Shown one piece after another: positions 1-64,000 of a DNA stretch of 64,000 nucleotides. The notes under the pieces are model-generated. The model saw nothing but the letters and a program-made list of their open reading frames with translations, made no database searches and had not been told where the DNA came from. Origin of the DNA: Nereocystis luetkeana (taxonomy: Eukaryota > Sar > Phaeophyceae > Laminariales > Laminariaceae); NCBI GenBank assembly GCA_031213475.1, contig JARUPZ010000024.1, positions 1,612,001 through 1,676,000 on the forward strand. The letters run 5' to 3'. A program made the translations under genes and the position numbers. Each line of letters starts with the position of its first letter. The first letter of the stretch is position 1.

Positions 1-8
1 GTTCGCGT

Positions 9-407
9 ATGCACAATTTTGTTGTTGTTGGCGTTGGTAGAGCCAGTGCTGGTTGCCTCCCCCCTCATCCCTGGCCCACCAACATGGAACGTGGGTACCT
101 CATCGATCTACTGCTGGATTTAGATCGAGTCTGTGAATTGTCCGCATCCATTCCTGCGTTAGCAAGAGCCAAGCCGTTGCGAGGTTGCGACGCACACACG
201 CATGTTGACACAAAGACCGAAGGAAGGGCTGCAATCTTGAGGCGTCTAAATACGGCAGCAGGGACGGAGGCAGTCCTCTTCTCTGTAATGCGGGTCCTCT
301 CCTTAGCCACAGACAGAGCAGCTGGTGTCCGTCGCGAATCTTCTCGAGTACAACGAGAGAAAGATAACCGCTCTCCCTCGCGACTTGCGACCCCCCTGCG
401 TGCCTGA
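9..407 (+). CDS. Candidate coding frame of unknown function at the left edge
   Basis: An ATG-started open frame of 132 codons at the very edge of the window. Its middle part has a protein-like composition (a leucine and aspartate-rich helix, then mixed charged residues, with YLIDLLLDLDRVCELSASIP near residue 30). I recognise no family. Two other frames over the same stretch are also open, on both strands, so openness alone is weak evidence. It could be an exon of a gene that continues to the left, or chance. A CAG-rich tract follows at about 450-485. Confidence 0.2.
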   Translation: MHNFVVVGVGRASAGCLPPHPWPTNMERGYLIDLLLDLDRVCELSASIPALARAKPLRGCDAHTHVDTKTEGRAAILRRLNTAAGTEAVLFSVMRVLSLATDRAAGVRRESSRVQREKDNRSPSRLATPLRA

Positions 408-1490
408 TACACCGGTAGCCAGTCGGGTAGCAGTTGATACGACCGCTAAAAAACAGCAGCAGCACAGCAGCAGCAGAACACCAGTGCAGCGGTTGAGTAA
501 CACTGCGAGTACTGCTCGTCACTCGGTTTGTAAATCCGCATAAATTTACTCTGCGTGCAGGGGGTTTCGCTCTCCTGCGCTGAAGTAACTAAGAACACTC
601 ACTGGGACTGACTGCTGCTGCGCATATGATAACAATATCACCTTGCTTGTTGGGTGTGCGTTTGGGGTTGGGGCGGAACGCCCGGTTCCTTGTGAGCTAC
701 TGGCCTCTAGCTGGGCGCGTTGTGGTGTGACTTGCTCCCCTATTTATTTATAGGGTCGGAGATGCAAAGCCTTTTCGACACGGAGCAGCCAGAAGATCGC
801 GGATGTGGTGTGGCGCGCAATAATCTTTAAACCCCGAACCAATAACCTTGAAGTAGTGTGCTGTGCTGCTTGTTTATAATCAGCTACTAACTGCTGCTGT
901 ACAACCACCGCTGCTGCCGCTGATGTGCCTGCTTGCATATATTCGGTCGGCGAATACACACGTAAAGATTCCCTTGCTACTTCCCTCTCATTCCTGGAAT
1001 ATACCAGAGTTACCGGTGTTGCACTCCTGTGTACCGTTTCCCTGCTGTGCTGCTGCATACCGATACTGCAATGATGCATGACAGGGCAGAGGGGTTGAGA
1101 TAATCCACCGCCTGCACACACAAGCGCGGGGTCGTCATTTTGTATCACATCCTTGCACATCCTACACACAACACACATGAAGGATTGAATTGAAACCCGT
1201 GCGCCCGTGAAAAAGGGGAACCGCACGACCCCGCACCCTTCTCCAGGCTGGTACAGGGTACTCAACAGAGCACTTCTTTCTGCACTGCTGGCTGTGTTTT
1301 ATACCACAGGCAAAAATAAAGCAACCTCCCTTTTTGCTCCTCGGGCCAGTCACCAGTCACCAACCCCCCCTGCCGACACCTTTTTTTTTCACGAGTATTC
1401 TCCGGGCATCACGGCATCACAGATAGTCTCTCCTCTTGGAGTTTCGTGTGTACCAGCGTATGCGTTTGTTGTTCATCCCACCTTCCTTCA
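408..1490. other. No recognised gene
   Basis: Mixed-composition DNA with short CAG/CTG runs and poly-T tracts. The overlapping open frames here are short and unsupported. I see no named element. Confidence 0.5.
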
Positions 1491-1680
1491 CAATTCGATG
1501 CGAGTCGACGAGGGAAGAAAAAGGCTGAAATCTTCTCGCGATAAAAATGAAGGCACGTACCCCGTAGCGGGAAGGGGGTAGAAGAGCCTGCTATGTGACC
1601 CCGGATCTGAGTTACGAGTTGGAAGGAGAGGGAGAAGAAGATGAGCGAAGATAATAAATGGGATGAGCAAAAAAAAATAA
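1491..1680 (+). repeat. SINE-like repeat S, body only
   Basis: Starts near TTCGATGCGAGTCGACGAGG and ends in an A-rich stretch. The same body recurs at 24028-24232 (reversed), 31492-31705, 59609-59790 and 60008-60290 (reversed). The shared core holds CGCGATAAAAATG, GGCACGTACC and GTGACCCCGGATCTGAGTTA. This copy lacks the tRNA-like head seen at 60290-60375. Confidence 0.75.
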
Positions 1681-2061
1681 AAATAAAATTGAGCTGCTCC
1701 TTTATTTCCTGGTATTTTTTTTGTGTGCAGTTACGTACGTGGGCGACGTACAGGTAGTACGTACCCTGGTACCTGGTAGTCTACAGCGTAGCAGCCAGTT
1801 ATTTACTGGTATTCAATGTGTGTGGCGCCCTTTTTTCTGGCCGCCCCTTTTTTTTTCACGACTCCTGCACGCAACCTTCCAGCAAGCCAGCAAGTAGTTA
1901 TCGCAACGCCACTACTTGTTTCCCCCTGTGCAACAATTGCAGTCTACTGCGCGTACTCGTGTAAAAAAAACTTCCTGATGTTATTTATCTCGGTTCCTGT
2001 TGTTTACGTCGTATCCTGCGTGTACGCACTCGTTCGCATGATACATGTATTATTAATAATA

Positions 2062-2166
2062 TTACGGGGGACCATATTAAATTGGACCTATGGTATACAT
2101 AAAAACCTATACATTTGACCATTTTTACTAACAATATTTGGTCCTATTAACTATGGTCCCCCGTAA
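2062..2166. mobile_element. MITE M, 105 bp, TA target duplication
   Basis: Terminal inverted repeats of about 28 bp starting TTACGGGGGACCATA, flanked by TA on both sides. The interior is AT-rich. Three more full copies lie at 11706, 14522 and 36462. The size, the TIRs and the TA duplication fit a non-autonomous Tc1/mariner-like element. No transposase is present in the window. Confidence 0.8.
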
Positions 2167-3410
2167 TAGTATGTGTTTGCATGTTGTAGTATGTGTTTCC
2201 ATCGTTTGGTTTGCTCGGTGCGTACCCGACCCATCTACCCGTAGACGTACATGCTGCATGCGTATGTGTGTGATCTCCACGCTATCTATTGGGAATACAC
2301 AAGAGAAAAAAATGACGATAGGAAATGGTCATCACAGCAACGGCCACTTCGTGCGTGAGCACCATATTTTACGTGATTGGGGGATGATCCAGAGTTTGGT
2401 GTCCGAGTTACCCTGTGTGTGTGTACACGGTAGGGGTCGTATGGCTTTGGCGCAACGCGGTGCTACCCGTACAGCTTGGCGTGGTTGACAGTACTACCAA
2501 AACTGTCATTGTTTCGGCCGCTGTCTCGGGGTCCTAATGGTGGTTACCAGCCAGGTAAACCGTGCTTGCTACCCGTCCGTGGACAGCAGTGTACTTTTTT
2601 TTTCGAAGTGAGATTTTGTGAGGCCCCCCGCCCTTTTTTCCCGTATTTCGCCCTCACCTGCGCGCTTACTATGACAGCCGTACAGATTTGTTCCATCTGA
2701 GGTAAATTATCCCAACGGCGTCTTTGGTAAACGGCGGCTCGTTGAACGCCGACACCGCGAGGTGCGATCAACCACGCGCTACGTGCAGACAGCAGTACGC
2801 CTACACCGTGTGCCCCGTGCCTCGTACCCAGAGGAGGGGTGGTGAAATGAATAATACAAAGGGAACTATTCACAGTTCACATGTACAGCAAAATATTTTA
2901 CAGCTTTGCTACTGCTGTACAGCAGTAGAGTACCGCTCGGTCCCAAAATGTAAAGACCGTTTAGATACAATAGTAGTACGAGATAGGTCCTTGTTTTTCG
3001 GTATGATATGATGATATGATGCTCGTTCGAGTCCGAGGCGTGACGAGGGGCGTGACAGCTATTTTATTAATATTAATAATAAATCCGTCGACTCTGTGTC
3101 ACCTGCTGGCAGAATCATTCATACTTCATACATCTTCGAGTACCGAAGAACGTTCTCGTATAAGGTCGTAGCCTTACGATCAAAGTTTGTATTGCTAGGT
3201 CGCTATTGATAATAGGACCCTCTCTCCGTCCCTCCCTGCCCATGAGACATGTTGTTGGCTGTACAGGGTTCAACGCCCTGCTCATGGAGCAGGGTGTTAC
3301 AAGCTCTACAGAGTACAACAGGAGTATATACGTGCATGGAATAGGACACACTGTTGCGGTTTGGTCCTTGCATTTCGTACAATAGGTATATAACAGGATA
3401 GTTCATACTT
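2167..3410. other. No recognised gene
   Basis: Contains several TAC...GTA micro-palindromes (for example the overlapping pair at 2910-2927) and an AT-rich patch near 3065. The open frames over 2138-2700 have no recognisable domain. Confidence 0.5.
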
Positions 3411-3502
3411 AACCCTCTTAGGACCCCAGTCCCGTTTTGGGGACAAACTACTTATGATTAGACTGAATTGTCCCCACATATGGGAGTGCGGTGCTAAAGG
3501 TT
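3411..3502. repeat. Hairpin element H, diverged copy
   Basis: Left arm AACCCTCTTAGGACCCCAGT; the right arm is shortened around a GTCCCCACATATGGG core. Pairing of the arms is imperfect. See the copy at 32304 for the full description. Confidence 0.7.
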
Positions 3503-3836
3503 TACCTGGTACCTGGTAGGAGTGTAGCGCTCGCCGCTGAGCACATTTTCTTGATGGCACTTTTTTCAGCGTCCCTCAACAAGTGAGCCTCATGCTTTTA
3601 CTATTAATATAGTAATAGGTACGATAGGCTACTGTTTAATACTATCTGGTTCGGGCCTTACACTGCACCGCCGTGTATGTTATTTAGTATGTACGTAGCC
3701 TCCTTTTGTCTCCCAGGTGTTGACCACCAAGTCCAGGCTTGACGAGAGAGAGGTTCCTCCTTGAGGCGTGGTCGTTGTTTAGTCCTTGTCAGTATCAGAT
3801 TAGGCAAGACAGGGCTACGAGTACGCACTCGTGTTG

Positions 3837-3938
3837 ACCCTTTTAGAACTCCAGTCCGGTTTTAGGGACACACAACTCAAATTTCAAGTAATTTGTCCCC
3901 AATTGTCCCCAAAACGAGACTGCAGTCCTAAAAGGGTT
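3837..3938. repeat. Hairpin element H
   Basis: Full copy. The right half carries a duplicated TTGTCCCC, also seen in the copy at 25545, so these two may be a subfamily. Confidence 0.85.
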
Positions 3939-4147
3939 ATATAGGTGAGACGAAGTCAAACGCGCCGCACACACGAGTGGAAGGGATCTCCTTTTTAACC
4001 CTGCACCGACTTCTCTTGTGCGTCCCATCTTTCGCGCTTTGGAAACGCTGCCGGTTCGACAAGTGCGCCCCCTCTCCTTCTTATTGGCTCTTTTGTCCAT
4101 TTTTTTCTTGTGTGCCCTGCTTTGGTTTCCAGCCAGTTATCGGAATC

Positions 4148-4195
4148 ATGACTCCACCGGCCGGCGCCGACGACGAACCACCCCCCAAGTCAAAG
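4148..4195 (+). CDS. Candidate first coding exon, 16 codons
   Basis: A pyrimidine-rich tract and TTTCCAG lie just upstream of an ATG. The 16 codons read MTPPAGADDEPPPKSK, with GC-rich third positions, and end at AAG|GTTCCC, a weak but possible donor in phase 0. It could be the 5' coding exon of the ankyrin gene that starts to be recognisable at 12883, but nothing in the sequence proves the link. The frame also stays open for 19 more codons past the donor. Confidence 0.2.
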
Positions 4196-4387
4196 GTTCC
4201 CACCTCCCAAATGAGACGAGAACTTTATTTTGTTATTATCTTTCTGAAATTATGAAATTGTATCGCATGTGTACAATAAATAAAAAAATGCATACCAGTA
4301 CGTGCGTGAAAGTTTTTTTTACAAGAACAGAAATCCACACTCGAAAACACGTGAAAATATGATGTGCACTTTGCGCTTTGCACCCCC

Positions 4388-4480
4388 AACCCTTTTAGGA
4401 CTGCGGTCCCGTTTGGGGACAAACCACTCAAATTCTGTGCAGTTTTCCCCCAAATCGGGATCGCGGTCCTAACAGGGTTT
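4388..4480. repeat. Hairpin element H
   Basis: Full copy with arms CCCTTTTAGGACTGCGGTCC and GATCGCGGTCCTAACAGGGT. Confidence 0.8.
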
Positions 4481-4880
4481 TAGAGTTAAGTTTCTCGTTT
4501 TCCTGAAAATTACTTAAAGTGTACGGATCCCCCGAAGTGTCTTGTGGCCAGGAATTGCTCCTTCGTGGGCGGAGGGCAGAACAAAATCAAAACCCGCTTT
4601 ACACCAGACAGCAGTATACAAGGTATGACGCGAAGATGAATATTTGTTCATAGGGCAAGATGATGAACCTATCTTGCGTGCTTCCTACCCCCACCGAGCA
4701 TCTCCTATCTCCCGCTGCTGGTAGTCGCATTCACCCGACGGCCCATCAGCAGTCTTCCCTTGTGATTGCCCCATGGGCCATGCGTGCTTGAGCAAGTCAG
4801 TGGCGAAGGGTTGGCAGTGAATCTTCCTCAAGGTACTGCTGCTATTAATATACCTGGTAAGATTTATGCACTTTTTTATC

Positions 4881-4970
4881 ACCCTCTTGAAACGGCAGTC
4901 CCGTTTTGGAGACAAACAATTCAAATTCGAAGTAGGTTGTCCCCAAAAGGGGACTGCGGTACTCAAATAT
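4881..4970. repeat. Hairpin element H, worn ends
   Basis: The inner arms pair well (CGGCAGTCCCGTTTTGGAGA against CCCCAAAAGGGGACTGCGGT). The outermost 8 bp on the right have decayed. Confidence 0.8.
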
Positions 4971-7900
4971 TGCTTACTACAATCGGCTCGGTCAGCTTGC
5001 ACAGCAAGCAGTAAAAAAAGTATTTTTCCAAATCTCCACGCCACCACATCTCGACCCGGCTGAGCACCCCAAAGTCTTTCCAAGCACGGCATCGAAGCCG
5101 GCCGAAGCCCAAGCAAGCACAGCATCCGAGCACCGGTTACTGGAGTAGGGGTTACGGTTCGGATCGGGTGGATCGGCTTTAGGCGCACGGTCGTATCCCT
5201 CGTACCGGTATCTATGATGGTGTGATCCCACGCCTCGCTTGGTCGCGATGCCCCTCCCCCCGATTGCACCTTACACCCCCTATCCCCCACCCCCCTATGA
5301 TACTCGTATCATGACCCAAGTTGATGGCGATTGGGTATGGTTCTGTTTCTGTAGTAGTGGGCTGAACATGATCGGACCTTACGTTCCACCAATTTTAGAC
5401 TCCATCTTATGGTGTACCATCATATCTTGTTTTGATGGGTGTGTGTGTGTACTTGTCGGACGACTTGGTTACCCAGCGGGAGTTGCTACATGTCAATCTA
5501 AGCCACGCCGAAATGTATGCGCGCTGTTTGTGCCGCAATGGAAGCCAGTCAGATACCCATATTTCCATGGCGTTCTGTTGCTTGGACACTTTGCGTGGTG
5601 TACATCGGTACATGATTGTTGGTACCTCTGGGGGAGGCGGGCATGATGCCTGGTCGCTTATCCCACTGACTGCTGTCGCCTTATCCCCCCGGGTACAGCA
5701 CCGTACACGGTTCCGCCCCGAACTACTGCTGTTCTAGAGATTGTAATTCGAGCTGTTTATGTGTTCGGGCGAGATGAATATGAATAGGATCGTATCGGAA
5801 ATTGATCCAACTGCCGGTAGGGTCGACGCCATATTCATACCAGAGTAAATCCACACCGTCCGGAAATGTAAGGACCCGGCAGTATTTATACACGGACTGC
5901 ACTGTATTGTGGCGATGAGTTAATATGAGAACAACAACAATATTCAATATTTAATACCTGGTACCTAGAAGGCCTTTATATTTCAGGAGAGAATTTTAGG
6001 AGTTTGACTACGTCAACGTGGAGACCTTTCGCCCTACTAGATCAATGTACTGGCTGGTACATTGCGGTAGAGTTTGGAGGCACGGCGGCAAGAGTATCGG
6101 GTACCAGGTATCGGGTGCTGGTATGCAGGTTTAAGAACATTTTTTTGGCATTTTGACTGCTGCTGCTGCTGCTGCCGCGGCGTCTTTGCCACCTCCGGTC
6201 CCCATCGAACCACCACACCACAACCAGGCAGCGCTGCCGAGGAAAAGTCGTATCTTGTCTGGTATTATTCTGTAAGGGTGGCCATGGCGGTACTTCCATT
6301 TTCTAGCCAGCGAGGGAAAGCGGTGGGTAGCCGTCAGCTGTCGGCACTGCTGTATACCTAGCATGTACGATCATGAATTTATGAAGGCGAGTGTCTTGGA
6401 AGTAACATGCGCAGTTTACATGGCGAAATAAATCAAGCTGTCACGTGCTGAGAGCGTCTATTCTAGCGGGGGGGGGGGGAAGAGTAAGTCGACTGGGGAA
6501 GAAAGGGCTGATTTCTCCTCGCGACAAAAATTGCGTGTTGCACAATTATACTGTTGTTGTCTGCTATTAATAGTCTCCTTTTTGCTTCCCTGGTGTCCGC
6601 AGTGGTGGAGTGCGTATGCTTGTTTTTTGTTTTTTGCCTCTGTTTTTACTTGAGGTATTTCTTCCACTCCAGAGTTATTGGAGCCTGTCCTGCGACCACG
6701 GACTGCATTGAATTGTGAGTTAATGTGAGAACAACAACAAACAAACATCTGAAAGCACCAGCCGGAAAGCACGATGCACTACCATGAATTTTGCTTTATC
6801 TGTCTTGAGCGCGAGACGTCATGTTATGATACCGTATACCGAGTACCCGGTAGTATCGTATGATATGTACAGAGTGCAGAAATCATACACGTCATACATT
6901 ACACAACTTATGAATATCATACTCGTACGCGCTACGCACACATGCTGGTGTCGAAACGGCGGTACAATGCGCTGCCCGCCCCCCTTGGTTTCGAAGCGTT
7001 TGTACTAGGCATGGTATACGCAAAGACGCCATATGAGGGTGTTGACTTCCCGACAGCATCGAACGTGTGGCAGCATCGAAAGCAGGCAGAATCAGATTTG
7101 GCAAGATTGCTCTTCAGCGTGTACCAGTACAAGTCAGTAGTATAGTATTGATACTACGTGGCGCTGGACGATTGGCGCATTATGAGCTCGATGCACCCTT
7201 TGCTTGCCCTTCGGAGATGAGCAGCAGCTGCAAACGCATTAAATGTGGCGGCGCGCGGCGGAACACTTGGCAGAACACAGCTACCGCCGTGCCGTAGAGG
7301 CACATGACCTCGTATACTCGTGCAGTTATAGCGACTACGTACAGCAGTAACCTGTGGCACGATGTGCAGCGGCTATTGAATAGATCTACTTGGACTGTAG
7401 ACTGCGACACGGAGGCCGGAGGGCTACCGCGCCGCCGCTAGGCGACGGCAGTGGCATACACTATGTGGCATACACTATGTGTACATGCATGTACAGGTTA
7501 TATATATATATCATATATATATGCCAGCGGTAAACATCAAGCACATCAAAGCAGTTGCTTGTTTTTTTTCTTCTTTGTCAAAAACCTGAATCAACGTTCG
7601 GCTGTGGAGGCTGAATACTCCCTTCTTTCACGTTTCGCCTCTCTTTAGACATGCAACGAGGCTCATTCCTTGACTTGCACTATGATATATACCAGGTATG
7701 TGGGCATGTGCTGACATACGGAGACTGGAAGCAGGTCAGCGACGTAGTTACAGCTACGTACTTGCACATGAAAACCCCCCCCAGAGATTGCGACCTGCTC
7801 TGTATCTGGGGTAAAACACAGTCAGTATTAAAACAGCTACGTACTATGATATATGTGTATATATACGTAAGAAAAACATGCTGATGTTTATGGCTGACAG

Positions 7901-8150
7901 GGGAATTTGGAAGCCGTTTCTACGTATAATATTGATAGTGTTTTTTTGTCCACGGTAGAAAACATACTTTCCTAACCAAAAAATCCAGTCCGGGCCAGCC
8001 GTCCTCTTTTTCTATTTTTTCATGTGATGCGACGATTTGGTGCCCTGCATACTGCACACCCAGTGTCCCATGCTGATCCTGCACGTACGATATGTACAGA
8101 CAAAAAACAGCACTGAAAAAAACCCCAGCACGTCTAGTAGTAGGATGAGC
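4971..8150. other. No convincing gene; one GC-rich island
   Basis: At 6150-6250 a (CTG)n run leads into a Pro/Ala-rich open stretch reading SLPPPVPIEPPHHNQAALPR. It could be an exon fragment, but I found no good acceptor. At 7499-7522 there is a TA dinucleotide run. The rest shows only scattered micro-palindromes. Confidence 0.4.
6480..6535 (+). repeat. Fragment of SINE-like repeat S
   Basis: Matches the start of the S body (GTCGAC, GGAAGAAAGGGCTGA, CTCGCGACAAAAATTG) and then ends abruptly. It follows a poly-G run. Confidence 0.55.
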
Positions 8151-8440
8151 TTTTCAGGGAAATACGTAAAAAAATCGAGAGTCGTTACAGCAGTATACTG
8201 AAGTTAGTGTACATCGCACCCATGCTCGACTATAAAACCCAGCCTGGGAGGCACAACGAAGCTTGTCAAGGAATGGCACAGGCCGACGCCAGCGAGTTTT
8301 TCAGGCAAATACGTCAGAAATTCCCTAGTCGTTTTTACAGCAGTATCCTGTAGTTTGTGTACAACCCACCCATACTCGACTACAAACCCCAGCCTGGAGC
8401 AGGCAGAAAGAAGCCTGTCGAGGGAATTTCACAGGCCGAG
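8151..8440 (+). repeat. Tandem duplication, two units of about 147 bp
   Basis: Both units run from TTTTCAGG.AAATACGT through TACAGCAGTAT, CTCGACTA.AAACCCAGCCTG and CACAGGCCGA. They differ at roughly one base in five, so the duplication is not recent. Confidence 0.75.
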
Positions 8441-8755
8441 GTATTGACTCCTTCGAAACCCCCGAAATATTCCCCAAAACAATGGTTGATCACGTTTGGT
8501 GCTACCATCTGCACTGCTGTCTACGAGCAGCGTGAGAGAGAGAGCCCAGCGGGATAAGGATCGTGTTTGCTACAATACCCCTTGCTGTACGACTCGTTGC
8601 ATTTCAACTCGGGACTCGGGACACCCAAATTGATTTTTGACATCCCCCAATCACTTGGGTATTTGGCCGAGATGCTGTTGTCAATACTTCTTTATTGTCA
8701 TTTTTTCCTTTATTGTCATTTTTTCCCCCCTCTGAAAGTCCCAAGAGAGTTATAA
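8441..8755 (+). repeat. Dispersed repeat K
   Basis: Shares blocks with 30060-30310: CCCAGCGG.A..GGATCG.GTT, GCTACAATACCC, TGTACGACTCGTTGCAT, CTCGGGAC, CATCCCCCA, TTTTTCCCCTCTGAAG and CAAGAGGGTT. It contains a doubled TTTATTGTCATTTTTTCC. Its nature is unknown. Confidence 0.55.
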
Positions 8756-8904
8756 GCCGACCCTGCTCCCGCTTGGGACCCTGGTCCACGCCGATCTGAT
8801 CCCACCCGGCCCTGAGCCCTCCATAGCAGCCTCTCGGGGATATAGTTGGTCGCCGACAGGTGCCCACCAAGCACCCTGATCCCACGTCACTAGATCTGAT
8901 AGAC

Positions 8905-9070
8905 GGGTCCCTCTATAGTGCCGGTGTGCGCCAGCCAACAACACCGGCACTACAGCGGCAACCGGCACTACTCCGTGCAGTGCAACGCTGGTTAATCCCA
9001 TCCGTGCCAAGCGAGTTGGCAGGCACTTTTGCGGCAACCGGCACTTCAGAGGGGCCACGGCTCGTATTAC
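8905..9070. repeat. Repeat T, GTCCCTCTATAGTGCCGG family
   Basis: Carries GGTCCCTCTATAGTGCCGG, then AACACCGGCACTACAGCGGC and further inverted copies of the same words. Related copies lie at 16966-17135 and 43462-43555. The facing GTGCCGGT and ACCGGCAC words could fold. Confidence 0.65.
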
Positions 9071-9244
9071 AGTGTGTACCTGGTAGTGCACCTAAATCGG
9101 GGGTTTCCAAGCAAAATGGCCGGAGCACAAACGGGAGTGACACTAAAACTACTAACTGTAGTATATTAGGGGGGCAAATTACAAATTACAAACAATACGT
9201 GGAAATACAGAGTATTGTGTGTGTGTTTTGCAGCAGTATACTTC

Positions 9245-9337
9245 ACCCTTTTAGTACGGCAGTCCCGATTTGGGGACAAATCAGTCTAGTTCCAAGTGGT
9301 TCGTCCCCAAAACGGGACTGCAGTACTGAAAGGGTGA
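9245..9337. repeat. Hairpin element H, well preserved
   Basis: The arms CCCTTTTAGTACGGCAGTCC and GGACTGCAGTACTGAAAGGG pair with few mismatches around a CCAAGTGG centre. Confidence 0.85.
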
Positions 9338-11167
9338 ATAAATACTCCATCACGTGTGTTACGTGCCTCGTGTGTGTGTCACACGTAGATACACAACAGA
9401 GAGGCGAAGAACGGCCGCTACATTCTACGAAGGCTCCTTACTCTCACACTCGAGCACTTAACCCCTCTCCTCATCCCTAGCTCCAGAGGCGGTACATCAA
9501 GTGCAGGCAGCAGCAACAACAACCAGTCTCGGTCCCACTTCGTGCGTACCTGACACCCTGGTAGTATTTTTCGACTGCGGTGTTACGAGGTGTGGCGTTA
9601 TCACATCACACGATCACACCAGTTCCATCGTAGAGATAGTTTATCATGTTGATATCAGAGGCCAACACCTGGTATGTATTTGTGCTCTCGTTTTCGCAGT
9701 TCGTAGCTGGAATGATTCTTGTCAGGGAGTATTATGTCACTATATCGCAGTCACTAATATTATGTCAACCGTGAGTCTGTGCTATTAATAATACGGTGCA
9801 CCCGTTCTGCACGCATACACCACACAGCGCACGGAACATGTATCTCAACTTTCGAATCTTTCGTATTATTACTCTGCTGTACTCGTACTGCATGCGTTAA
9901 CCGCACAGCACACAGAACAGGTATCAACTTTTTCAGAAGCGAGGCAGTAGGCGGTGAGGCGGTGACAGCAGTAGAGCGTGGCAATTGCATTCGTGGTAAC
10001 TTCAACTATGTACTTGCAGTAATTAACTGTACCGAGTGTGATCCAAGAACCAGAACCGGGCGAGTCGACTCTTTCAAGTCTGTTGCCGCGCGCTACAGGA
10101 TACCTGGTGCCTTGTTCCGGTATACTGTCCATTGACTGTATGATTCCGGAGGGTGTACAAATACACTCGTTAGGCATACGTTACAACTATGTTGATTATA
10201 TAGGGCACAGAGCATACAGGCATGCGTTTATGCGGTCTACATGCACAGCGACCAGATTGCCGTGTGCGGAGAATTAGGAAGCGAAAGACCCGCCGCAAGC
10301 CACCGCATGGAGGCGCGCGAATGCCCGAAAATTACGCTGCGTTCGATGCGCGCAAAGGTTTAAAATGCCGAAATAAAGGCTCGAAGTACCCCTACACCAA
10401 GATGTTGTACGTATGTAGCTCTCGTTCTCATGGCTGTGAGGCGGCTTACGACTACTGTAATGGGCCCACGCCTAGTTCTTAGTGGGGTGGTGGAGTACGC
10501 CAAGTATCATAGCTGACTTGGTTGCGTGGCGAAGTCTATAGCCAAGTACCGCATACATAGCCCTCAAGGTAAAATACGCCCTCTGACGGATTTCCATGCT
10601 GATTTTCTTGACCACGGATAGGGTGCAACTGCCGAGCGATGGAGCTATGGAAGCATCTCGAACGAGATTATTTCCAAAGTCCGGAGCCACCAGTTTGATT
10701 GCGCGTACGTGCCCCCCCCCCTCCCCTTTAGAAGGAAGTGGGCTCCGAAATTCATCCCAAGCGGCGTGTTGTCTTGCGTGTTGCCAACATACGGTAACTG
10801 ACTTACTGCTGCAGCTTTCATCAATAAAACACACCCCGTTGAAGCCACGAACGCACGCGCCCGTCAGGTACAAAAAACGCAAAATTCCGCGAATTTCCAA
10901 TCCCAGCTACCTGTACCAATACCTATAAATATGCGCCTGGTTCTCTAGGTAGACTATTATACCAGGTATGTATACGTACAGACATCGAATACATCGCGCA
11001 AAATATGCATGTAACACGTAAAAACGCGCACACGCTCGCGTTCGCAAACCCACTCGCCGTTTCGCAAAAATCTTGATCATTAGCGGCATTTAAATATTAG
11101 CCCCTGGTAGGAAATGCCTTTCTTTACCTATACTGAAAACTTGTACTTTTTGACCCGCCGGACGGAG
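9338..11167. other. No recognised gene
   Basis: Two similar words about 110 bp apart (CACACAGCGCACGGAACATG at 9821 and a diverged copy near 9903) indicate a small local duplication. A poly-C run lies at 10710. No exon with convincing splice sites was found. Confidence 0.45.
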
Positions 11168-11536
11168 ATGAAAGTGTTTCACCCCCCCCCTGTATTGACA
11201 ACATGGAAACAACGTATTGAGCGCCCAGCTGTTGGAGGTGTCTTTATTAGCAGTAGGAACGGTGCTCCGCCTCGAAAGGGATGCGTGATCAACGGTCAAA
11301 TGACCATGGCAAGCAACAAACGAGCATGCTGCCCACCCCCCCCCCGCTGTACTTCATGCGACTCGCCGGGCACCTCACGGCGCTTCGCGCTTGGTGCAAG
11401 CAATGCCTGCCTGGTCGGTGGAAACCCCCCATGCTCGTCCCGGCATTGTAGGGGTGCGAGGGTCTATAGTCATACGACTACGGCCATGCTTGAGATCGAG
11501 TACATCTCTCCTATGGAGTACCCCCCCCCCCCCTAC
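11168..11536 (+). repeat. C-tailed repeat family P, two parts
   Basis: The first part (to about 11334) shares GAGCGCCCA.CTGTTGGAGG and GGTGCTCCG.CTCGAAAGG with 22270-22390. The second part shares TTCATGCGACTCGCC, CGGCGCTTCGCGCTTGGTGC, CATACGACTACGGCCATGC and a C run with 19233, 25672 (reversed) and 61525. Both parts end in poly-C. Confidence 0.75.
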
Positions 11537-11705
11537 GCGCTGTATTGACGGCTTCCAAGATTTGCGATTGCCGTTCGTGGGTGGTACACCGTTCGCAGTT
11601 TTGACCTACTTTTCGTGAAAACGGGCGCCGTCCACACGTTTTTCTTTGCCATTATTAATAATTGCCGTAACACCATCACTGATAAACAGCCAGCGGCTTG
11701 TTGTA

Positions 11706-11810
11706 TTACGGAGGACCATAGTTAACAGGACCTACGGTATACATAAAAACCTATATGTTTAACAATTTTTACTAACAATATTTGGTCCTGTTAACTATGG
11801 TCCCCCGTAA
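11706..11810. mobile_element. MITE M, best preserved copy
   Basis: TIRs TTACGGAGGACCATAGTTAA and TTAACTATGGTCCCCCGTAA with TA on both sides. It matches the 2062 copy along most of its length, in the same interior orientation. Confidence 0.85.
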
Positions 11811-12882
11811 TAGTCGGCCAACTCACCGCCCTACATGGTATCAAAGGATTAAGGAGACATGTCAAGCAAGGCAAAACGTGCTCTGTCAATAGTGTAGGAC
11901 CGAGTTTTTTTCACACTAAAACCTTCCAGTAGAGGTTTGGTGTGAGTGAAGACGTGTCGAGGCAGAGTTGCTGTCTGTCTGAAGGGGCGACAGCGGTGTT
12001 GTCTCCTGACGTATTTGCTTGTTGTGGTGTACGGCCGTACCTGGTACTACGGTGGCCGTGCTGTAATCACCGTTTGGAGCTTGGTACAGATAAACAAACG
12101 GTCCTTACATACACATGCACGGGCAGAGTCGTACCAGGTATGTCGCGTAATTTGCAGGATGTACAACATGATCTGAAGTTTGCTTTTCTCCCAGACTGCA
12201 GGCATTGTGTGTTTGCTTTGCCCTCTTGACACTTTATTTTTTTTTTTTCTTGAAGTTCGTTCTTCTTTGTGGGTCGTCGACTCCGCCAGATATTGCGACA
12301 TTGAGACGCTAAAACTTCCCTCCACAAATACATACCTGTAAGCATAGAGCAGTGAGCGTACTTTTACGGCGGTGTAGTGGTGGTGTTTTACTGTGTGTGT
12401 ACACCAGATGTGTTTGTGTAGGATGCATACCTGTATTATGTATCGTTATCAAACTCCGCCCATCCCCGACCCTTTGCTGTACGGTATAATGTCCTGCTGC
12501 AATACTCGCATCAATGTACTCGTAGTCATGCTGGGGTATACATTTTTTTGTGTGTTTTCAGTCACCTGTCATGTACCTGGTTGTGCGTTCCTTTTCTTTC
12601 TTGCTCTTTCCAGGGATTGGTTTATTTGAGTTATCGGTGTTTTTGGTTGTGTATTTTTGTAGGACTTTTGGACGGACCAGCATCCAGTATTGCTGCCTCG
12701 TACGGTAGTTTCGAAATCTAAACGCTACACCAAGCCGTGTATGATAACAGCTGTACCACTTTTCCTTTGTATCATATCGCAAAAGCTAATTTGCTAAAAG
12801 ACATTGCTGTATTGTACGCGTACGACAACGAACTCGTGCGCCATCTCCCTCTTTTCGTCGTGCCGTGCCTACTCGAGCGCAG
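11811..12882. other. Probably upstream intron of the ankyrin gene
   Basis: No exon was identified. The frame of exon 1 stays open upstream as far as about 12737, but it meets no ATG there, so the codons before 12883 are either intron or an unrecognised longer exon. Confidence 0.4.
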
Positions 12883-13024
12883 GGTGAACTCAAAGAGCAA
12901 GATCGGACACACACCCCTGCACCTGGCGTGTCGTTTCGGGCACCTACCGGTGGTGGTGGTCCTTCTGGCCGGGGGCGCCGAGATCAACGCCCGGGACAGC
13001 GATGGAAACACCCCTCTCCACAAG
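12883..13024 (+). CDS. Exon 1: first ankyrin repeats
   Basis: Acceptor GAGCGCAG|G, donor CACAAG|GTGTCT. It contains [20 protein letters not shown], a textbook ankyrin repeat, then GGAEINARD and GNTPLHK. The last three residues of the second TPLHKAA motif come from exon 2, 5.3 kb away. The first base completes a codon from an unseen upstream exon. Confidence 0.8.
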
Positions 13025-16000
13025 GTGTCTCGCTGAGGTCCTTTTTCACTTGCTTTCATATATACTTCCGGGTTGATTTTTCGCTTGCTTTTCGCATATT
13101 TCCGGATTGGTACATCAACATCGTATCATTTTTATAGGTTTTTTTTCGCACAAGACTTTTTTTTTGGTACATCAGTATAGGCGTACCGATGGTGTTGCTC
13201 TCGCCGGGGGCGCCGAGATCAACGCCGGAGGCTGGGATGGGAACACCTCTCTCTACAAGGTGTCTTGCTGAGGTATTTTTCACATGTTTTCATGTATGTA
13301 CTTCCGGGTTGCTTTATATCTCGCTTCCAAATAACTCCGAGTAGACATACTGTATCATGTCATACACGAAGTTTATTTTTCGCACGAGACATTTTTTGAT
13401 GATCTGGTACAGCAGGGGAGGCCCATGAACAAGAAATAATCTAATTATGAAAGGTAGGCTCATTTTTGAGGGGATGCATAGGAAAAATCGGGGTCACAGC
13501 GGCGAGCCTCACTAAATTCTGCTGGTGTATCATAGCAGCCAATGGTCAAGGTTTTGCAAGGATGGCGCCGCAAGAAGGTTCTACGTAAGGCTTGTGCTTA
13601 CATTACTACAGGTGAACATAAGTCATCAGGGCCAAACATGCGCAGTAAAAATACTGGAATATAGTTGTTTTTTGCTATGTTTTTTAGGTCCTGATTACTA
13701 TGGTCCCCCGTAAATAGGTATTTCTTGTTGGCGGGCCCGTACTCCTCGTACTGTGTACCATTTGTACCGTACAACTCGCAAGACAACACACCCCCTTGGG
13801 AATTTCAGTTCCTGACTCGGTTTTCTTCCTCCAAAAGGTTGTTAATCGTTGGGGCACGAAACGAAAAGGTGGCTGTGACAAAATCTCGAGATCTTTCCAT
13901 GGATGTATCTTTGGCTACGAGCATATTTTTAGGTGTGTGTGTTCGTTCACATTGGAAACCTTTTTTTCTTGGAAATATCTCACGGAGAACGATCTTCTCG
14001 CTCTCCCTGTAGTCGGGGAAATCACCTTACATCACTCGTCCAGGAGGGCGTGTGTGGATCTTGCGCGTTACGCGTCCTGTTATTTATACGTAAAGGGTAG
14101 TGTTGCTGTCTCCTTTCTCGTGTTGCAGCTGGCGGCATTTCAGCGTTGAATTGCGGCTGAAGCAAGACGGCACGTCGCTTAAATATGGCGCCAAGTACAT
14201 TGACATAGAGTCTCGTGTCCTGTGTTGCAACGGAGCATCTCAGTGTTCCATTTCGGAAGAAAGCAAACGGCATCGTAGTGTTGCTCAGACGACGGACGGC
14301 AATCATTGTTGAAAAACTCACAGCAGAAATATCGGTATTGTACAACAGATTACGTAGCGGACTATATATCCGAAATGCTACCACTGCTGTAGCGACAGCA
14401 GTACTACGCGGGCAAGTTGTACGTAATAAAAACCAAAATATGGTGTGCAAATAAACACGTACTCGTAGGGATACCTGATTTTTTTCTTGTCAATCGTGGG
14501 TTGTGGTTGATACTATTAATATTACGGTGGGCCATAGTTTATAGGACCAAATATTATAAGTAAAAATCGTTAAATATCTAGGTTTTTATCTACACCATAG
14601 GTCCTATTAACTATGGCCACCCGTAACAGCGGAATCGGTGTTTGTTTTCGCGTCTCTGTTACAGCAGTACATGTGCTACAACGTTGCAACAGACAACAGA
14701 GAGCTGCTCGCTGTTCATAGTGTGGCGTAACGAGGGTGAGCAGATGGTGGAATGGGTGACGAGGGCCATCGCGGCCGTCGACAGCTTCTCCAGCAGCTCA
14801 GCAGCCTTCGTCCTGCCGCGCCGTTCGTGTCTTTTTTTGTCGAACGGTTCGTCCACCCGTATTGCACACAGGCACGATGACAATTCGCTCAGTGGTGATT
14901 AGTTCACATATACACTGCTGTACTTCGATCATATGAAGTACTAAAATATGTTAGGGTCACTCGTACACATCTATCTACTCGGACACCACCAGGTGGCCGT
15001 TGGTCCGCGTACGCTTGTGCTTTCTGTCCTCGTGTCTCCGCGTCGTGTTGTCTGCTCGCTACTGCTCCTTCTTGCTGTGTTGTTTCACAGCGTGAAGAAA
15101 AACACAGCACGGCACAAATATGTCGAAAAAAACGAATCACCGACATACCTGGTATACGAGTACACAATGTACCTGGTACATTTTATAACGCACATGAGGT
15201 ATGTATAAAATAAATCGAGTTCGTTCGGTACAACGAACCTGTCAGAATTTGTGCATAGATCAGTTGTTATTGTTGTTGTCTTGACATTAAATCGTTCTTT
15301 CTACCCAGCTTTCATCAGCACACCCAGTGTCCTAGGGACAAACTGATTCTGTGGTGACAGACTGTGACCACAGAACTTGTATCTCTTCTAGGATTGAAGA
15401 ATCGGCACGGACACTGGTTGTGCTGGATGTCGACGGGTAGAAAGAACGGTTTAATGTGAAGAACACACTGTGAGACAGGAGACCAAAAAAACAACAATAA
15501 AAACAAATTCAAGTGCTGTCAAGCAAGTGAAAGGCCAGCGTACCGGGTACGACAACACAACAACACAAGCAAGACCGGAAAAATAAGAACAAAAAGACAA
15601 TAAAACCAAAACCAAAAATCTGAAATGAAACAGAATCCAAACGACGCAAGGACTCTTCTACAAAACTCTGAACTCTAGAGCCTACACACTTACACGCTAT
15701 TATTACCACATCCCGAATAGCCACGGGCTGATTCGTAAGACAATACTTACGAACCACCAAGCTTGCAAAGTGTGAGTATGGAGAGGTTTTGAGGAAAATT
15801 TGGATCTAACTCTACAGCAGCACTGCAGGCCCACGAACACAAATAATAAACTACTGCTGTACCAGGTATATACTACTGTAAAAAACGCATGAGCCTCACT
15901 TTGTTGAAGGGGACGCTTCTAGTACTGCAGTCCCGTTTTGGGGGCAAACCACTTGGAATTAGACTGGTTTGTCCCCGAATCAGGACTCCAGTCGGGACTG

Positions 16001-19000
16001 CAGTACTAAGGGGTTTCAGAAACCTCGATTATAAAATCGTGCTCGGCGGTGAGCGCCAGCCACACTATATAATTCCAGGTATATATAAATATTTTTCGCA
16101 AGGTTGCTGAAGGATGGTGTCACTCTGAGGTAAACCCTTTCAGGGCAAACCGCAGAGTCCTGTTTTGGGGACAAACTACTTACCGTGTGACACTATCACA
16201 CTAGGGTGATAAGGTAACACACCCCCTCGGACAAATTTTCAGAGCTGGTTGTACTCGACAACGGGGAGGACGTACTGAATACGCCGAGCGATGCGTCTAT
16301 GCAACCCTATCGACGAAATCTATCCAAAGCGACCATTTTCGTTGTGTGTGCGCCCCCATGTTTTGTGTAAAGCCTGGTCTGAAATTCGTCCCAGGGGGTG
16401 TGTTATCTTGAGTGTAGTATACGATAAGAATTTGAATGTTTTGTCTCCAAAAGGGACGGCAGTCCTAAAGCTCGGGAGGGGTGTTTCTTGATGGCGGGCC
16501 CATTCTGTAACCAAGTGATATCGGAATACAGCAGTATGCACCCAAGTGCCCCCTGGCCGGAAATGCAAGGTCCCAAACGTCGCTACATCCCAGGACAGCG
16601 GCAGTATATACATGGCATATTCTCTGTATACGTTCGATACGTACTTTTAATACCTGGTACTGGTACGGTTGTACATACGTACTATCAATATTAATAGTAA
16701 TACTAACTGTAGTATTTTTTTCTGTATGTTTTCAGATCTAAGGCATGTACTCGTACCGTATGCAGTGGTTGTTGCTGTTGCTGAAGGTTGAAGATGGCCC
16801 CACGGGGGTGGCGCATTGACACAATCCAGCCCCGTGTTGTTGTTGTTGTTGTTGTTGCGGAAGATGACCTCACGTCGGCTCATTGCACACGTTGTTGTCG
16901 AAAAAAATGCAGCCCGTGATGGCTGAAAAAGACCCCAAGAAGTCTACCAGAGTACGAGTAGCGGTCCCTCTGTAGTGCCCTCCGATGAGCAGTGCCGGCT
17001 GCCTCTTCTAGTGCCTGGGAAATCGCTTTGCACGGATGGGATTGAGCAATGTGGAAGTGGGCGGAATTGTGCCGGTTGCCGCTATAGTGCGGGTATTGTT
17101 GGCTGGCGCATACCATACCGGCTACTCTAGAGGGTCCTTCGCTGCTGTGTTTCTACATGCCCGACAGATCGCGATCTACTTGAGGCAATGCAGATCCCAG
17201 CCTGCCGTTTTGAGGTGATGTGCAGGATTTGTGTACAGCGGTCAGTCGTACAGATCCCACCCAAGAAAACTGTCCTAGATTAGTACTGCAGTAGGATGAT
17301 ACGACCCCCACGCGGCAACACGAGCGACTGTACGTCACACAGATCAGGAATATGTACGTGTGCAGTGAATATCTAGATATGTCATGAAATGGTCATTGAT
17401 TGTCTCTCCGAGGAGCGGAACGTTCGTAACTATGTACAGGCATCTGGTATACGAGGCATCTCATAGTAGTACACCACGTACAGCAGTAGTGGATCACGTA
17501 AGTTGCTTGCGTTTGGTCGGAAAAGGTGTTTTGGGTTGGTCGGGTCGATGTCTTTGTGGTGGTCTCAGTTTTTGTCCCTGGCGTGAGGGCGACATGGAAA
17601 AAACCCTCCGTCCTTTTCCTCTCTCGCGCACTCACGACAGTCTGCATCAACTCTGGCATCGATCGGATTGATTCGGTGTTGGTGTGTTGTGTGTGGTGCG
17701 ATAGTCATCACGTTTACTCCCCCGGCTCAAACTCACATGGAACTATTAACCCTCTCTTAGCACCGCACTCCCATAAGTGGGGACAAAACACTCAAACTAT
17801 AGGTAGTTTGTCCCCAAAACGGGACTGGGGTCCTAAAAAAAAGGTCATATTTCAGGCTCCTCGAGGAGGTTACGGGATTTTACTGCAGATCCCTCCTTGT
17901 AATCTACACACCCTGGTTTTACGCTACCCTGGTATACTCGTGCTCTGATCCAACAATCTTTCGAAGATGGAGCCGGTCTAATAGTCCATCAATATTTTCA
18001 TGATAAGAGCTCTCTCTATTAGCAGTTTTTGTTTTCACAGTCTTTCAGACCTCGGGACAGATCACGATCTACAAGCAGTAGGTTATTTACTGTAGATCCT
18101 AATCTGAGGTGTTGTGCAGGATGCCCATGGATAGCACAGCGGATCCAAACAACCAAGGGAAGAAAACCTGTCCCGGAGCATGCGGATCGTGCGGCTCCCG
18201 CCCGGCAGCATGAGCTAGATCACACATATCAGTCATCCATATATCTGCCTCGCAATATTTAGATCATCCGCTCTGTGGGAATCAATGAGCCGTCCAAGGT
18301 GTCCAATCTTGAATGATAGCGCTCTATGGTACTCATGTGCTTTTTTTTCTTGTTGTGTTTTCGAAGGCGGCTAGCAACGGCAAGGCTAAGCTCTGCCGAG
18401 AGATGGTGAGGAGAGGGGCCGATATCGACGCGACAAATAAGACCGAGTACACGCCGCTGCACTGGGCAGCTTTCAAGGTGAGAGTTTCCACCGGGGACGG
18501 AAGGGGAGGGGCGTAGGGGGGGAGGAGAGGCGTATCGCCAATTTGCAGTCCCTGTCATGGTAGTCGAAAGAACGTATTGCTCGGTAAAATGCAGTTCATG
18601 TACGTCTACTTGGAGCAATTTTTCGTAGCAATAAATAGTTCATGTATAGTGTATGTTGAGGCAACAAGGAGTCGATCAAGACCTCGGGTCAGAGCATATG
18701 GTGTGTGTATCGATCGCCTTTGTAAGAGCGCCTGTGCTTCACATCGCACCATCCGGCCATCTGGCGCCTCCTGTGCGTCGCGTGGCTTTACGAAATCCGA
18801 ACCCCCGACCCCTTGTCTACGGCGGCGCTTTTCTTGCGCGTTGTGCGCGGCGCGTTGGCGCCTCGCCATCCCCCCACCTCCTCTCCTGTCTCCTCTCCCC
18901 CCCTCTCCAACGCATCAACTGATCGACTGTTGGCAGGGACACAAGCAGACTGGCGAGCAGCTTCTAAAGTGCGGTGCGAATATCGATGCCGTTAGCTCGA

Positions 19001-22000
19001 GGGGGGCAACCGCGCTGTTCATGTCGGGCTTCTACGGCCATATTGAAACAACCTTTCTGCTGCTCGCTTGGGGTGAGTGACCCCAAAAAGGGAGCTTTTG
19101 TAGCGTCATTGAGGGTTTTCAATGCGGTACTGGCATGTTTGGTCAGTGCGATTGAATGGGAGCTGGACAGAGCCCCCCCCCCCCCTGCCCAATAACAAAA
19201 ACAATGGTCATCCAATGCGAGAAAGCCGGCTTCCCAAGGGGATCTTAGTAGGATGCATGCAGCTCACCCTTCGTGCGATTCTCCTCGACGCCTCACGTCG
19301 CTTCGCGCTTGGTGCAAGAACTGTCTGTATGGTCGGTGAAAACCCGACGCGCTCCGTCCCGGCTTCGTAGGGGGTGCGAAAGTCTGTAAGGTCACCGTAC
19401 ATACGACTACGGCCATGCATGACATGAGTACGTTGGAGTACAACCCCACCCCCCCCTGTCCAATGATCTCATTTTTCGTTAGCTTATCCCACTGTTAAAT
19501 AGGTATGGAATTAAATCCCATGGGGTGTGGAATCTTGTCCGATACTATCCCATGGGGTATGTGGTATTATTGTCCCATAAGGTACGTATGGGATCTTGTC
19601 CGATACCTCGTATTTTTGTATATGGCGATATTATTCCATGGGACATTGGATGTTTTCCCATGGGATACGGGACATATGGGACGTTATCCGATGAGGTATG
19701 GGGTATGTCCGTTGTTTTCCCATGGAGCATGCGATATTGTTTCCATGGGGTATGTGATATCTTCCCATGGGATACAAGTATGGGATATCATCCCTATAGT
19801 ATCCCATGGGATACCCCTAACCCCCCACCGTGCCGGCGTCGATGTGCCCTCCACCGGATATCAATTGCAAGTAAAAAAAGAGTAAAACACAAATGCGGAT
19901 TTATGGGACTTTTTCTCGCATGGTATGCGGGATATTTTTCCATGCATGGGATAGCACCCCATGGGAATGCCCTTGTGCTCCCCCCCCCCCCTCCCTGCCG
20001 GCGTTGGGGTGCCCTCCACTGTTTACAGATTGAAGATCGATAATTAAAGGTTGAAGACAAGTTAAAAGCGTTTTTTTTTTTTTTGTTGCTAATTCTCCGG
20101 CGGATTGGTATAATAAGCTCAAGCTCACCACGCTTCCACGTATTGATTACGTTCTGTGTGCCAATTTAACCCGTAGCTCCCGTTGCAAGAGCAGAGCAGG
20201 CTGCTGTTACCACTGGCGCTTGGGCATGTTGACCCTACGCACCTGACTGACCCCCGAGAGGGGAAGGTGCGGCAGAGATACCACCCGGGAGAGTCATCCC
20301 CTCCGTGTAGTGTGGGACTCGCGCTGATAGCTCACCCACTAACCAAAACCTGGGCTACGAGACCTTCCCGCCGGGCTCGATCCAGTTACGGTCCGCCCTA
20401 TCCGTTGGGGCGTCGGTCCTCAGATTGTAGTTCCCTCACCTCTCACCCCTTCTCCTGGTTGGGTGAGGCTCGTTGTCAGTGGGCTCGCTGGCGGTGGAAT
20501 GAAGAGACGACCTGTACTCGTATAAAGCAGCAGGACGTATGATGTAAATACGTATGATACATACCAGCACGTGCATACATATTGCAATACGAAATCGCAT
20601 TCGTAACTTTTTTTTTTTGGTCGTGTAATGTGTGCGAACGTACCTGGTGGGCAGTGTTTGTCGACGTGGAGCTACTATGAACAGCTGTAGATCTCTCAGC
20701 GACTAGTAATGGGGCTCCCGAGCAGTAGCATGTTATGATCCCTGCTACCTGGTATCATATACGAGCACGTACTGATAGCGCGAACCTCGATCTTGGAGTA
20801 CAGCACCATTTTAATACCTGGTAGTAATAATATGCCTGCTTGTATTTTATACCAGGCACCAGGTAGGCACTTCGTGGCGTGAGGTAAATCCGTAGTGACT
20901 GAATCGACTAAGGTATAGTGAAATCTATCTTCCGATTCGCCGTTTAACGACCGATTCGCGGTTATGAAAAAAAAGTAGGTACAGCAGTGATCGAACTCGA
21001 CTTGAATCTACCGACATCGATTTTACGGATTGGGCCGACTCGTGATGTGAGTTCGGTAACTTTTCTAAAATCGACTGAAATATTGTATCGACATGAAATT
21101 CACATTCTACTGACTGACTTTACTGCTGGGTGCGGGGTGATGTGGTAATGCACAGGCGCTGACCCTTGCATCGCCAACGAGGATGACATCGAGCCTGGCG
21201 AGACCTTCTTAGCGCAGGTGAGGAGCTTTATGCCAAGGGTTCACCGTTTCACCATAGGTGGATACCGAGGGTTTACTGAAATTTTTATCGAGGGTTCACC
21301 GTAGGTATATACCGAGGGTTCACCGTAGGTATACCGAGGGTTTACCTAAGGTATACCGAGGATTTACCGAAGGTATACCGAGGGTTCACCGTAGGTATCT
21401 ATCGAGGGTTCGCCGTAGGTATACCGAGGGTTCACCGAACGTATACCGAGGGTTTACCGAAGGTACACCGAGGGTTCACCGTAGGTATATGTCGAGGGTT
21501 CGCCGTAGGTATACCGAGGGTTCACCGAACGTATACCGAGGGTGTATCGAACGTATACCGAGGGTTTACTGAAGTTTATGCCGAGGATTCACCGTTGGTG
21601 TATATCGAGGGCTCACGATAGATATATAACGAGGGTTTGCCGTAGGTATAACGATGGGTTCGCCGAACGTATACCGAGCGTTTACTGAAGTGTGTACCGA
21701 GCATTGACCCTTGGTGTATGTCGAGGGTTCATGGTAGGTATACCGAGGGTTTGCCGTAGGTAGACCAAGGGTCTACTGAAAATGTACCGAGCATTTAACG
21801 AGGCCACACCGAAAGTTTGCTGAAGGTATACCGAGAGTTCTCCGAAGGTACAGCCGAGGGTTTATTTTACCACTGTAGAAGGTACCGGGTATTTGGTCAA
21901 TGTTTTAATGGGCGTCCATCCGCGGAACCATGACACAACCTGGCCCGCTTTCCTTACCCTATTCCCCCCTCCCCACCTGTTCTACTACGTCCATGGGCAT

Positions 22001-25000
22001 GAGTACGCCCCCCCCCCACACACATTCGTTCTTAAACCGCCATGCATGGCATGAGTACATCGTCCACCCACCCACCCGTTCCATTACGGCCATGCATGAT
22101 ATGAGTCCCCCCCCCCCCCCCCAACACCCGTTCTATGACGAATTTAATCAAACTCATTGAAGCTGTCATCCATATGCAAGTCCGCCTCACAAGCGGTTCT
22201 TAGTAGGATGCAGCTGCTCACCTTTCCTTTCATGGGACTCGCCGGGCACTCTGTACCACATGGAAGAAGTGTTATGAGCGCCCAACTGTTGGAGGTATCT
22301 CTGTTAGGAGTAGGACCGGTGCTCCGTCGAAAGGCATGCTTGGCCGTATGATGCAATGACTAAGGCAAGCAACAAATGAGTATTCCCCGCCCCCCGTTCC
22401 ACGGCCTGGCCTGCCTGCCTGCCTGCCTGCATACAGGTGCCACACACACTGCGGGCGCAAACCCGGGTTTTGTTCGCTGAGCGGCATGCGTTACTCATGA
22501 AAGGATACGAGGCCACCCGGCGAAACATGGCCATCCTGTACCTCAGGTCGGAGCGGAGCGATCTCAATTTGCGCATTTGCCAGGTGGGTGGGGTGGGGTG
22601 GGCGTGGATGGGTGGGTTGTTCCAGAGTTTCGATGAGGTGCGGTACCCTTGCTTTGGAGCACTTTTTCGACTTTTTTTTTGTGCTGGCTGTGTGGCCAAC
22701 CCTCGGTTTGGTCGGCGTGGGATCGAGGTGGCTTGGTGGGCCCTGCCGGCGGCTAACTTGAGGCCCACAGTCAGTTTGTAGGGTTCAGGTCCCGGGTGGG
22801 ATCGAGCGGGGTGCAACTATGTGTACTGGTGGTAGTTTCGGACAACATGAAATACCTTGAAACCTGAGCATGACGCATTTGACCAATCGCGACGGAATTG
22901 TTGAAAAAGTGCACACATCGGACAGATGATCTTCTAGAGATCATTCCCACTTCATGATCTAGATCATCCACAGGGCAGACACATACGCCATTCTGTATGA
23001 TCCAGCTCATGTTGCCGGGTGGGAGCCGTATGATCTGCATGATCTATGCAGCACGTCTTTTCTGGGTTGGATCCGTACAACGTACAGGTCCTACGTACAG
23101 ATCCCGCACAACGTATCCTAACGGAAGGTAAGGATCTATAGGATCCATCTGTAGATAAGTTACCTGTAGATCGTGATTTATATATCCGGCGTGTGAGTGA
23201 GTGGTGAGCTCTACCTAATTCGATGGGCGTTCTCCGCTGGGGTCCTGTGCGTCTATGCTGTACCAGGTATGCTATTTTGTAGCCTCCGAGTGTACAGCTC
23301 CCTTCCCGCGACCGCAGAACATGGCCCACACTATTTCCAAGTACTTTTTACTCCCAAGCGTCATTCGGGCGCAAAGGCAGGTTCAAGTGGTAACTGCTGG
23401 GGCCCAATGAACTTTCTTCCAAAATTTTGCCAAGTGGATGGCTCGACCTCAATGCCGGACGGGTGGTTATGTAGGTATGCGATGTACACTTCCTTTCACG
23501 GACGTGGGTCTTGACCCTGTTCGTACTTCCTGCACTGCACAGAAATTTGAAATCTGACTCTAATTCCAAGTAATTTGTCCCCGAAACGAGAGTGCGGTTC
23601 TCAAGAGGGTTGAACTTGGTCGACGCTGGCCTTACGGCCATCCAGGTTATTTTTTGTGAAACAACACGCCACCAAACACAAGAACACGCGGGGGAAGTAT
23701 CCGCGCGACTGACTGACTGCCTCTGCCGACCTCGAGCCTCCCAAACGGTTGGGGTCGAGCTTTTGCAGGGTTAGGTCGAGGGTCGGGAAGTTTTTTGCAT
23801 ATACCATTCATTCCGTCAGGAAGTTTTTTGCATATATACGAAGATAGCGGTCCTAGATTTTTTTAGGGGGGGGTGGGGGGGGGGGGGGGGGGGGGGCGCC
23901 TGTGGAGGATTGGTGTTCCAGTGATTTGGATTGGCGTTTTTTCCGCGCGGCCCGGTGTGCTTGTGTGCTGTTGTACCAGGTATATGTCCTGTGTGCGGCC
24001 TACCTACCTCTTGCATTTTTTTATTTTTTTTTCTCATCCCGTTCATCATCTTCGCACATCTTCTCCCCTCTCTCCTTCCAACTCGTAACTCAGATCCGGG
24101 GTCACATAGCAGGCCCTTCTCCCCCCTTCCCGCTACGGTACGTGCCTTCATTTTTATCGCGAGAAGATTTCAGGCTTTTCTTCCCTCGTCGACTCGCATC
24201 GAAATTGTGCCTGTCTACCCACGCTGCAAGGCGCTCTCAACAATTGAATCCTTTTTTATTTTTATTTTTGCAAATAAAGTCAAAGTTGCATGGCTGCAAG
24301 CAAATCCCACACCAATTCCAAGTAGTTTCCCGTCCAGAAACGCGGGTGCGGTGGCTAAAGAAGAAGGCAACATAAAAAGTTCTTGCGCGTTAGTGTTTTG
24401 CTATTTGCTACAGCAGCAGTGTCATAACAGGTGCGCATTCGCAGTGAGTACGAGTGCATTTATTATTATGTCGAGGGTGCGTTGTTGGTGATGGCGTTGG
24501 TTGCTGCTGTTGTTGGTATGACTACTGCTGTCGTGTTGTTGTGCAGCCGCTGTTGCTGTTGTTGGTGATGGCGGTTGCTTGTGCCGTTGTTTGGGTGGTG
24601 TTTCTGTTTGTTGGTGTTCGTGTTGTCGCTGGTGAAGTTGTTGCTATAATATCGTTGTGTGGTTGATTGTCGTCGTTCGCTGCTGTCAATCCACCTTTTT
24701 TTTATTATGTGGTCTGAGGTGTACCATTCGCTCCAGTTGCGTCTATCTTTCTTTTCAAAATATCTTTCTTTCGACTCCCAAAAGTGATGATCAATAGAGG
24801 CTACCACGTATCTCATACCGGTATATATTTTGGCGAACAGTCTGCAGAACGGTTCGTGTACACGCGCAGTATCACCCCCCTCTGGACGGAAATGTAATGA
24901 CCGTTGAGGTGTTCATATGAACAACATGGTACTTCTATATTCCTATGCGTTCATAACGCTTAGATAACGCTTAGACATCATATCTTATCCCTCTTTTGGC

Positions 25001-28000
25001 GTACTTTATTCATTTCAACCCAAACCCAACCACCAGCAGTCAGCCAACTTGAAAATATATCGTGAAAAATCAGCAGCCGGGTGGATGAATCCCTGGAAGA
25101 ACATTAGTTGTGTGTGAACCCACTATTTGACAGATGCTGGTTGCCCGTCACCCCCATGAAAGCAGATTATATTTACATGTGTATAACAAGAACTCTGAAC
25201 ATGAATTAAGTGCAAGGATCGTCGAGGTATTGTTAATACCATGAATAGCAACGTGCTACTCGTATATACTTACGTACATTACAGCAGTGCGCATATACGT
25301 ATGCGGTCAGAATGGTGTACAACATCATACATGCATACTCGTATTTTCGGTACGAAACAGATGGATTCTGAGTGCCATCTCATCAATTCACCCCGGAAGC
25401 CCAAACTGATTTCCGATCCACGCCTCAGCTACCCCACGTCCCGCCGACTGGCGGCGTTGATGGCTGTAGCACCGCACCGCATGTACCCGCAAGTCAACCT
25501 CCAGGTTCCTCTCTATAGCCTCCGAAGGCATCGGGCCCACTTTTAACCCCTTTAGAACTCCAGTCCCGTTTTGGGGACAATCCACTCAAACTCCAAGTAA
25601 TTTTTCCCCAATTGTCCCCAAAACGAGACTGCAGTCCTAAAAGGGTTAAGCTGTTAGGGGGGGGGGGGGGTGTACTCGATAGGAGAGGTAGGAGAGGTGT
25701 ACTCGATCTCATGCATGGCCGTAGTCGTATGACCATAGACCCTCGCATCCCTACAATGCCGGGACGGGGCATGTCGGGTTTTCACCGACCAGGCAGACAT
25801 TGCTTGCACCAAGCGCGAAGCGCCGTGAGGTGTCCGGTGAGTCGCATGAAGGGTGAGCTGCATCCTACTAAGAACCGCTTGTGAGGCGGACTTGCATATG
25901 GATGACAGCTTCAATGAGTTAATTTGATTTCCGGGGTAGGCAATTCCAAATACAGCAATGGGAGTACTATGTAACTGCCTCTTGCCTCGTGGGTGTCTTA
26001 CCTTAAACACGACGTGGGGGGGGGTCATGAAAATCAGAGCCCGCCTCGGACCCGAAAATCATTTATATCCCCATGTTCACACTCCACTTTTGGTTCTGAA
26101 TATTATTTTTTCTTCTCGCCGAATTCGGAAAATAAATATGCCCCCCCGCCCCCCCCCCCACCCGCGCGCGCCCATCTTGATGAGGCACCAAAGCCCCACA
26201 ATAAAACGAGTTCCATTCCGTCTGGACGGGGACAAAAGTTTTACGTGGCTTTTTCGACCAGAAAGGCAGCTGTGACGCAGATAAAGCCGTACGCGTGATA
26301 TTCTGGGTATGTACCGTGGTATACCTGATACTGCCATATTACACCCCCGCCCTCCCCCTTTGCACATTTTATACCGGTACACGATATTTTTTTGTGTTTG
26401 TATGTTCCCCCGTATTAATACCAAGGGGGGGGGGGGGGCGGGCAAAGTATTAAATCATTATTATTCATATTAGAAGCCCCGATGGACCCAAAAATCATGA
26501 ACCCAGCCAAGCTTTTCCATTTTCGTCCGTCCTAAGTTCCGAATCTTGAAAACCAAGAGAACATGAAATCTGGAATTCAGAATAGGAGACAAGTAATTTT
26601 TGTTTCTGTGGTCAATCAACCGACTGATGGAGATGCCACGCGTTTCTCTGGTAATCGCCCGAATTTCCGAATTTCGATAAAACCACTATACAGAAATATA
26701 GGGACCGTTTCTTCTGTATCTTTCAATACAAATGTTACTTATTTTGCGGGACAGAGTGGTATGAGCATTTTTCGGAACAGAGGTAAAAATGTGAAATCGG
26801 GAATTGAGAATACAGGAATTGACAAGTAATTTTCATTCTGGTCAACCGATATATACTGAGGAGAGATGCCACGCCTTGTTTTTCTGTTTTCGTCGGCCGA
26901 ATTTTTAGAATCAAGGATTTGAAGTTTAAAATTTAGAATTTAGAACACAAAATATTTTTCGCTGGCGCAACCAACCGACAGGAGATGCCACGCTGTTTCT
27001 GTTTTCGTCGAAAACTACGTTATATGTTTTTTGGTTGCCTCGCAGGTGCAGAAAGGAGAGCCTAATGTATACCTGGTACACTACAGTACGAATAAAAACA
27101 GGCAGCGTATACACCTCGGACGCTGCTGTATAATTCCAGTGTAATTAATACACGTATCGGAAATTTTCATTCTTTCTTTTTTTTTTGTTCGCATGTTGAC
27201 GTAATAACCCCTTCAAAGGGAAAGTGTCTGAAACAAAACAATCGAAGATTGACGTGTGCTCTGGTAGATGACATGGCTCTCATTATTCCCGAGGTTCCTA
27301 ACTTGGAGGAATTACTGCTGCAAACCTGGTATATATATATTTATGTTTCTAATGTTAATAATACCAAAAACCAAAAACTGTTTTTGAGAGAAAAAACAGA
27401 TGTTTTTGAGAGAAAAACCAGAAGTTTTTGAGCTCTCGGAATATTCGTCGGTATTGTTCGAAAAATACTGTAAACTAAAACGAGTTTAACGATATTGGGT
27501 ATCATATCACTCTTGTCACAATTATTTTTGCATGAACTATAAGCACACAATTGAGCCTTATTATATCCAGGGACGGAGTGCTATTAATAGATAGTTACTC
27601 ACGTGATGAGTATACTCACACATGAACAGTCAGAACTGTCTGTTTCGGCCGAAAAATGCTACCAGTACAAGTTTAGCCCCTTTAGGACCGCAGCCCCATT
27701 TTGGGGACAACTACTTGAAATTTGAATGGTTTGTCCCCAAAACGGGACTGCGGTTCTAAAAGGGTTAATATACCTGAAATATCTGTATCGTGCCGATCAC
27801 AGCAGTGCCCGCCGCACGAGCCAACGCAAGCTACTGTTGATGGGATACGGGTCATCGGTGGAGTACCCAAACCGAACTTGAACGCCAGAATTCGCACGAA
27901 AAAATCGCGCTCTGTTGACACTAGATGTACCGCGCGCTCACACCCGTCTGTGACACACAGAGGAGGTTCGATATTCGTACCAGTATGTACGTACGTAGCG

Positions 28001-31000
28001 GCTGCGAAGGGAGAGCGTACAACAGTGCCAATATGTAAAAGAGAGACGCGATGCTCCTTTGCCTTTTTGCAAAAATCCACGCGCTTTTTTTTCTTTTTTC
28101 TTCGGGTTGCTTGGATTTTTTTGTGATTTGTTTTCGTGCTGATATTTGTCAGACTATTCTCATCTTAGTACCAGGTATTCAATACAAATTTGGAAAAAGG
28201 GTTACATATTGTGTCGCGGGTGTCTGACGTTTTTTTTTCGTGACAATATTTTGGCGCATCAAGCAACCGCCGCCCCTACTCGCAGTGCAGCCGCGGCTTC
28301 GATTCGCGTCATCTCTTGGTCATTGCTGACTAGATCGTTGACACCCGAAATAAGAAAAAACATAGGGTTGTTTTTTCCTCCCCCAACCAAGGCTGTTGTG
28401 GGCGTGGTGGTGGTGTTTATTTTATTTTATTTTCTACTCCTTTTTTTTTCGGAGACAATTTCAAAGGCGGTGCTCGAACTTGCTTGAAAAAATAATACGC
28501 GTAGTACTCCTACGGCATTGTAACCTCCGACAACAGTGCCCAGCTCAGACCTCGATCCCTCGTCCATACCACGCTATACACAGGCTGGTTCAGGCTTACC
28601 GCCCTCGATTGATTTCACCTCCCATGCCCACGCCGTTTTTCTCCAGATGAAGCCCTGAAATCTGGCTTCTCATGTGATCTATGAATCCCTCCCTGTCAAC
28701 CCGTTACCGTCTTCTATCAAAATTTTGGCACCCACTGTTACGGGCAATCCCCGCCATAGAGGGACCCGCCTACTTGTAACCTGGTACGAAGGAAAAAGTA
28801 AACTCCAAAAGGAATACCGGTACCAGGTATAAAACCACACACTTGGAAGAAAAATGTTTTGTATTTCTCACCGTAGAGAGCGTTTTTAGTTCGCGCAGGG
28901 GTGCGTGCAATCGTTTTTCAGCGCTCGTTTTTTCCGGAACGGCAAAGGTTGCCAATACCGAACAACACGGTGTTTTCGGAAAGATCTGGTCTTTTTTTCT
29001 ACACGGTGTTTTCGGAAAGATCTGGTCTTTTTTTCTACACGGTGTTTTCGGAAAGATCTGGTCGTTTTTCAACGCTCGGTTTTTCCGGAACGGCGAAGGT
29101 TGCCAATACCGAACAACAAGGTGTTTTCGGAAAGATCTGAGCGTTTTTCAACGCTCGGTTTTTCCGCAACTGCAAGGGTCGCCAGTACCGAACAAACTGT
29201 GTTCGGAAATATCTGGTCGTTTTTCAGCGCTCAGTTTTTCCGGAACGGCGAAGGTTGCCAATACCGAACAGCAAGGTGTTTTCGGAAATATGTGGTCGTT
29301 TATCCACGCTCGCTTTTTCCGCAACGGCAAAGGTTGCCAATACCGAACAACAAGGCGTTTTCGGAAAGATCTGGTCGTTTTTCAACGCTCGATTTTTCCG
29401 CAACGGCAAAGACTGCCAGTACCGAACAATAATGTGTTTTTGGCAATGATCTGGTCGTTTTTCAACGCTCGATTTTTTCCGCAACGGCAAAGGTTGCCAA
29501 TACCGAATGAGCTGTTGTCGGAAAGATCTGATGGCTTTTCAGCGCTCGATTTTTCCGGAACGGCAAAGGTTGCCATTACCGAACGAGTTGTTTTCGGAAA
29601 AGATCTGGGGTCGAGAGAGCGACGTTCCGAAGACTTAACACTGACTGCTGTTCCGACGTTGAAGCACCCTTACGGTCGTTGTCGAGAACACTTTCAAATG
29701 CGCTGATGAACGTCGGCACCCTTGTGCGAACTCGACGCTGTTTACGGTAACCCTTTTAGGACTGCGGTCCCGTTCTGGGGTCAATTGGGGACAAGTTACT
29801 TGAAATTCGAGTGGTTTGTCCCCAAAACGGGGCTACAGTCCTAAAAGGGCTTTGGAACCCCTTTCAAGGGACAGCAGCGACCTCTTTATGGGAGGCGTAT
29901 ACACGAGCAGCTTGAGAGCGAAGATGTCAGGAGACAGCACGTTCACCCCTTGACAGGCAGCAACTTTTGCCTTGACATGCCTTTGACTGACACCAAACTA
30001 CTAGCTCTTAGTGTGGAACACTCGGCCCTACGCCCTTGACTGCTCACAGTTTGCCTTGCTTGACACGTCTCCTGACATATTTGCTTGAGAACCCAGCGGC
30101 ACGGATAGGATCGCGTTGCGGCGTTGCTACATACCCTCGGTGCCGTACGACTCCTTGCATCTTGTAACTCGGACAATAACTAGTGTAGTAGCAATGGTGG
30201 CATCCCCCAGTCACAATAAAAAAAAAATCATGATTTTGTCATGCCTCCTATCACGCAGATAGATCGTCATGGTTGATCGCCGTTTTTCCCCTCTGAAGCC
30301 CAAGAGGGTTGAGACACGAATGGTTTACTCGTAGGTACGTATACTATGATGGACAACTCGAGATGACCGTTGCATGCCGCCGCCGCGTGTTTAGGCCGTG
30401 TAGATTGTATTGGTCGCCGTCACCGAGGCTGAGTGTGTGTTTTCATTGTTGTTGCGCCACATTTCGTCTCCTGCTTTGTATGTCTGCGTACGTACCAGGT
30501 ATTATACAGATATATACAGATAATACATGCAGTGCCCTTGACTTTAGGGACGTGAATTGTGGTTAAAAAAAATTAGGGACAGAAACCGTCCTCTCGTTTG
30601 AGGGACAGAAACTGCCGTGTTTTTTTTTTTTATTATACAATAGGGACATACAGGTACCTACCTGGTGTTCATACTTGAACGTACTCAAGACATCGCGACG
30701 GACTCGATATTAGTAAAACACAGCATGAGTAAATCCTACAGCAGTAGCGGTAGTTAGTGATCGACCGTTTTGCTTGTTTGTCTTTTCGTCGTAGTGTTGT
30801 ATGCACCAAATATCGCATCTCCTCTTCCGCCCACGCCAGCAATAGCAGCACCATCAGCAATAGCAGCCAACGAGATGAACTTTCTGCTCTTGTTTTGTAC
30901 CGGTGCGTTTTATACACCCCATCCATCCAGCCATCCTTTATGTGACCAAAGCTCGAATTACGTGCTCTGGAACTTGAAGCAAGGGCAAAATACTGGAAAT

Positions 31001-34000
31001 GTTTCCCCCCCCCCCCGTGCAATACGTATCCCCATCTCTGTATACTTGGTACCTGTATACCCTTATGTGGCCCGGAAATCCGTGCTTTGGAACTTGGAAG
31101 CAAGGACAAGATTGAAGTTGATGCTTTTTTATCTTGAGTGTATTTTACATCCCATATCTATATACTGCTGTACTACCGTTTTATACTCCGTACCAGGTAT
31201 ATGGTATACCCATTGTGGGCCGGGTCCTAATTTCGTTTTTTTTTTTTTTTTTCGTTTTTGTTCGCAAGGGCGAAGTGGAGACGCTCTGGGGAAAGCTGAC
31301 GAAGCGCGAGAAGGAGCTGAACATGAGCAAGGTTGGGGCGCGCGACCTTTCCCACGCGGTAAAGTCCATGAAAACGGCCCTGGAGCAGTCGCGGCTGGAT
31401 GGGAAGGCCATGAAGGACAAGTTCATCTCCTTGCAGGTGCGTGCGTCGTCCATGCCAATGCCAAAGTACGGCGGTGCAGGTATTTGCGCAAAATTCGACG
31501 CGAGTCCACGGGGGGAAAAGTTTGATGAACCCTTTTCGAGATAAAATGCGAGGCACGTGCCGTAGTGGGGGGAGGAAGAGCATGCTGCCCTGCTGCTACG
31601 AGTATTAATACATGTATATAGGACCCTGGATCTGAGTGACGACTGTCGGAGGAAGAAGAGAAAAAGGAGCGCGAAGATACTACAACAAACGATGGGAGGG
31701 GAAACATTAAACAAGAAACAAAAAGGATGGATGACATACACACGGAAAAAATGTGCGTTGAGCCGCCTGCCTATGGTGTACCAACCAACACACGAGATTC
31801 ACACACACCCTGGGATTGTAGCTTCAGACCTCAGAGCCGATTTTCTCCGAAAGCGCGGGAGCGGTGCCACCCAACGAAAGTGTGCGGCTTTGTTGGGGAA
31901 GGTCTCGTCGAGATACGTGTCCATAAGACGCGCCGCTCGGCGTTTGCACTATTTTCACGTTGTCGAGAAATTCCGCCTCGGAAATTCGTCCGACGGGGTG
32001 GGTGTGTTGTCACGCGTGTTGTTGTACGAAGTAAGCGACGTATACTCGTATATGGACTTGAGTATGTAGACAAATCGTGAGAAAATACAGGATAGCGAAG
32101 TACCAGGTCCTATAGAAAAAAAGGAGAGGGGAAAGTTGAACGTGATAAAAAGGTTGGCGCGCGCGACTCTGTCCCACGCTCGCCTTTATCTTCATCCACT
32201 ATTGGAAGCCTGAATGACAGCAGTGAACAGCCACGACCCCCGGAAGATCTGCGTATCTACGATCTATGTACACACGTACTTTATCTACGTACCACTTTCC
32301 TATTAACTTTTAGAACTACAGTCCCGTTTTGGGGACAAACCACTCAAATTTCAAGTAGTTTGTCCCCAAAACGGGACTGCGGTTCTAAAAGGGTTGATAA
32401 CAGGCGAAGGAAGCTATCAGGAGGCAGCACTTTCGCCCCCCCCCCTTTTCAGGCATGTAGTAATCTTTCCTTGAAGTGCCTTGACCGGCGCCAAAGTTGC
32501 AACCACCCTCTGCGCGGGATTATAAGGACCGTCGATACATTATTATGAACACCAAGCGGTCACTATATTTCCGCCCAGGGTGGTAGGTTTTGAATGTGAA
32601 AACACTCGACTTTACACCCTTGGCAGCGCACGTTTTCCCCTCGTTTGCTTCACATGCATCCTCACGAAACGTCACTATTTCCCCAAGACTTTTGTCACAA
32701 AAAGTGGCCAAAATTCCACTTCTACGAGTAACCAGTTCGATCCCTAGGTTTGGTTTCAATATACAGGTTACTCCCAGGAAGGTGCATATTGAGGGCCATT
32801 TTTTTAAGGGAAAAAACACTGCGGAAAGAAACCCAACCAAAATTGGTTCGTATTGTTTTTTTTCGCCTATATAATAACACAGCAGTAATAATCAGACGTT
32901 GTCAGCATATAGTCAGTACGGACTCGGCGTTCGACCTGTCGAGGCAAGCCTTTTTTTTGCTGGTTGCCTCGCTTCTGCTGCTGTACTACTCTGCTGATGC
33001 TGCATGTATGCATCCCGGGTTCTGATGGGCGGTTGTCGGACCCTTTTTTGCTCCATGAAAACTGCCGTGTTCATGGTCGTGCACAATGTTTTTTCTTGAC
33101 TTTTTGATGCCTTCTCCCGCCGCGGACAGATGGCGATCTATCTACTGCTCCTAGATCATTTATATAGATCCCTACCCGCAGTTTTGAGGTGTTGCGCGGG
33201 ATCTGTGTGAGTTGGTACGGAGATCCAACCCAGGAAAATATGTGCTGCTGCTGCTGTGGATCATGCAGGTTGTGCAGCTTTCAACCCGGCAACTTGAGCT
33301 GGATCATACGGATCAGGATATAGATACGTACATGCCCTGTGATATGTAGATATTGAAGTGCTGTGGGAATCGATAGTCTCTCCGACGTGTGTTGTGTGTC
33401 CTTCACATCGAAACGTTCTTTCTACCCGTCAACATCCAGCACAACCAGTGTCCGTGCCGATTCGTGTGGATGCCTTGAAGCCCCCCCTCCCCCTATCGGC
33501 TATATATAGGGCTACAGCTGCTGTATTAATAATATGCCCCGGTATGTCCATGGACGATGGACTTTAGGTCGGGCCCCTTGGTTGCGTTTCCCTTTTTTTT
33601 TTTTTTTTTTCATTTTTTTCAATGGTCCTGGCATTTTTATTTTTATTTTCAATCCTCGGTTTTGATGCCTCGAACGGATCCAGCCCCCATGACCGCCTGG
33701 CTAATCCTCCTGCCTGTGATTTGTTTGATGACTTGAATATAATCTTCTTGACCGACCCCTTCCTTCTGCACGCACTGCCTCTTCAGACTGCAGAAAGTCC
33801 TTGGCCGGATGGATCCCTTGGCTCATCCGCCCTGGTTGTAGTGGTGGTGTCCGCAGCATATTTATTCAAATACGATAACTCCAGGTATTAATAGTACTAA
33901 TTCCATTCATTTTCTGGGCGGGAGGGACCCTTCGCCACCCTACCTGGCCTGGCTAGATGGTCCTGATCGTACCCTTTGGCTACAGCAGCACATCATCGTT

Positions 34001-37000
34001 TGCCTCCCAGGACTGCACGACGAAAAGACAAAAGACTCCACACTCCTATATATATACCTGGTATAAAAACAGGTCAAGATGGTGAAAACAAACCAGAGCG
34101 TTTGAAATTCTGGACTAGAGTAGCGAAAAAGCGAGTTTTCTTAGAGATTTGTTTTCTTTACCAGGTACTTGGTTTTAGCATACCCCCCCCCCCCCCCCCC
34201 GTGTCTTGCGTCTTGAGAATGGGTACGATGACCACCACTAGGGCCTCATCTTACCGAGCAACCTTTTTCATGTTGATCGAATAGGACAAAAAAAAAAGAA
34301 GAAAGAAATATTTCATTCGAACAGAATTTCGTGAAAAAGTTGCCTTTGGGGTCCCTATCGAGGAATAGCGTATATTTTTTTGGAGATCGAATAACGCACA
34401 AGCGTCAACGAACACCAGAGGGCAACCAACGAGGCGAGCGACGGCCCGCGTCCTCCCCGGGGCGCCGCGGGCAGCGGCCGGTTGTTTCTGCCGGCACCGC
34501 CGAAGAGGCTATCGCTCTTGGGATGTCTTGGGTGGTTGGCGCAGCCCCGAAGCCCCACGCAGGCAGCAGCGACGGGGATACAGCGATCGATTTTTTGAGC
34601 GAAGTCGTGACCTGATCGGTGCTCGTGTGGTTCACGAGGCAAAAGAGGGATGAAAAACTGGGTGTTATAGGGGGGGTGTCGGAGTGTTCTTGTTTGTTTT
34701 ACGTCCAACCCTAGCATTTTTTTCTGGTGGACATGATGCTTTGGAAGGCTCCATGAGCGCTGCTGCTGTGCCTTTTCAAGGTTGCAGTTTACAGCAGCAG
34801 CACACAAGATTAGGTTTGATGGTCTTGACTCGGACGAACACCTTCTGACCACCAGGCACGATTCAGCGTTACCCTTTTGTTGCTGTTGGTGAGTGTTGGG
34901 CCCTTCTTTCTTGACTTGGATACCATGCCATTATAGTACATAAATTATACATGGATTGTATGTGTACGTATGCGTTTTTTTTGTTCTTGGTTATCGATAC
35001 TGCTGTACACATCGAACTCAATTACTTAACTGCTGTATCATCCGATGTCCGATGCCCATGTCTCACTTATGTACACGAAGTATATTGCGAGTACGCAGGC
35101 CGAGGCAACCTTGAGCGCCAACTGAGACCATCGAAAACTACGGGTATCGGAATCGTATCGATCGGCTTTTTCGCGATTGTCGTTATCAGCCTTTTTCTTT
35201 ACAGCTGGTACATATCGACCTCCATTCTCGTTCGATATCCGATATCTCCGATATTCATGTCACTATATTGCCCAGGCCGGAGCGTCCAAAGCGCGAGCGG
35301 TGGCGAGGGGAGCAAAAACGAGCGCGTCAACAAAGCAGGAGTGTTGGATATATCATCTTTAAATATCGCTACATCGGACTATCGAAACCTTCGGCTACAT
35401 CGATATTTCGAAACATGGCACACATCGAACCCGGTTATGATTCATTACACAGGTGGAGGCGGAGAAGGCGCAGGAAGAGGCCACGGAGCAACGCGAGCGA
35501 GCGGACAAGGCTGAGCGTGCCTTGGAAAAACACCTCATCAGCCAGGGGCGGAGGGATCTGGCTGAGGGGGGGGGGGCGGGAGTGGTGGTTGAGGGGGTGA
35601 AGCGGGGAGGAGTACGGGAGCTTTCCCTTGGATTTGGTGGAGAAATACGAGGCGTTGTTAAGGAGGGGAGAGTGGAAAGGAAGGGACAGGGCAAGGGACA
35701 GGTGAGAGAGTGAGCGATTAGCGGATAATTTTTGTTTTGTGTTATTACGGGAGAACGTAGCAATCAGAACCAGCTTTGGTGTGTAAGCAAGGAGGGATAC
35801 ATGGTTTTTGGGTCCATCATCGGTTCTGATTCTCATTACATATGCCCACCCGTAAATACATCGGTTTTCTGTGTTTGCAGTGAGATGCTGAACGCACTAC
35901 GTTTCTGTTGGTGTTTTTTTTTTGGGTGGTTGGTTAGCGATGGGCAATGCCGTGGAGTACTGAGGCGGCCGCTTCTTTTTTTCTTCGTGTGCTGGTTGTT
36001 GGGAAGGAGCTCTTTTGGTGGTGTACATGGCGGTGTCAGGGAGGGGCTGGGGGGTTGGCCGGGGGCAGCCTTTAGCTTCTGCCCTGCTTTTGCGTCCTTC
36101 TTGCCTTGTTTTTTGCCTTGCTCTTGCCTTGTCTTGCCCTGCGTTGCTTTGTCTTGCTCACCTTAACGTGTTGGTATCGTTTCAACTATTTTTACTTTCA
36201 CCAGCCAAGCGGAGAGGAATCCGCGGCGGAACCGCTGCCGGTTGACTGCCCCGGACTAGGGACGCCCTCCTCGTGGGGAGGGAAGGCTCCCAGCTGTTCG
36301 GCGGGATCGCGCGCTCCCCGGAGAGCCGGGTCGAAGGCTAACGTGCTGAGGAGTGCCAGCTTCTCCAGCACTGAGGTCCGTTCTGTCCACTAGAATATGA
36401 AGCCCGACTTTTATCGAACCATGTGCTGTGTATGCATTTGCCTATACTAAAAAGTATACTATTACGGGCGACCATAGTAAATAGGACCAAATGTTATGAG
36501 TAACTTAGGTAAATATATAGGTTTTTGTGTCTACCGTAGGTCCTATTTACTATGGTCCCCCGAAATAGTACCGGGACCAGGTATAATATGGCCGAGGCAT
36601 AGATGATACCATCTATTGTAGTCCGGAGCCATTACACTGTTTATTGTGCAAGATTTGGCGAAAGTAAAGTATGCCTGCCACGACAATATCTCCTGCTATT
36701 TCTCTTCACTGCAGTAGCCTTATTACCGCTGTTCTGTGGAGAAACTTCACGGAAAATTAGTCGGAAGGTGACGCGTGGCCCCAGTACAACCGGTGCTCAC
36801 CCCCCCCCCCCCCCCCCCCCCCGCCCCGCCCCCCTCCTTCCCTCTTCCTATAGAGTTTACTCAAAACGGAAGCATGTTTGGACAACCTCGACCTCACCCC
36901 CCCCCCCTTTCCAAGATGTACGCGCTTTTCTCCCAGAATGGAAGCATTTCTCACCCCAACCCTCCCCCCCCCCCCCCGCCCCCCGCCTTCTTCACGCTTC

Positions 37001-37041
37001 CTACCTCTGCGAAAAACAAATTCACAATGGAAAATCCATGA

Positions 37042-37076
<35 letters not shown>

Positions 37077-38595
37077 TACCGCGCCCCATCCTTCCCTCGT
37101 ATCTTTCCTGCGCGTTTGTTTGTTGCTCCCCCTTCTCCCCCCCCCCCTCCAGAACGGAAGCATGCCCGGACAGGCCGCCTACCTCGCCCCCGCCGGCACT
37201 ACCCCCCGGTGTGATAGAGGTCGCAATCGTGCCCTTACCCCTCGCTACGAAAGGGGAGGGGCTTCGTCCTCCATTCCGCCGGGGGGGGTGAGGACCCCGG
37301 GCCGGCCGAGCTCCTCCTCCTCCCCCCGCGTCGTGGTGCCGTCGCTTCCTACGGGGAGGATAGCAGCCCTTGCCTCGGCCATTAATACTCGCGTTGCCAG
37401 GCTGGGAGGGCCGGCGACTGTCGCGCTGCCGTTTCCCGCGACGCCTGACGGCTGCGGCGGCGGCGGGGGAGGGGGCGGGGAGAGGTCGAACAAGCGTTCG
37501 AAAGGTCCCGCCGCCGGTGGTGGTGGTGGTGGTGGTGGTGCTCCCGCCGTGTGCTCATCGCCGGCAACCGTCGTGAGAAGGCTTGCACCACTTGAGCAGC
37601 AACTCTCCTCCTCCTCCGGCTTTGCTGCCCCTTCTAGCACGGTCGTTGATGCTGCTACTGCTGCCGCGGAAATCGTTCCAGCAACCCCTCGCGGGACACT
37701 CAGGGAGAGGGTGTCTGCCTCTTGGGTGGCGTCGTCGCGACTGAGAGCTGGTTCGGAATCGGGGGCAGGGGTGGGGTTGGGGGGGGGAGTGGGGGTGTCT
37801 ACTCCGTCGTGGGCGAAGCGAAAAAAGAACAGCATCACTATCAATAGCAGCAACACCAGTGCCAACAGCGTGACCAACAGCAACAGCAACGGTGCCAACA
37901 GATGTAGCCCAAGAGACGCCAACGGCTCTATCGATGAGTGCAGTCCAAGGGACACCAACGGCTCTACTACTGGTAAGTGCAGTCCAACGGGCACCAACAG
38001 CACGAAGTGCAGCCCGACAGGCACCAACAGCACTAAGTGCAGTCCGACCGGCACCAACAGCAGCAGGTGCAGCCCTGCGGGCAACAGCTGCAGCAGCAGC
38101 ATCTACGCCACGGCTTACTCTTCGGCTACCGGTTTTAGACGGCAATGGGCGGGAAAGGCGGACCCGGCGTCGTCGGCGATACGAGCAGCGAAATTATCGA
38201 CCAATCAAACGACGGGGACGATATCAACGACCAATGCCGCAGTGGCTAGGAGAAATGGAGGGGGCGCGACCACAGCAGCAGCTGTGAGAACGGCAGCGAC
38301 ATGGACAGCACCACCAGCGGTATCACCAACAACAGCAGCAGCTGCAGTACACACATCGGGGATTTGCTCGGCGCCTTCCGAATCGGTAACGGGAGCAGGA
38401 GTGGAAGAGGAAGAAGCCGACGCGGCGGCAGCAGCAGCAGCAGCACGTATCACCCAGCTAGACAAGAACCACCAACACCAGCGAACGGAAAGCACCGAGG
38501 ATGGGGACAACAGCAGTGCCAGCAGCGAGGAGACCATGCCAGCCTCCCCAGAAGCGGTGGCCAGGTCTCAAGTGGGCAGCAGTGTCGGGGTGTAG
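12883..38595 (+). CDS. Ankyrin-repeat, coiled-coil protein with low-complexity tail (nine exons, 5' end missing)
   Basis: Exons 12883-13024, 18367-18477, 18937-19072, 21156-21217, 22437-22583, 31269-31436, 35453-35701, 36205-36375 and 37153-38595 join in frame to 875 residues and a stop. Every junction is GT/AG. All are phase 0 except exon 3 to 4, which is phase 1 and restores the ankyrin motif GADP across the splice. Domains: ankyrin repeats (residues about 1-155), a basic helix (about 155-200), coiled coil (about 200-290), then a disordered tail to the end, with poly-Gly, poly-Ala and a [10 protein letters not shown] repeat. Ankyrin plus coiled coil suggests a protein-binding scaffold; no catalytic motif is visible. 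The introns total about 23 kb and hold satellites and most of the repeat families described here. Exon 1 begins in mid-codon, so at least one upstream exon is missing. The exon 7 end and the absence of further small exons in the 8.7-kb intron are the least certain points. Confidence 0.8.
13190..13430 (+). pseudogene. Decayed tandem copy of the end of ankyrin exon 1 and the start of intron 1
   Basis: GGGGGCGCCGAGATCAACGC and the following exon end are repeated about 240 bp downstream of the real exon, complete with the AAGGTGTCT.GCTGAGGT donor context and the following ACTTCCGGGTTG of the intron. The copy has lost the acceptor side and reads out of the ankyrin frame. It is a partial exon duplication within the host gene, now inert or at most a decoy donor. 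Confidence 0.75.
13680..13717 (+). repeat. One end of an M-related element
   Basis: GGTCCTGATTACTATGGTCC and CCCGTAAATAG match the right terminus of the M-related element at 41731-41861, which also shares the upstream words CAGG.CAAA.ATGC..AGTAAAA. Confidence 0.6.
14522..14626. mobile_element. MITE M, interior reversed relative to TIR numbering
   Basis: TIRs TTACGGTGGGCCATAGTTTA and CTATGGCCACCCGTAA. A TA flanks the left side; the right side reads CA. The interior AAATATTATAAGTAAAAAT is the reverse complement of that in the 2062 copy. Confidence 0.8.
15288..15456. mobile_element. Inverted-repeat element R
   Basis: Imperfect arms of about 45 bp (CGTTCTTTCTACCCAGC..., ending in GTCGACGGGTAGAAAGAACG) face each other with the words CACTGGTTGTGCTGGATG. 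One arm recurs alone at 33407-33466. This structure is typical of a MITE. I could not define a target duplication. Confidence 0.7.
15907..16015. repeat. Hairpin element H with a duplicated arm end
   Basis: The right arm carries AGGACTCCAGT followed by CGGGACTGCAGTACTA, so the terminal word appears twice. Confidence 0.75.
16131..16183 (+). repeat. Left half of hairpin element H
   Basis: CCCTTTCAGGGCAAACCGCA then GTTTTGGGGACAAACTACTT; no right arm follows. Confidence 0.6.
16431..16475 (+). repeat. Right half of hairpin element H
   Basis: TTTGTCTCCAAAAGGGACGG and CAGTCCTAAA without a left arm. It lies about 250 bp from the left half at 16131, so the two may be one copy split by inserted DNA. 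Confidence 0.55.
16966..17135. repeat. Repeat T
   Basis: Contains GGTCCCTCTGTAGTGCC, then TTGTGCCGGTTGCCGCTATA, TGTTGGCTGGCGCAT, and a closing CTCTAGAGGGTCC that faces the start. Confidence 0.65.
17150..17413 (+). repeat. GATC-rich repeat G
   Basis: Shares CGACAGATCGCGATCTAC, TTTTGAGGTG.TGTGCAGGAT, GATCCCACCCAAGAAAA and a closing GGTCATTGATTGTCTCTCCG with 18045, 33120 and, reversed, 22917. Confidence 0.75.
17748..17845. repeat. Hairpin element H
   Basis: Full copy. The left arm is diverged (CACCGCACTCCCATAAGTGG); the right arm is close to consensus. Confidence 0.8.
18045..18300 (+). repeat. GATC-rich repeat G
   Basis: CAGATCACGATCTAC, TGAGGTGTTGTGCAGGAT, GATCC.AACAACCAAGGGAAG, then CCGCTCTGTGGGAATCAATG at the end. 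It stops about 65 bp before exon 2. Confidence 0.75.
18367..18477 (+). CDS. Exon 2: ankyrin repeats 2 and 3
   Basis: Acceptor TTTTCGAAG|GCG, donor TTCAAG|GTGAGA, 37 codons in phase 0. It reads [20 protein letters not shown] and then [12 protein letters not shown]. It completes the TPLHKAA motif begun in exon 1 and opens the next TPLHWAA repeat. Confidence 0.85.
18937..19072 (+). CDS. Exon 3: ankyrin repeats 3 and 4
   Basis: Acceptor TGTTGGCAG|GGA after a pyrimidine-rich tract, donor TTGGG|GTGAGT (phase 1). It reads [20 protein letters not shown], then [20 protein letters not shown]. The split codon GG|C joins it to exon 4 as ...AWGADP. Confidence 0.85.
19233..19460 (+). repeat. C-tailed repeat P
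   Basis: TTAGTAGGATGCATGCAGCTC, CGCTTCGCGCTTGGTGCAAG, GGTCGGTGAAAACCCGACG, CATACGACTACGGCCATGC, then a C-rich end. Confidence 0.75.
19500..19985. repeat. Cluster of TCCCATGGGA palindromes
   Basis: Over about 480 bp the palindrome TCCCATGGGA and close variants recur roughly every 20-30 bp, joined by GATACG/GGTATG words. Spacing is irregular, so it is not a simple tandem repeat. A poly-C tract ends each half (19815 and 19980). It lies in intron 3. Confidence 0.75.
20170..20545 (+). repeat. GC-rich block, possible SINE
   Basis: Compositionally unlike its surroundings. It contains GATAGCTCACCC (A-box like) and, 45 bp on, GGGCTCGATCC (B-box like). No tRNA cloverleaf could be completed. It could equally be a coding remnant. 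Confidence 0.3.
21156..21217 (+). CDS. Exon 4: end of ankyrin array
   Basis: Acceptor AATGCACAG|GC, donor GCGCAG|GTGAGG. It is only 62 bp and reads [20 protein letters not shown] after the split codon. The phase match to exon 3 and the restored GADP...ANEDD ankyrin signature make it convincing despite its size. Confidence 0.8.
21225..21865 (+). repeat. 22-bp minisatellite
   Basis: About 28 diverged units of the type GTATACCGAGGGTTCACCGA, with some units stretched by an extra TA. It starts 10-20 bp after the exon 4 donor. An open frame runs through the more regular half because 22-bp units cycle through frames without stops; I do not regard it as a gene. Confidence 0.85.
21940..22390 (+). repeat. 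C-tailed repeat P with stuttered C-rich start
   Basis: Three short units of the type CC.TGCATG.CATGAGT followed by poly-C (21985-22125) precede a P copy: AAGCTGTCATCCATATGCAAG, GCGGTTCTTAGTAGGATGC, GAGCGCCCAACTGTTGGAGG. It ends about 45 bp before exon 5. Confidence 0.7.
22437..22583 (+). CDS. Exon 5: basic helical segment
   Basis: Acceptor CTGCATACAG|GTG after a CTGCCTGC pyrimidine tract, donor TGCCAG|GTGGGT, 49 codons in phase 0 on both sides. It reads [20 protein letters not shown] and [20 protein letters not shown]. It is predicted helical, with Arg-rich faces; I see no ankyrin motif. Confidence 0.75.
22917..23200 (-). repeat. GATC-rich repeat G, reversed
   Basis: Reads in reverse: TCTACAGGTAAC, GTGCGGGATCTGTACGTAG, GGATCCAACCCAGAAAAGAC, ATGATCCAGCTCATGTTGCC. 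Confidence 0.7.
23559..23612 (+). repeat. Right half of hairpin element H
   Basis: CTAATTCCAAGTAATTTGTC, then GAGTGCGGTTCTCAAGAGGG. Confidence 0.55.
24028..24232 (-). repeat. SINE-like repeat S, reversed
   Basis: Reads in reverse from the GCGAGTCGACGAGGG start to an end rich in A and G. Similarity to the 60-kb copy continues to about 24290 (GGCGCTCTCAACAATTGA, then a T-rich stretch) and stops before the tRNA-like head. Confidence 0.75.
24311..24360 (+). repeat. Right half of hairpin element H, very worn
   Basis: ACCAATTCCAAGTAGTTTCC, GCGGGTGCGGTGGCTAAAG. It abuts the S copy. Confidence 0.45.
25545..25648. repeat. Hairpin element H
   Basis: Full copy with the extra TTGTCCCC word of the 3837 subfamily. 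It is followed by a poly-G run that starts a reversed P repeat. Confidence 0.85.
25655..25945 (-). repeat. C-tailed repeat P, most complete copy, reversed
   Basis: Begins with the G run (the C tail in reverse). It then reads GGCCGTAGTCGTATGACCAT, GCACCAAGCGCGAAGCGCCG and ATCCTACTAAGAACCGCTTG, ending CATATGGATGACAGCTTCAA. It defines the family as roughly 280 bp. Confidence 0.8.
26480..27030 (+). repeat. Degenerate tandem array, three diverged units
   Basis: Three times GATGCCACGC is followed by TTTCTGTTTTCGTCG-like words and preceded by CAACCGAC, with AATTTAGAATT/GGAATTGAGAAT words between. Spacing is 130-240 bp. It is old. Confidence 0.6.
27675..27768. repeat. Hairpin element H
   Basis: Full copy; the right arm AAAACGGGACTGCGGTTCTA is at consensus. 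Confidence 0.85.
28880..29620 (+). repeat. 79-bp satellite, about eight units
   Basis: Unit words: GTGTTTTCGGAAAGATCTGG, TCGTTTTTCAACGCTCG, TTTTTCCG.AACGGCAAAGG, TTGCCAATACCGAACAA. A 36-bp piece around AAGATCTGGTC is itself repeated three times at 28970-29060. The array is open in several frames on both strands (one + frame runs from 28843 to 29706), because the unit contains no stop in most frames. I treat it as satellite DNA, not as a gene. Confidence 0.8.
29749..29851. repeat. Hairpin element H
   Basis: Full copy with outer arms CCCTTTTAGGACTGCGGTCC and CTACAGTCCTAAAAGGGC, plus an extra TCAATTGGGGAC near the middle. Confidence 0.85.
29873..30310 (+). repeat. Composite repeat K with CAGGAGACAGCAC leader
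   Basis: The leader CAGGAGACAGCACGTTCACC recurs at 32417 (AGGAGGCAGCACTTTCGCC) and in triplicate at 38606-39040. The second half matches 8441-8755. It starts immediately after an H element here and at 32400, so H plus leader may be one larger element. Confidence 0.5.
31269..31436 (+). CDS. Exon 6: coiled coil
   Basis: Acceptor: a run of about 17 T then TTCGCAAG|GGC. Donor: TTGCAG|GTGCGT. 56 codons, phase 0 on both sides. It reads [20 protein letters not shown] and [20 protein letters not shown]. Leucine, methionine and valine positions follow heptads among Lys/Glu residues, as in a coiled coil. Confidence 0.85.
31492..31705 (+). repeat. SINE-like repeat S with an AT insertion
   Basis: Starts about 55 bp after the exon 6 donor. 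Relative to the other copies it has about 30 extra bases between GAAGAGC and GGACCC, containing TACGAGTATTAATACATG. Confidence 0.7.
32304..32396. repeat. Hairpin element H, reference copy
   Basis: Arms of about 40 bp, nearly perfect inverted repeats: outer CTTTTAGAACTACAGTCCCG and CGGGACTGCGGTTCTAAAAG, inner TTTTGGGGACAAACCACT and AGTAGTTTGTCCCCAAAA, around a short AAATTTCA centre. Thirteen full copies and five halves occur in the window on no preferred side of genes. The element is too small to code. No clear target duplication was seen. It is a foldback MITE, or a hairpin that could be cut to small RNA if transcribed in introns. Confidence 0.9.
33120..33385 (+). repeat. GATC-rich repeat G
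   Basis: CAGATGGCGATCTATCTA, GTTTTGAGGTGTTGCGCGGG, AGATCCAACCCAGGAAAA, ACCCGGCAACTTGAGCTGGA, and an end GTGGGAATCGATAGTCTCTC matching 17413. Confidence 0.75.
33407..33466 (+). repeat. Single arm of element R
   Basis: CGTTCTTTCTACCCGTCAAC, then CCAGCACAACCAGTGTCCGT. It directly follows the G repeat. Confidence 0.65.
35453..35701 (+). CDS. Exon 7: coiled coil then Gly/Val-rich linker
   Basis: Acceptor TTACACAG|GTG. It reads [20 protein letters not shown] and [11 protein letters not shown], a clear charged coiled coil, then [12 protein letters not shown] and a Gly/Arg/Lys-rich stretch. I chose the donor GGGACAG|GTGAGAG because it keeps phase 0 to exon 8. An earlier donor in the Gly-rich part is possible and would shorten the exon by up to about 45 codons. 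A G run at 35560 may be slippage-prone. Confidence 0.7.
36205..36375 (+). CDS. Exon 8: Ser/Pro-rich segment
   Basis: Acceptor ACTTTCACCAG|CCA, donor ACTGAG|GTCCGT, 57 codons, phase 0 on both sides. It reads [20 protein letters not shown] and [22 protein letters not shown] looks like a basic-directed phosphorylation or 14-3-3-type site (inference only). Confidence 0.75.
36462..36565. mobile_element. MITE M in intron 8
   Basis: TIRs TTACGGGCGACCATAGTAAA and TTTACTATGGTCCCCCG, TA on both sides, interior oriented as at 14522. It lies 87 bp after the exon 8 donor. Confidence 0.8.
36785..37152 (+). repeat. Poly-C blocks with decayed copies of the exon 9 acceptor
   Basis: Three long C runs alternate with AAAACGGAAGCATG (36863) and AGAATGGAAGCATT (36937), both close to the real exon start AGAACGGAAGCATG (37151). 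A further weak echo, TTCACAATGGAAAATCCATG, lies at 37021. The segment seems to have duplicated the acceptor region several times, leaving C tracts that now serve as polypyrimidine. Confidence 0.7.
37153..38595 (+). CDS. Exon 9: long low-complexity C-terminal exon with stop
   Basis: Acceptor CCCCTCCAG|AAC, 480 codons then TAG. It begins [20 protein letters not shown]. Along the way: Gly runs ([20 protein letters not shown]), a Ser-rich block, an Asn/Ser block, then six units of the [10 protein letters not shown] type (about 37905-38085), Ala/Thr blocks, an [14 protein letters not shown] patch and an acidic [14 protein letters not shown] end. It is predicted disordered. Its Cys-Ser-Pro units give regularly spaced cysteines and possible proline-directed phosphosites. 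The + frame is favoured over the long antisense frame because it is the one in phase with exon 8. Confidence 0.75.
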   Translation, partial: NGSMPGQAAYLAPAGTTPRCDRGRNRALTPRYERGGASSSIPPGGVRTPGRPSSSSSPRVVVPSLPTGRIAALASAINTRVARLGGPATVALPFPATPDGCGGGGGGGGERSNKRSKGPAAGGGGGGGGAPAVCSSPATVVRRLAPLEQQLSSSSGFAAPSSTVVDAATAAAEIVPATPRGTLRERVSASWVASSRLRAGSESGAGVGLGGGVGVSTPSWAKRKKNSITINSSNTSANSVTNSNSNGANRCSPRDANGSIDECSPRDTNGSTTGKCSPTGTNSTKCSPTGTNSTKCSPTGTNSSRCSPAGNSCSSSIYATAYSSATGFRRQWAGKADPASSAIRAAKLSTNQTTGTISTTNAAVARRNGGGATTAAAVRTAATWTAPPAVSPTTAAAAVHTSGICSAPSESVTGAGVEEEEADAAAAAAAARITQLDKNHQHQRTESTEDGDNSSASSEETMPASPEAVARSQVGSSVGV

Positions 38596-38605
38596 AGCAA
38601 TGCAA

Positions 38606-39040
38606 ATATCAGGAGACAGCACCGTCACCAGTTTTTGACGAGACGATAAATTTCTCCGAAGTTTCCTACGACAAAGCCGCGGGGGGAGTATAGAGCTGAA
38701 ATATGACAGAAGATAGCACTGTCATCATTTTTGGCAAGACTGGAAATTGTCGGCATTTTGTTTGACGGGGCGGTCAGTCAAGCGGTCAAACCTTTCAGTC
38801 AAGCGGTCAAACCGCGAACTCCTCGCGTCTTTGACGGCGACTATATAGGCGTATTCCAGGAGGGTCTAGAGCAAGAATCTGTGAGGAGACAGCACTGTAA
38901 CCATTTGTCAGGACAGGAAATTTCTCCTAGTTGTCCTTCGACGGGGCGGTCAGTCAAGCGATCAAACCGGTAAGTCAATCGGTCAGACGGCGACCCTATA
39001 GCGTCTTTGACTGTGACTATATAGACCTATTCCAGGAGGG
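38606..39040 (+). repeat. Three tandem diverged units, GGAGACAGCAC family
   Basis: AGGAGACAGCACCGTCACC, AGAAGATAGCACTGTCATC and AGGAGACAGCACTGTAACC start the units. Each continues with TTTCTCC.A.TT.TC, and two carry GACGGGGCGGTCAGTCAAGC. It probably lies in the 3' UTR or just downstream of the ankyrin gene. Confidence 0.7.
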
Positions 39041-41730
39041 AGGGAGAGAAGGACAGAGGATGGAGAGACTCAATGAAAACTTGAGCGGGGTAGGCGGAAG
39101 TGGAGGGGGAGGCAAGCGCGATGATAAATGGGGTGGGGAGGGGGCAAGATGGGCTCTGGGCGGGGGGTGGAGGGGAGGGGAGGAGAGCACCAGAACGCGT
39201 GATGAAAAAGGAGTGGGGGTGGGGGGGGGGGGGTGGGGGCAGGAAGGAGCGATGGAAATGTGTGCGGAGAGAGGAAAAACGTAAAATGACGTGACGATCA
39301 ATGGGGTAGGTGGGGTGGAAGGGGGGGAGGAACAAATGGGGGGGTAGGGCGGGCCGGAGGAAGAGAGGACAGGATGGCCCCCGAAAATATGTAGTGGGTG
39401 GGGTGCGGAGGGGGGGGGGGGCGGGGGCAGAGGTGGAGTGTCTGGTATCGGTTTGGCGAGACGTGGCTGATGTCGGCCCGGGTGGTACTCGAAGCGGGCG
39501 GAAACGCTCTCTCGGCAGAAGGCAAGGAGCGAGTGAGGGTTGCTCTCTCCGTCTTACTCGCGAAGAGTTGCTTTCCCTCTGTAGCTCTTGAGGGTATGTC
39601 ATCTTGCTCGCGAGGGCTTTGTCTCTCTTCCGCCCGCGCATTTGTCGCGAAGGGGCATACTGTGTATATGCGTCGGAGCAAGTACAGGCGGCGGGCGACC
39701 CTCGAAAGACTGGTGGCAGTTTTCATGTTTTGGTGTTTTCTCGGATGGAGTTTCCGTCCGGTCGGTCGGTTGGCTTGTTTCTCGGTTTGTTTTGTTTGTT
39801 CTGGTGTTCTCGTCTGATGTTTGGTTGTTGCCACGAGATGCGTATCACCTTTTCGGGAAGAGGATTACAATAGGGCTTTTTCGGCTCTATACCCCCCCCC
39901 CCCCCACCCCCCGCCCATTCGTTGATTTTGGTTTTTGCATTTTCTGTTCTCCGTTTTTTTGGTCGAGATTCTGCTTGTATTATCGTTATGTAGAATCGTC
40001 TCTGTCCCCCCCCCCCCGCCCCTCCTTTCCAATGGGGGATGGGCGAGGAGTTGCATATAGAAACGTGCGCTGGAGACGGGGGGGGTGTTATTTGTGGCCC
40101 CACCGACCCAACTTTCAGGTACTGCAACGGTATGTGTACGTGTGGATTTTCCACCGTACACTGTACATCGAACCTCCGTTTCCGATGGACACCAATTTTG
40201 GGTCGTTTTTTTTAGGGGTGGTGGAAACACGCGCCGATTGCAATATATATCAAGACACTCAAAACGAAGCCAGGGGGGGGAGGGGGCTGATATATCCCTG
40301 TACCGGGTATAACATACGATACTAATATTATGTTAACCGGCTCGTTTGCAATTTCTTTTTATCTCGATGTTGTCTTTCTTGCATTCCGCCGTTTATGTTC
40401 CTGTGGTTATATTTCTTCGTTTCCATTTTTTTTTTTAGTTTTTTTTTTTTTCAGTTTTCCGTTGTTTTTTTAGTTTTCCGTCTATCCTTCTACTGTACGT
40501 AGCCTTTCTATTCTCTTTTTTTTATTTACACTTTTCTTTTTCTCCCTGTGTTTTCTCCCGCACTAATTTCTTCTGCTTGGATTCTTCCCGCGAAAAAGAG
40601 ACAGTAGACGTCGAATACAAGGGAAAAGAGGCAAAATACATACCCGGTACTAATAATAGATTATAGCCTGGAATGAGGAGGATGAGGCAGTTCAGGAGCT
40701 CGGTTACGAGTCTGCGGAGATACCATGTGGTGAGGCACATGGCGAGGTACGGAGACGGAGCATGAGGGAGACTAGATTGGTGGTGGCACATAGAAAGCAG
40801 GAAGGGAGCGAGGCATTTATTTATAGGCAGAAAGCGGGCTCGTTAAAAAACCCATGTCAAGAAACAAGGTGGACAAGAAGGAACGTAACGTCCTTCTGGT
40901 TCCATTTCTTGGGCGCGCGTGCGGTATGTACGTGTGTACGTACGTACGCGGCAGGCACATGGATTTCGGCAGGAGCAGCAGGAGCAGCAGCAGCAGCAGG
41001 CACACGAATTTCCTTTACGGCAGCAGCGGCAGCAGCAGCAGTGGCATATTAACGGTATAACCAGGAATCGTTTTTTTTTTTTTTTTTGGTGCGAGGGGGT
41101 AGGGAGGGAGGCCTTGTGCGCCCGCTTGGCCCACTCACGCAGTGAGGGGGGGAAGGAGGGGAGGAGGGGGTTGGTTGGCGGGTGATGCAGTAGCCCTGTA
41201 AGTCCATCCTGCCGTATACGAGCTTATCTCGGTGAGCTTATCTCAGAAGGTGTTGGCATTTTTTTTTTCATTTAAGAGATGGGAGGGGTGATTCTTATCC
41301 GTCTTGTCTAGATATTGAATCGGTCGATCCGATCGATTGGGTAAGGCGGGTACTACGTGTAAGGGGGTGAACGACCCTGAAGTATTCTACCTACGAGAAG
41401 AAATAGTAGCGCTATATATACGTACGAGGAAGGGCAGTAGCGAGCAAAAGAGACGCGATTTGGTGTAACCACGTAAATATAGGGGGGCTTAACAACCCCG
41501 AAAATATTACACCGAATAGCGCTAGTGGGAAGTGCAGCAGCTCGCACAAATAGGACTATATTTGCTATTGATGATGGCAGGGTGGTGAGCTGGGCGGGCA
41601 CGAGTTGGGGACAGAGGGGGGGGGTGAGGGGGGTGGAGCTGCGCTTGCCGCCATCCACCGCTCTCGAGAGGGAGGGAGAGAGAGTGCCCCGCGTTCAGCT
41701 CAATCGGTGCTGCGTGTGTTGTTTTGTCAC
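39041..41730. other. G-rich, then T-rich DNA; no confirmed gene
   Basis: 39050-39430 is very G-rich (runs at 39223 and 39410). 39440-39720 is a GC-rich island open in several frames on both strands, so the coding strand cannot be judged. The poly-T patch at 40430-40530 could mark transcript ends. (CAG)n lies at 40965-41045. Confidence 0.45.
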
Positions 41731-41861
41731 CTATTAGAAGGCCTGTTTTGTTTCTACGACGGAACATAATCAGGAGCAAATATGCTTAGTAAAACTACTG
41801 GGATACATGGGTCTTTTGTGGATACGATGGGTCCTGATTACTATGCCCCCCACGTAATAGG
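41731..41861. mobile_element. Longer element related to MITE M
   Basis: CCTATTAGAAGGCCTG at the left and GGTCCTGATTACTATGCCCC...GTAATAGG at the right. The interior matches the fragment ending at 13717. Confidence 0.5.
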
Positions 41862-43461
41862 CCTTGAGGGCTACCTGGTATTTCCAAGCCTAGGGGAACT
41901 TTCTTAGCTTACCGGTTATTTATTTTGCCCCAGGAGATATTTCTTAGCCAACCGATTACTGCTTTAAGCGTACGGACTACCTGGTATTTCTTAGCTTTTG
42001 TAGGCTGCCAGGTATTCCTTAGCTTAGGGGCTAGGTTAAGGCCGAGGAAGGCATGGTGTTGTGACTATAATATTGAAAGGATGTTTTGTTTTTTTTTGTC
42101 GATGAAAATGATGGGTGGATTAGTGTTGGATGGACTGATAATAAAGAGGTTGGTTTGGGTGGAGAGAGCGTGGATGATGCCTCTAGGTTGTGGGCATGAC
42201 GGTGAAAATAGGTGGTGTGATGAATAATGTTTTTTTTACGGTTCTGCTTGCTTTCCTGCTTTGCTTGTTGTCTGTTTTGCTGGCTGTCTCGGGGTCGGCT
42301 TGCGAGCTGGAGGGCGTGCGTGTGCAACGCACGCGCCGCACCTCTTTTCCACAATCAGGTCCAACTTTTCACTTTTCTCTCCACCTTGCCCCCTAAGTTA
42401 TGTTTAGTGACATGTTATTCGTGTTGTGTGGTCGTAAGGCATGTGGGCACACGACAGCCTACGGGCTATATATGACGATAATAAAGTGGCTTTTTTTTTT
42501 ACTTACCGTCCTGGCCCCAGTCCGCAGATGACAAGATTAAGATTATGCGACCTGTTGTTTTTGTGATTGATTGTCGATTGGTCACAAAAGGCGCCTAAGG
42601 GTATTCGACACAAGACATCACAGGCAGTAGTTTTGAGGAAACGGACAAAACAAAGGAAGCAGCGTTGATTTTCGCGCTTCTTCTTGCAGGTGCCTTCTTT
42701 CTATTTTCATTGGTTAGCAGAGGAAGGGAAGGGGGGCGCGGGGGAAGGAGGGATACGTTCTATAGCTACGTGTATTGTCTGTCTGTAGCCCTACTTAGAA
42801 CTTACTGCAGTGGCTGGATATCGGGTCGTCAGTGGTGTGTGCGGGAACACGGAACGGAAAGCGGGGAGGGGCGCGCGTTCTATGTTGAGAGCTTGGGTGT
42901 CTCCTTTTCGCCTTTTCATGTCTCATGTAAAAAATATTTTCTGAAACCTCGGGGTATATCACGATCTGGAGAAGGACTTCTCCGAAGTACAGAACGTGCC
43001 TCTCTGTGTGTTTTTTTGTACGAGCATCGCACATTAATAGTACAATCACATCGGCGTCAGAAAATCACGTCAAAGCGCCCTTCAGATGTATTTATACCTG
43101 GTGCGTGGTTTGAAATTAGTCCAGATAGAGAACCGAAGAGATACCCGCTCTGCCCCGAAATATAGCGACCATTTTATATTAATTTTCACTACAACTTGTC
43201 CTTATATTTCGGTACACAGCGGAAAACTCTTAGGAATTGGCTGGTATGTACACGTAAGTCACGGGTGTCTCCTCTTCTCATCAACCCAGGTACTTGCCAT
43301 CATTTTTTTTTCACGCATGGCAGGATTTGGCATTCCATTCAGCTTTCATTCCAACTGCTCCATCTATTTCCATCGAAGTTGCCGTTTATAGCTCGCTCTC
43401 TCGCGCATGCCGCAACAGGAGACAAAAAAATGTAGCATCCTACAATTATTGATAGTGAGAG
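41862..43461. other. No recognised gene
   Basis: At 41870-42040 the word TTTCTTAGCTTA/GCCAGGTATTCCTTAGCTTA recurs four times with TACCTGGTATTT, a small local repeat. The remainder holds short unsupported open frames, including one of 166 codons at 42665-43165 without a recognisable domain. Confidence 0.45.
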
Positions 43462-43555
43462 TGGTCCCTCTATAGTGCCGGTTGCCGCTACGAGTGCCGG
43501 TATTGCTGGCTGGCGCATAGATACCGGCGCTATACAGATAGAGGGAGAGGGATCA
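43462..43555. repeat. Repeat T, compact copy
   Basis: GGTCCCTCTATAGTGCCGG, then TGCCGGTATTGCTGGCTGGC, then ATACCGGCGCTATACAGATA and GAGGGA: inverted ends about 90 bp apart. This is the clearest foldback form of the family. Confidence 0.7.
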
Positions 43556-43834
43556 CTACTACTACTATATACAAAGAGCGCCTTTCGATGTTTGAGCCCG
43601 CCGGGCAAAGAACCCCGGCCCTCATGCCCAGCAGAGTGTGACAAATAACCTGTTGAATGGCAGGGGTTGACGCACGACTCGTCATACCCTGCGTTAATAC
43701 ATCCATACACCCGTATTTTTTCAGGTGCCCGAGTTGTTCTGCTACTTGCAACATACCTCGTATCTTCTTTCGTCGACCGCCACAACCCGAAAAAAAACTC
43801 AGCCAAGTGAAGGACAACAAGGAGTATGAATGAC

Positions 43835-43940
43835 AGGTCTGAGATCCAACTCCTTTTCTCTGAATTAATTATGTTGGAAAGTTTCCCTTTTCCGTTATAG
43901 TGCAGCGGTAGGCGCCTAACCGCTCGACCCCCGCATATAT
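43835..43940 (-). repeat. tRNA-like remnant
   Basis: In reverse it begins GGGGGTCGAGCGGTTAGGCG, like the start of a Ser/Leu tRNA, and later GGAGTTGGATCTCAG resembles a T arm. The acceptor ends do not pair, so it is not an intact tRNA. Confidence 0.3.
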
Positions 43941-44049
43941 ATACTGCTGTAGTTTCTGCGCGCGCATATATAGCTACACATGCTCGCAGGAACTTTTTCG
44001 TGCATGACGAAATTGATTAGCGGAAAGTGCGAGAGCGTGAGTTAGCTAC

Positions 44050-44215
44050 ATTCGATGAAAATCGACGAGCAGTGAGAATGCTGAACCCTATGCGTGACAA
44101 AAAATAAAGGCACGTACCGGGGGGGAGAAGGGACGACACCTGTGACCACGACTTGTCCAGAAGATCGCCGTGGGTAAAACCTCCTACGAGCTAGGCTGGA
44201 AAGTAAAAGTGATGT
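44050..44215 (+). repeat. Repeat S2 (relative of S)
   Basis: Shares TTCGATGAAAATCGACGAGC, AGAATGCTGAACC, GTGACAAAAAATAAAGG, CGACGACACC, GACCACGACTTGTCCAG with 48766-48898. Confidence 0.65.
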
Positions 44216-44687
44216 AAAAAAAAGAAAAAAACAAGAAATACAGCAGCAGCAGTAGTATTAATAGTACAAGTACCACATAGATAGCTACGACACACCTTGG
44301 TGTTTACGGTGTATCCGGCCAGCTTCACTGTAACACAAGCATGATGACCGGACTAGTCGGCGTGCAACTCGAGCAATAATAACAGTACTAACACCACCAG
44401 GCGAGCTTCGAAGCGTCATCGACTGCAATTTGCAGGGTAACATAGTCTGCCCGCTACACTCTGTTGTAGCCAGCGAGTGATATATATAGGCACGGGACGC
44501 ACGTGGCCTATTTTTTTTTGTCGCCACGGACTACATCTATTAATTATATATATATATAGACAGCGTGATGCCCAATTTATAACTCCATCATAGTATGGCC
44601 TCTAATACCAACTTGAAAAAATATACACCTTACGTATACTTCAAAATCAACTTTTTTTGTAAAAAAAGCTCCCTTCGTGCAACAACG

Positions 44688-44718
<31 letters not shown>

Positions 44719-45745
44719 CTCTTACATACTCCGAAATCACCTTGTTGTGCACGCTGCCTTCGTGCAACGTTTCAAGATCTTGTCCTTTGCGACGTCATCT
44801 TCGCAACACGCATGTGTTCCTCCCCTTCTGCGCTTGGAACATCCGGTCCTCGTCATCTATACCGCCGCTTCACCCGAAGTCCATCGAAATGAGAATCTTT
44901 CGAGCTACCGAGGGGTCCACGCAATCCTCTCTGTCGTCTTTTGTACACTACATACGCCGCGCTGTGGACTCCTACTTCAGACAACAAAGCAGTACCTTCC
45001 TCTATAAGCTCTGCAACAACACCCAATTTCTAATCATCCTCCCCATCTCCTTCTACCGCAGCACACTGCTGTACACACACAATCATGCACGCTTGACACG
45101 AGAAGGTATCTGTGTGTCCCGCCGCGTAGTTGGTCGATATCGTACTTTGCCGTTACGTATCGATAACCCGCCGCAATTATTATTATTTAATCAACCGACA
45201 CCTCCCGTATAGAGAGGATGAGGAGCGACGCTCGCTACACCGCGTTGTTGGTGGCCCGTGGCGATGATGATGAGTTTCGGCGCGAAGACCTTGCCCCGAG
45301 CAAAGACAACTCAACCGCATACAACAGCAGCGGAAGGAATAAGCCTGCCTGCAGCACCTGTGGCGAGACAACACAAACCGCCTACACGGTGCGGAAGACG
45401 TTGGTTCTCCTAGCAGGAGCGCATGTATGACGCGTATGCGCGGTTCGTTTATCATCCTCCGTCGGTTCACGTTTGCTCGTGCCGGTTTCGTGTGATCCCC
45501 GTCGATTTTTACCACTCGGCTTGATGCTGCTGCTCCTCCTCCTCCTTCTGTTGTTTCGCCATCGTATGATGATGTTGTTGACACCCTGGTCGAGCTCCAC
45601 TACTACTTTAATATCAATAAGAATCACGATGATCCAAAACAGCCTTTCTTTCACGACGTCAAAACTCGCCCTATATCACTTGTTGTGCAGCAGCCGGTTT
45701 GACGGTTTTAGGGGGTTGTACCGACATTTCTCGCGGCTCGAAAGC
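44216..45745. other. No confirmed gene; TA-rich run
   Basis: TA dinucleotide run at 44697-44719. Open frames on both strands over 44740-45650 reach 156 codons (+) and 133 codons (-, 45183-45584, ATG-started, MSTTSSYDGETTEGGGGAAA). I recognise no domain and cannot choose between them. Confidence 0.35.
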
Positions 45746-45749
45746 GTTC

Positions 45750-46445
45750 GATTTCTCGGTATTATACTCGATACTCCGAGCATACTCGGAGTATCGAGTA
45801 ATTTTCGTACTCCGAGTACTCCGAGTATTAGAGTACTGGTGGCCTAAATACTCGGAGTACTTGCAGTATGAGCAGTACTGAAGGGCCAAAACCTCCGAGT
45901 ACTGGGAGTATGAGCATTACTTATACTCGAGCACAAGCAGTACCCGGAGTACAAAGATCTAAATTACTCGGAGTACTCCGAGCATCGCGAGTATTGAACC
46001 CAGGGATACTTCATCATCCGAGTAAAATACTCCGAGTAATACTCTAACCCGGAGTATATTGGAGTATAAAACCCTGAAATACTACGAGTATTACTCATAC
46101 CTCGGAATGCGAAACCCTGAAATACTCCGAGTATTGAAATTTTTGCAGTACGAAATGCCCAATTACTCCGAGTACTTGAAGTAGGAGCAGTACAAGATGC
46201 ACAAATATTTCAAGTACAACGAGTATTCCAGAGTAATGAACCCCAAAATACTCGGAGTACAGCAGTATTTCAGAGTATCGAACCCTAAAATACTCCGAGT
46301 ACAAGCAGTATTGAGAGTGATCATACCCGAAATACTCCGAGTACGAGCAGTATCCCGGAGTATTGAGCCCTGAAATACTCCGAGTACACGAAGTACCTGA
46401 AGTAATTTATCTCCGATACTCGCTACTTTACTCCAAGGTACTCGG
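45750..46445. repeat. Cluster of TACTCCGAGTA palindromes
   Basis: About 30 copies of TACTCCGAGTA or one-base variants within 700 bp, spaced irregularly. Many are followed by CAGTA and preceded by GAAA or CCCTAAA. Both strands look nearly the same. No protein-coding sense. Confidence 0.85.
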
Positions 46446-47498
46446 AACATCTATCGACACCTTCCCATATTATTGATATCTGACGAGCATCGTTTGACCT
46501 TTGCTCAGGACGACCCAATCCGGCACACTCTTCTTCTGTCGATGACCACCATAATTACAGCCGTTCTTCGTGCAGATACGTCTCGCACGGCATTTACATT
46601 TTGCGTTACCACTGCTGCTGCCGTCTCCATCCTCCTCGTGTTTGTGATTAATAAGTAAGTTCGACATCGTTTTCATAGCATTATCCTATCAGCACGGTCG
46701 TCTGATCTCTGCTGACACCTCGATTTAACACGCCTCATCCTCTCGATTAATGTGATAATATTGACGACCGTTCATTCGGATATTTCGGCGTCCGATCCTG
46801 CGGGCACTCCTTGCACCCGTGGCATTTGGATATTTAGTACTACTCACACTCGCACTTTAAGTCTTACTTACTCGCAAGATCCAGGCAGTATTTCGAGGTT
46901 TGAAGTTGAGTACTACTGCTCACACACTCCCAGTCACTCGCAATGTTGAGGCCGTCAGCACCCTAATAGTCTCAGCATTCAGAGTACGATATTTGCTCGA
47001 TACGGAAACAATCGATACTCCGAGTGTGGTCCCTCTGCTGTGCGTTTATCGTATTACCCGCAAATTGTATTGCTTCGTGCTGCTGCAACCAACAAACAGC
47101 TAACAAAGTTGCAGTGTGAGATTCCAGAGAGGGAGCAAGCACATCAAACAAATATTGCACATTACAATTGAGGTCCTACATAAAGTGACTTACAAAGTGG
47201 TTTTCATTAATTTAAAACACGGGGCCGCAATTAATGTCCCTCCTATGTACGTATTGGCCCACCTATAATAGCTCCTATATTATTATCTACAGGAATCTGG
47301 CCCGACCGCCGTGGGGGCGGGAGGGCCTTTTATTCCCTAGTACCATATAATATACTATCGTTGACAATCGTATACCAACATCATCACACGAACGAGTGTA
47401 GATACCACACTGTTGTTGTACCAAGGTACCACTCTGACCGAAAACATAACACCCATTTGGACTCTGAGACCGATATCATACGGTTTTTATATTTCCGG
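46446..47498. other. No recognised gene
   Basis: Mixed DNA. A short direct repeat (ACACGAACGAGTGTAGATACC near 47388) recurs as CACGAACGAGTATAGATACT at about 48636, on the other side of the LTR element. Confidence 0.45.
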
Positions 47499-48588
47499 TG
47501 TTAAAATCACGGAGAGCGGGACAGTTTGTATCCCTGGACAGGTCTGCTTATTTAGCCGGCACTCGTTGGTACTCACGTTGATGTTCGCTTAGAGATAGAA
47601 GAGCCACTTACTTTATTCCTTTCGTGCACGACGGAGACTGAGACCACGCCTGTGCCTCTCTGGAAAACCCCTGGTTTTCCACCTAAGATACGCTTTCCAA
47701 GTACTACAAATACGATCCTAGTGCCAGAACCCAGGCAATTACCGGGCTTTCAACCTCATACAAAGCAGTATCATAACACTAGCCCACTCTGATGAGCCGC
47801 ATATTATAATATGCAGAATTATGGGAAATTCAAGGAAACCTCGATTCCACGAACTAGAACATGAGTCGAAGATGCGGCTCCTCAAAACCCACTCCCACAC
47901 CTTTGAACGGCAAGGCAACGAAGCCAGCAAAGTACGTAAAACATAATGAAAGGAGGGCGTAGCCTTAATGGGCAGGAAGAAATCGTCAACGAAATTACCC
48001 TCGATGACGTCTCTTTTACAACCAAAATCGCGATTCACAGCGGAGCTGGCGTTCTTGCATATTTTGGTTGCGTGGCGCTTCTTGACACTGGCTCCCCACA
48101 GACTTTCATTCGACGAGATGTTTTGGATCGCATGCTCTCGGTTGGTGCGGCATCCATCGCGTGCGAGCAGAAATGCATCCCTCGTTCTTGGGGGGGGTTT
48201 GGCGAATCGGCCCCTCTGCAGACACCGATGAGCGTGCGCCTGAGCGACCGATTAAAAAAAAAACTTGTACCGGCAAAAAGGCAAAAGGTCTTAAGCCGAA
48301 GACGCCACTTACTTGTTAAGATCACGGAGAGCCGGACACTTTGCATCCCTGGACAGGTCTGCTTATTATTAAGCCGGCACTCGTACTCACGTTGATGTTC
48401 GCTTAGAGATAGGAGGGCCACTTTATTCCTTTCGTGCACGACGGAGACTGAGACCACGCTCGTGCCTCTCTGGAAAACCCCTGGTTTTCCACCTAAGATA
48501 CGCCTTCCAAGTACTACAAATACGATCCCAGTGCCAGAACCCAGGCAATTACCGGGCTTTCAACCTCATACAAAGCAGTATCATAACA
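47499..48588 (+). mobile_element. Fossil Ty3/gypsy-type LTR retrotransposon, short deleted form
   Basis: Two LTRs of about 280 and 275 bp (47499-47778 and 48314-48588) start TGTTAA.ATCACGGAG and end TATCATAACA. They enclose only about 535 bp: a leader and a reading frame with a retropepsin-like DTGS site near 48090. Autonomous members need several kb, so this copy is internally deleted and inactive. The LTRs differ at a few percent, with small length changes, suggesting a moderate age. I found no convincing target-site duplication. Confidence 0.8.
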
Positions 48589-48765
48589 CCGTCAGAGTGG
48601 TACCATATTGCTGCTGGTGTACCAACACCACGCGTTGCACGAACGAGTATAGATACTTGAACCAAATTCAGTTTTGCATAATAGTCACCGCAGCAGTATG
48701 AGTAGTTGAAAATAAATTATCCTTGTTTCATAGGGTTGTTGTTAATAGTTGTTGGCAAAACTTGA

Positions 48766-48898
48766 TGAAAATCGACATGCAGTCCAGAATGCTGAACCGT
48801 CTGGGTGATAAAAATAAAGCGGAGAACGGACGACACACATATATATATGCGACCACGGTTGGTCCAGGAGCTGCTGGAAGAAAGTAAAAGGGAGATAA
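48766..48898 (+). repeat. Repeat S2
   Basis: Same words as 44050, with an added ACATATATATATG block before GCGACCACGG. Confidence 0.65.
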
Positions 48899-50597
48899 CC
48901 CCCCCGAAAAAAAACACGCGATTGGCCTCTTTCTTAATCAGGTACCCCACTTAAGACTCGCGACTGACACGATCTTCTAACCGATGCCGCAGTCGCGGTA
49001 TCATCTTCAAGATGGAATGTATTTCGGATCCATGTTGCGATCCTCTGTGTGGTACAGAGGTATCTTCTGTCTATTCGTCTGTCGATTACTTTTTTTCTTA
49101 AAAAAACAAAAAAAATGCACATTATTAGCTGTGAGTTCAACCGATTACTTTGTAGTCGTCGTCGCACAGGCGCAATATCAAGAAACCCTGGTGTAGACCA
49201 CTGCCGCCGTATATCTGTCACGTTCGTCATTCCCACTCTTCCAGTAATAATAGTAGACTGCAAAAGAGTCTGGTGCATCACCATAATTATTATGCTTGCC
49301 ATCCGACAATGCGTAGTAGTAGTGTTGTTATAATAAACGACTAACAGAAAGTGAAGAACTCTCCAGAACAAAAGCGCGGTAGTATCCTACGACAAATCAG
49401 AACTGATGATGTGACGCTCATGAAGACTACTACTACTATTAAGGTCTACAACACCAAGCAGTTTTTTTTCTAGCATGTCGAATGCGCTTTACGTACCACG
49501 ACGAATGCCCGATATCCCCGCCCAGTACGACCAAGAGTAGTAGTACCGATAATCAGCACGCAAACAAACGCTCAGTCTCGGTCAAACCCCGTCTGCTGAG
49601 GTGCCGTCTGTGCCGATTCCGACTGGTTTCTCTCGTCACTCTCACCAACTCCAACAACAGCGACTTCTCAAAAAGAGACAAGCGAACTGAGAACAGCGCT
49701 CGATTGTTTTTCATCGAGAGAAATAACAATTATATGAAATAAAAAAGACACCCTGAAATGACTCTTAATACCACTGCTGTATAACTTCCAAAACATTTAC
49801 ACATACTGGTACCAGGCATGTATGTTGCATACTTTCGTACTCGTTGTGTCGACTCTCTTTCCACCACGCAAATTTTCCCATAGACGGTGCGCGGGTTTGA
49901 CTTCGTATGGAGGCGTATTTTTTCAAAGCGGGAGGCCGGAAAGGGCGGAGAGGAGTTTGTGTGAGCACATCATCATCACTGTAGAAGAGTAGCGCCAACG
50001 ATATGCGTTTCCCTGAATCAGATGCTGTCCCTCGGTGTATACTTCTCCTACTTGTTTGTTGCGTTTTTCTCGAAGGTTGAACGCTCGCATAATATGAGGA
50101 GGTGTGGGATACATCCCGGTGGATATATATGCGTTTGCATTTATTTGGTCTCTGGCGATGAGCAGCGCTCTTGTTTATTGCATCCTGTGAGTCGATGTGA
50201 CAGTTCTCGACCCGACAGGCAGACATCGAGACAAAAAAAAAGTTTTTGGTTGGAGAAGCGCCTCTGTCAGCTGGGGAATTACAGGCGCGATTGTCCTGTG
50301 TGGGTGCAACACAAACATCATGGTATCCCCGTGTTCCCTCTATGACGTATGGGGTCGTTGCGGCGTTTCTTTGGATAAAACCACGCTGCTGATACTTGCC
50401 CCTCCCGCCAGAGTTCATCTGCGCGGCTGCAAGAGAAAGCTAAGCAAGGTATACCTAACACATTTGTGAGTGTTTAAAAGTAATCCAAGGTCAACCTCCA
50501 TAGTAGAGGAGCCTCTCCCATACCAGGTACTGCACAATGCTATCATGTTGCCTACTACAGTAGTAGCTTAGGCTTCGTACATACCCGGTACCTTTAC
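48899..50597. other. Mostly unassigned; one small frame
   Basis: An ATG frame at 49482-49742 (86 codons, MRFTYHDECPISPPSTTKSS) has regular codon use and ends in a stop overlapping AAATAAAAA, which may be a poly(A) signal. It could be a small gene, with no family recognised. The rest is AT-richer DNA without visible exons. Confidence 0.3.
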
Positions 50598-50753
50598 ACG
50601 AAAGGAAGCGGCGAACATCTCGTTGTCGGGGGTAACAAACAAAGCGCACAGGCCAACCGATAAGTTGGGGCTTGCACGTTCGCCAACAAGGCAAGGGCGC
50701 TCGAGGGCCATCGAGAGGCTCGAGACTTGGCGCTCGCCAGGGCACACGGAAAG
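50598..50753 (-). CDS. Candidate exon, 52 codons, unknown protein
   Basis: In reverse, acceptor CGAACACAG|CTT and donor TTTCGT|GTAAAG bound 156 bp in phase 0 on both sides. It reads LSVCPGERQVSSLSMALERP and NLSVGLCALFVTPDNEMFAA, with C/G-rich third positions. It is on the same strand as the second ankyrin gene, but its phase does not follow from that gene's last seen donor. The opposite strand is also open here. Confidence 0.4.
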
Positions 50754-51565
50754 CTGTGTTCGACGACGTGGCCAGCAGCTTCGGCAAAAGGGGTACCGGC
50801 CCACACCTCGTACACCGCCACCCCATCACATCTTCATTCCGAGAAAATTGACAGAGGTCGGGATCGGGGGTAAGGCTCTAAGGTATACTTCAACCTTATC
50901 ACACCTCGAACAGATGGTGAATTCCCACTTCAAGATGGTATTGTTATTGCACGGCCAAGGAACGGGGTTGGCGTGCTATTTCCACAAGCGTGTATACTCG
51001 CAACCATCCGTTGTCGTTGGTCGGGTTTGTCTGATGAGCGATTATGAATACCGCATTCCTTGTGATCTCTGTTCTACACCCCCTCATGGTGCTTACTGGT
51101 GGTAAAAAACAGCACGAAGTAGATGGAAGAAGAGGCACATGATTTTATTGGAGCGGTTAGTGGTTGGCGGGGTTGCTGTGTCGGGGGGGGCGGGTGTAAT
51201 TTGAAATTACGAAAGTTTTAACTGTAGACCAGCGTGCGTATGAGATACAGTTTCAACTTTAGGTCAGCGTGCGTAGGAGGTTGTTTTCCGCTTGAAAATA
51301 GACTCGACGAAGAATTGAGTGCGGCTCCGTTAAGTTGGATGAATATGTACCAGGTATCTAAAGATTTTCACCGCACTTTTGCACCCAGCACGCGTGACTC
51401 AACCGACAGCAGTCCCTCGTACTGCTGGAGAAACTAGAAACTGCCACGAGACTTTACCGAGCACACGCAGCACAACAAACACCACACTGCGCAGCCCAAC
51501 TCGGCACACAGGCCGTAATTCCAATGCCCGACCCAGCTAAAGGTTAACTGACGGGTAGTAAGCGC
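50754..51565. other. No recognised gene
   Basis: Contains GATGAATATGTACCAGGTAT followed by AAAGATTTTCACCGCACTTT (51338-51376), a word repeated at 55801-55838 and 55845-55862. Confidence 0.45.
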
Positions 51566-52790
51566 TCACACGATAGCGACCCGCCTGGTGGACTCTGCGG
51601 CCCCAGAGACCTGACACGCTCGTCGCGTGACTGCTATCTTGTGTTCAGCCTGTAGTCTAAGGAAAGCGATTACCCGGTGCTTGCCTGGTGGTATCATTTC
51701 TTTCCGGATATGATTATCGTTTCCTCCGTCATGGCGCATATGGCCCGAGCTACGTACTGCGGTGCACAACTTCATAGTGCCTCCCACACGAATGTCTACA
51801 TATATTCCGGGCGTTGAAAAACTGCCTGGCCCGAGGGCCAGGCCTGCTGTGCTGCTTGTCGGGGGAGGAGCGCGCTGGGCGACATTCGTCGCCGCAGCGG
51901 GGGCTGTTGCAGAGCCCCGGTCTGAAGGGGCAGACGCGGCCGGAGCAGTGCTCGCGGCGGAATCGTCTCCCTGTAAAGTGCTCGTCGGGGAAGGAGCGCG
52001 CTGGGCGACAATCGTCGCTGCAGCGGGGGCGCCGGCAGCTCCCTGGTCCGAAGGGGCGGACGCGGCCGGAGCAAAGCTCACGGCGGAATCTTCTCCCTGT
52101 AATATGCTCGTCGGGGGAGGAGCGCGCTGGGCGACAAATCGTCGCTGCATCGGGGGCTTCTGCAGAGCCCTGGTCACTCCCGGGGGGTACGACAAAAACC
52201 GATGCGAAACCGGCGTCGGCGACGGGTGGAAAAACCCCGTAGACCAGGACGGCGCTCGACGGTGGTGACGGAAGCAGATACACGAGCGACGAATTTCTCC
52301 AGAGAAGCAGAGAGGTCGTCAATCCTCATACGTGGCCCGTGTGCGCGAAAATAGCGAAAATCCGAACAGGTGAAAGGCAGCCCACCCAAGACGGCACTGT
52401 CGGTGCGGGGCACCAGCCCACCCAAACCTACACCGGGGGTCGGGGAAGAGCGAGTGCGAAGCCCGCAGGCTCGGATGAGGAAGATACCTCCGTCCTCGAC
52501 GGGGGTGAGGCTGCTAGACCCACTGCAGTCGTCTTCTGTGGCGGGCTCTGGCAAGCGGGAGAGAAAATCAGCATTTTCGTTGGCGCTGCCCTTGCGGTAC
52601 TCGAGGGTGTAGTTGAGCGCTGTGAGGAATTCGAGCCACCGCTGGACTCGCGCGTTGTGATCCCCTACTTGGCCGAAGCTCTCAAGTGCTTTGTGGTCCG
52701 AAAATAAGCGAAACTTTATCCCCCATAGGTAGCCTCGGAGTCGCTTGATAACCCAGGCAATGTTGCCAGCTTCCAGTGCAGCATCGACTA
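51566..52790 (-). mobile_element. Fossil Ty3/gypsy pol piece: RNase H and connection region
   Basis: Read in reverse, the part near 52790-52560 carries an RNase H segment (LFSDHKALESFG and ENADFLSRLPEP are family hallmarks), followed by a Ser/Pro/Arg-rich region. Its far end holds three tandem units of about 126 bp (51859-52190, AQRAPPPTS type). It is broken and inverted relative to the integrase piece that abuts it at about 52790. No LTR is directly attached. Confidence 0.75.
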
Positions 52791-54400
52791 TTCCGGCCTC
52801 TCCCGGTGACGCCTCGAGGAAATACCTACATCTTGCTTTTCATTGACCGTTCCAGCCGCCGAGCCGACATGTACGCCGTCACTTTGGTAGAGTTCACCGC
52901 TGAAGGCACGGCTAACATCCTCATCATCCGGTATATTCCTCTCTGGGGGCGCCCGCGCAGCATCCTCTCGGACAACGGCCTCCAGTTCTGCTCCAAGCTT
53001 TCGCTCGCCGTATATCAGCTTCTCGGGGTTCGAAAAATTGTCACCACCTCCTACCACCCACGCGGCAACGGTGGGGTGAAATGTGTAAACCAAACGATGA
53101 CGCAGATGCTGGCAATGACCGTCAACGAGCTCCCAAACCACTGGGATGAACAGCTCCCTCATGCCGAATTTGCGCACAGCAGTTCGGTCAGTGCCGCCAC
53201 GGGTTTGGCTCCCAACGAGGTACATATGGGTCGGCTGCCACGCCTCCCCCTCACGATTTTCGAGCGTGGTGGAGTCGCCGGCCACCAACGATCACCTCGC
53301 CTATTGCGACTTGGCGACGGACCGCCAGCGGCGCGCGTACGATATCGTTCGCGAACACCACGGCCTCACTATTGCCCGCGTGAACCGCCGCAACTCCATC
53401 CTCTCCGACGCTTTGCGTCCGGTCCCCAAATTCGACGTTGGCGGCTGGGCGTGGGTGTACACTACGGCGGTTACCATCCTCCAGGGCGCAAATCCCGACA
53501 TGGACGCCAAGGCCCTCAAGGCTAAACTCTCACTCAACTGGACAGGCCCCTACAAAATTCCCGCAGTTGGCCCCCGCTCCTCAGCGGACACCCCGGACGG
53601 ATCTCACCTCCGATATGCCCAGCGCGGATGCTCGTCGGCGCGTTTCAGTTCAAAATCTGCAAGCCCTGTGCCAACCCCCACGACCGTGGCGACATGCCGA
53701 AGTATTTGCCAGCGGGGATGACGTAGTACGTGCTCAACAACTTCTCCAAGAAATCTCCCCCGTACCACGTCACCCAGGACGACGTCTCGACACCTCTTCA
53801 CTGACTCGAAGTGGAAAAGATTACCGGTCACCAATCGGTTCGAGGTCGAGGTGGCGCCATTGGAGTGATGTACGAGACGCACAGGACAGGACTATCCCGT
53901 CCATTCAGGGAACGGGAAATTGACCTTTTGCTTTCTCGCCACGCAAGCCAGCACCCCGAACCAGCAGCGCCAAACCAACCGCTTGTACCGCCGAATGAGA
54001 ATCGGCGCGGCACAACGGGAGCCCTCTCGGAGTAACGGCGAGCGGTTTCTGGATCCCGGCTATGGCTGCGTCTCGCACGCCCACTGGCTCCGCCGATACT
54101 GCAACACCATGCTTCCCAACGGGGCCAATTTTTGGTACAAGGGCGACGACGGTCTGTGGTGGCTCGGGAAAATCAGCGCGACTACGCCCACGGATGGAGC
54201 ATATTTGGTTTGTTTTTTGGGCGACCCGGGACTGATCAAGCTTCCTCTTTCTCCGGCGCGCTACACGACTTCGACGAGAGCTGTACGAGGCTCTTGGTGT
54301 CTACAAATTCACTTGGCTAACGCATTTGCACGGGGGGTCCAGCGTAACGTCGACGAATCTCGAGGCGCCGCCGTGGATAGCTGATTTCCGCTTCTCGGCG
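52790..54400 (+). mobile_element. Fossil Ty3/gypsy pol piece: integrase and C-terminal domain
   Basis: Integrase catalytic core (LLFIDRSSRRADMY, SILSDNGLQFCSKL, TTSYHPRGNGGVKCVNQ), then GWAWVYTTAVTIL with LSLNWTGPYKI, the usual post-core fold, and further on ANFWYKGDDGLWWLGKIS, a segment that accompanies such integrases in brown-algal elements as I recall them. It carries several breaks, so it is inactive. Its + orientation is opposite to both neighbours (51566-52790 and 54775-55526), so this locus was rearranged or is a nest of copies. Confidence 0.8.
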
Positions 54401-54774
54401 GCACTCGATAGTTATTTTCTTGACGTTTTCCTGGGCTTTGGGCGGTGGTTTTTCTACTGGGTGACTTTTTCCGAGTTTCGGGTCGTGGTTTTTGTGACAG
54501 GTATGTTCCTGGGTTGTTGTTTTATTCTTGGGCTTGGTTGGGGATGATTTTCGCGTATTCTGTCCTGCCTACCCCCCCCGCTCAGTGTCGGGGCTGGTCT
54601 GGGTAATCAGGCCACCCATTTGTGGCACAGGACACGTTTCCCGAGTTGTGACTGGGTTTTCGATGTTTCTTGACATCTTCCGTAATATTTTTTCTTCTCG
54701 TTTTTTATATATTCACTTTTTACTTTTCCATGCATCTCCCTCGCCCCCCCCCGTCGCGGGTGACATGGGGATGG

Positions 54775-55526
54775 TTTTTCGTTGACGATTTCTTCCTGCC
54801 CCTTTAGGCTACGCCTTCCTTTCATTATTTTTTACGTACTTTGCCGGCTTCGTTGCCTTGCCGTTCAAAGGTGTGGGAGTGGGTCTTGAGGAGCCGCATC
54901 TTCGACTCATGTTCTAGTTCGTGGAATCGGGGATTCCATGAATTTCCCATAATTCTGCATATACGGCTCATCAGAGTGGGCTAGTGTATTGATACTGCTT
55001 TGTATGAGGTTGAAAGCCCGGTAATTACCTGGGTTTAGGCACTGGGATCGTATGTGTAAGTACTTGGAAGGCGTATCTTAGGTGGAAAACCAGGGGTTTT
55101 CCAGAGAGACACGAGCGTGGTCTCAGTCTCCGTCGTGCACGAAAGGAATAAAGCTACTCTTCTATCTTGCCGCCAGGGGGAGAAGGGAGGAGGAGGGAGG
55201 ACTACTTCCCATGGCGTGGGGGTGGAATGTAGATGCGGAGTAGGAAGCATGGCGCATAGATACATAGCAGGTAAAATATCTCGGTAAATGCTGGGGGTGC
55301 ATATTCAAGTGAGTAAACGCAGGGAAGGAGAATTGGTTAGATGAAGTTAGTGGTATTCGATGAATTATGTCAGCTTTTTCATTTTGAATGAATAACGCCC
55401 TGCACATTGTCAGAAGGCAAATAAATAATAAAAATCTCCAAGCGAACAACCATGTGAGTACCAACGAGTACCGACTTGCAGACCTGTCCAGGGATACAAA
55501 GCGTCCCGCTATTCGTGACCTTAACA
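54775..55526 (-). mobile_element. Fossil LTR and leader of the 47.5-kb family, reversed
   Basis: In reverse: an LTR from 55526 to 54985 starting TGTTAAGGTCACGAATAGCG, interrupted by about 265 bp of unrelated DNA (about 55170-55435), then the family leader (CTAGCCCACTCTGATGAGCC) to about 54775. Truncated beyond that. It has diverged from the 47.5-kb LTRs by more than they differ from each other. Confidence 0.75.
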
Positions 55527-56110
55527 GCTCGCACTTGGCCTGCACGCTAAAACTTCGATACGTTACGTATCATAGACGGCATTAAAAATGAAGGCGCGGG
55601 CCCGTTACGGTCCGAACGCAACCTTTACTTTTTTTTAGAGATAGATGTAGATGCACTTCAGTTATCCTCGGGCGAGCGGTTGAGTACGGCAGCCGCACTT
55701 AACTCTTTCAGGACTGCAGCCTCGTTTCGGGGACAAACCCGTCAATCTCTAAGTAGTTTGTCTCCAAAAACGAGACTGCGGTACTAAAAGGGATAAGTGG
55801 GATGAATTTGTGTCTAGAGATTTTCACCGCACTTTTGTGTCTTAGATATTTTCACCGCACTTTTTCCGCTGGCCTTGGGCGAGCCCGATTGGCATTTTGG
55901 GAGTCACCTTTATTATGTCAAATATGTAACTGCCTTATGCTTCCCTTTCAAATTTTGGGTTTGCACGTAGCTTGCACTGTAAAACGTCTATGCGTTACGT
56001 ATCATGAAGCTTTAAAAAAGACGGCATCCGAAATGAAGACGGGCACGTTGCGGTCCGAGCGCACTTCTTAGAGGTGTAGAGATGTGCTCCAGTTACCATG
56101 TGTACGAGCT
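55510..56110 (+). repeat. Two copies of a 150-bp repeat flanking an H element
   Basis: Shared words: GCTTGCACTGTAAAACGTCT/GCCTGCACGCTAAAACTTCG, CGTTACGTATCAT, AAATGAAG.CG.GC.CGTT, GGTCCGA.CGCA. Copies lie at about 55540-55680 and 55970-56105. Confidence 0.65.
55701..55795. repeat. Hairpin element H
   Basis: Full copy between the two 150-bp repeats; arms CTTTCAGGACTGCAGCCTCG and CGAGACTGCGGTACTAAAAG. Confidence 0.85.
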
Positions 56111-56365
56111 GGGCCAGCCATGAAGCGAACAATCGATCATGGAGTCGTATCTCGTGAACCACTGCGGATATGGACTTGGTATTTGGAGGCACTGGCCCTG
56201 ACATATTTGTGGATGTGCGAAAAAAAAGTATGTTAGAAATTATGATATGTTAGTAATTCGACTCAAAACTCGACGGGATATAGATGAATTTTACCCAATT
56301 TTCCACTTGAACAGTTTTCCACTGGCCTTGGGGGAGCGATTGCTGCTGCTTGACCCGTCACCCCG

Positions 56366-57290
56366 ATTGGGATGCTGGAAGTCAACTCTGATAACTCCAC
56401 ATACAGGGCACCCGAAGAGGTGTGGTTTATACGATGACGATCGCCTCCGCGAGGGCTTCAACCTGGTGCCTGTGGCATGGGCGTGGCCGTTTCGAAATAA
56501 AATTATCCGTAGGTGACCAATGAATGGCTCTCATCTCACAGACACTTTTTCTGAATCCGTTTAAAAGACCACAAGTGTACCATTTGTGGAAGGCCCGACC
56601 GAACACGCCGCATGATCTAGCACATGCTTCCGGGGTTGGATCTGTACTATGCAGACCCTTCTGTCAAGTGTAAGGCAGTAGCATAATGCCACCACAGGGG
56701 GAAGGGGATACCAGAACACTTCACAACCTCTCACAGCCGCTGGTGAGGAACTAGGGTATAATAAAGCTGCATAGCTGGTACAGCTACTGTACTTACTGTA
56801 GTACCACAACAGGAACTGGGAAAAACTTTAGTAACATCTATTAATAGAAAGGAAAACAAGAGCGAAAACGTCTGGACGCGCGCAAAAAATGTCCGGTCTC
56901 CTATTGTGGCACAGTAAGGCCACAATTAGCCAAGAGAAGCCATGACGCGCACGAAAAAAAACGTGTTTCCTAATTAATATCGTTTCATTCGCCACCTGAC
57001 GATGTGTATAGAGCGAATTTCAAGAACCAAAAGCTAATACCAGGTACCAGGTATGAAATTCGGGATGCTGGAAGTCAACTCTGAAAACTCCACACACAGG
57101 CACGCGAAGAGGTGTGGTTTGGACCACATAACGATCGCCTCCGCGAGGGCTTCGACCTGATGCGTGCGGCATGGGCGTCGCCGTTTCGAAAGAAAGTTGG
57201 CCGTGGGTGCCCATTGAGTGACCCTGATTGCTCAGACAGACAGACAAATTTCTGAATCCGTTCCAGATACCACAAGTAAGTGTGGAATAA
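56366..57290 (+). repeat. Direct repeat of about 215 bp, two copies
   Basis: GGGATGCTGGAAGTCAACTC starts both copies (56368 and 57062). Both continue with CGAAGAGGTGTGGTTT and GATCGCCTCCGCGAGGGCTT and end near CTGAATCCGTT and ACCACAAGT. A fragment of repeat G (TCCGGGGTTGGATCTGTAC, reversed) lies between them at 56601-56660. The ends are not inverted, so a segmental or LTR-like origin is possible, but I see no coding content between them. Confidence 0.6.
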
Positions 57291-58160
57291 CAGAAAATCC
57301 TGACCAAAAAGCGTGAAGAATAATGCCGACAAAAATACTACGACCACTACTACAGTACACATAAACCTCCTTGCTGTGTCTCCTATTCAAAGCATCTTTA
57401 CTGGAGAATATTTACATAGGTGCGCAATAGTAGAGAACGGGATTGCTGAGGATACCGGTACGGAATTGTGGAGAAAAAGGGATTTTGCTCGCGCGGACGA
57501 TTTTATATTTCTGGTTTGTAAATATAACAATGCCGGAGTGGTTTGATTGGTGGACGAATCGTGGCCGAGCCGAACCAAATTTGGCTAACACCTGTTTGCG
57601 GTCGGCGGGGGGCATCCGGGATACATCCCCGGGTTTCGTAGGTGGATATGGATCACCCCGGCTTTACCATATACATATGTCGGAGAAGCAGCAATCACAA
57701 ATAAGGTGCGCGGGATATTTTAGCGATTTCCCAATATCTGAGTCATCGAGCACGCTATACGAGGCAGATATTTTAGCGCTTTCCCAATATCTGAGTCATC
57801 GAGCACGCTGTACGAGGCACCGAGCGCGCGCAACATCCATGCTGCGAGTGTTGTGTACTTCGACAAGCACATAAATCGAAAAGTTGCAATGAATTAGTAG
57901 CTATATAGGATACTCGTTTCGCTACCGAAACAAAAGGTCGAGGATGAAGAAAACAATTCGTCGACCTCCGGAAATGGTACGTGCCAGGGCATACGCATAA
58001 ATAAATAATCCAATCCCCACCACGTACTTGAGGGTGAAACAAACAGGGGACAGCGAAAACACGATACACGCACGCACTCACGAACATCACCTCAGGCAAG
58101 AACCCATCGTACGTACGGTGGACGTGCCATCTTCGCAACCTGACACAACGCGACTGACTG
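57291..58160. other. Unassigned, with a 53-bp tandem duplication
   Basis: 57714-57766 is repeated at 57767-57819 with two differences (GATATTTTAGCG.TTTCCCAA). Open frames over 57313-57874 (ELWRKRDFARADDFIFLVCK and PEWFDWWTNRGRAEPNLANT) look faintly protein-like, but no family is recognised. Confidence 0.45.
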
Positions 58161-58424
58161 ATGCTAGCTCGTTGCTATCAACACACACTCTTATCACCTC
58201 CTGTGGGACCCCGAGGTAGCGACGATAACGATGACAACTTCCTTCGGCGTTTTATTTCAAGTGTCTACGAGCAGCACGACGAGCGGAAGTGCGGGCAGGA
58301 TCATGATGTGCCCGTCCTGCACGACTCTTGGCATCGTCAGTCGGGCACCAATTTGCACATTGCCCTAACTAGACCACGCAGTTGCTGTACTCGCCTACTG
58401 TGTATCGTCAATTCTGCCCTATGA
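58161..58424 (+). CDS. Candidate coding stretch of unknown function
   Basis: An 87-codon open frame with a protein-like middle (DNDDNFLRRFISSVYEQHDE, VPVLHDSWHRQSGTNLHIAL). It starts at TTG rather than ATG, and splice sites are unclear. It may be an exon or a remnant of a transposon gene. Confidence 0.2.
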   Translation: MLARCYQHTLLSPPVGPRGSDDNDDNFLRRFISSVYEQHDERKCGQDHDVPVLHDSWHRQSGTNLHIALTRPRSCCTRLLCIVNSAL

Positions 58425-58599
58425 AGTCCCAAGACACACTAACTGTACTACTATACAATCAACATGAACGCCTTTTTGCGGTCGTGAGTGCTCGGACTGC
58501 ACCTACGCGGACTGCACCTACGCGTTGCTCTTTCGCCTCACTGAAAATATTCCAACCACACAGGTAGACTATGTCACCATGTCCCGAAATATAAATAAA

Positions 58600-59224
58600 C
58601 GTTGGGTTTAACAAATAGTGTAAAACCGGTTCTTAGATAATGGGACAGAGTGGTATGGTAGACTAGAATACCAGCAACTGTGTCAGCGAATCGTATGGCA
58701 GACTGTATGTACCAGGTACATACAAATAGTTTATACATTGAGAACAGAAAACGCCGAAGACCACGTCTGATGCGGCACGCTCGAAATTACGTCTCGCCTA
58801 GACGCAGGACCCCCCCTCCCCCCGCCCGATCAACCCCGACAAAATTACAATCGGCCTAAGCAACAGCGGCTACGACGGCTGGTTCGTGTCCTTTCTCTGC
58901 CGGCGACGAACAACACGCGGGGCCAACGGCTCCAACAATCGGAAAATCCTGGAAAATTCCTGGAAATTCCTGGGATTTTTCCGACGCAACATACTGTGAT
59001 ATCCATATCATCTCTCGCTACCCCCCCCCCCCCCCTCCCTCTCATTTTACCAGCATGCAAACACAATTCCACTCTAATTCCCAGTAGTTCGCCCCCCAAG
59101 CAGTTCTCAAGGGTTTTTTACCGCTTCAAAAATGATTCCCCACCAATTTCAAGTACAGTCTGTCCCAAAGCTAACGTGGGTGTACTTGTTCTCTTCCTTC
59201 ATAAGGGGGGTCAGGCTAAGTTTT
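58600..59224. other. No recognised gene
   Basis: Contains a short GGAAATTCCT/GGAAAATTCC stutter at 58939-58975 and a poly-C run at 59021. A worn half of H (CTCTAATTCCCAGTAGTTCG) lies at 59071-59120. Confidence 0.45.
59071..59120 (+). repeat. Right half of hairpin element H, worn
   Basis: CTAATTCCCAGTAGTTCGCC, then CAGTTCTCAAGGGTTTTTT. Confidence 0.45.
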
Positions 59225-59333
59225 CTACCAGAGATCCCCTCTCTCGTTCTCCTCCAGCAGGCGTGCGACGTCTGAATGCGGATCTTGAGCGACCATGTCC
59301 TGTGCGCTCACGCCGGAGTCGTTCTTCGTATAC
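59225..59333 (-). CDS. Second ankyrin gene, last visible exon
   Basis: In reverse, the acceptor AAATCAAG|GTATACG is followed by YTKNDSGVSAQDMVAQDPHS and DVARLLEENERGDLW, then TAG. This is the second half of an ankyrin repeat (SAQDMV...HSDVARLLEE). With the upstream exon it restores LLLHGADMYTKNDSG. The acceptor has a poor pyrimidine tract. The end is either the TAG at 59225 or a donor TCTCTG|GTAGAA at 59229 leading to a further exon; I cannot decide. Confidence 0.6.
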
Positions 59334-59608
59334 CTTGATTTATACGTGTTGTATTTACGAAAACGGCGACGCGCGTGTTCGCACGCGACAAAATCAGCAG
59401 CAACGACAACAACGACAAAATTAACAACAAAACGGCGACGACGACATCGGCCAGGCAACAACGGAAGATGAGAACGGGCTTGAGTGTGAGAGAGGGAGGG
59501 GTGAGGCAAAAGATCAACCTGTCTTTTGGTGGAGGAACATGTTTCCACTTCAACCTCGCCTCCACTCGACGGTAGAGCGGTAACGAGGCAAGAGTGTCTC
59601 ATACTTCG

Positions 59609-59790
59609 ATGCGAGTCGACGCGAGGGAACAAAGGGCTGAATTATTCTTGCGATCAGAATTCGAGGCACGTACCGGAGTGGGGGAGGGGGGGGGGAGAAG
59701 AGCTTTGCTGTGACCCCGGATCTGAGTTACGACTGTAATATTAGTATTAATAGGAGGGAAGCACAAACGCAGGGGGAATAAAATAAATGA
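59609..59790 (+). repeat. SINE-like repeat S with AT insertion
   Basis: Standard body; after GAGTTACGACT it carries GTAATATTAGTATTAATAGG, absent from the other copies. Confidence 0.75.
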
Positions 59791-60007
59791 GAAGGAACAT
59801 ACTTTGCAAGAGGCCGTGGGTGCGTTCGAAGTAAAACGACAGTGGTACTTCCACCGTGGCCAACTCGAGAAGGCTAGCGATGCAACAAGTCCCACGAGTT
59901 AGAACAAACTCGTCCGTTTCGGTAGACACCGGATTCGTGGAAATCGGATAGCTATAATCGTAGGTCTCGCGATCAATTATAAAAACGAGGACATAGCTTT
60001 TTCGTTT

Positions 60008-60375
60008 TTTTTTTCTCCCATCCCATTCACAATGCTTGCCCTTCTTTTCTCTCTCCTTCCGATAGTCGTAACTCAGATCCGGGGTCACGAACTACAGCAG
60101 TAGGCTCTTATCCCTCCTCCCCACTACGGTTCGTGCCTTGCATTTTTATCGCGGAAATACTTCGGCCCGTTCTTCCCTCGTCGACTCGCATCGAATAACG
60201 CCCACCCACGTTACTATGATATGAAAAGGCGCTTTCAACAGTTGATTCAGTTTTATTTTTCTCTATTTTTTGCACATAAACCGCAAAAGTCGGACCCACG
60301 TGGGATTCGAACTCCAGCACGAACCCATCATGGCTTTCGTGGGTACCACTAGACCACCGAGGCGACCGGTCAGTG
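60008..60375 (-). repeat. SINE-like repeat S, longest copy, with tRNA-like head
   Basis: In reverse, the head (60375-60290) contains TGGTCTAGTGGT, a good pol III A box, and GAGTTCGAATCCC, a good B box, about 40 bp apart. The T arm and acceptor pairs fail, so it is tRNA-derived rather than a tRNA. A T/A-rich linker with GAAAGCGCC and then the S body follow, ending A-rich at 60008. The order tRNA head, body, A-rich end is that of a SINE. Confidence 0.65.
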
Positions 60376-61524
60376 CACAGCAGAAAAACAGATGGGCCTA
60401 CACATTGTATCAAACTAAATCATGGGACACTTGTACGCACCCCGCCATGGAGATAATGTTTAGGCAAAAAAACGACTACGGGTTTCTACATAGTGACAGA
60501 AAAACAACCCCTTCCCACCCCCTCCCCCCTTGCCTCGTCGGTGAGGATTCAAGAATGCCCCCCAAAAAAACAGAATTGATTGCACTCTAGCCACAGCACA
60601 TAGAGTGGCAGTAAAAAACAGTCAATCGAAGCTATTAATAGTGTAAATCTATAGACTCAGTCCAACTACTCCAGTCCTCGGATCACTCTAGCCACCGTTG
60701 AGACGGAGTGAAAACTGACAATCGAAGCTTCTGCTGGGGCCGAACAACTCTGGCTGTCGGATGGCCAAACGATACTACGCGCAGGCTGCCGTGGAAAAAG
60801 ACGAAGCGACCAATCCGCACAGGGAACACGTGGCTTAGAACCAGGTCCAGAGACCAAAGCAAATGGGCATGCGGTCTAAATACCCGTCTATTGGGAACAT
60901 AGTAGTCTCATCCAAATATGCTGTGCAAACAAACGGGGATGCCCGTCTCACGTTGAAATATAAGGTATAAGGCATAGTTAGATGGCCAAAAAAAGTACCA
61001 AAGTACCTTATATTCACCATCATACTGCTATATGTAATGGATTTTGGGTATATGGTGGCTTCTGATCAGTATAGCCCCTCGTACTAGGAACATGATAGCG
61101 GGGAAGTAGTACAACGATCCTCGTGATGCTGCGCGGTCGCGTCGTACATCTCCCTAGGTACATCATGTTGCACTTTGGGTACATCTCCAACCCCAAGATC
61201 ACAGTAGCATAGCCCTGGGTAGCATGCTGTTTCATGTAGCCGATGCTGTAATAGATAGCCCTAGTCACTATTTTTTTGTACACTTTTTTCTCCTTCAAGG
61301 CATATGCCTTCAAGTCCCAACAGGGGGGGTATCGTCGCTTTTTCCCGCCTTTTTTTTTCTCGTTCAAGGCATGCCTTCGAACCCCAAAGGGAGGGGTTAA
61401 CAACCTCTTCGCACAAACAACCGCACCATATGCTCCACAACACTGGTCCATATCAGAAACGACCATGACCCCGTACCGCCAACAATAAAACGCACCAAAT
61501 GGACTGCCTCTGCCTCCTTCCCCC

Positions 61525-61700
61525 CCGCCACCCTTCATGCGACTCGCCCAACACCTCACGGCACGGCGCTTCGCGCTTGGTGCAAGCAATGTCTACCTGG
61601 TCCGTCGGTGAAAACCCGACATGCTCCGCCCCGGCATCGTAGGGGTGCGAGGGTCTATGGCCATACGACTACGGCCATGCACGACATGACTACACCCCCC
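61525..61700 (+). repeat. C-tailed repeat P
   Basis: CCTTCATGCGACTCGCCCAA, CGCTTCGCGCTTGGTGCAAG, CGGTGAAAACCCGACATGCT, CATACGACTACGGCCATGC, then a C run. Confidence 0.8.
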
Positions 61701-61777
61701 CCCATCGACGCCCCGGATCCCAAGCACGTACAAGGGGCGAGCTGGAAGAAAATGGCCGACGCGAAACGGCTACTCAC

Positions 61778-61941
61778 ATGTCGGCACCGTGGAGGAGAAG
61801 AACAGCAACCGCCCTCCGTCGGTCGGCCTCACACGCAACGTGCAACGCCGTGCGCGCCCCCTGTTTCGGGTCGGGCCAGTTGACGTCCCCCTTGTGGGCG
61901 ATGCACCACGCGATTCTCTCCACGTCGCCGCGCGCCGCGGC
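61778..61941 (-). CDS. Second ankyrin gene, penultimate visible exon
   Basis: In reverse, acceptor ACGATCAG|GCC after a pyrimidine-rich tract and donor GACAT|GTGAGT, a strong donor. It reads AAARGDVERIAWCIAHKGDV and then TALHVACEADRRRAVAVLLL with HGAD at the end. Two ankyrin repeats are clear (AAARGDVERI...GDVNW and TALHVACEA...LLLHGAD). The exon is 164 bp, phase 0 to phase 2, and it joins 59333 in frame. Ankyrin units with a VNW step and a charged tail occur in ArfGAP proteins, but no ArfGAP or PH domain is visible here, so the family stays open. Upstream exons must lie above 61941 and were not identified. Confidence 0.75.
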
Positions 61942-61999
61942 CTGATCGTCGGTTATCGGGCGGCGGAAGAAAAAGCGCAGGCGCGTGGGACAACAAATG

Positions 62000-62568
62000 T
62001 TATACTTCGAAGTAGACTACGAATAGGAATGTCTTTTTAAGCTTCCTTTTTTTTATGCGGTGGGTCGTGAGCTGAGCTCTTCGCTATCATAGCTCCGTCC
62101 GGGCTGTTTGCTAGCTTGCGAGCTTTCATTACTATTTCACTTGTCGCTTCGCAAGCTTTCAAGGGTTTTATTTGTACACGAATCAAGTTTACGTCACGTA
62201 CACGAATGAATTGGTTTTTGTTTTTCGCATGAAAAAGGAGAGGTAGCTTTTTATACGAGCAAGAAATAACGTTCGGCTGATCTTTAGCCTTTCCCCAGCA
62301 GTTGCAATGAACACGCTCGTCTATACCTAGCGCTCGCACAGCATGAGCAACGACCCTTGCGAAGCTCCCATCTGTCCAAGCTAGGGCAGCCACTGAAGTT
62401 TAGGAGCTACACCGCCTTTCCCTGGGGTTTCCGGCTCTGCGCTACGTGGCAGATATTTTCTGCTGCTTCGTTGTATAGCTTTGTCCGCTGTTTCGCCGGT
62501 TCCTGGAATCTGTCCACTCCCACGTTGTTTTTTTGCTCTTCTCTGGCGGGTTGGTACAAATGAAGCTC
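62000..62568. other. No confirmed exon
   Basis: A - strand frame (62393-62037) begins AALAWTDGSFARVVAHAVRA and could hold an upstream exon of the second ankyrin gene, but its best donor (GCTAG|GTATAG) is in the wrong phase for 61941. Confidence 0.35.
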
Positions 62569-62660
62569 AACTCTTTTAATGCTGCAGTCCCGTTGAGGAG
62601 GGCAGACCACTCAAATTCTAAGTGGCTCGTCCCCGAAACGGGACTGCAGTCCTCAAAGAG
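62569..62660. repeat. Hairpin element H
   Basis: Full copy with a GC-shifted left inner arm (CCCGTTGAGGAGGGCAGACC). Confidence 0.8.
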
Positions 62661-62970
62661 AAACATGCCACAACACCTCCACATACAGCACCGCGTGGAA
62701 GTGCGTGTCTCGCGTCAATATAACCCATCCCTCCCGTTGAAACAGCAGTACGCGCTGCTGCTACAGTACCTCGCGCGCGAGGGCATTTTGACCCGAACAC
62801 AAATGGGCCCGGCTTTCGCACATAAATCGTCGCCTTCGCGCTGCTGCTGCTGCTGCTGCTGCTGGGGTCTAGTCACCCGGCACTGGGGGCTGGTCGCCCG
62901 CCACGAAGAAGGCAGGACGGCCAACAAAGCCGGAGCTACGTACGAGACACGATGCGCTCCAGTCGGCTAG
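62661..62970. other. Exon-like island of uncertain strand, with (CTG)n
   Basis: The + frame reads LPLKQQYALLLQYLAREGIL; the - frame reads a poly-Gln run and then EGDDLCAKAGPICVRVKMPS ahead of a GCGAG|GTACTG donor. A (CTG)8-like run lies at 62842-62866. I cannot tell which strand, if either, is coding. Confidence 0.3.
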
Positions 62971-63589
62971 AACCTTGAACAGCTGTTGTTGCGGATAGTA
63001 CTTCTACGAAACCCTCGTACGCTCGTAACGTTTCGACGTAGCGTTGTTTCTTAACTACCAGGTCTGTAGCTCTAGTCTAGACGGCAGCAGCAGTAAAAAA
63101 TACCGTAAATGACACAACAGCAGTAGTACTCTACGTAGACCGTCCTGTTCCGTAACAGCTTTCCTTTTTGCGAATGCAAAAAACTCGTCCGGCCGAGTAC
63201 TACAAATGGGTAGTAGGACACTGTTGCTATTCGCGCATTTTGTTTCCCTCAATAGAAGACGACCACCTCTTCTTGCGTTTTAGTTCAGCAAAAATACGTA
63301 AAAAAATACCAGGCACCAGGTACCAGTACGAACGTACTGTAGTAGTGCACGAACGTACTGTAGTAGTGCATTACTTGACATATTGTACACTCCCTTCCTA
63401 CAGTATGAACCCGTATCTGTTACACGAGTACATATGATACCAGTCAGTATCGTTTTATTGCGGCAAATGAATATTTTCACGAGATATTATTGCGGTATAC
63501 ATACACTGCCTCATCACATTGTTAGCACGGGACAAGAAAACAACATTGCGCCATCCCCTCCCACTAGTAGCTGAGAGGCATGTTTTTAA

Positions 63590-63856
63590 AAGCCCCAGGC
63601 CAACACAGCAGTTGTACTCACAAGTTCGTTTCAGAAACGGGAACACACTATTTTACGTACAGTCTTCGTTGTCTATAATCGCTGCGACCCCACCCCGAAG
63701 TGGGGCATTTTCGAGTTGCTACGACTGCGTCGGCTGTGCGCTCCACCGATTGAACGGTCGATGCTCAACCTTGCGAGGTGTGTGATACGTCGGGCGTGCG
63801 TCTTCTGTCAAAACGCTTTGGAAGACACGCCCCCTCGGAGTGGTATATACTCTTAG
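63590..63856 (+). CDS. Candidate terminal exon, unknown protein
   Basis: An open stretch of 88 codons ending in TAG. From about 63683 it reads CDPTPKWGIFELLRLRRLCA and SMLNLARCVIRRACVFCQNA, with strong protein character. The SMLNLARCVIRRAC part loosely resembles a SOCS-box helix, which often follows ankyrin repeats, but this is only pattern resemblance. A possible acceptor is ACGTACAG|TC at 63662. There is no ATG at its start, so it would be an internal or last exon. Confidence 0.35.
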   Translation, partial: KPQANTAVVLTSSFQKREHTILRTVFVVYNRCDPTPKWGIFELLRLRRLCAPPIERSMLNLARCVIRRACVFCQNALEDTPPRSGIYS

Positions 63857-64000
63857 AGGAATACCCGCAATGCAATTCACACTACTGTACTCGGAACTGC
63901 CACTAATAATAGAAGTGCTACATAGTGACTACCATCATATTACCACTTTATTCATACAAGGGAAAAGGCCATGTCTGGGTATACCGCTGTCTTTTTCAGC

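Follow-up and report, generated by a model that had tools for sequence, protein, structure and literature searches.

Tc1/mariner elements are cut out of DNA with 3' overhangs, and the core of the footprint that they leave is made of transposon ends, according to passages of a review that gives the footprint of one member, Sleeping Beauty, as TA-CAG-TA (PMC8151067). A second review gives this footprint as TAG(T/A)CTA (PMC2874221). Excision footprints of 0 to 4 or 1 to 4 bases are reported in parts of two other papers (PMC9976928, PMC1925063). In the brown alga Ectocarpus, 17 Mariner-Tc1 families with 11,912 copies, most of them non-autonomous, have been described in a paper whose main text contains no word starting with "footprint" or "excision" (PMC12477816).

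The word TACCWGGTA, which we analyzed in DNA of Nereocystis luetkeana, resembled the Sleeping Beauty footprint, as described in those passages, in having a short odd-palindrome core with a variable center, located between two TAs and arising at a TA (PMC8151067). However, its core was five bases (CCWGG) rather than three, it had 182,395 genomic copies, and there was one weak candidate for its parent. The plant mariner elements Stowaway/Osmar, as far as they are treated in parts of one paper, likewise combine a TA duplication with short TIR fragments, and their repeat insertion at the same TA, beside old footprints, was reminiscent of the tandem copies described below; in contrast, their footprints are mixed 1- to 4-bp TIR fragments at single loci, and the present word had one dominant form genome-wide (PMC1925063). 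If the word is an excision scar, it is of a known kind, and the length of its core, its uniformity, and its scale are unusual; a five-base core is long compared to the published footprints of 0 to 4 or 1 to 4 bases, and such dominance of one form is unusual, both of which count against this reading. To our knowledge, a single footprint at this density has not been reported. Searches of an open-paper library, judged by the papers listed, yielded no such report, which is weak evidence, and among the titles listed for the 9-mer string itself, none concerned an algal genome.

The window, which is the whole 64-kb stretch of DNA that was analyzed, contained 33 exact copies of TACCAGGTA/TACCTGGTA, with 17 TACCAGGTA and 16 TACCTGGTA on the plus strand (Table 1). 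An earlier note, which offered no mechanism, had counted at least 30 copies by eye, and all 18 of the coordinates that it named were exact matches. Its estimate that a random 9-mer would occur less than once per 64 kb was in line with dinucleotide-preserving shuffles of the window (n = 100; mean of 0.35 copies, maximum of 4) and with Markov models of orders 1 to 3, which predicted 0.4 to 0.7 copies in total; models of orders 6 to 7, which were fitted on the word's own pieces, predicted 21 to 32 copies. The note had also proposed a genome-wide count against a control, and this count extended the excess to the whole genome (465,085,209 bases in 1,987 contigs): 91,240 + 91,155 = 182,395 exact copies were found, equally on the two strands, compared to 861 + 883 = 1,744 copies of the reversed word, a 105-fold excess. 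The organism had a plastid of the red lineage, with no phycobiliproteins detected, and on these grounds would probably be a brown alga. In a 254-kb sample (the window and 19 further stretches, each 10 kb long), the word was present in 64 of the 127 bins of 2 kb and the reversed word in one, and when self-reverse words were left out, it ranked first among 9-mers by bin excess over the reversed word. A microsatellite or tandem 7-mer was rejected as an explanation, as the 33 copies in the window included only two tandem pairs.

Table 1. Putative TACCWGGTA scars in the window and an insertion-free sister stretch
Feature	Coordinates	Strand	Evidence
Putative TACCWGGTA scar	1770..1778	-	exact match
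Putative TACCWGGTA scar, first of tandem pair 3503/3510, one TA common to both	3503..3511	-	exact match
Putative TACCWGGTA scar, second of tandem pair 3503/3510	3510..3518	-	exact match
Putative TACCWGGTA scar	4851..4859	-	exact match
Putative TACCWGGTA scar	5955..5963	-	exact match
Putative TACCWGGTA scar	6102..6110	+	exact match
Putative TACCWGGTA scar	7690..7698	+	exact match
Putative TACCWGGTA scar	9077..9085	-	exact match
Putative TACCWGGTA scar	10960..10968	+	exact match
Putative TACCWGGTA scar	12038..12046	-	exact match
Putative TACCWGGTA scar	12132..12140	+	exact match
Putative TACCWGGTA scar	15146..15154	-	exact match
Putative TACCWGGTA scar	15170..15178	-	exact match
Putative TACCWGGTA scar	15860..15868	+	exact match
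Putative TACCWGGTA scar	16651..16659	-	exact match
Putative TACCWGGTA scar	20746..20754	-	exact match
Putative TACCWGGTA scar	20815..20823	-	exact match
Putative TACCWGGTA scar	23261..23269	+	exact match
Putative TACCWGGTA scar	23974..23982	+	exact match
Putative TACCWGGTA scar	27070..27078	-	exact match
Putative TACCWGGTA scar	28169..28177	+	exact match
Putative TACCWGGTA scar	28821..28829	+	exact match
Putative TACCWGGTA scar	30493..30501	+	exact match
Putative TACCWGGTA scar	31191..31199	+	exact match
Putative TACCWGGTA scar	34055..34063	-	exact match
Putative TACCWGGTA scar	34159..34167	+	exact match
Putative TACCWGGTA scar	41872..41880	-	exact match
Putative TACCWGGTA scar	41978..41986	-	exact match
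Putative TACCWGGTA scar	50521..50529	+	exact match
Putative TACCWGGTA scar; sister copy in window without exactly 7 nt	51348..51356	+	exact match and sister alignment
Insertion-free sister of the 51348 stretch; TG at the expected TA	55794..55837	+	91% ungapped over 44 nt once 7 nt removed, otherwise 7-nt gap
Putative TACCWGGTA scar, first of tandem pair 57038/57045	57038..57046	+	exact match
Putative TACCWGGTA scar, second of tandem pair 57038/57045	57045..57053	+	exact match
Putative TACCWGGTA scar	58710..58718	+	exact match

Alignable sister copies were found for 5 of the 102 sites in the 254-kb sample, and all five sites had at least one sister that was shorter by exactly 7 nt, compared to 2 of the 157 control TA-N5-TA sites with a sister (Fisher P = 2e-8). 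Among the 27 individual alignments at the scar sites, the sister was shorter by exactly 7 nt in 20 and by 3 to 6 nt in the remainder, and none had a constant length. The single TA of the empty site corresponded to TA-CCAGG-TA in the scarred copy. The 51348 stretch, whose empty sister in the window read TG instead of TA, had one other genome match, with a net gap of 4 rather than 7. The comparison showed that, in alignable cases, the word arose when 7 bp, made up of CCWGG and a second TA, were inserted at a TA that was already there.

When all insertions of 5 to 12 nt between repeat copies were scanned, the duplicated dinucleotide was mostly TA (12), followed by GT (5), and the recurring cores were CCAGG (2) and CAG (2). 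Exact insertions were also seen for TACWGTA (5/38) and TATTAATA (3/7), and the controls TAN3TA (14/248) and TAN4TA (13/251) both included words of these types. A GT-N5-GT control, which contained GTACCAGGT, itself part of the scar, had exact insertions in 12 of 273 cases. No exact-insertion support was obtained for TACAGCAGTA (0/3), TACGAGTA (0/39), TATSATA (0/14), or TACCSGGTA (0/4). One 10-kb piece with tandem arrays and no scar (L022) was excluded from the site lists used for the sister test, insertion scan, flank bias, and decay.

The sister alignments also bore on the idea that the word is a highly iterated palindrome of the HIP1 type, which would be maintained or generated by mismatch repair linked to methylation at its CCWGG core. 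The word is indeed palindromic, hyperabundant, and without long shared flanks, and CCWGG is a classic methylation site. HIP words of cyanobacteria are also hugely over-represented palindromes and are linked to methyltransferases, as stated in parts of one paper, whereas the present word was a 7-bp insertion at a TA where it could be aligned (PMC4390886). HIP-like maintenance would proceed by substitution at constant length, and it was ruled out where sister copies existed because all 27 alignments had an indel, of exactly 7 nt in 20 cases; in addition, the TA pairs outside CCWGG belonged to the word. For the word as a whole, we consider such an origin extremely unlikely.

We think it likely, instead, that TACC(A/T)GGTA was left behind by the excision of cut-and-paste DNA transposons that target TA and belong to one or a few Tc1/mariner/pogo-like families. 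An element would insert at a TA and duplicate it, and the transposase would later cut the element out in a staggered manner, so that each flank would keep roughly five bases of the element's end (CCAGG or CCTGG) as a 3' overhang. The two overhangs would be self-complementary except for the middle base and would anneal, and once the A:A or T:T mismatch in the center was repaired, TA-CCAGG-TA or TA-CCTGG-TA would result. The scars would be inherited and would decay slowly, a new insertion at either TA of an old scar would create tandem scars, and scars would be multiplied when a host repeat was copied. The parent transposon may be extinct or rare.

Several features of the word and its surroundings could be compared with this proposed mechanism. 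The core CCWGG was palindromic except for its center, which was A in 54 and T in 48 of the 102 sample sites, so that both forms were about equally common; a further 14 sites had a C or G center. Base composition before the word was strongly biased at positions -7, -6, and -1 (chi-square with 3 d.f. of 79.5, 41.9, and 35.6, respectively) compared to positions farther out (0.2 at -12 and 0.5 at -11). The resulting weak symmetric consensus, TAnnanR(TA)YntnnTA, reached 7 bases to each side and showed, at the level of base composition, that insertion favored a target of about 16 bp that was symmetric and biased toward AT. Decayed words had 47 transitions, compared to 16.3 expected, and this transition bias fits old inherited scars.

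The decay pattern was also relevant to developmental, programmed removal of TA-bounded elements, which would resemble the excision of ciliate IESs but leave a scar. Scars were very many and elements at most few in the sample, the boundary was TA, and the activity might come from a domesticated gene of the DDE_1 type. However, ciliate IES excision is precise and leaves a single TA, whereas the present sites retained a second TA and five additional bases, and the transition-biased decay fits inherited, mutated scars, as fresh somatic scars should show none. We regard programmed removal of this kind as very unlikely.

It was also conceivable that the word belongs to an amplified repeat family, or to several, whose copy number mainly accounts for its abundance. 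The earlier note had stated that the copies lacked shared flanks and did not belong to one repeat family. This held in that no single longer repeat carried the word: no pair among the 102 sample copies matched on both sides (ungapped, 20 nt on each side, pairs at least 100 bp apart), which ruled out a single TE family as the carrier, and the sample implied at least about 1,700 equally frequent distinct sites (95% bound from 102 copies). It did not hold for the biased positions next to the word, nor for those copies that were multiplied or recurred at the same place within repeat families. In the L001 family, a genome-wide search with a 99-nt query gave 1,292 candidates, and among the 40 copies scored, in a ranking that favors insertion-bearing copies, 7 were exactly 92 nt, 21 were 98 to 99 nt, as expected for copies that contain the insertion, and the other 12 were 95 to 106 nt. 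In the case of the L011 MITE, all 40 scored genome matches (itself included; 2,314 candidates, with the same ranking preference) had the insertion-containing length, and the 14 sister alignments within the 254-kb sample were 5 to 7 nt shorter, 11 of them by exactly 7. The L011 pattern may reflect independent hotspot insertions or amplification of one scarred copy. The scar copies were not all independent events, and in two host families many copies appeared to contain the insertion, as amplification would predict. As the main source of the word, amplification nevertheless seems quite unlikely, given the lack of pairs with two common flanks and the insertion-free sister found at each of the five scar sites with sisters; sister copies were also rarer at scars (5/102) than at controls (157/783), a comparison in which the 7-nt gap itself hampers detection.

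A parent with TACCWGG ends was sought in the 254-kb sample, in which 873 facing end pairs were found. In 71 pairs, neither end belonged to a complete scar; past the core, three of the 71 matched at 7 of 11 positions, and only one, L007 6568-9378, continued well. Its ends were TACCAGGGTC, with imperfect 30-bp inverted ends (22/30), and its match past the core, at 17 of 25 positions, was the best of all pairs; from the frequency in random TA pairs (28 of 196,931), chance alone would give about 0.12 such pairs in the 869 that were compared. None of the seven open frames examined in L007 6568-9378 contained a transposase domain, and we consider it a weak candidate for an element with such ends.

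Half-sites without a second TA were few (48 + 43 in 254 kb). In the genome search with these 91 half-sites, 78 passed the filters, 55 were queried, and 40 of 4,392 candidate matches were scored; the queries started at the half-site itself, so they were generally uninformative on whether copies begin there. The half-site at L008 3845 (27/44 matches) was placed inside a repeat because the four bases before it matched as well. A half-site in L007 (minus strand, 623) had a second copy at C23:3667200-3667254 and a further match at 3667607-3667673, with a spacing of 407 between matches compared to 415 in L007, and the bases before TACCAGG, over a comparison of four bases, appeared to differ between the two copies, as at an element end.

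The genome had 28 matches to DDE_1 transposases and none to PF13358 (DDE_3) or to Transposase_1, for which control genomes gave none either. Three possible sources of the scar were rejected: the TTACGGGGGACC and TTAA/CCCTTTTAGGAC MITE families, which were abundant in the sample, had different ends, and the L024 DDE_1 gene had no flanking inverted repeat within the 4 kb read. As no transposase linked to TACCWGG ends was found and there was one weak candidate element, we infer the excision step.

The lack of a proven parent from the facing-end, half-site, and open-frame searches is also what would be expected if the 7 bp were inserted directly, by a repair process or enzyme that adds CCWGG and a TA duplication at TA breaks or nicks as a templated micro-insertion. 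The uniformity of the inserted unit (102 TACCWGGTA compared to 14 with a C or G center) agrees with such an activity. On the other hand, the symmetric target consensus and the two related scar classes, CWG and TTAA, look like the work of a transposase, and no repair enzyme is known to us that would duplicate a TA and add an invariant palindromic core of five bases. Direct insertion therefore seems unlikely to us.

A bolder extension of the excision model is that this lineage has, or had, a very efficient, high-fidelity, TA-specific excision system, perhaps a domesticated pogo/mariner-type transposase active in the germ line together with dedicated sticky-end ligation. Such a system would have removed nearly all insertions of this element class and left one uniform five-base scar, making it comparable to programmed transposon elimination, except that its results would be inherited and a scar would stay behind. 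This is speculative, and we would not expect it to prove correct.

If the excision footprint model is true, the genome would be a dense fossil record of past transposon jumping, and a plain word count would tell how many excisions had occurred and at which target sites, to which repeat annotation is blind because the elements are gone. The scars would also provide a genome-scale, natural footprint set for studies of target choice, end-joining fidelity, and transposition rate, and they would serve as a warning that the over-representation of a motif may reflect scars and not regulatory sites.

The word TACC(A/T)GGTA (TACCWGGTA, here the scar) occurred as 33 exact matches in the window, compared to a mean of 0.35 in shuffles. 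The earlier note had reported at least 30 copies, far above random, and all 18 coordinates that it named were exact. The genome-wide excess that it had proposed as a check was also found: the whole assembly (465 Mb, 1,987 contigs) contained 182,395 exact copies, equally often on both strands, versus 1,744 of the reversed word. In a 254-kb sample (the window and 19 outside pieces of 10 kb, 190 kb in all; pieces are labeled L and contigs C), 64 of 127 two-kb bins contained the scar and one contained the reversed word, the largest such bin excess among all 9-mers tested. Scar density was lower at higher G+C (Spearman -0.50, p 0.012, 25 windows).

The origin of the word could be read in repeat-borne copies because sister copies, i.e., other copies of the same repeat, exist for comparison. 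Queries that comprised the scar and 45 flanking nt per side found sister copies in the 254-kb sample for 5 of 102 scar sites, and each of the five had at least one sister exactly 7 nt shorter; this was the case for 2 of 157 control TA-N5-TA sites (Fisher p 2e-8). The gap was exactly -7 in 20 of 27 sister alignments, 0 in none, and -3 to -6 in seven; one of these seven belonged to the L004 family, and the others to the L011 MITE or to a tandem array local to L008. Deleting CCWGG and one TA restored a gapless sister match, a comparison that also listed a sixth site. For the stretch around window position 51348, the genome contained a single distant match, in which the net gap was 4. In an unguided scan of all 5- to 12-nt insertions between repeat copies, TA was the top duplicated dinucleotide (n=12; next GT, n=5), and the recurrent cores, in small numbers, were CCAGG (n=2) and CAG (n=2). 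TACCWGGTA is very likely a 7-bp insertion at TA.

The earlier note had held that the copies share no longer flanking sequence. No pair among the 102 sampled copies shared both flanks, but the flanks did show base preferences. Once flanks touching another scar were excluded, 192 left flanks remained, each site being counted from both sides. Compared with TA dinucleotides in general, they were enriched for T at -7 (1.87-fold) and for A at -6 (1.81-fold) and -3 (1.44-fold), had A or G and seldom T at -1, and showed no preference at -11 and -12. Thus, the restored target is TAnnanR(TA)YntnnTA, which is symmetric about TA.

If a TA-inserting transposon were cut out with 3' overhangs that annealed and were then ligated, a core that is self-complementary except at its centre would be left between duplicated TAs. 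The core, the duplicated TAs, and the symmetric target are as expected from such excision, and the most probable reading of TACCWGGTA is a footprint left by excised TA-targeting transposons. Sleeping Beauty excision leaves CAG by annealed 3' overhangs (PMC8151067), plant Stowaway/Osmar excision leaves behind 1-4 bp of the element ends (PMC1925063), and pogo-type Passer leaves 0-4 bp (PMC9976928); the five-base overhang indicated here would be longer than these remnants. The genome had 28 DDE_1 matches. At L024, the one that was read, a frame of 350 residues contained a DDE_1 domain, and the 4 kb around it had no inverted repeats. DDE_3 had no match in the genome, and neither did Transposase_1, for which the control was likewise silent.

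In the search for the parent, the presumed transposon whose ends would have given the scar, we counted 48 + 43 half-sites, TACCWGG lacking a second TA, in 254 kb and 873 facing pairs of TACCWGG ends, 802 of which had a whole scar at one or both ends. The best of all facing pairs, in L007, had TACCAGGGTC at both ends, 2.8 kb apart, and imperfect 30-bp inverted ends (22 of 30 bases alike). Because about 0.12 pairs as good were expected by chance among those compared (0.01 for the 71 scar-free pairs) and seven of its frames contained no transposase domain, this is only a lead, a weak candidate for a non-autonomous element with scar-giving ends and not proof.

Four other words, TACWGTA, TATTAATA, TACAGCAGTA, and TACGAGTA, exceeded their reversed words; under a third-order Markov model, TACAGCAGTA and TACGAGTA stood out and TACWGTA did not. 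Among sites with sister copies, exact insertion was observed for TACWGTA in 5 of 38 (control, 14 of 248), for TATTAATA in 3 of 7 (control, 13 of 251), for TACAGCAGTA in 0 of 3, and for TACGAGTA in 0 of 39; both controls themselves contained such words. One locus showed a nested series, TA to TATTAATA to TACAGTATTAATA (L003, L018, L004). The flanks of TATTAATA and TACWGTA differed from those of TACCWGGTA, which suggests several transposase families. TATTAATA often lay within TACTATTAATA (n=17 versus about 0.16 expected) and acted like a second scar class, TA-TTAA-TA, with a C/G flank preference unlike that of TACCWGGTA.

Because host families can multiply scars, the 182,395 copies do not each represent a separate event. 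Across the genome, the L001 family divided by length: with a 99-nt query, 40 scored copies (of 1,292 candidates) measured 98-99 nt in 21 cases, exactly 92 in 7, and other lengths (95-106) in 12. All 40 scored copies of the L011 MITE, itself included, had the with-insertion length, in a ranking of 2,314 candidates biased toward insertion-bearing copies; hence, either this site is an insertion hotspot or a scarred subfamily has been amplified. The 102 sampled copies gave a bound of about 1,700 or more equally frequent distinct sites. Sister copies were found for 5 of 102 scar sites but for 157 of 783 other sites, and this deficit, due in part to the 7-nt gap itself hindering alignment, suggests a true number much above that bound. 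One-mismatch forms outside the centre numbered 86 versus 48.1 expected, mostly through transitions (47 versus 16.3; transversions, 39 versus 31.7), and this fits inherited, slowly decaying scars. Decayed copies were roughly one-third as many as intact ones. A C/G centre was found at 14 sites; among the remaining changes, the most frequent, CACCAGGTA, also numbered 14.

Several further features were observed. The TTAACCCTTTTAGGAC...CAGTCCCGTTTTGGGGACAA elements may be piggyBac-type MITEs, as suggested by TTAA beside their CCC ends. The 62-nt recurrence on C9 indicates either that a large segment is repeated in tandem or that the assembly is in error, and the RNase H and integrase core pair may belong to a Ty3/Gypsy-like element that is rearranged or nested. 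Small contigs (C62-C1228) held 131 rbcL matches, 103 with equal best score; numerous plastid fragments are kept redundantly in the assembly as contigs of their own. The rbcL is of the red-lineage type, its features suggest that the organism is probably a brown alga, and a search of the genome for phycobilisome proteins found none, the control cyanobacterium being positive.

Locations of scar-bearing sites and other features (window positions unless a piece or contig is named)
Feature	Location	Remarks
Sister site	L011 5126	inside 105-bp MITE; 14 sister alignments, 11 exactly -7
Sister site	L001 9130	at least one sister exactly -7
Sister site	L004 7814	at least one sister exactly -7
Sister site	L008 7327	at least one sister exactly -7
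Sister site	51348	empty copy (lacking the 7 nt) at 55794-55837, TG where TA expected
Sixth site	L004 642	
Parent candidate	L007 6568-9378	partial second copy, C23:3667200-3667673
105-bp MITE, ends TATTACGGGGGACCATAG	2060-2168, 11704-11812; L004 4076-4184; L011 5067-5182	2,314 first-look candidates genome-wide; scar at one internal TA in at least 40 copies, judged by length
TATTAATA sites	L004 7170-7182, L018 771, L008 3185	many more
TTAACCCTTTTAGGAC...CAGTCCCGTTTTGGGGACAA short inverted-repeat elements	3409-3476, 3834-3939, 9242-9341, 25543-25648, 32301-32406, others	inner motif, 45 fuzzy matches in 254 kb
62-nt stretch, five times	C9 5433281, 5546937, 5660673, 5774242, 5887805	100% identity; spacing nearly constant, 113.6-113.7 kb
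Retroelement RNase H	52177-52839 (-)	4.3e-10
Integrase core	52752-53522 (+)	1.2e-4, below its cut-off; end overlaps RNase H on opposite strand
170-bp direct repeat (98%)	47610-48589 (at 47610/48420)	inverted partners near 55004-55150 (region about 54827-55150), about 7 kb off
Minisatellite	21262-21850	11/22/90-bp periodicity; 22-bp unit CGAGGGTTCACCGTAGGTATAC

Scars of this kind are already known; what appears new, to our knowledge, is a core of five bases, together with the uniformity and scale of the scars and the elusiveness of their parent.
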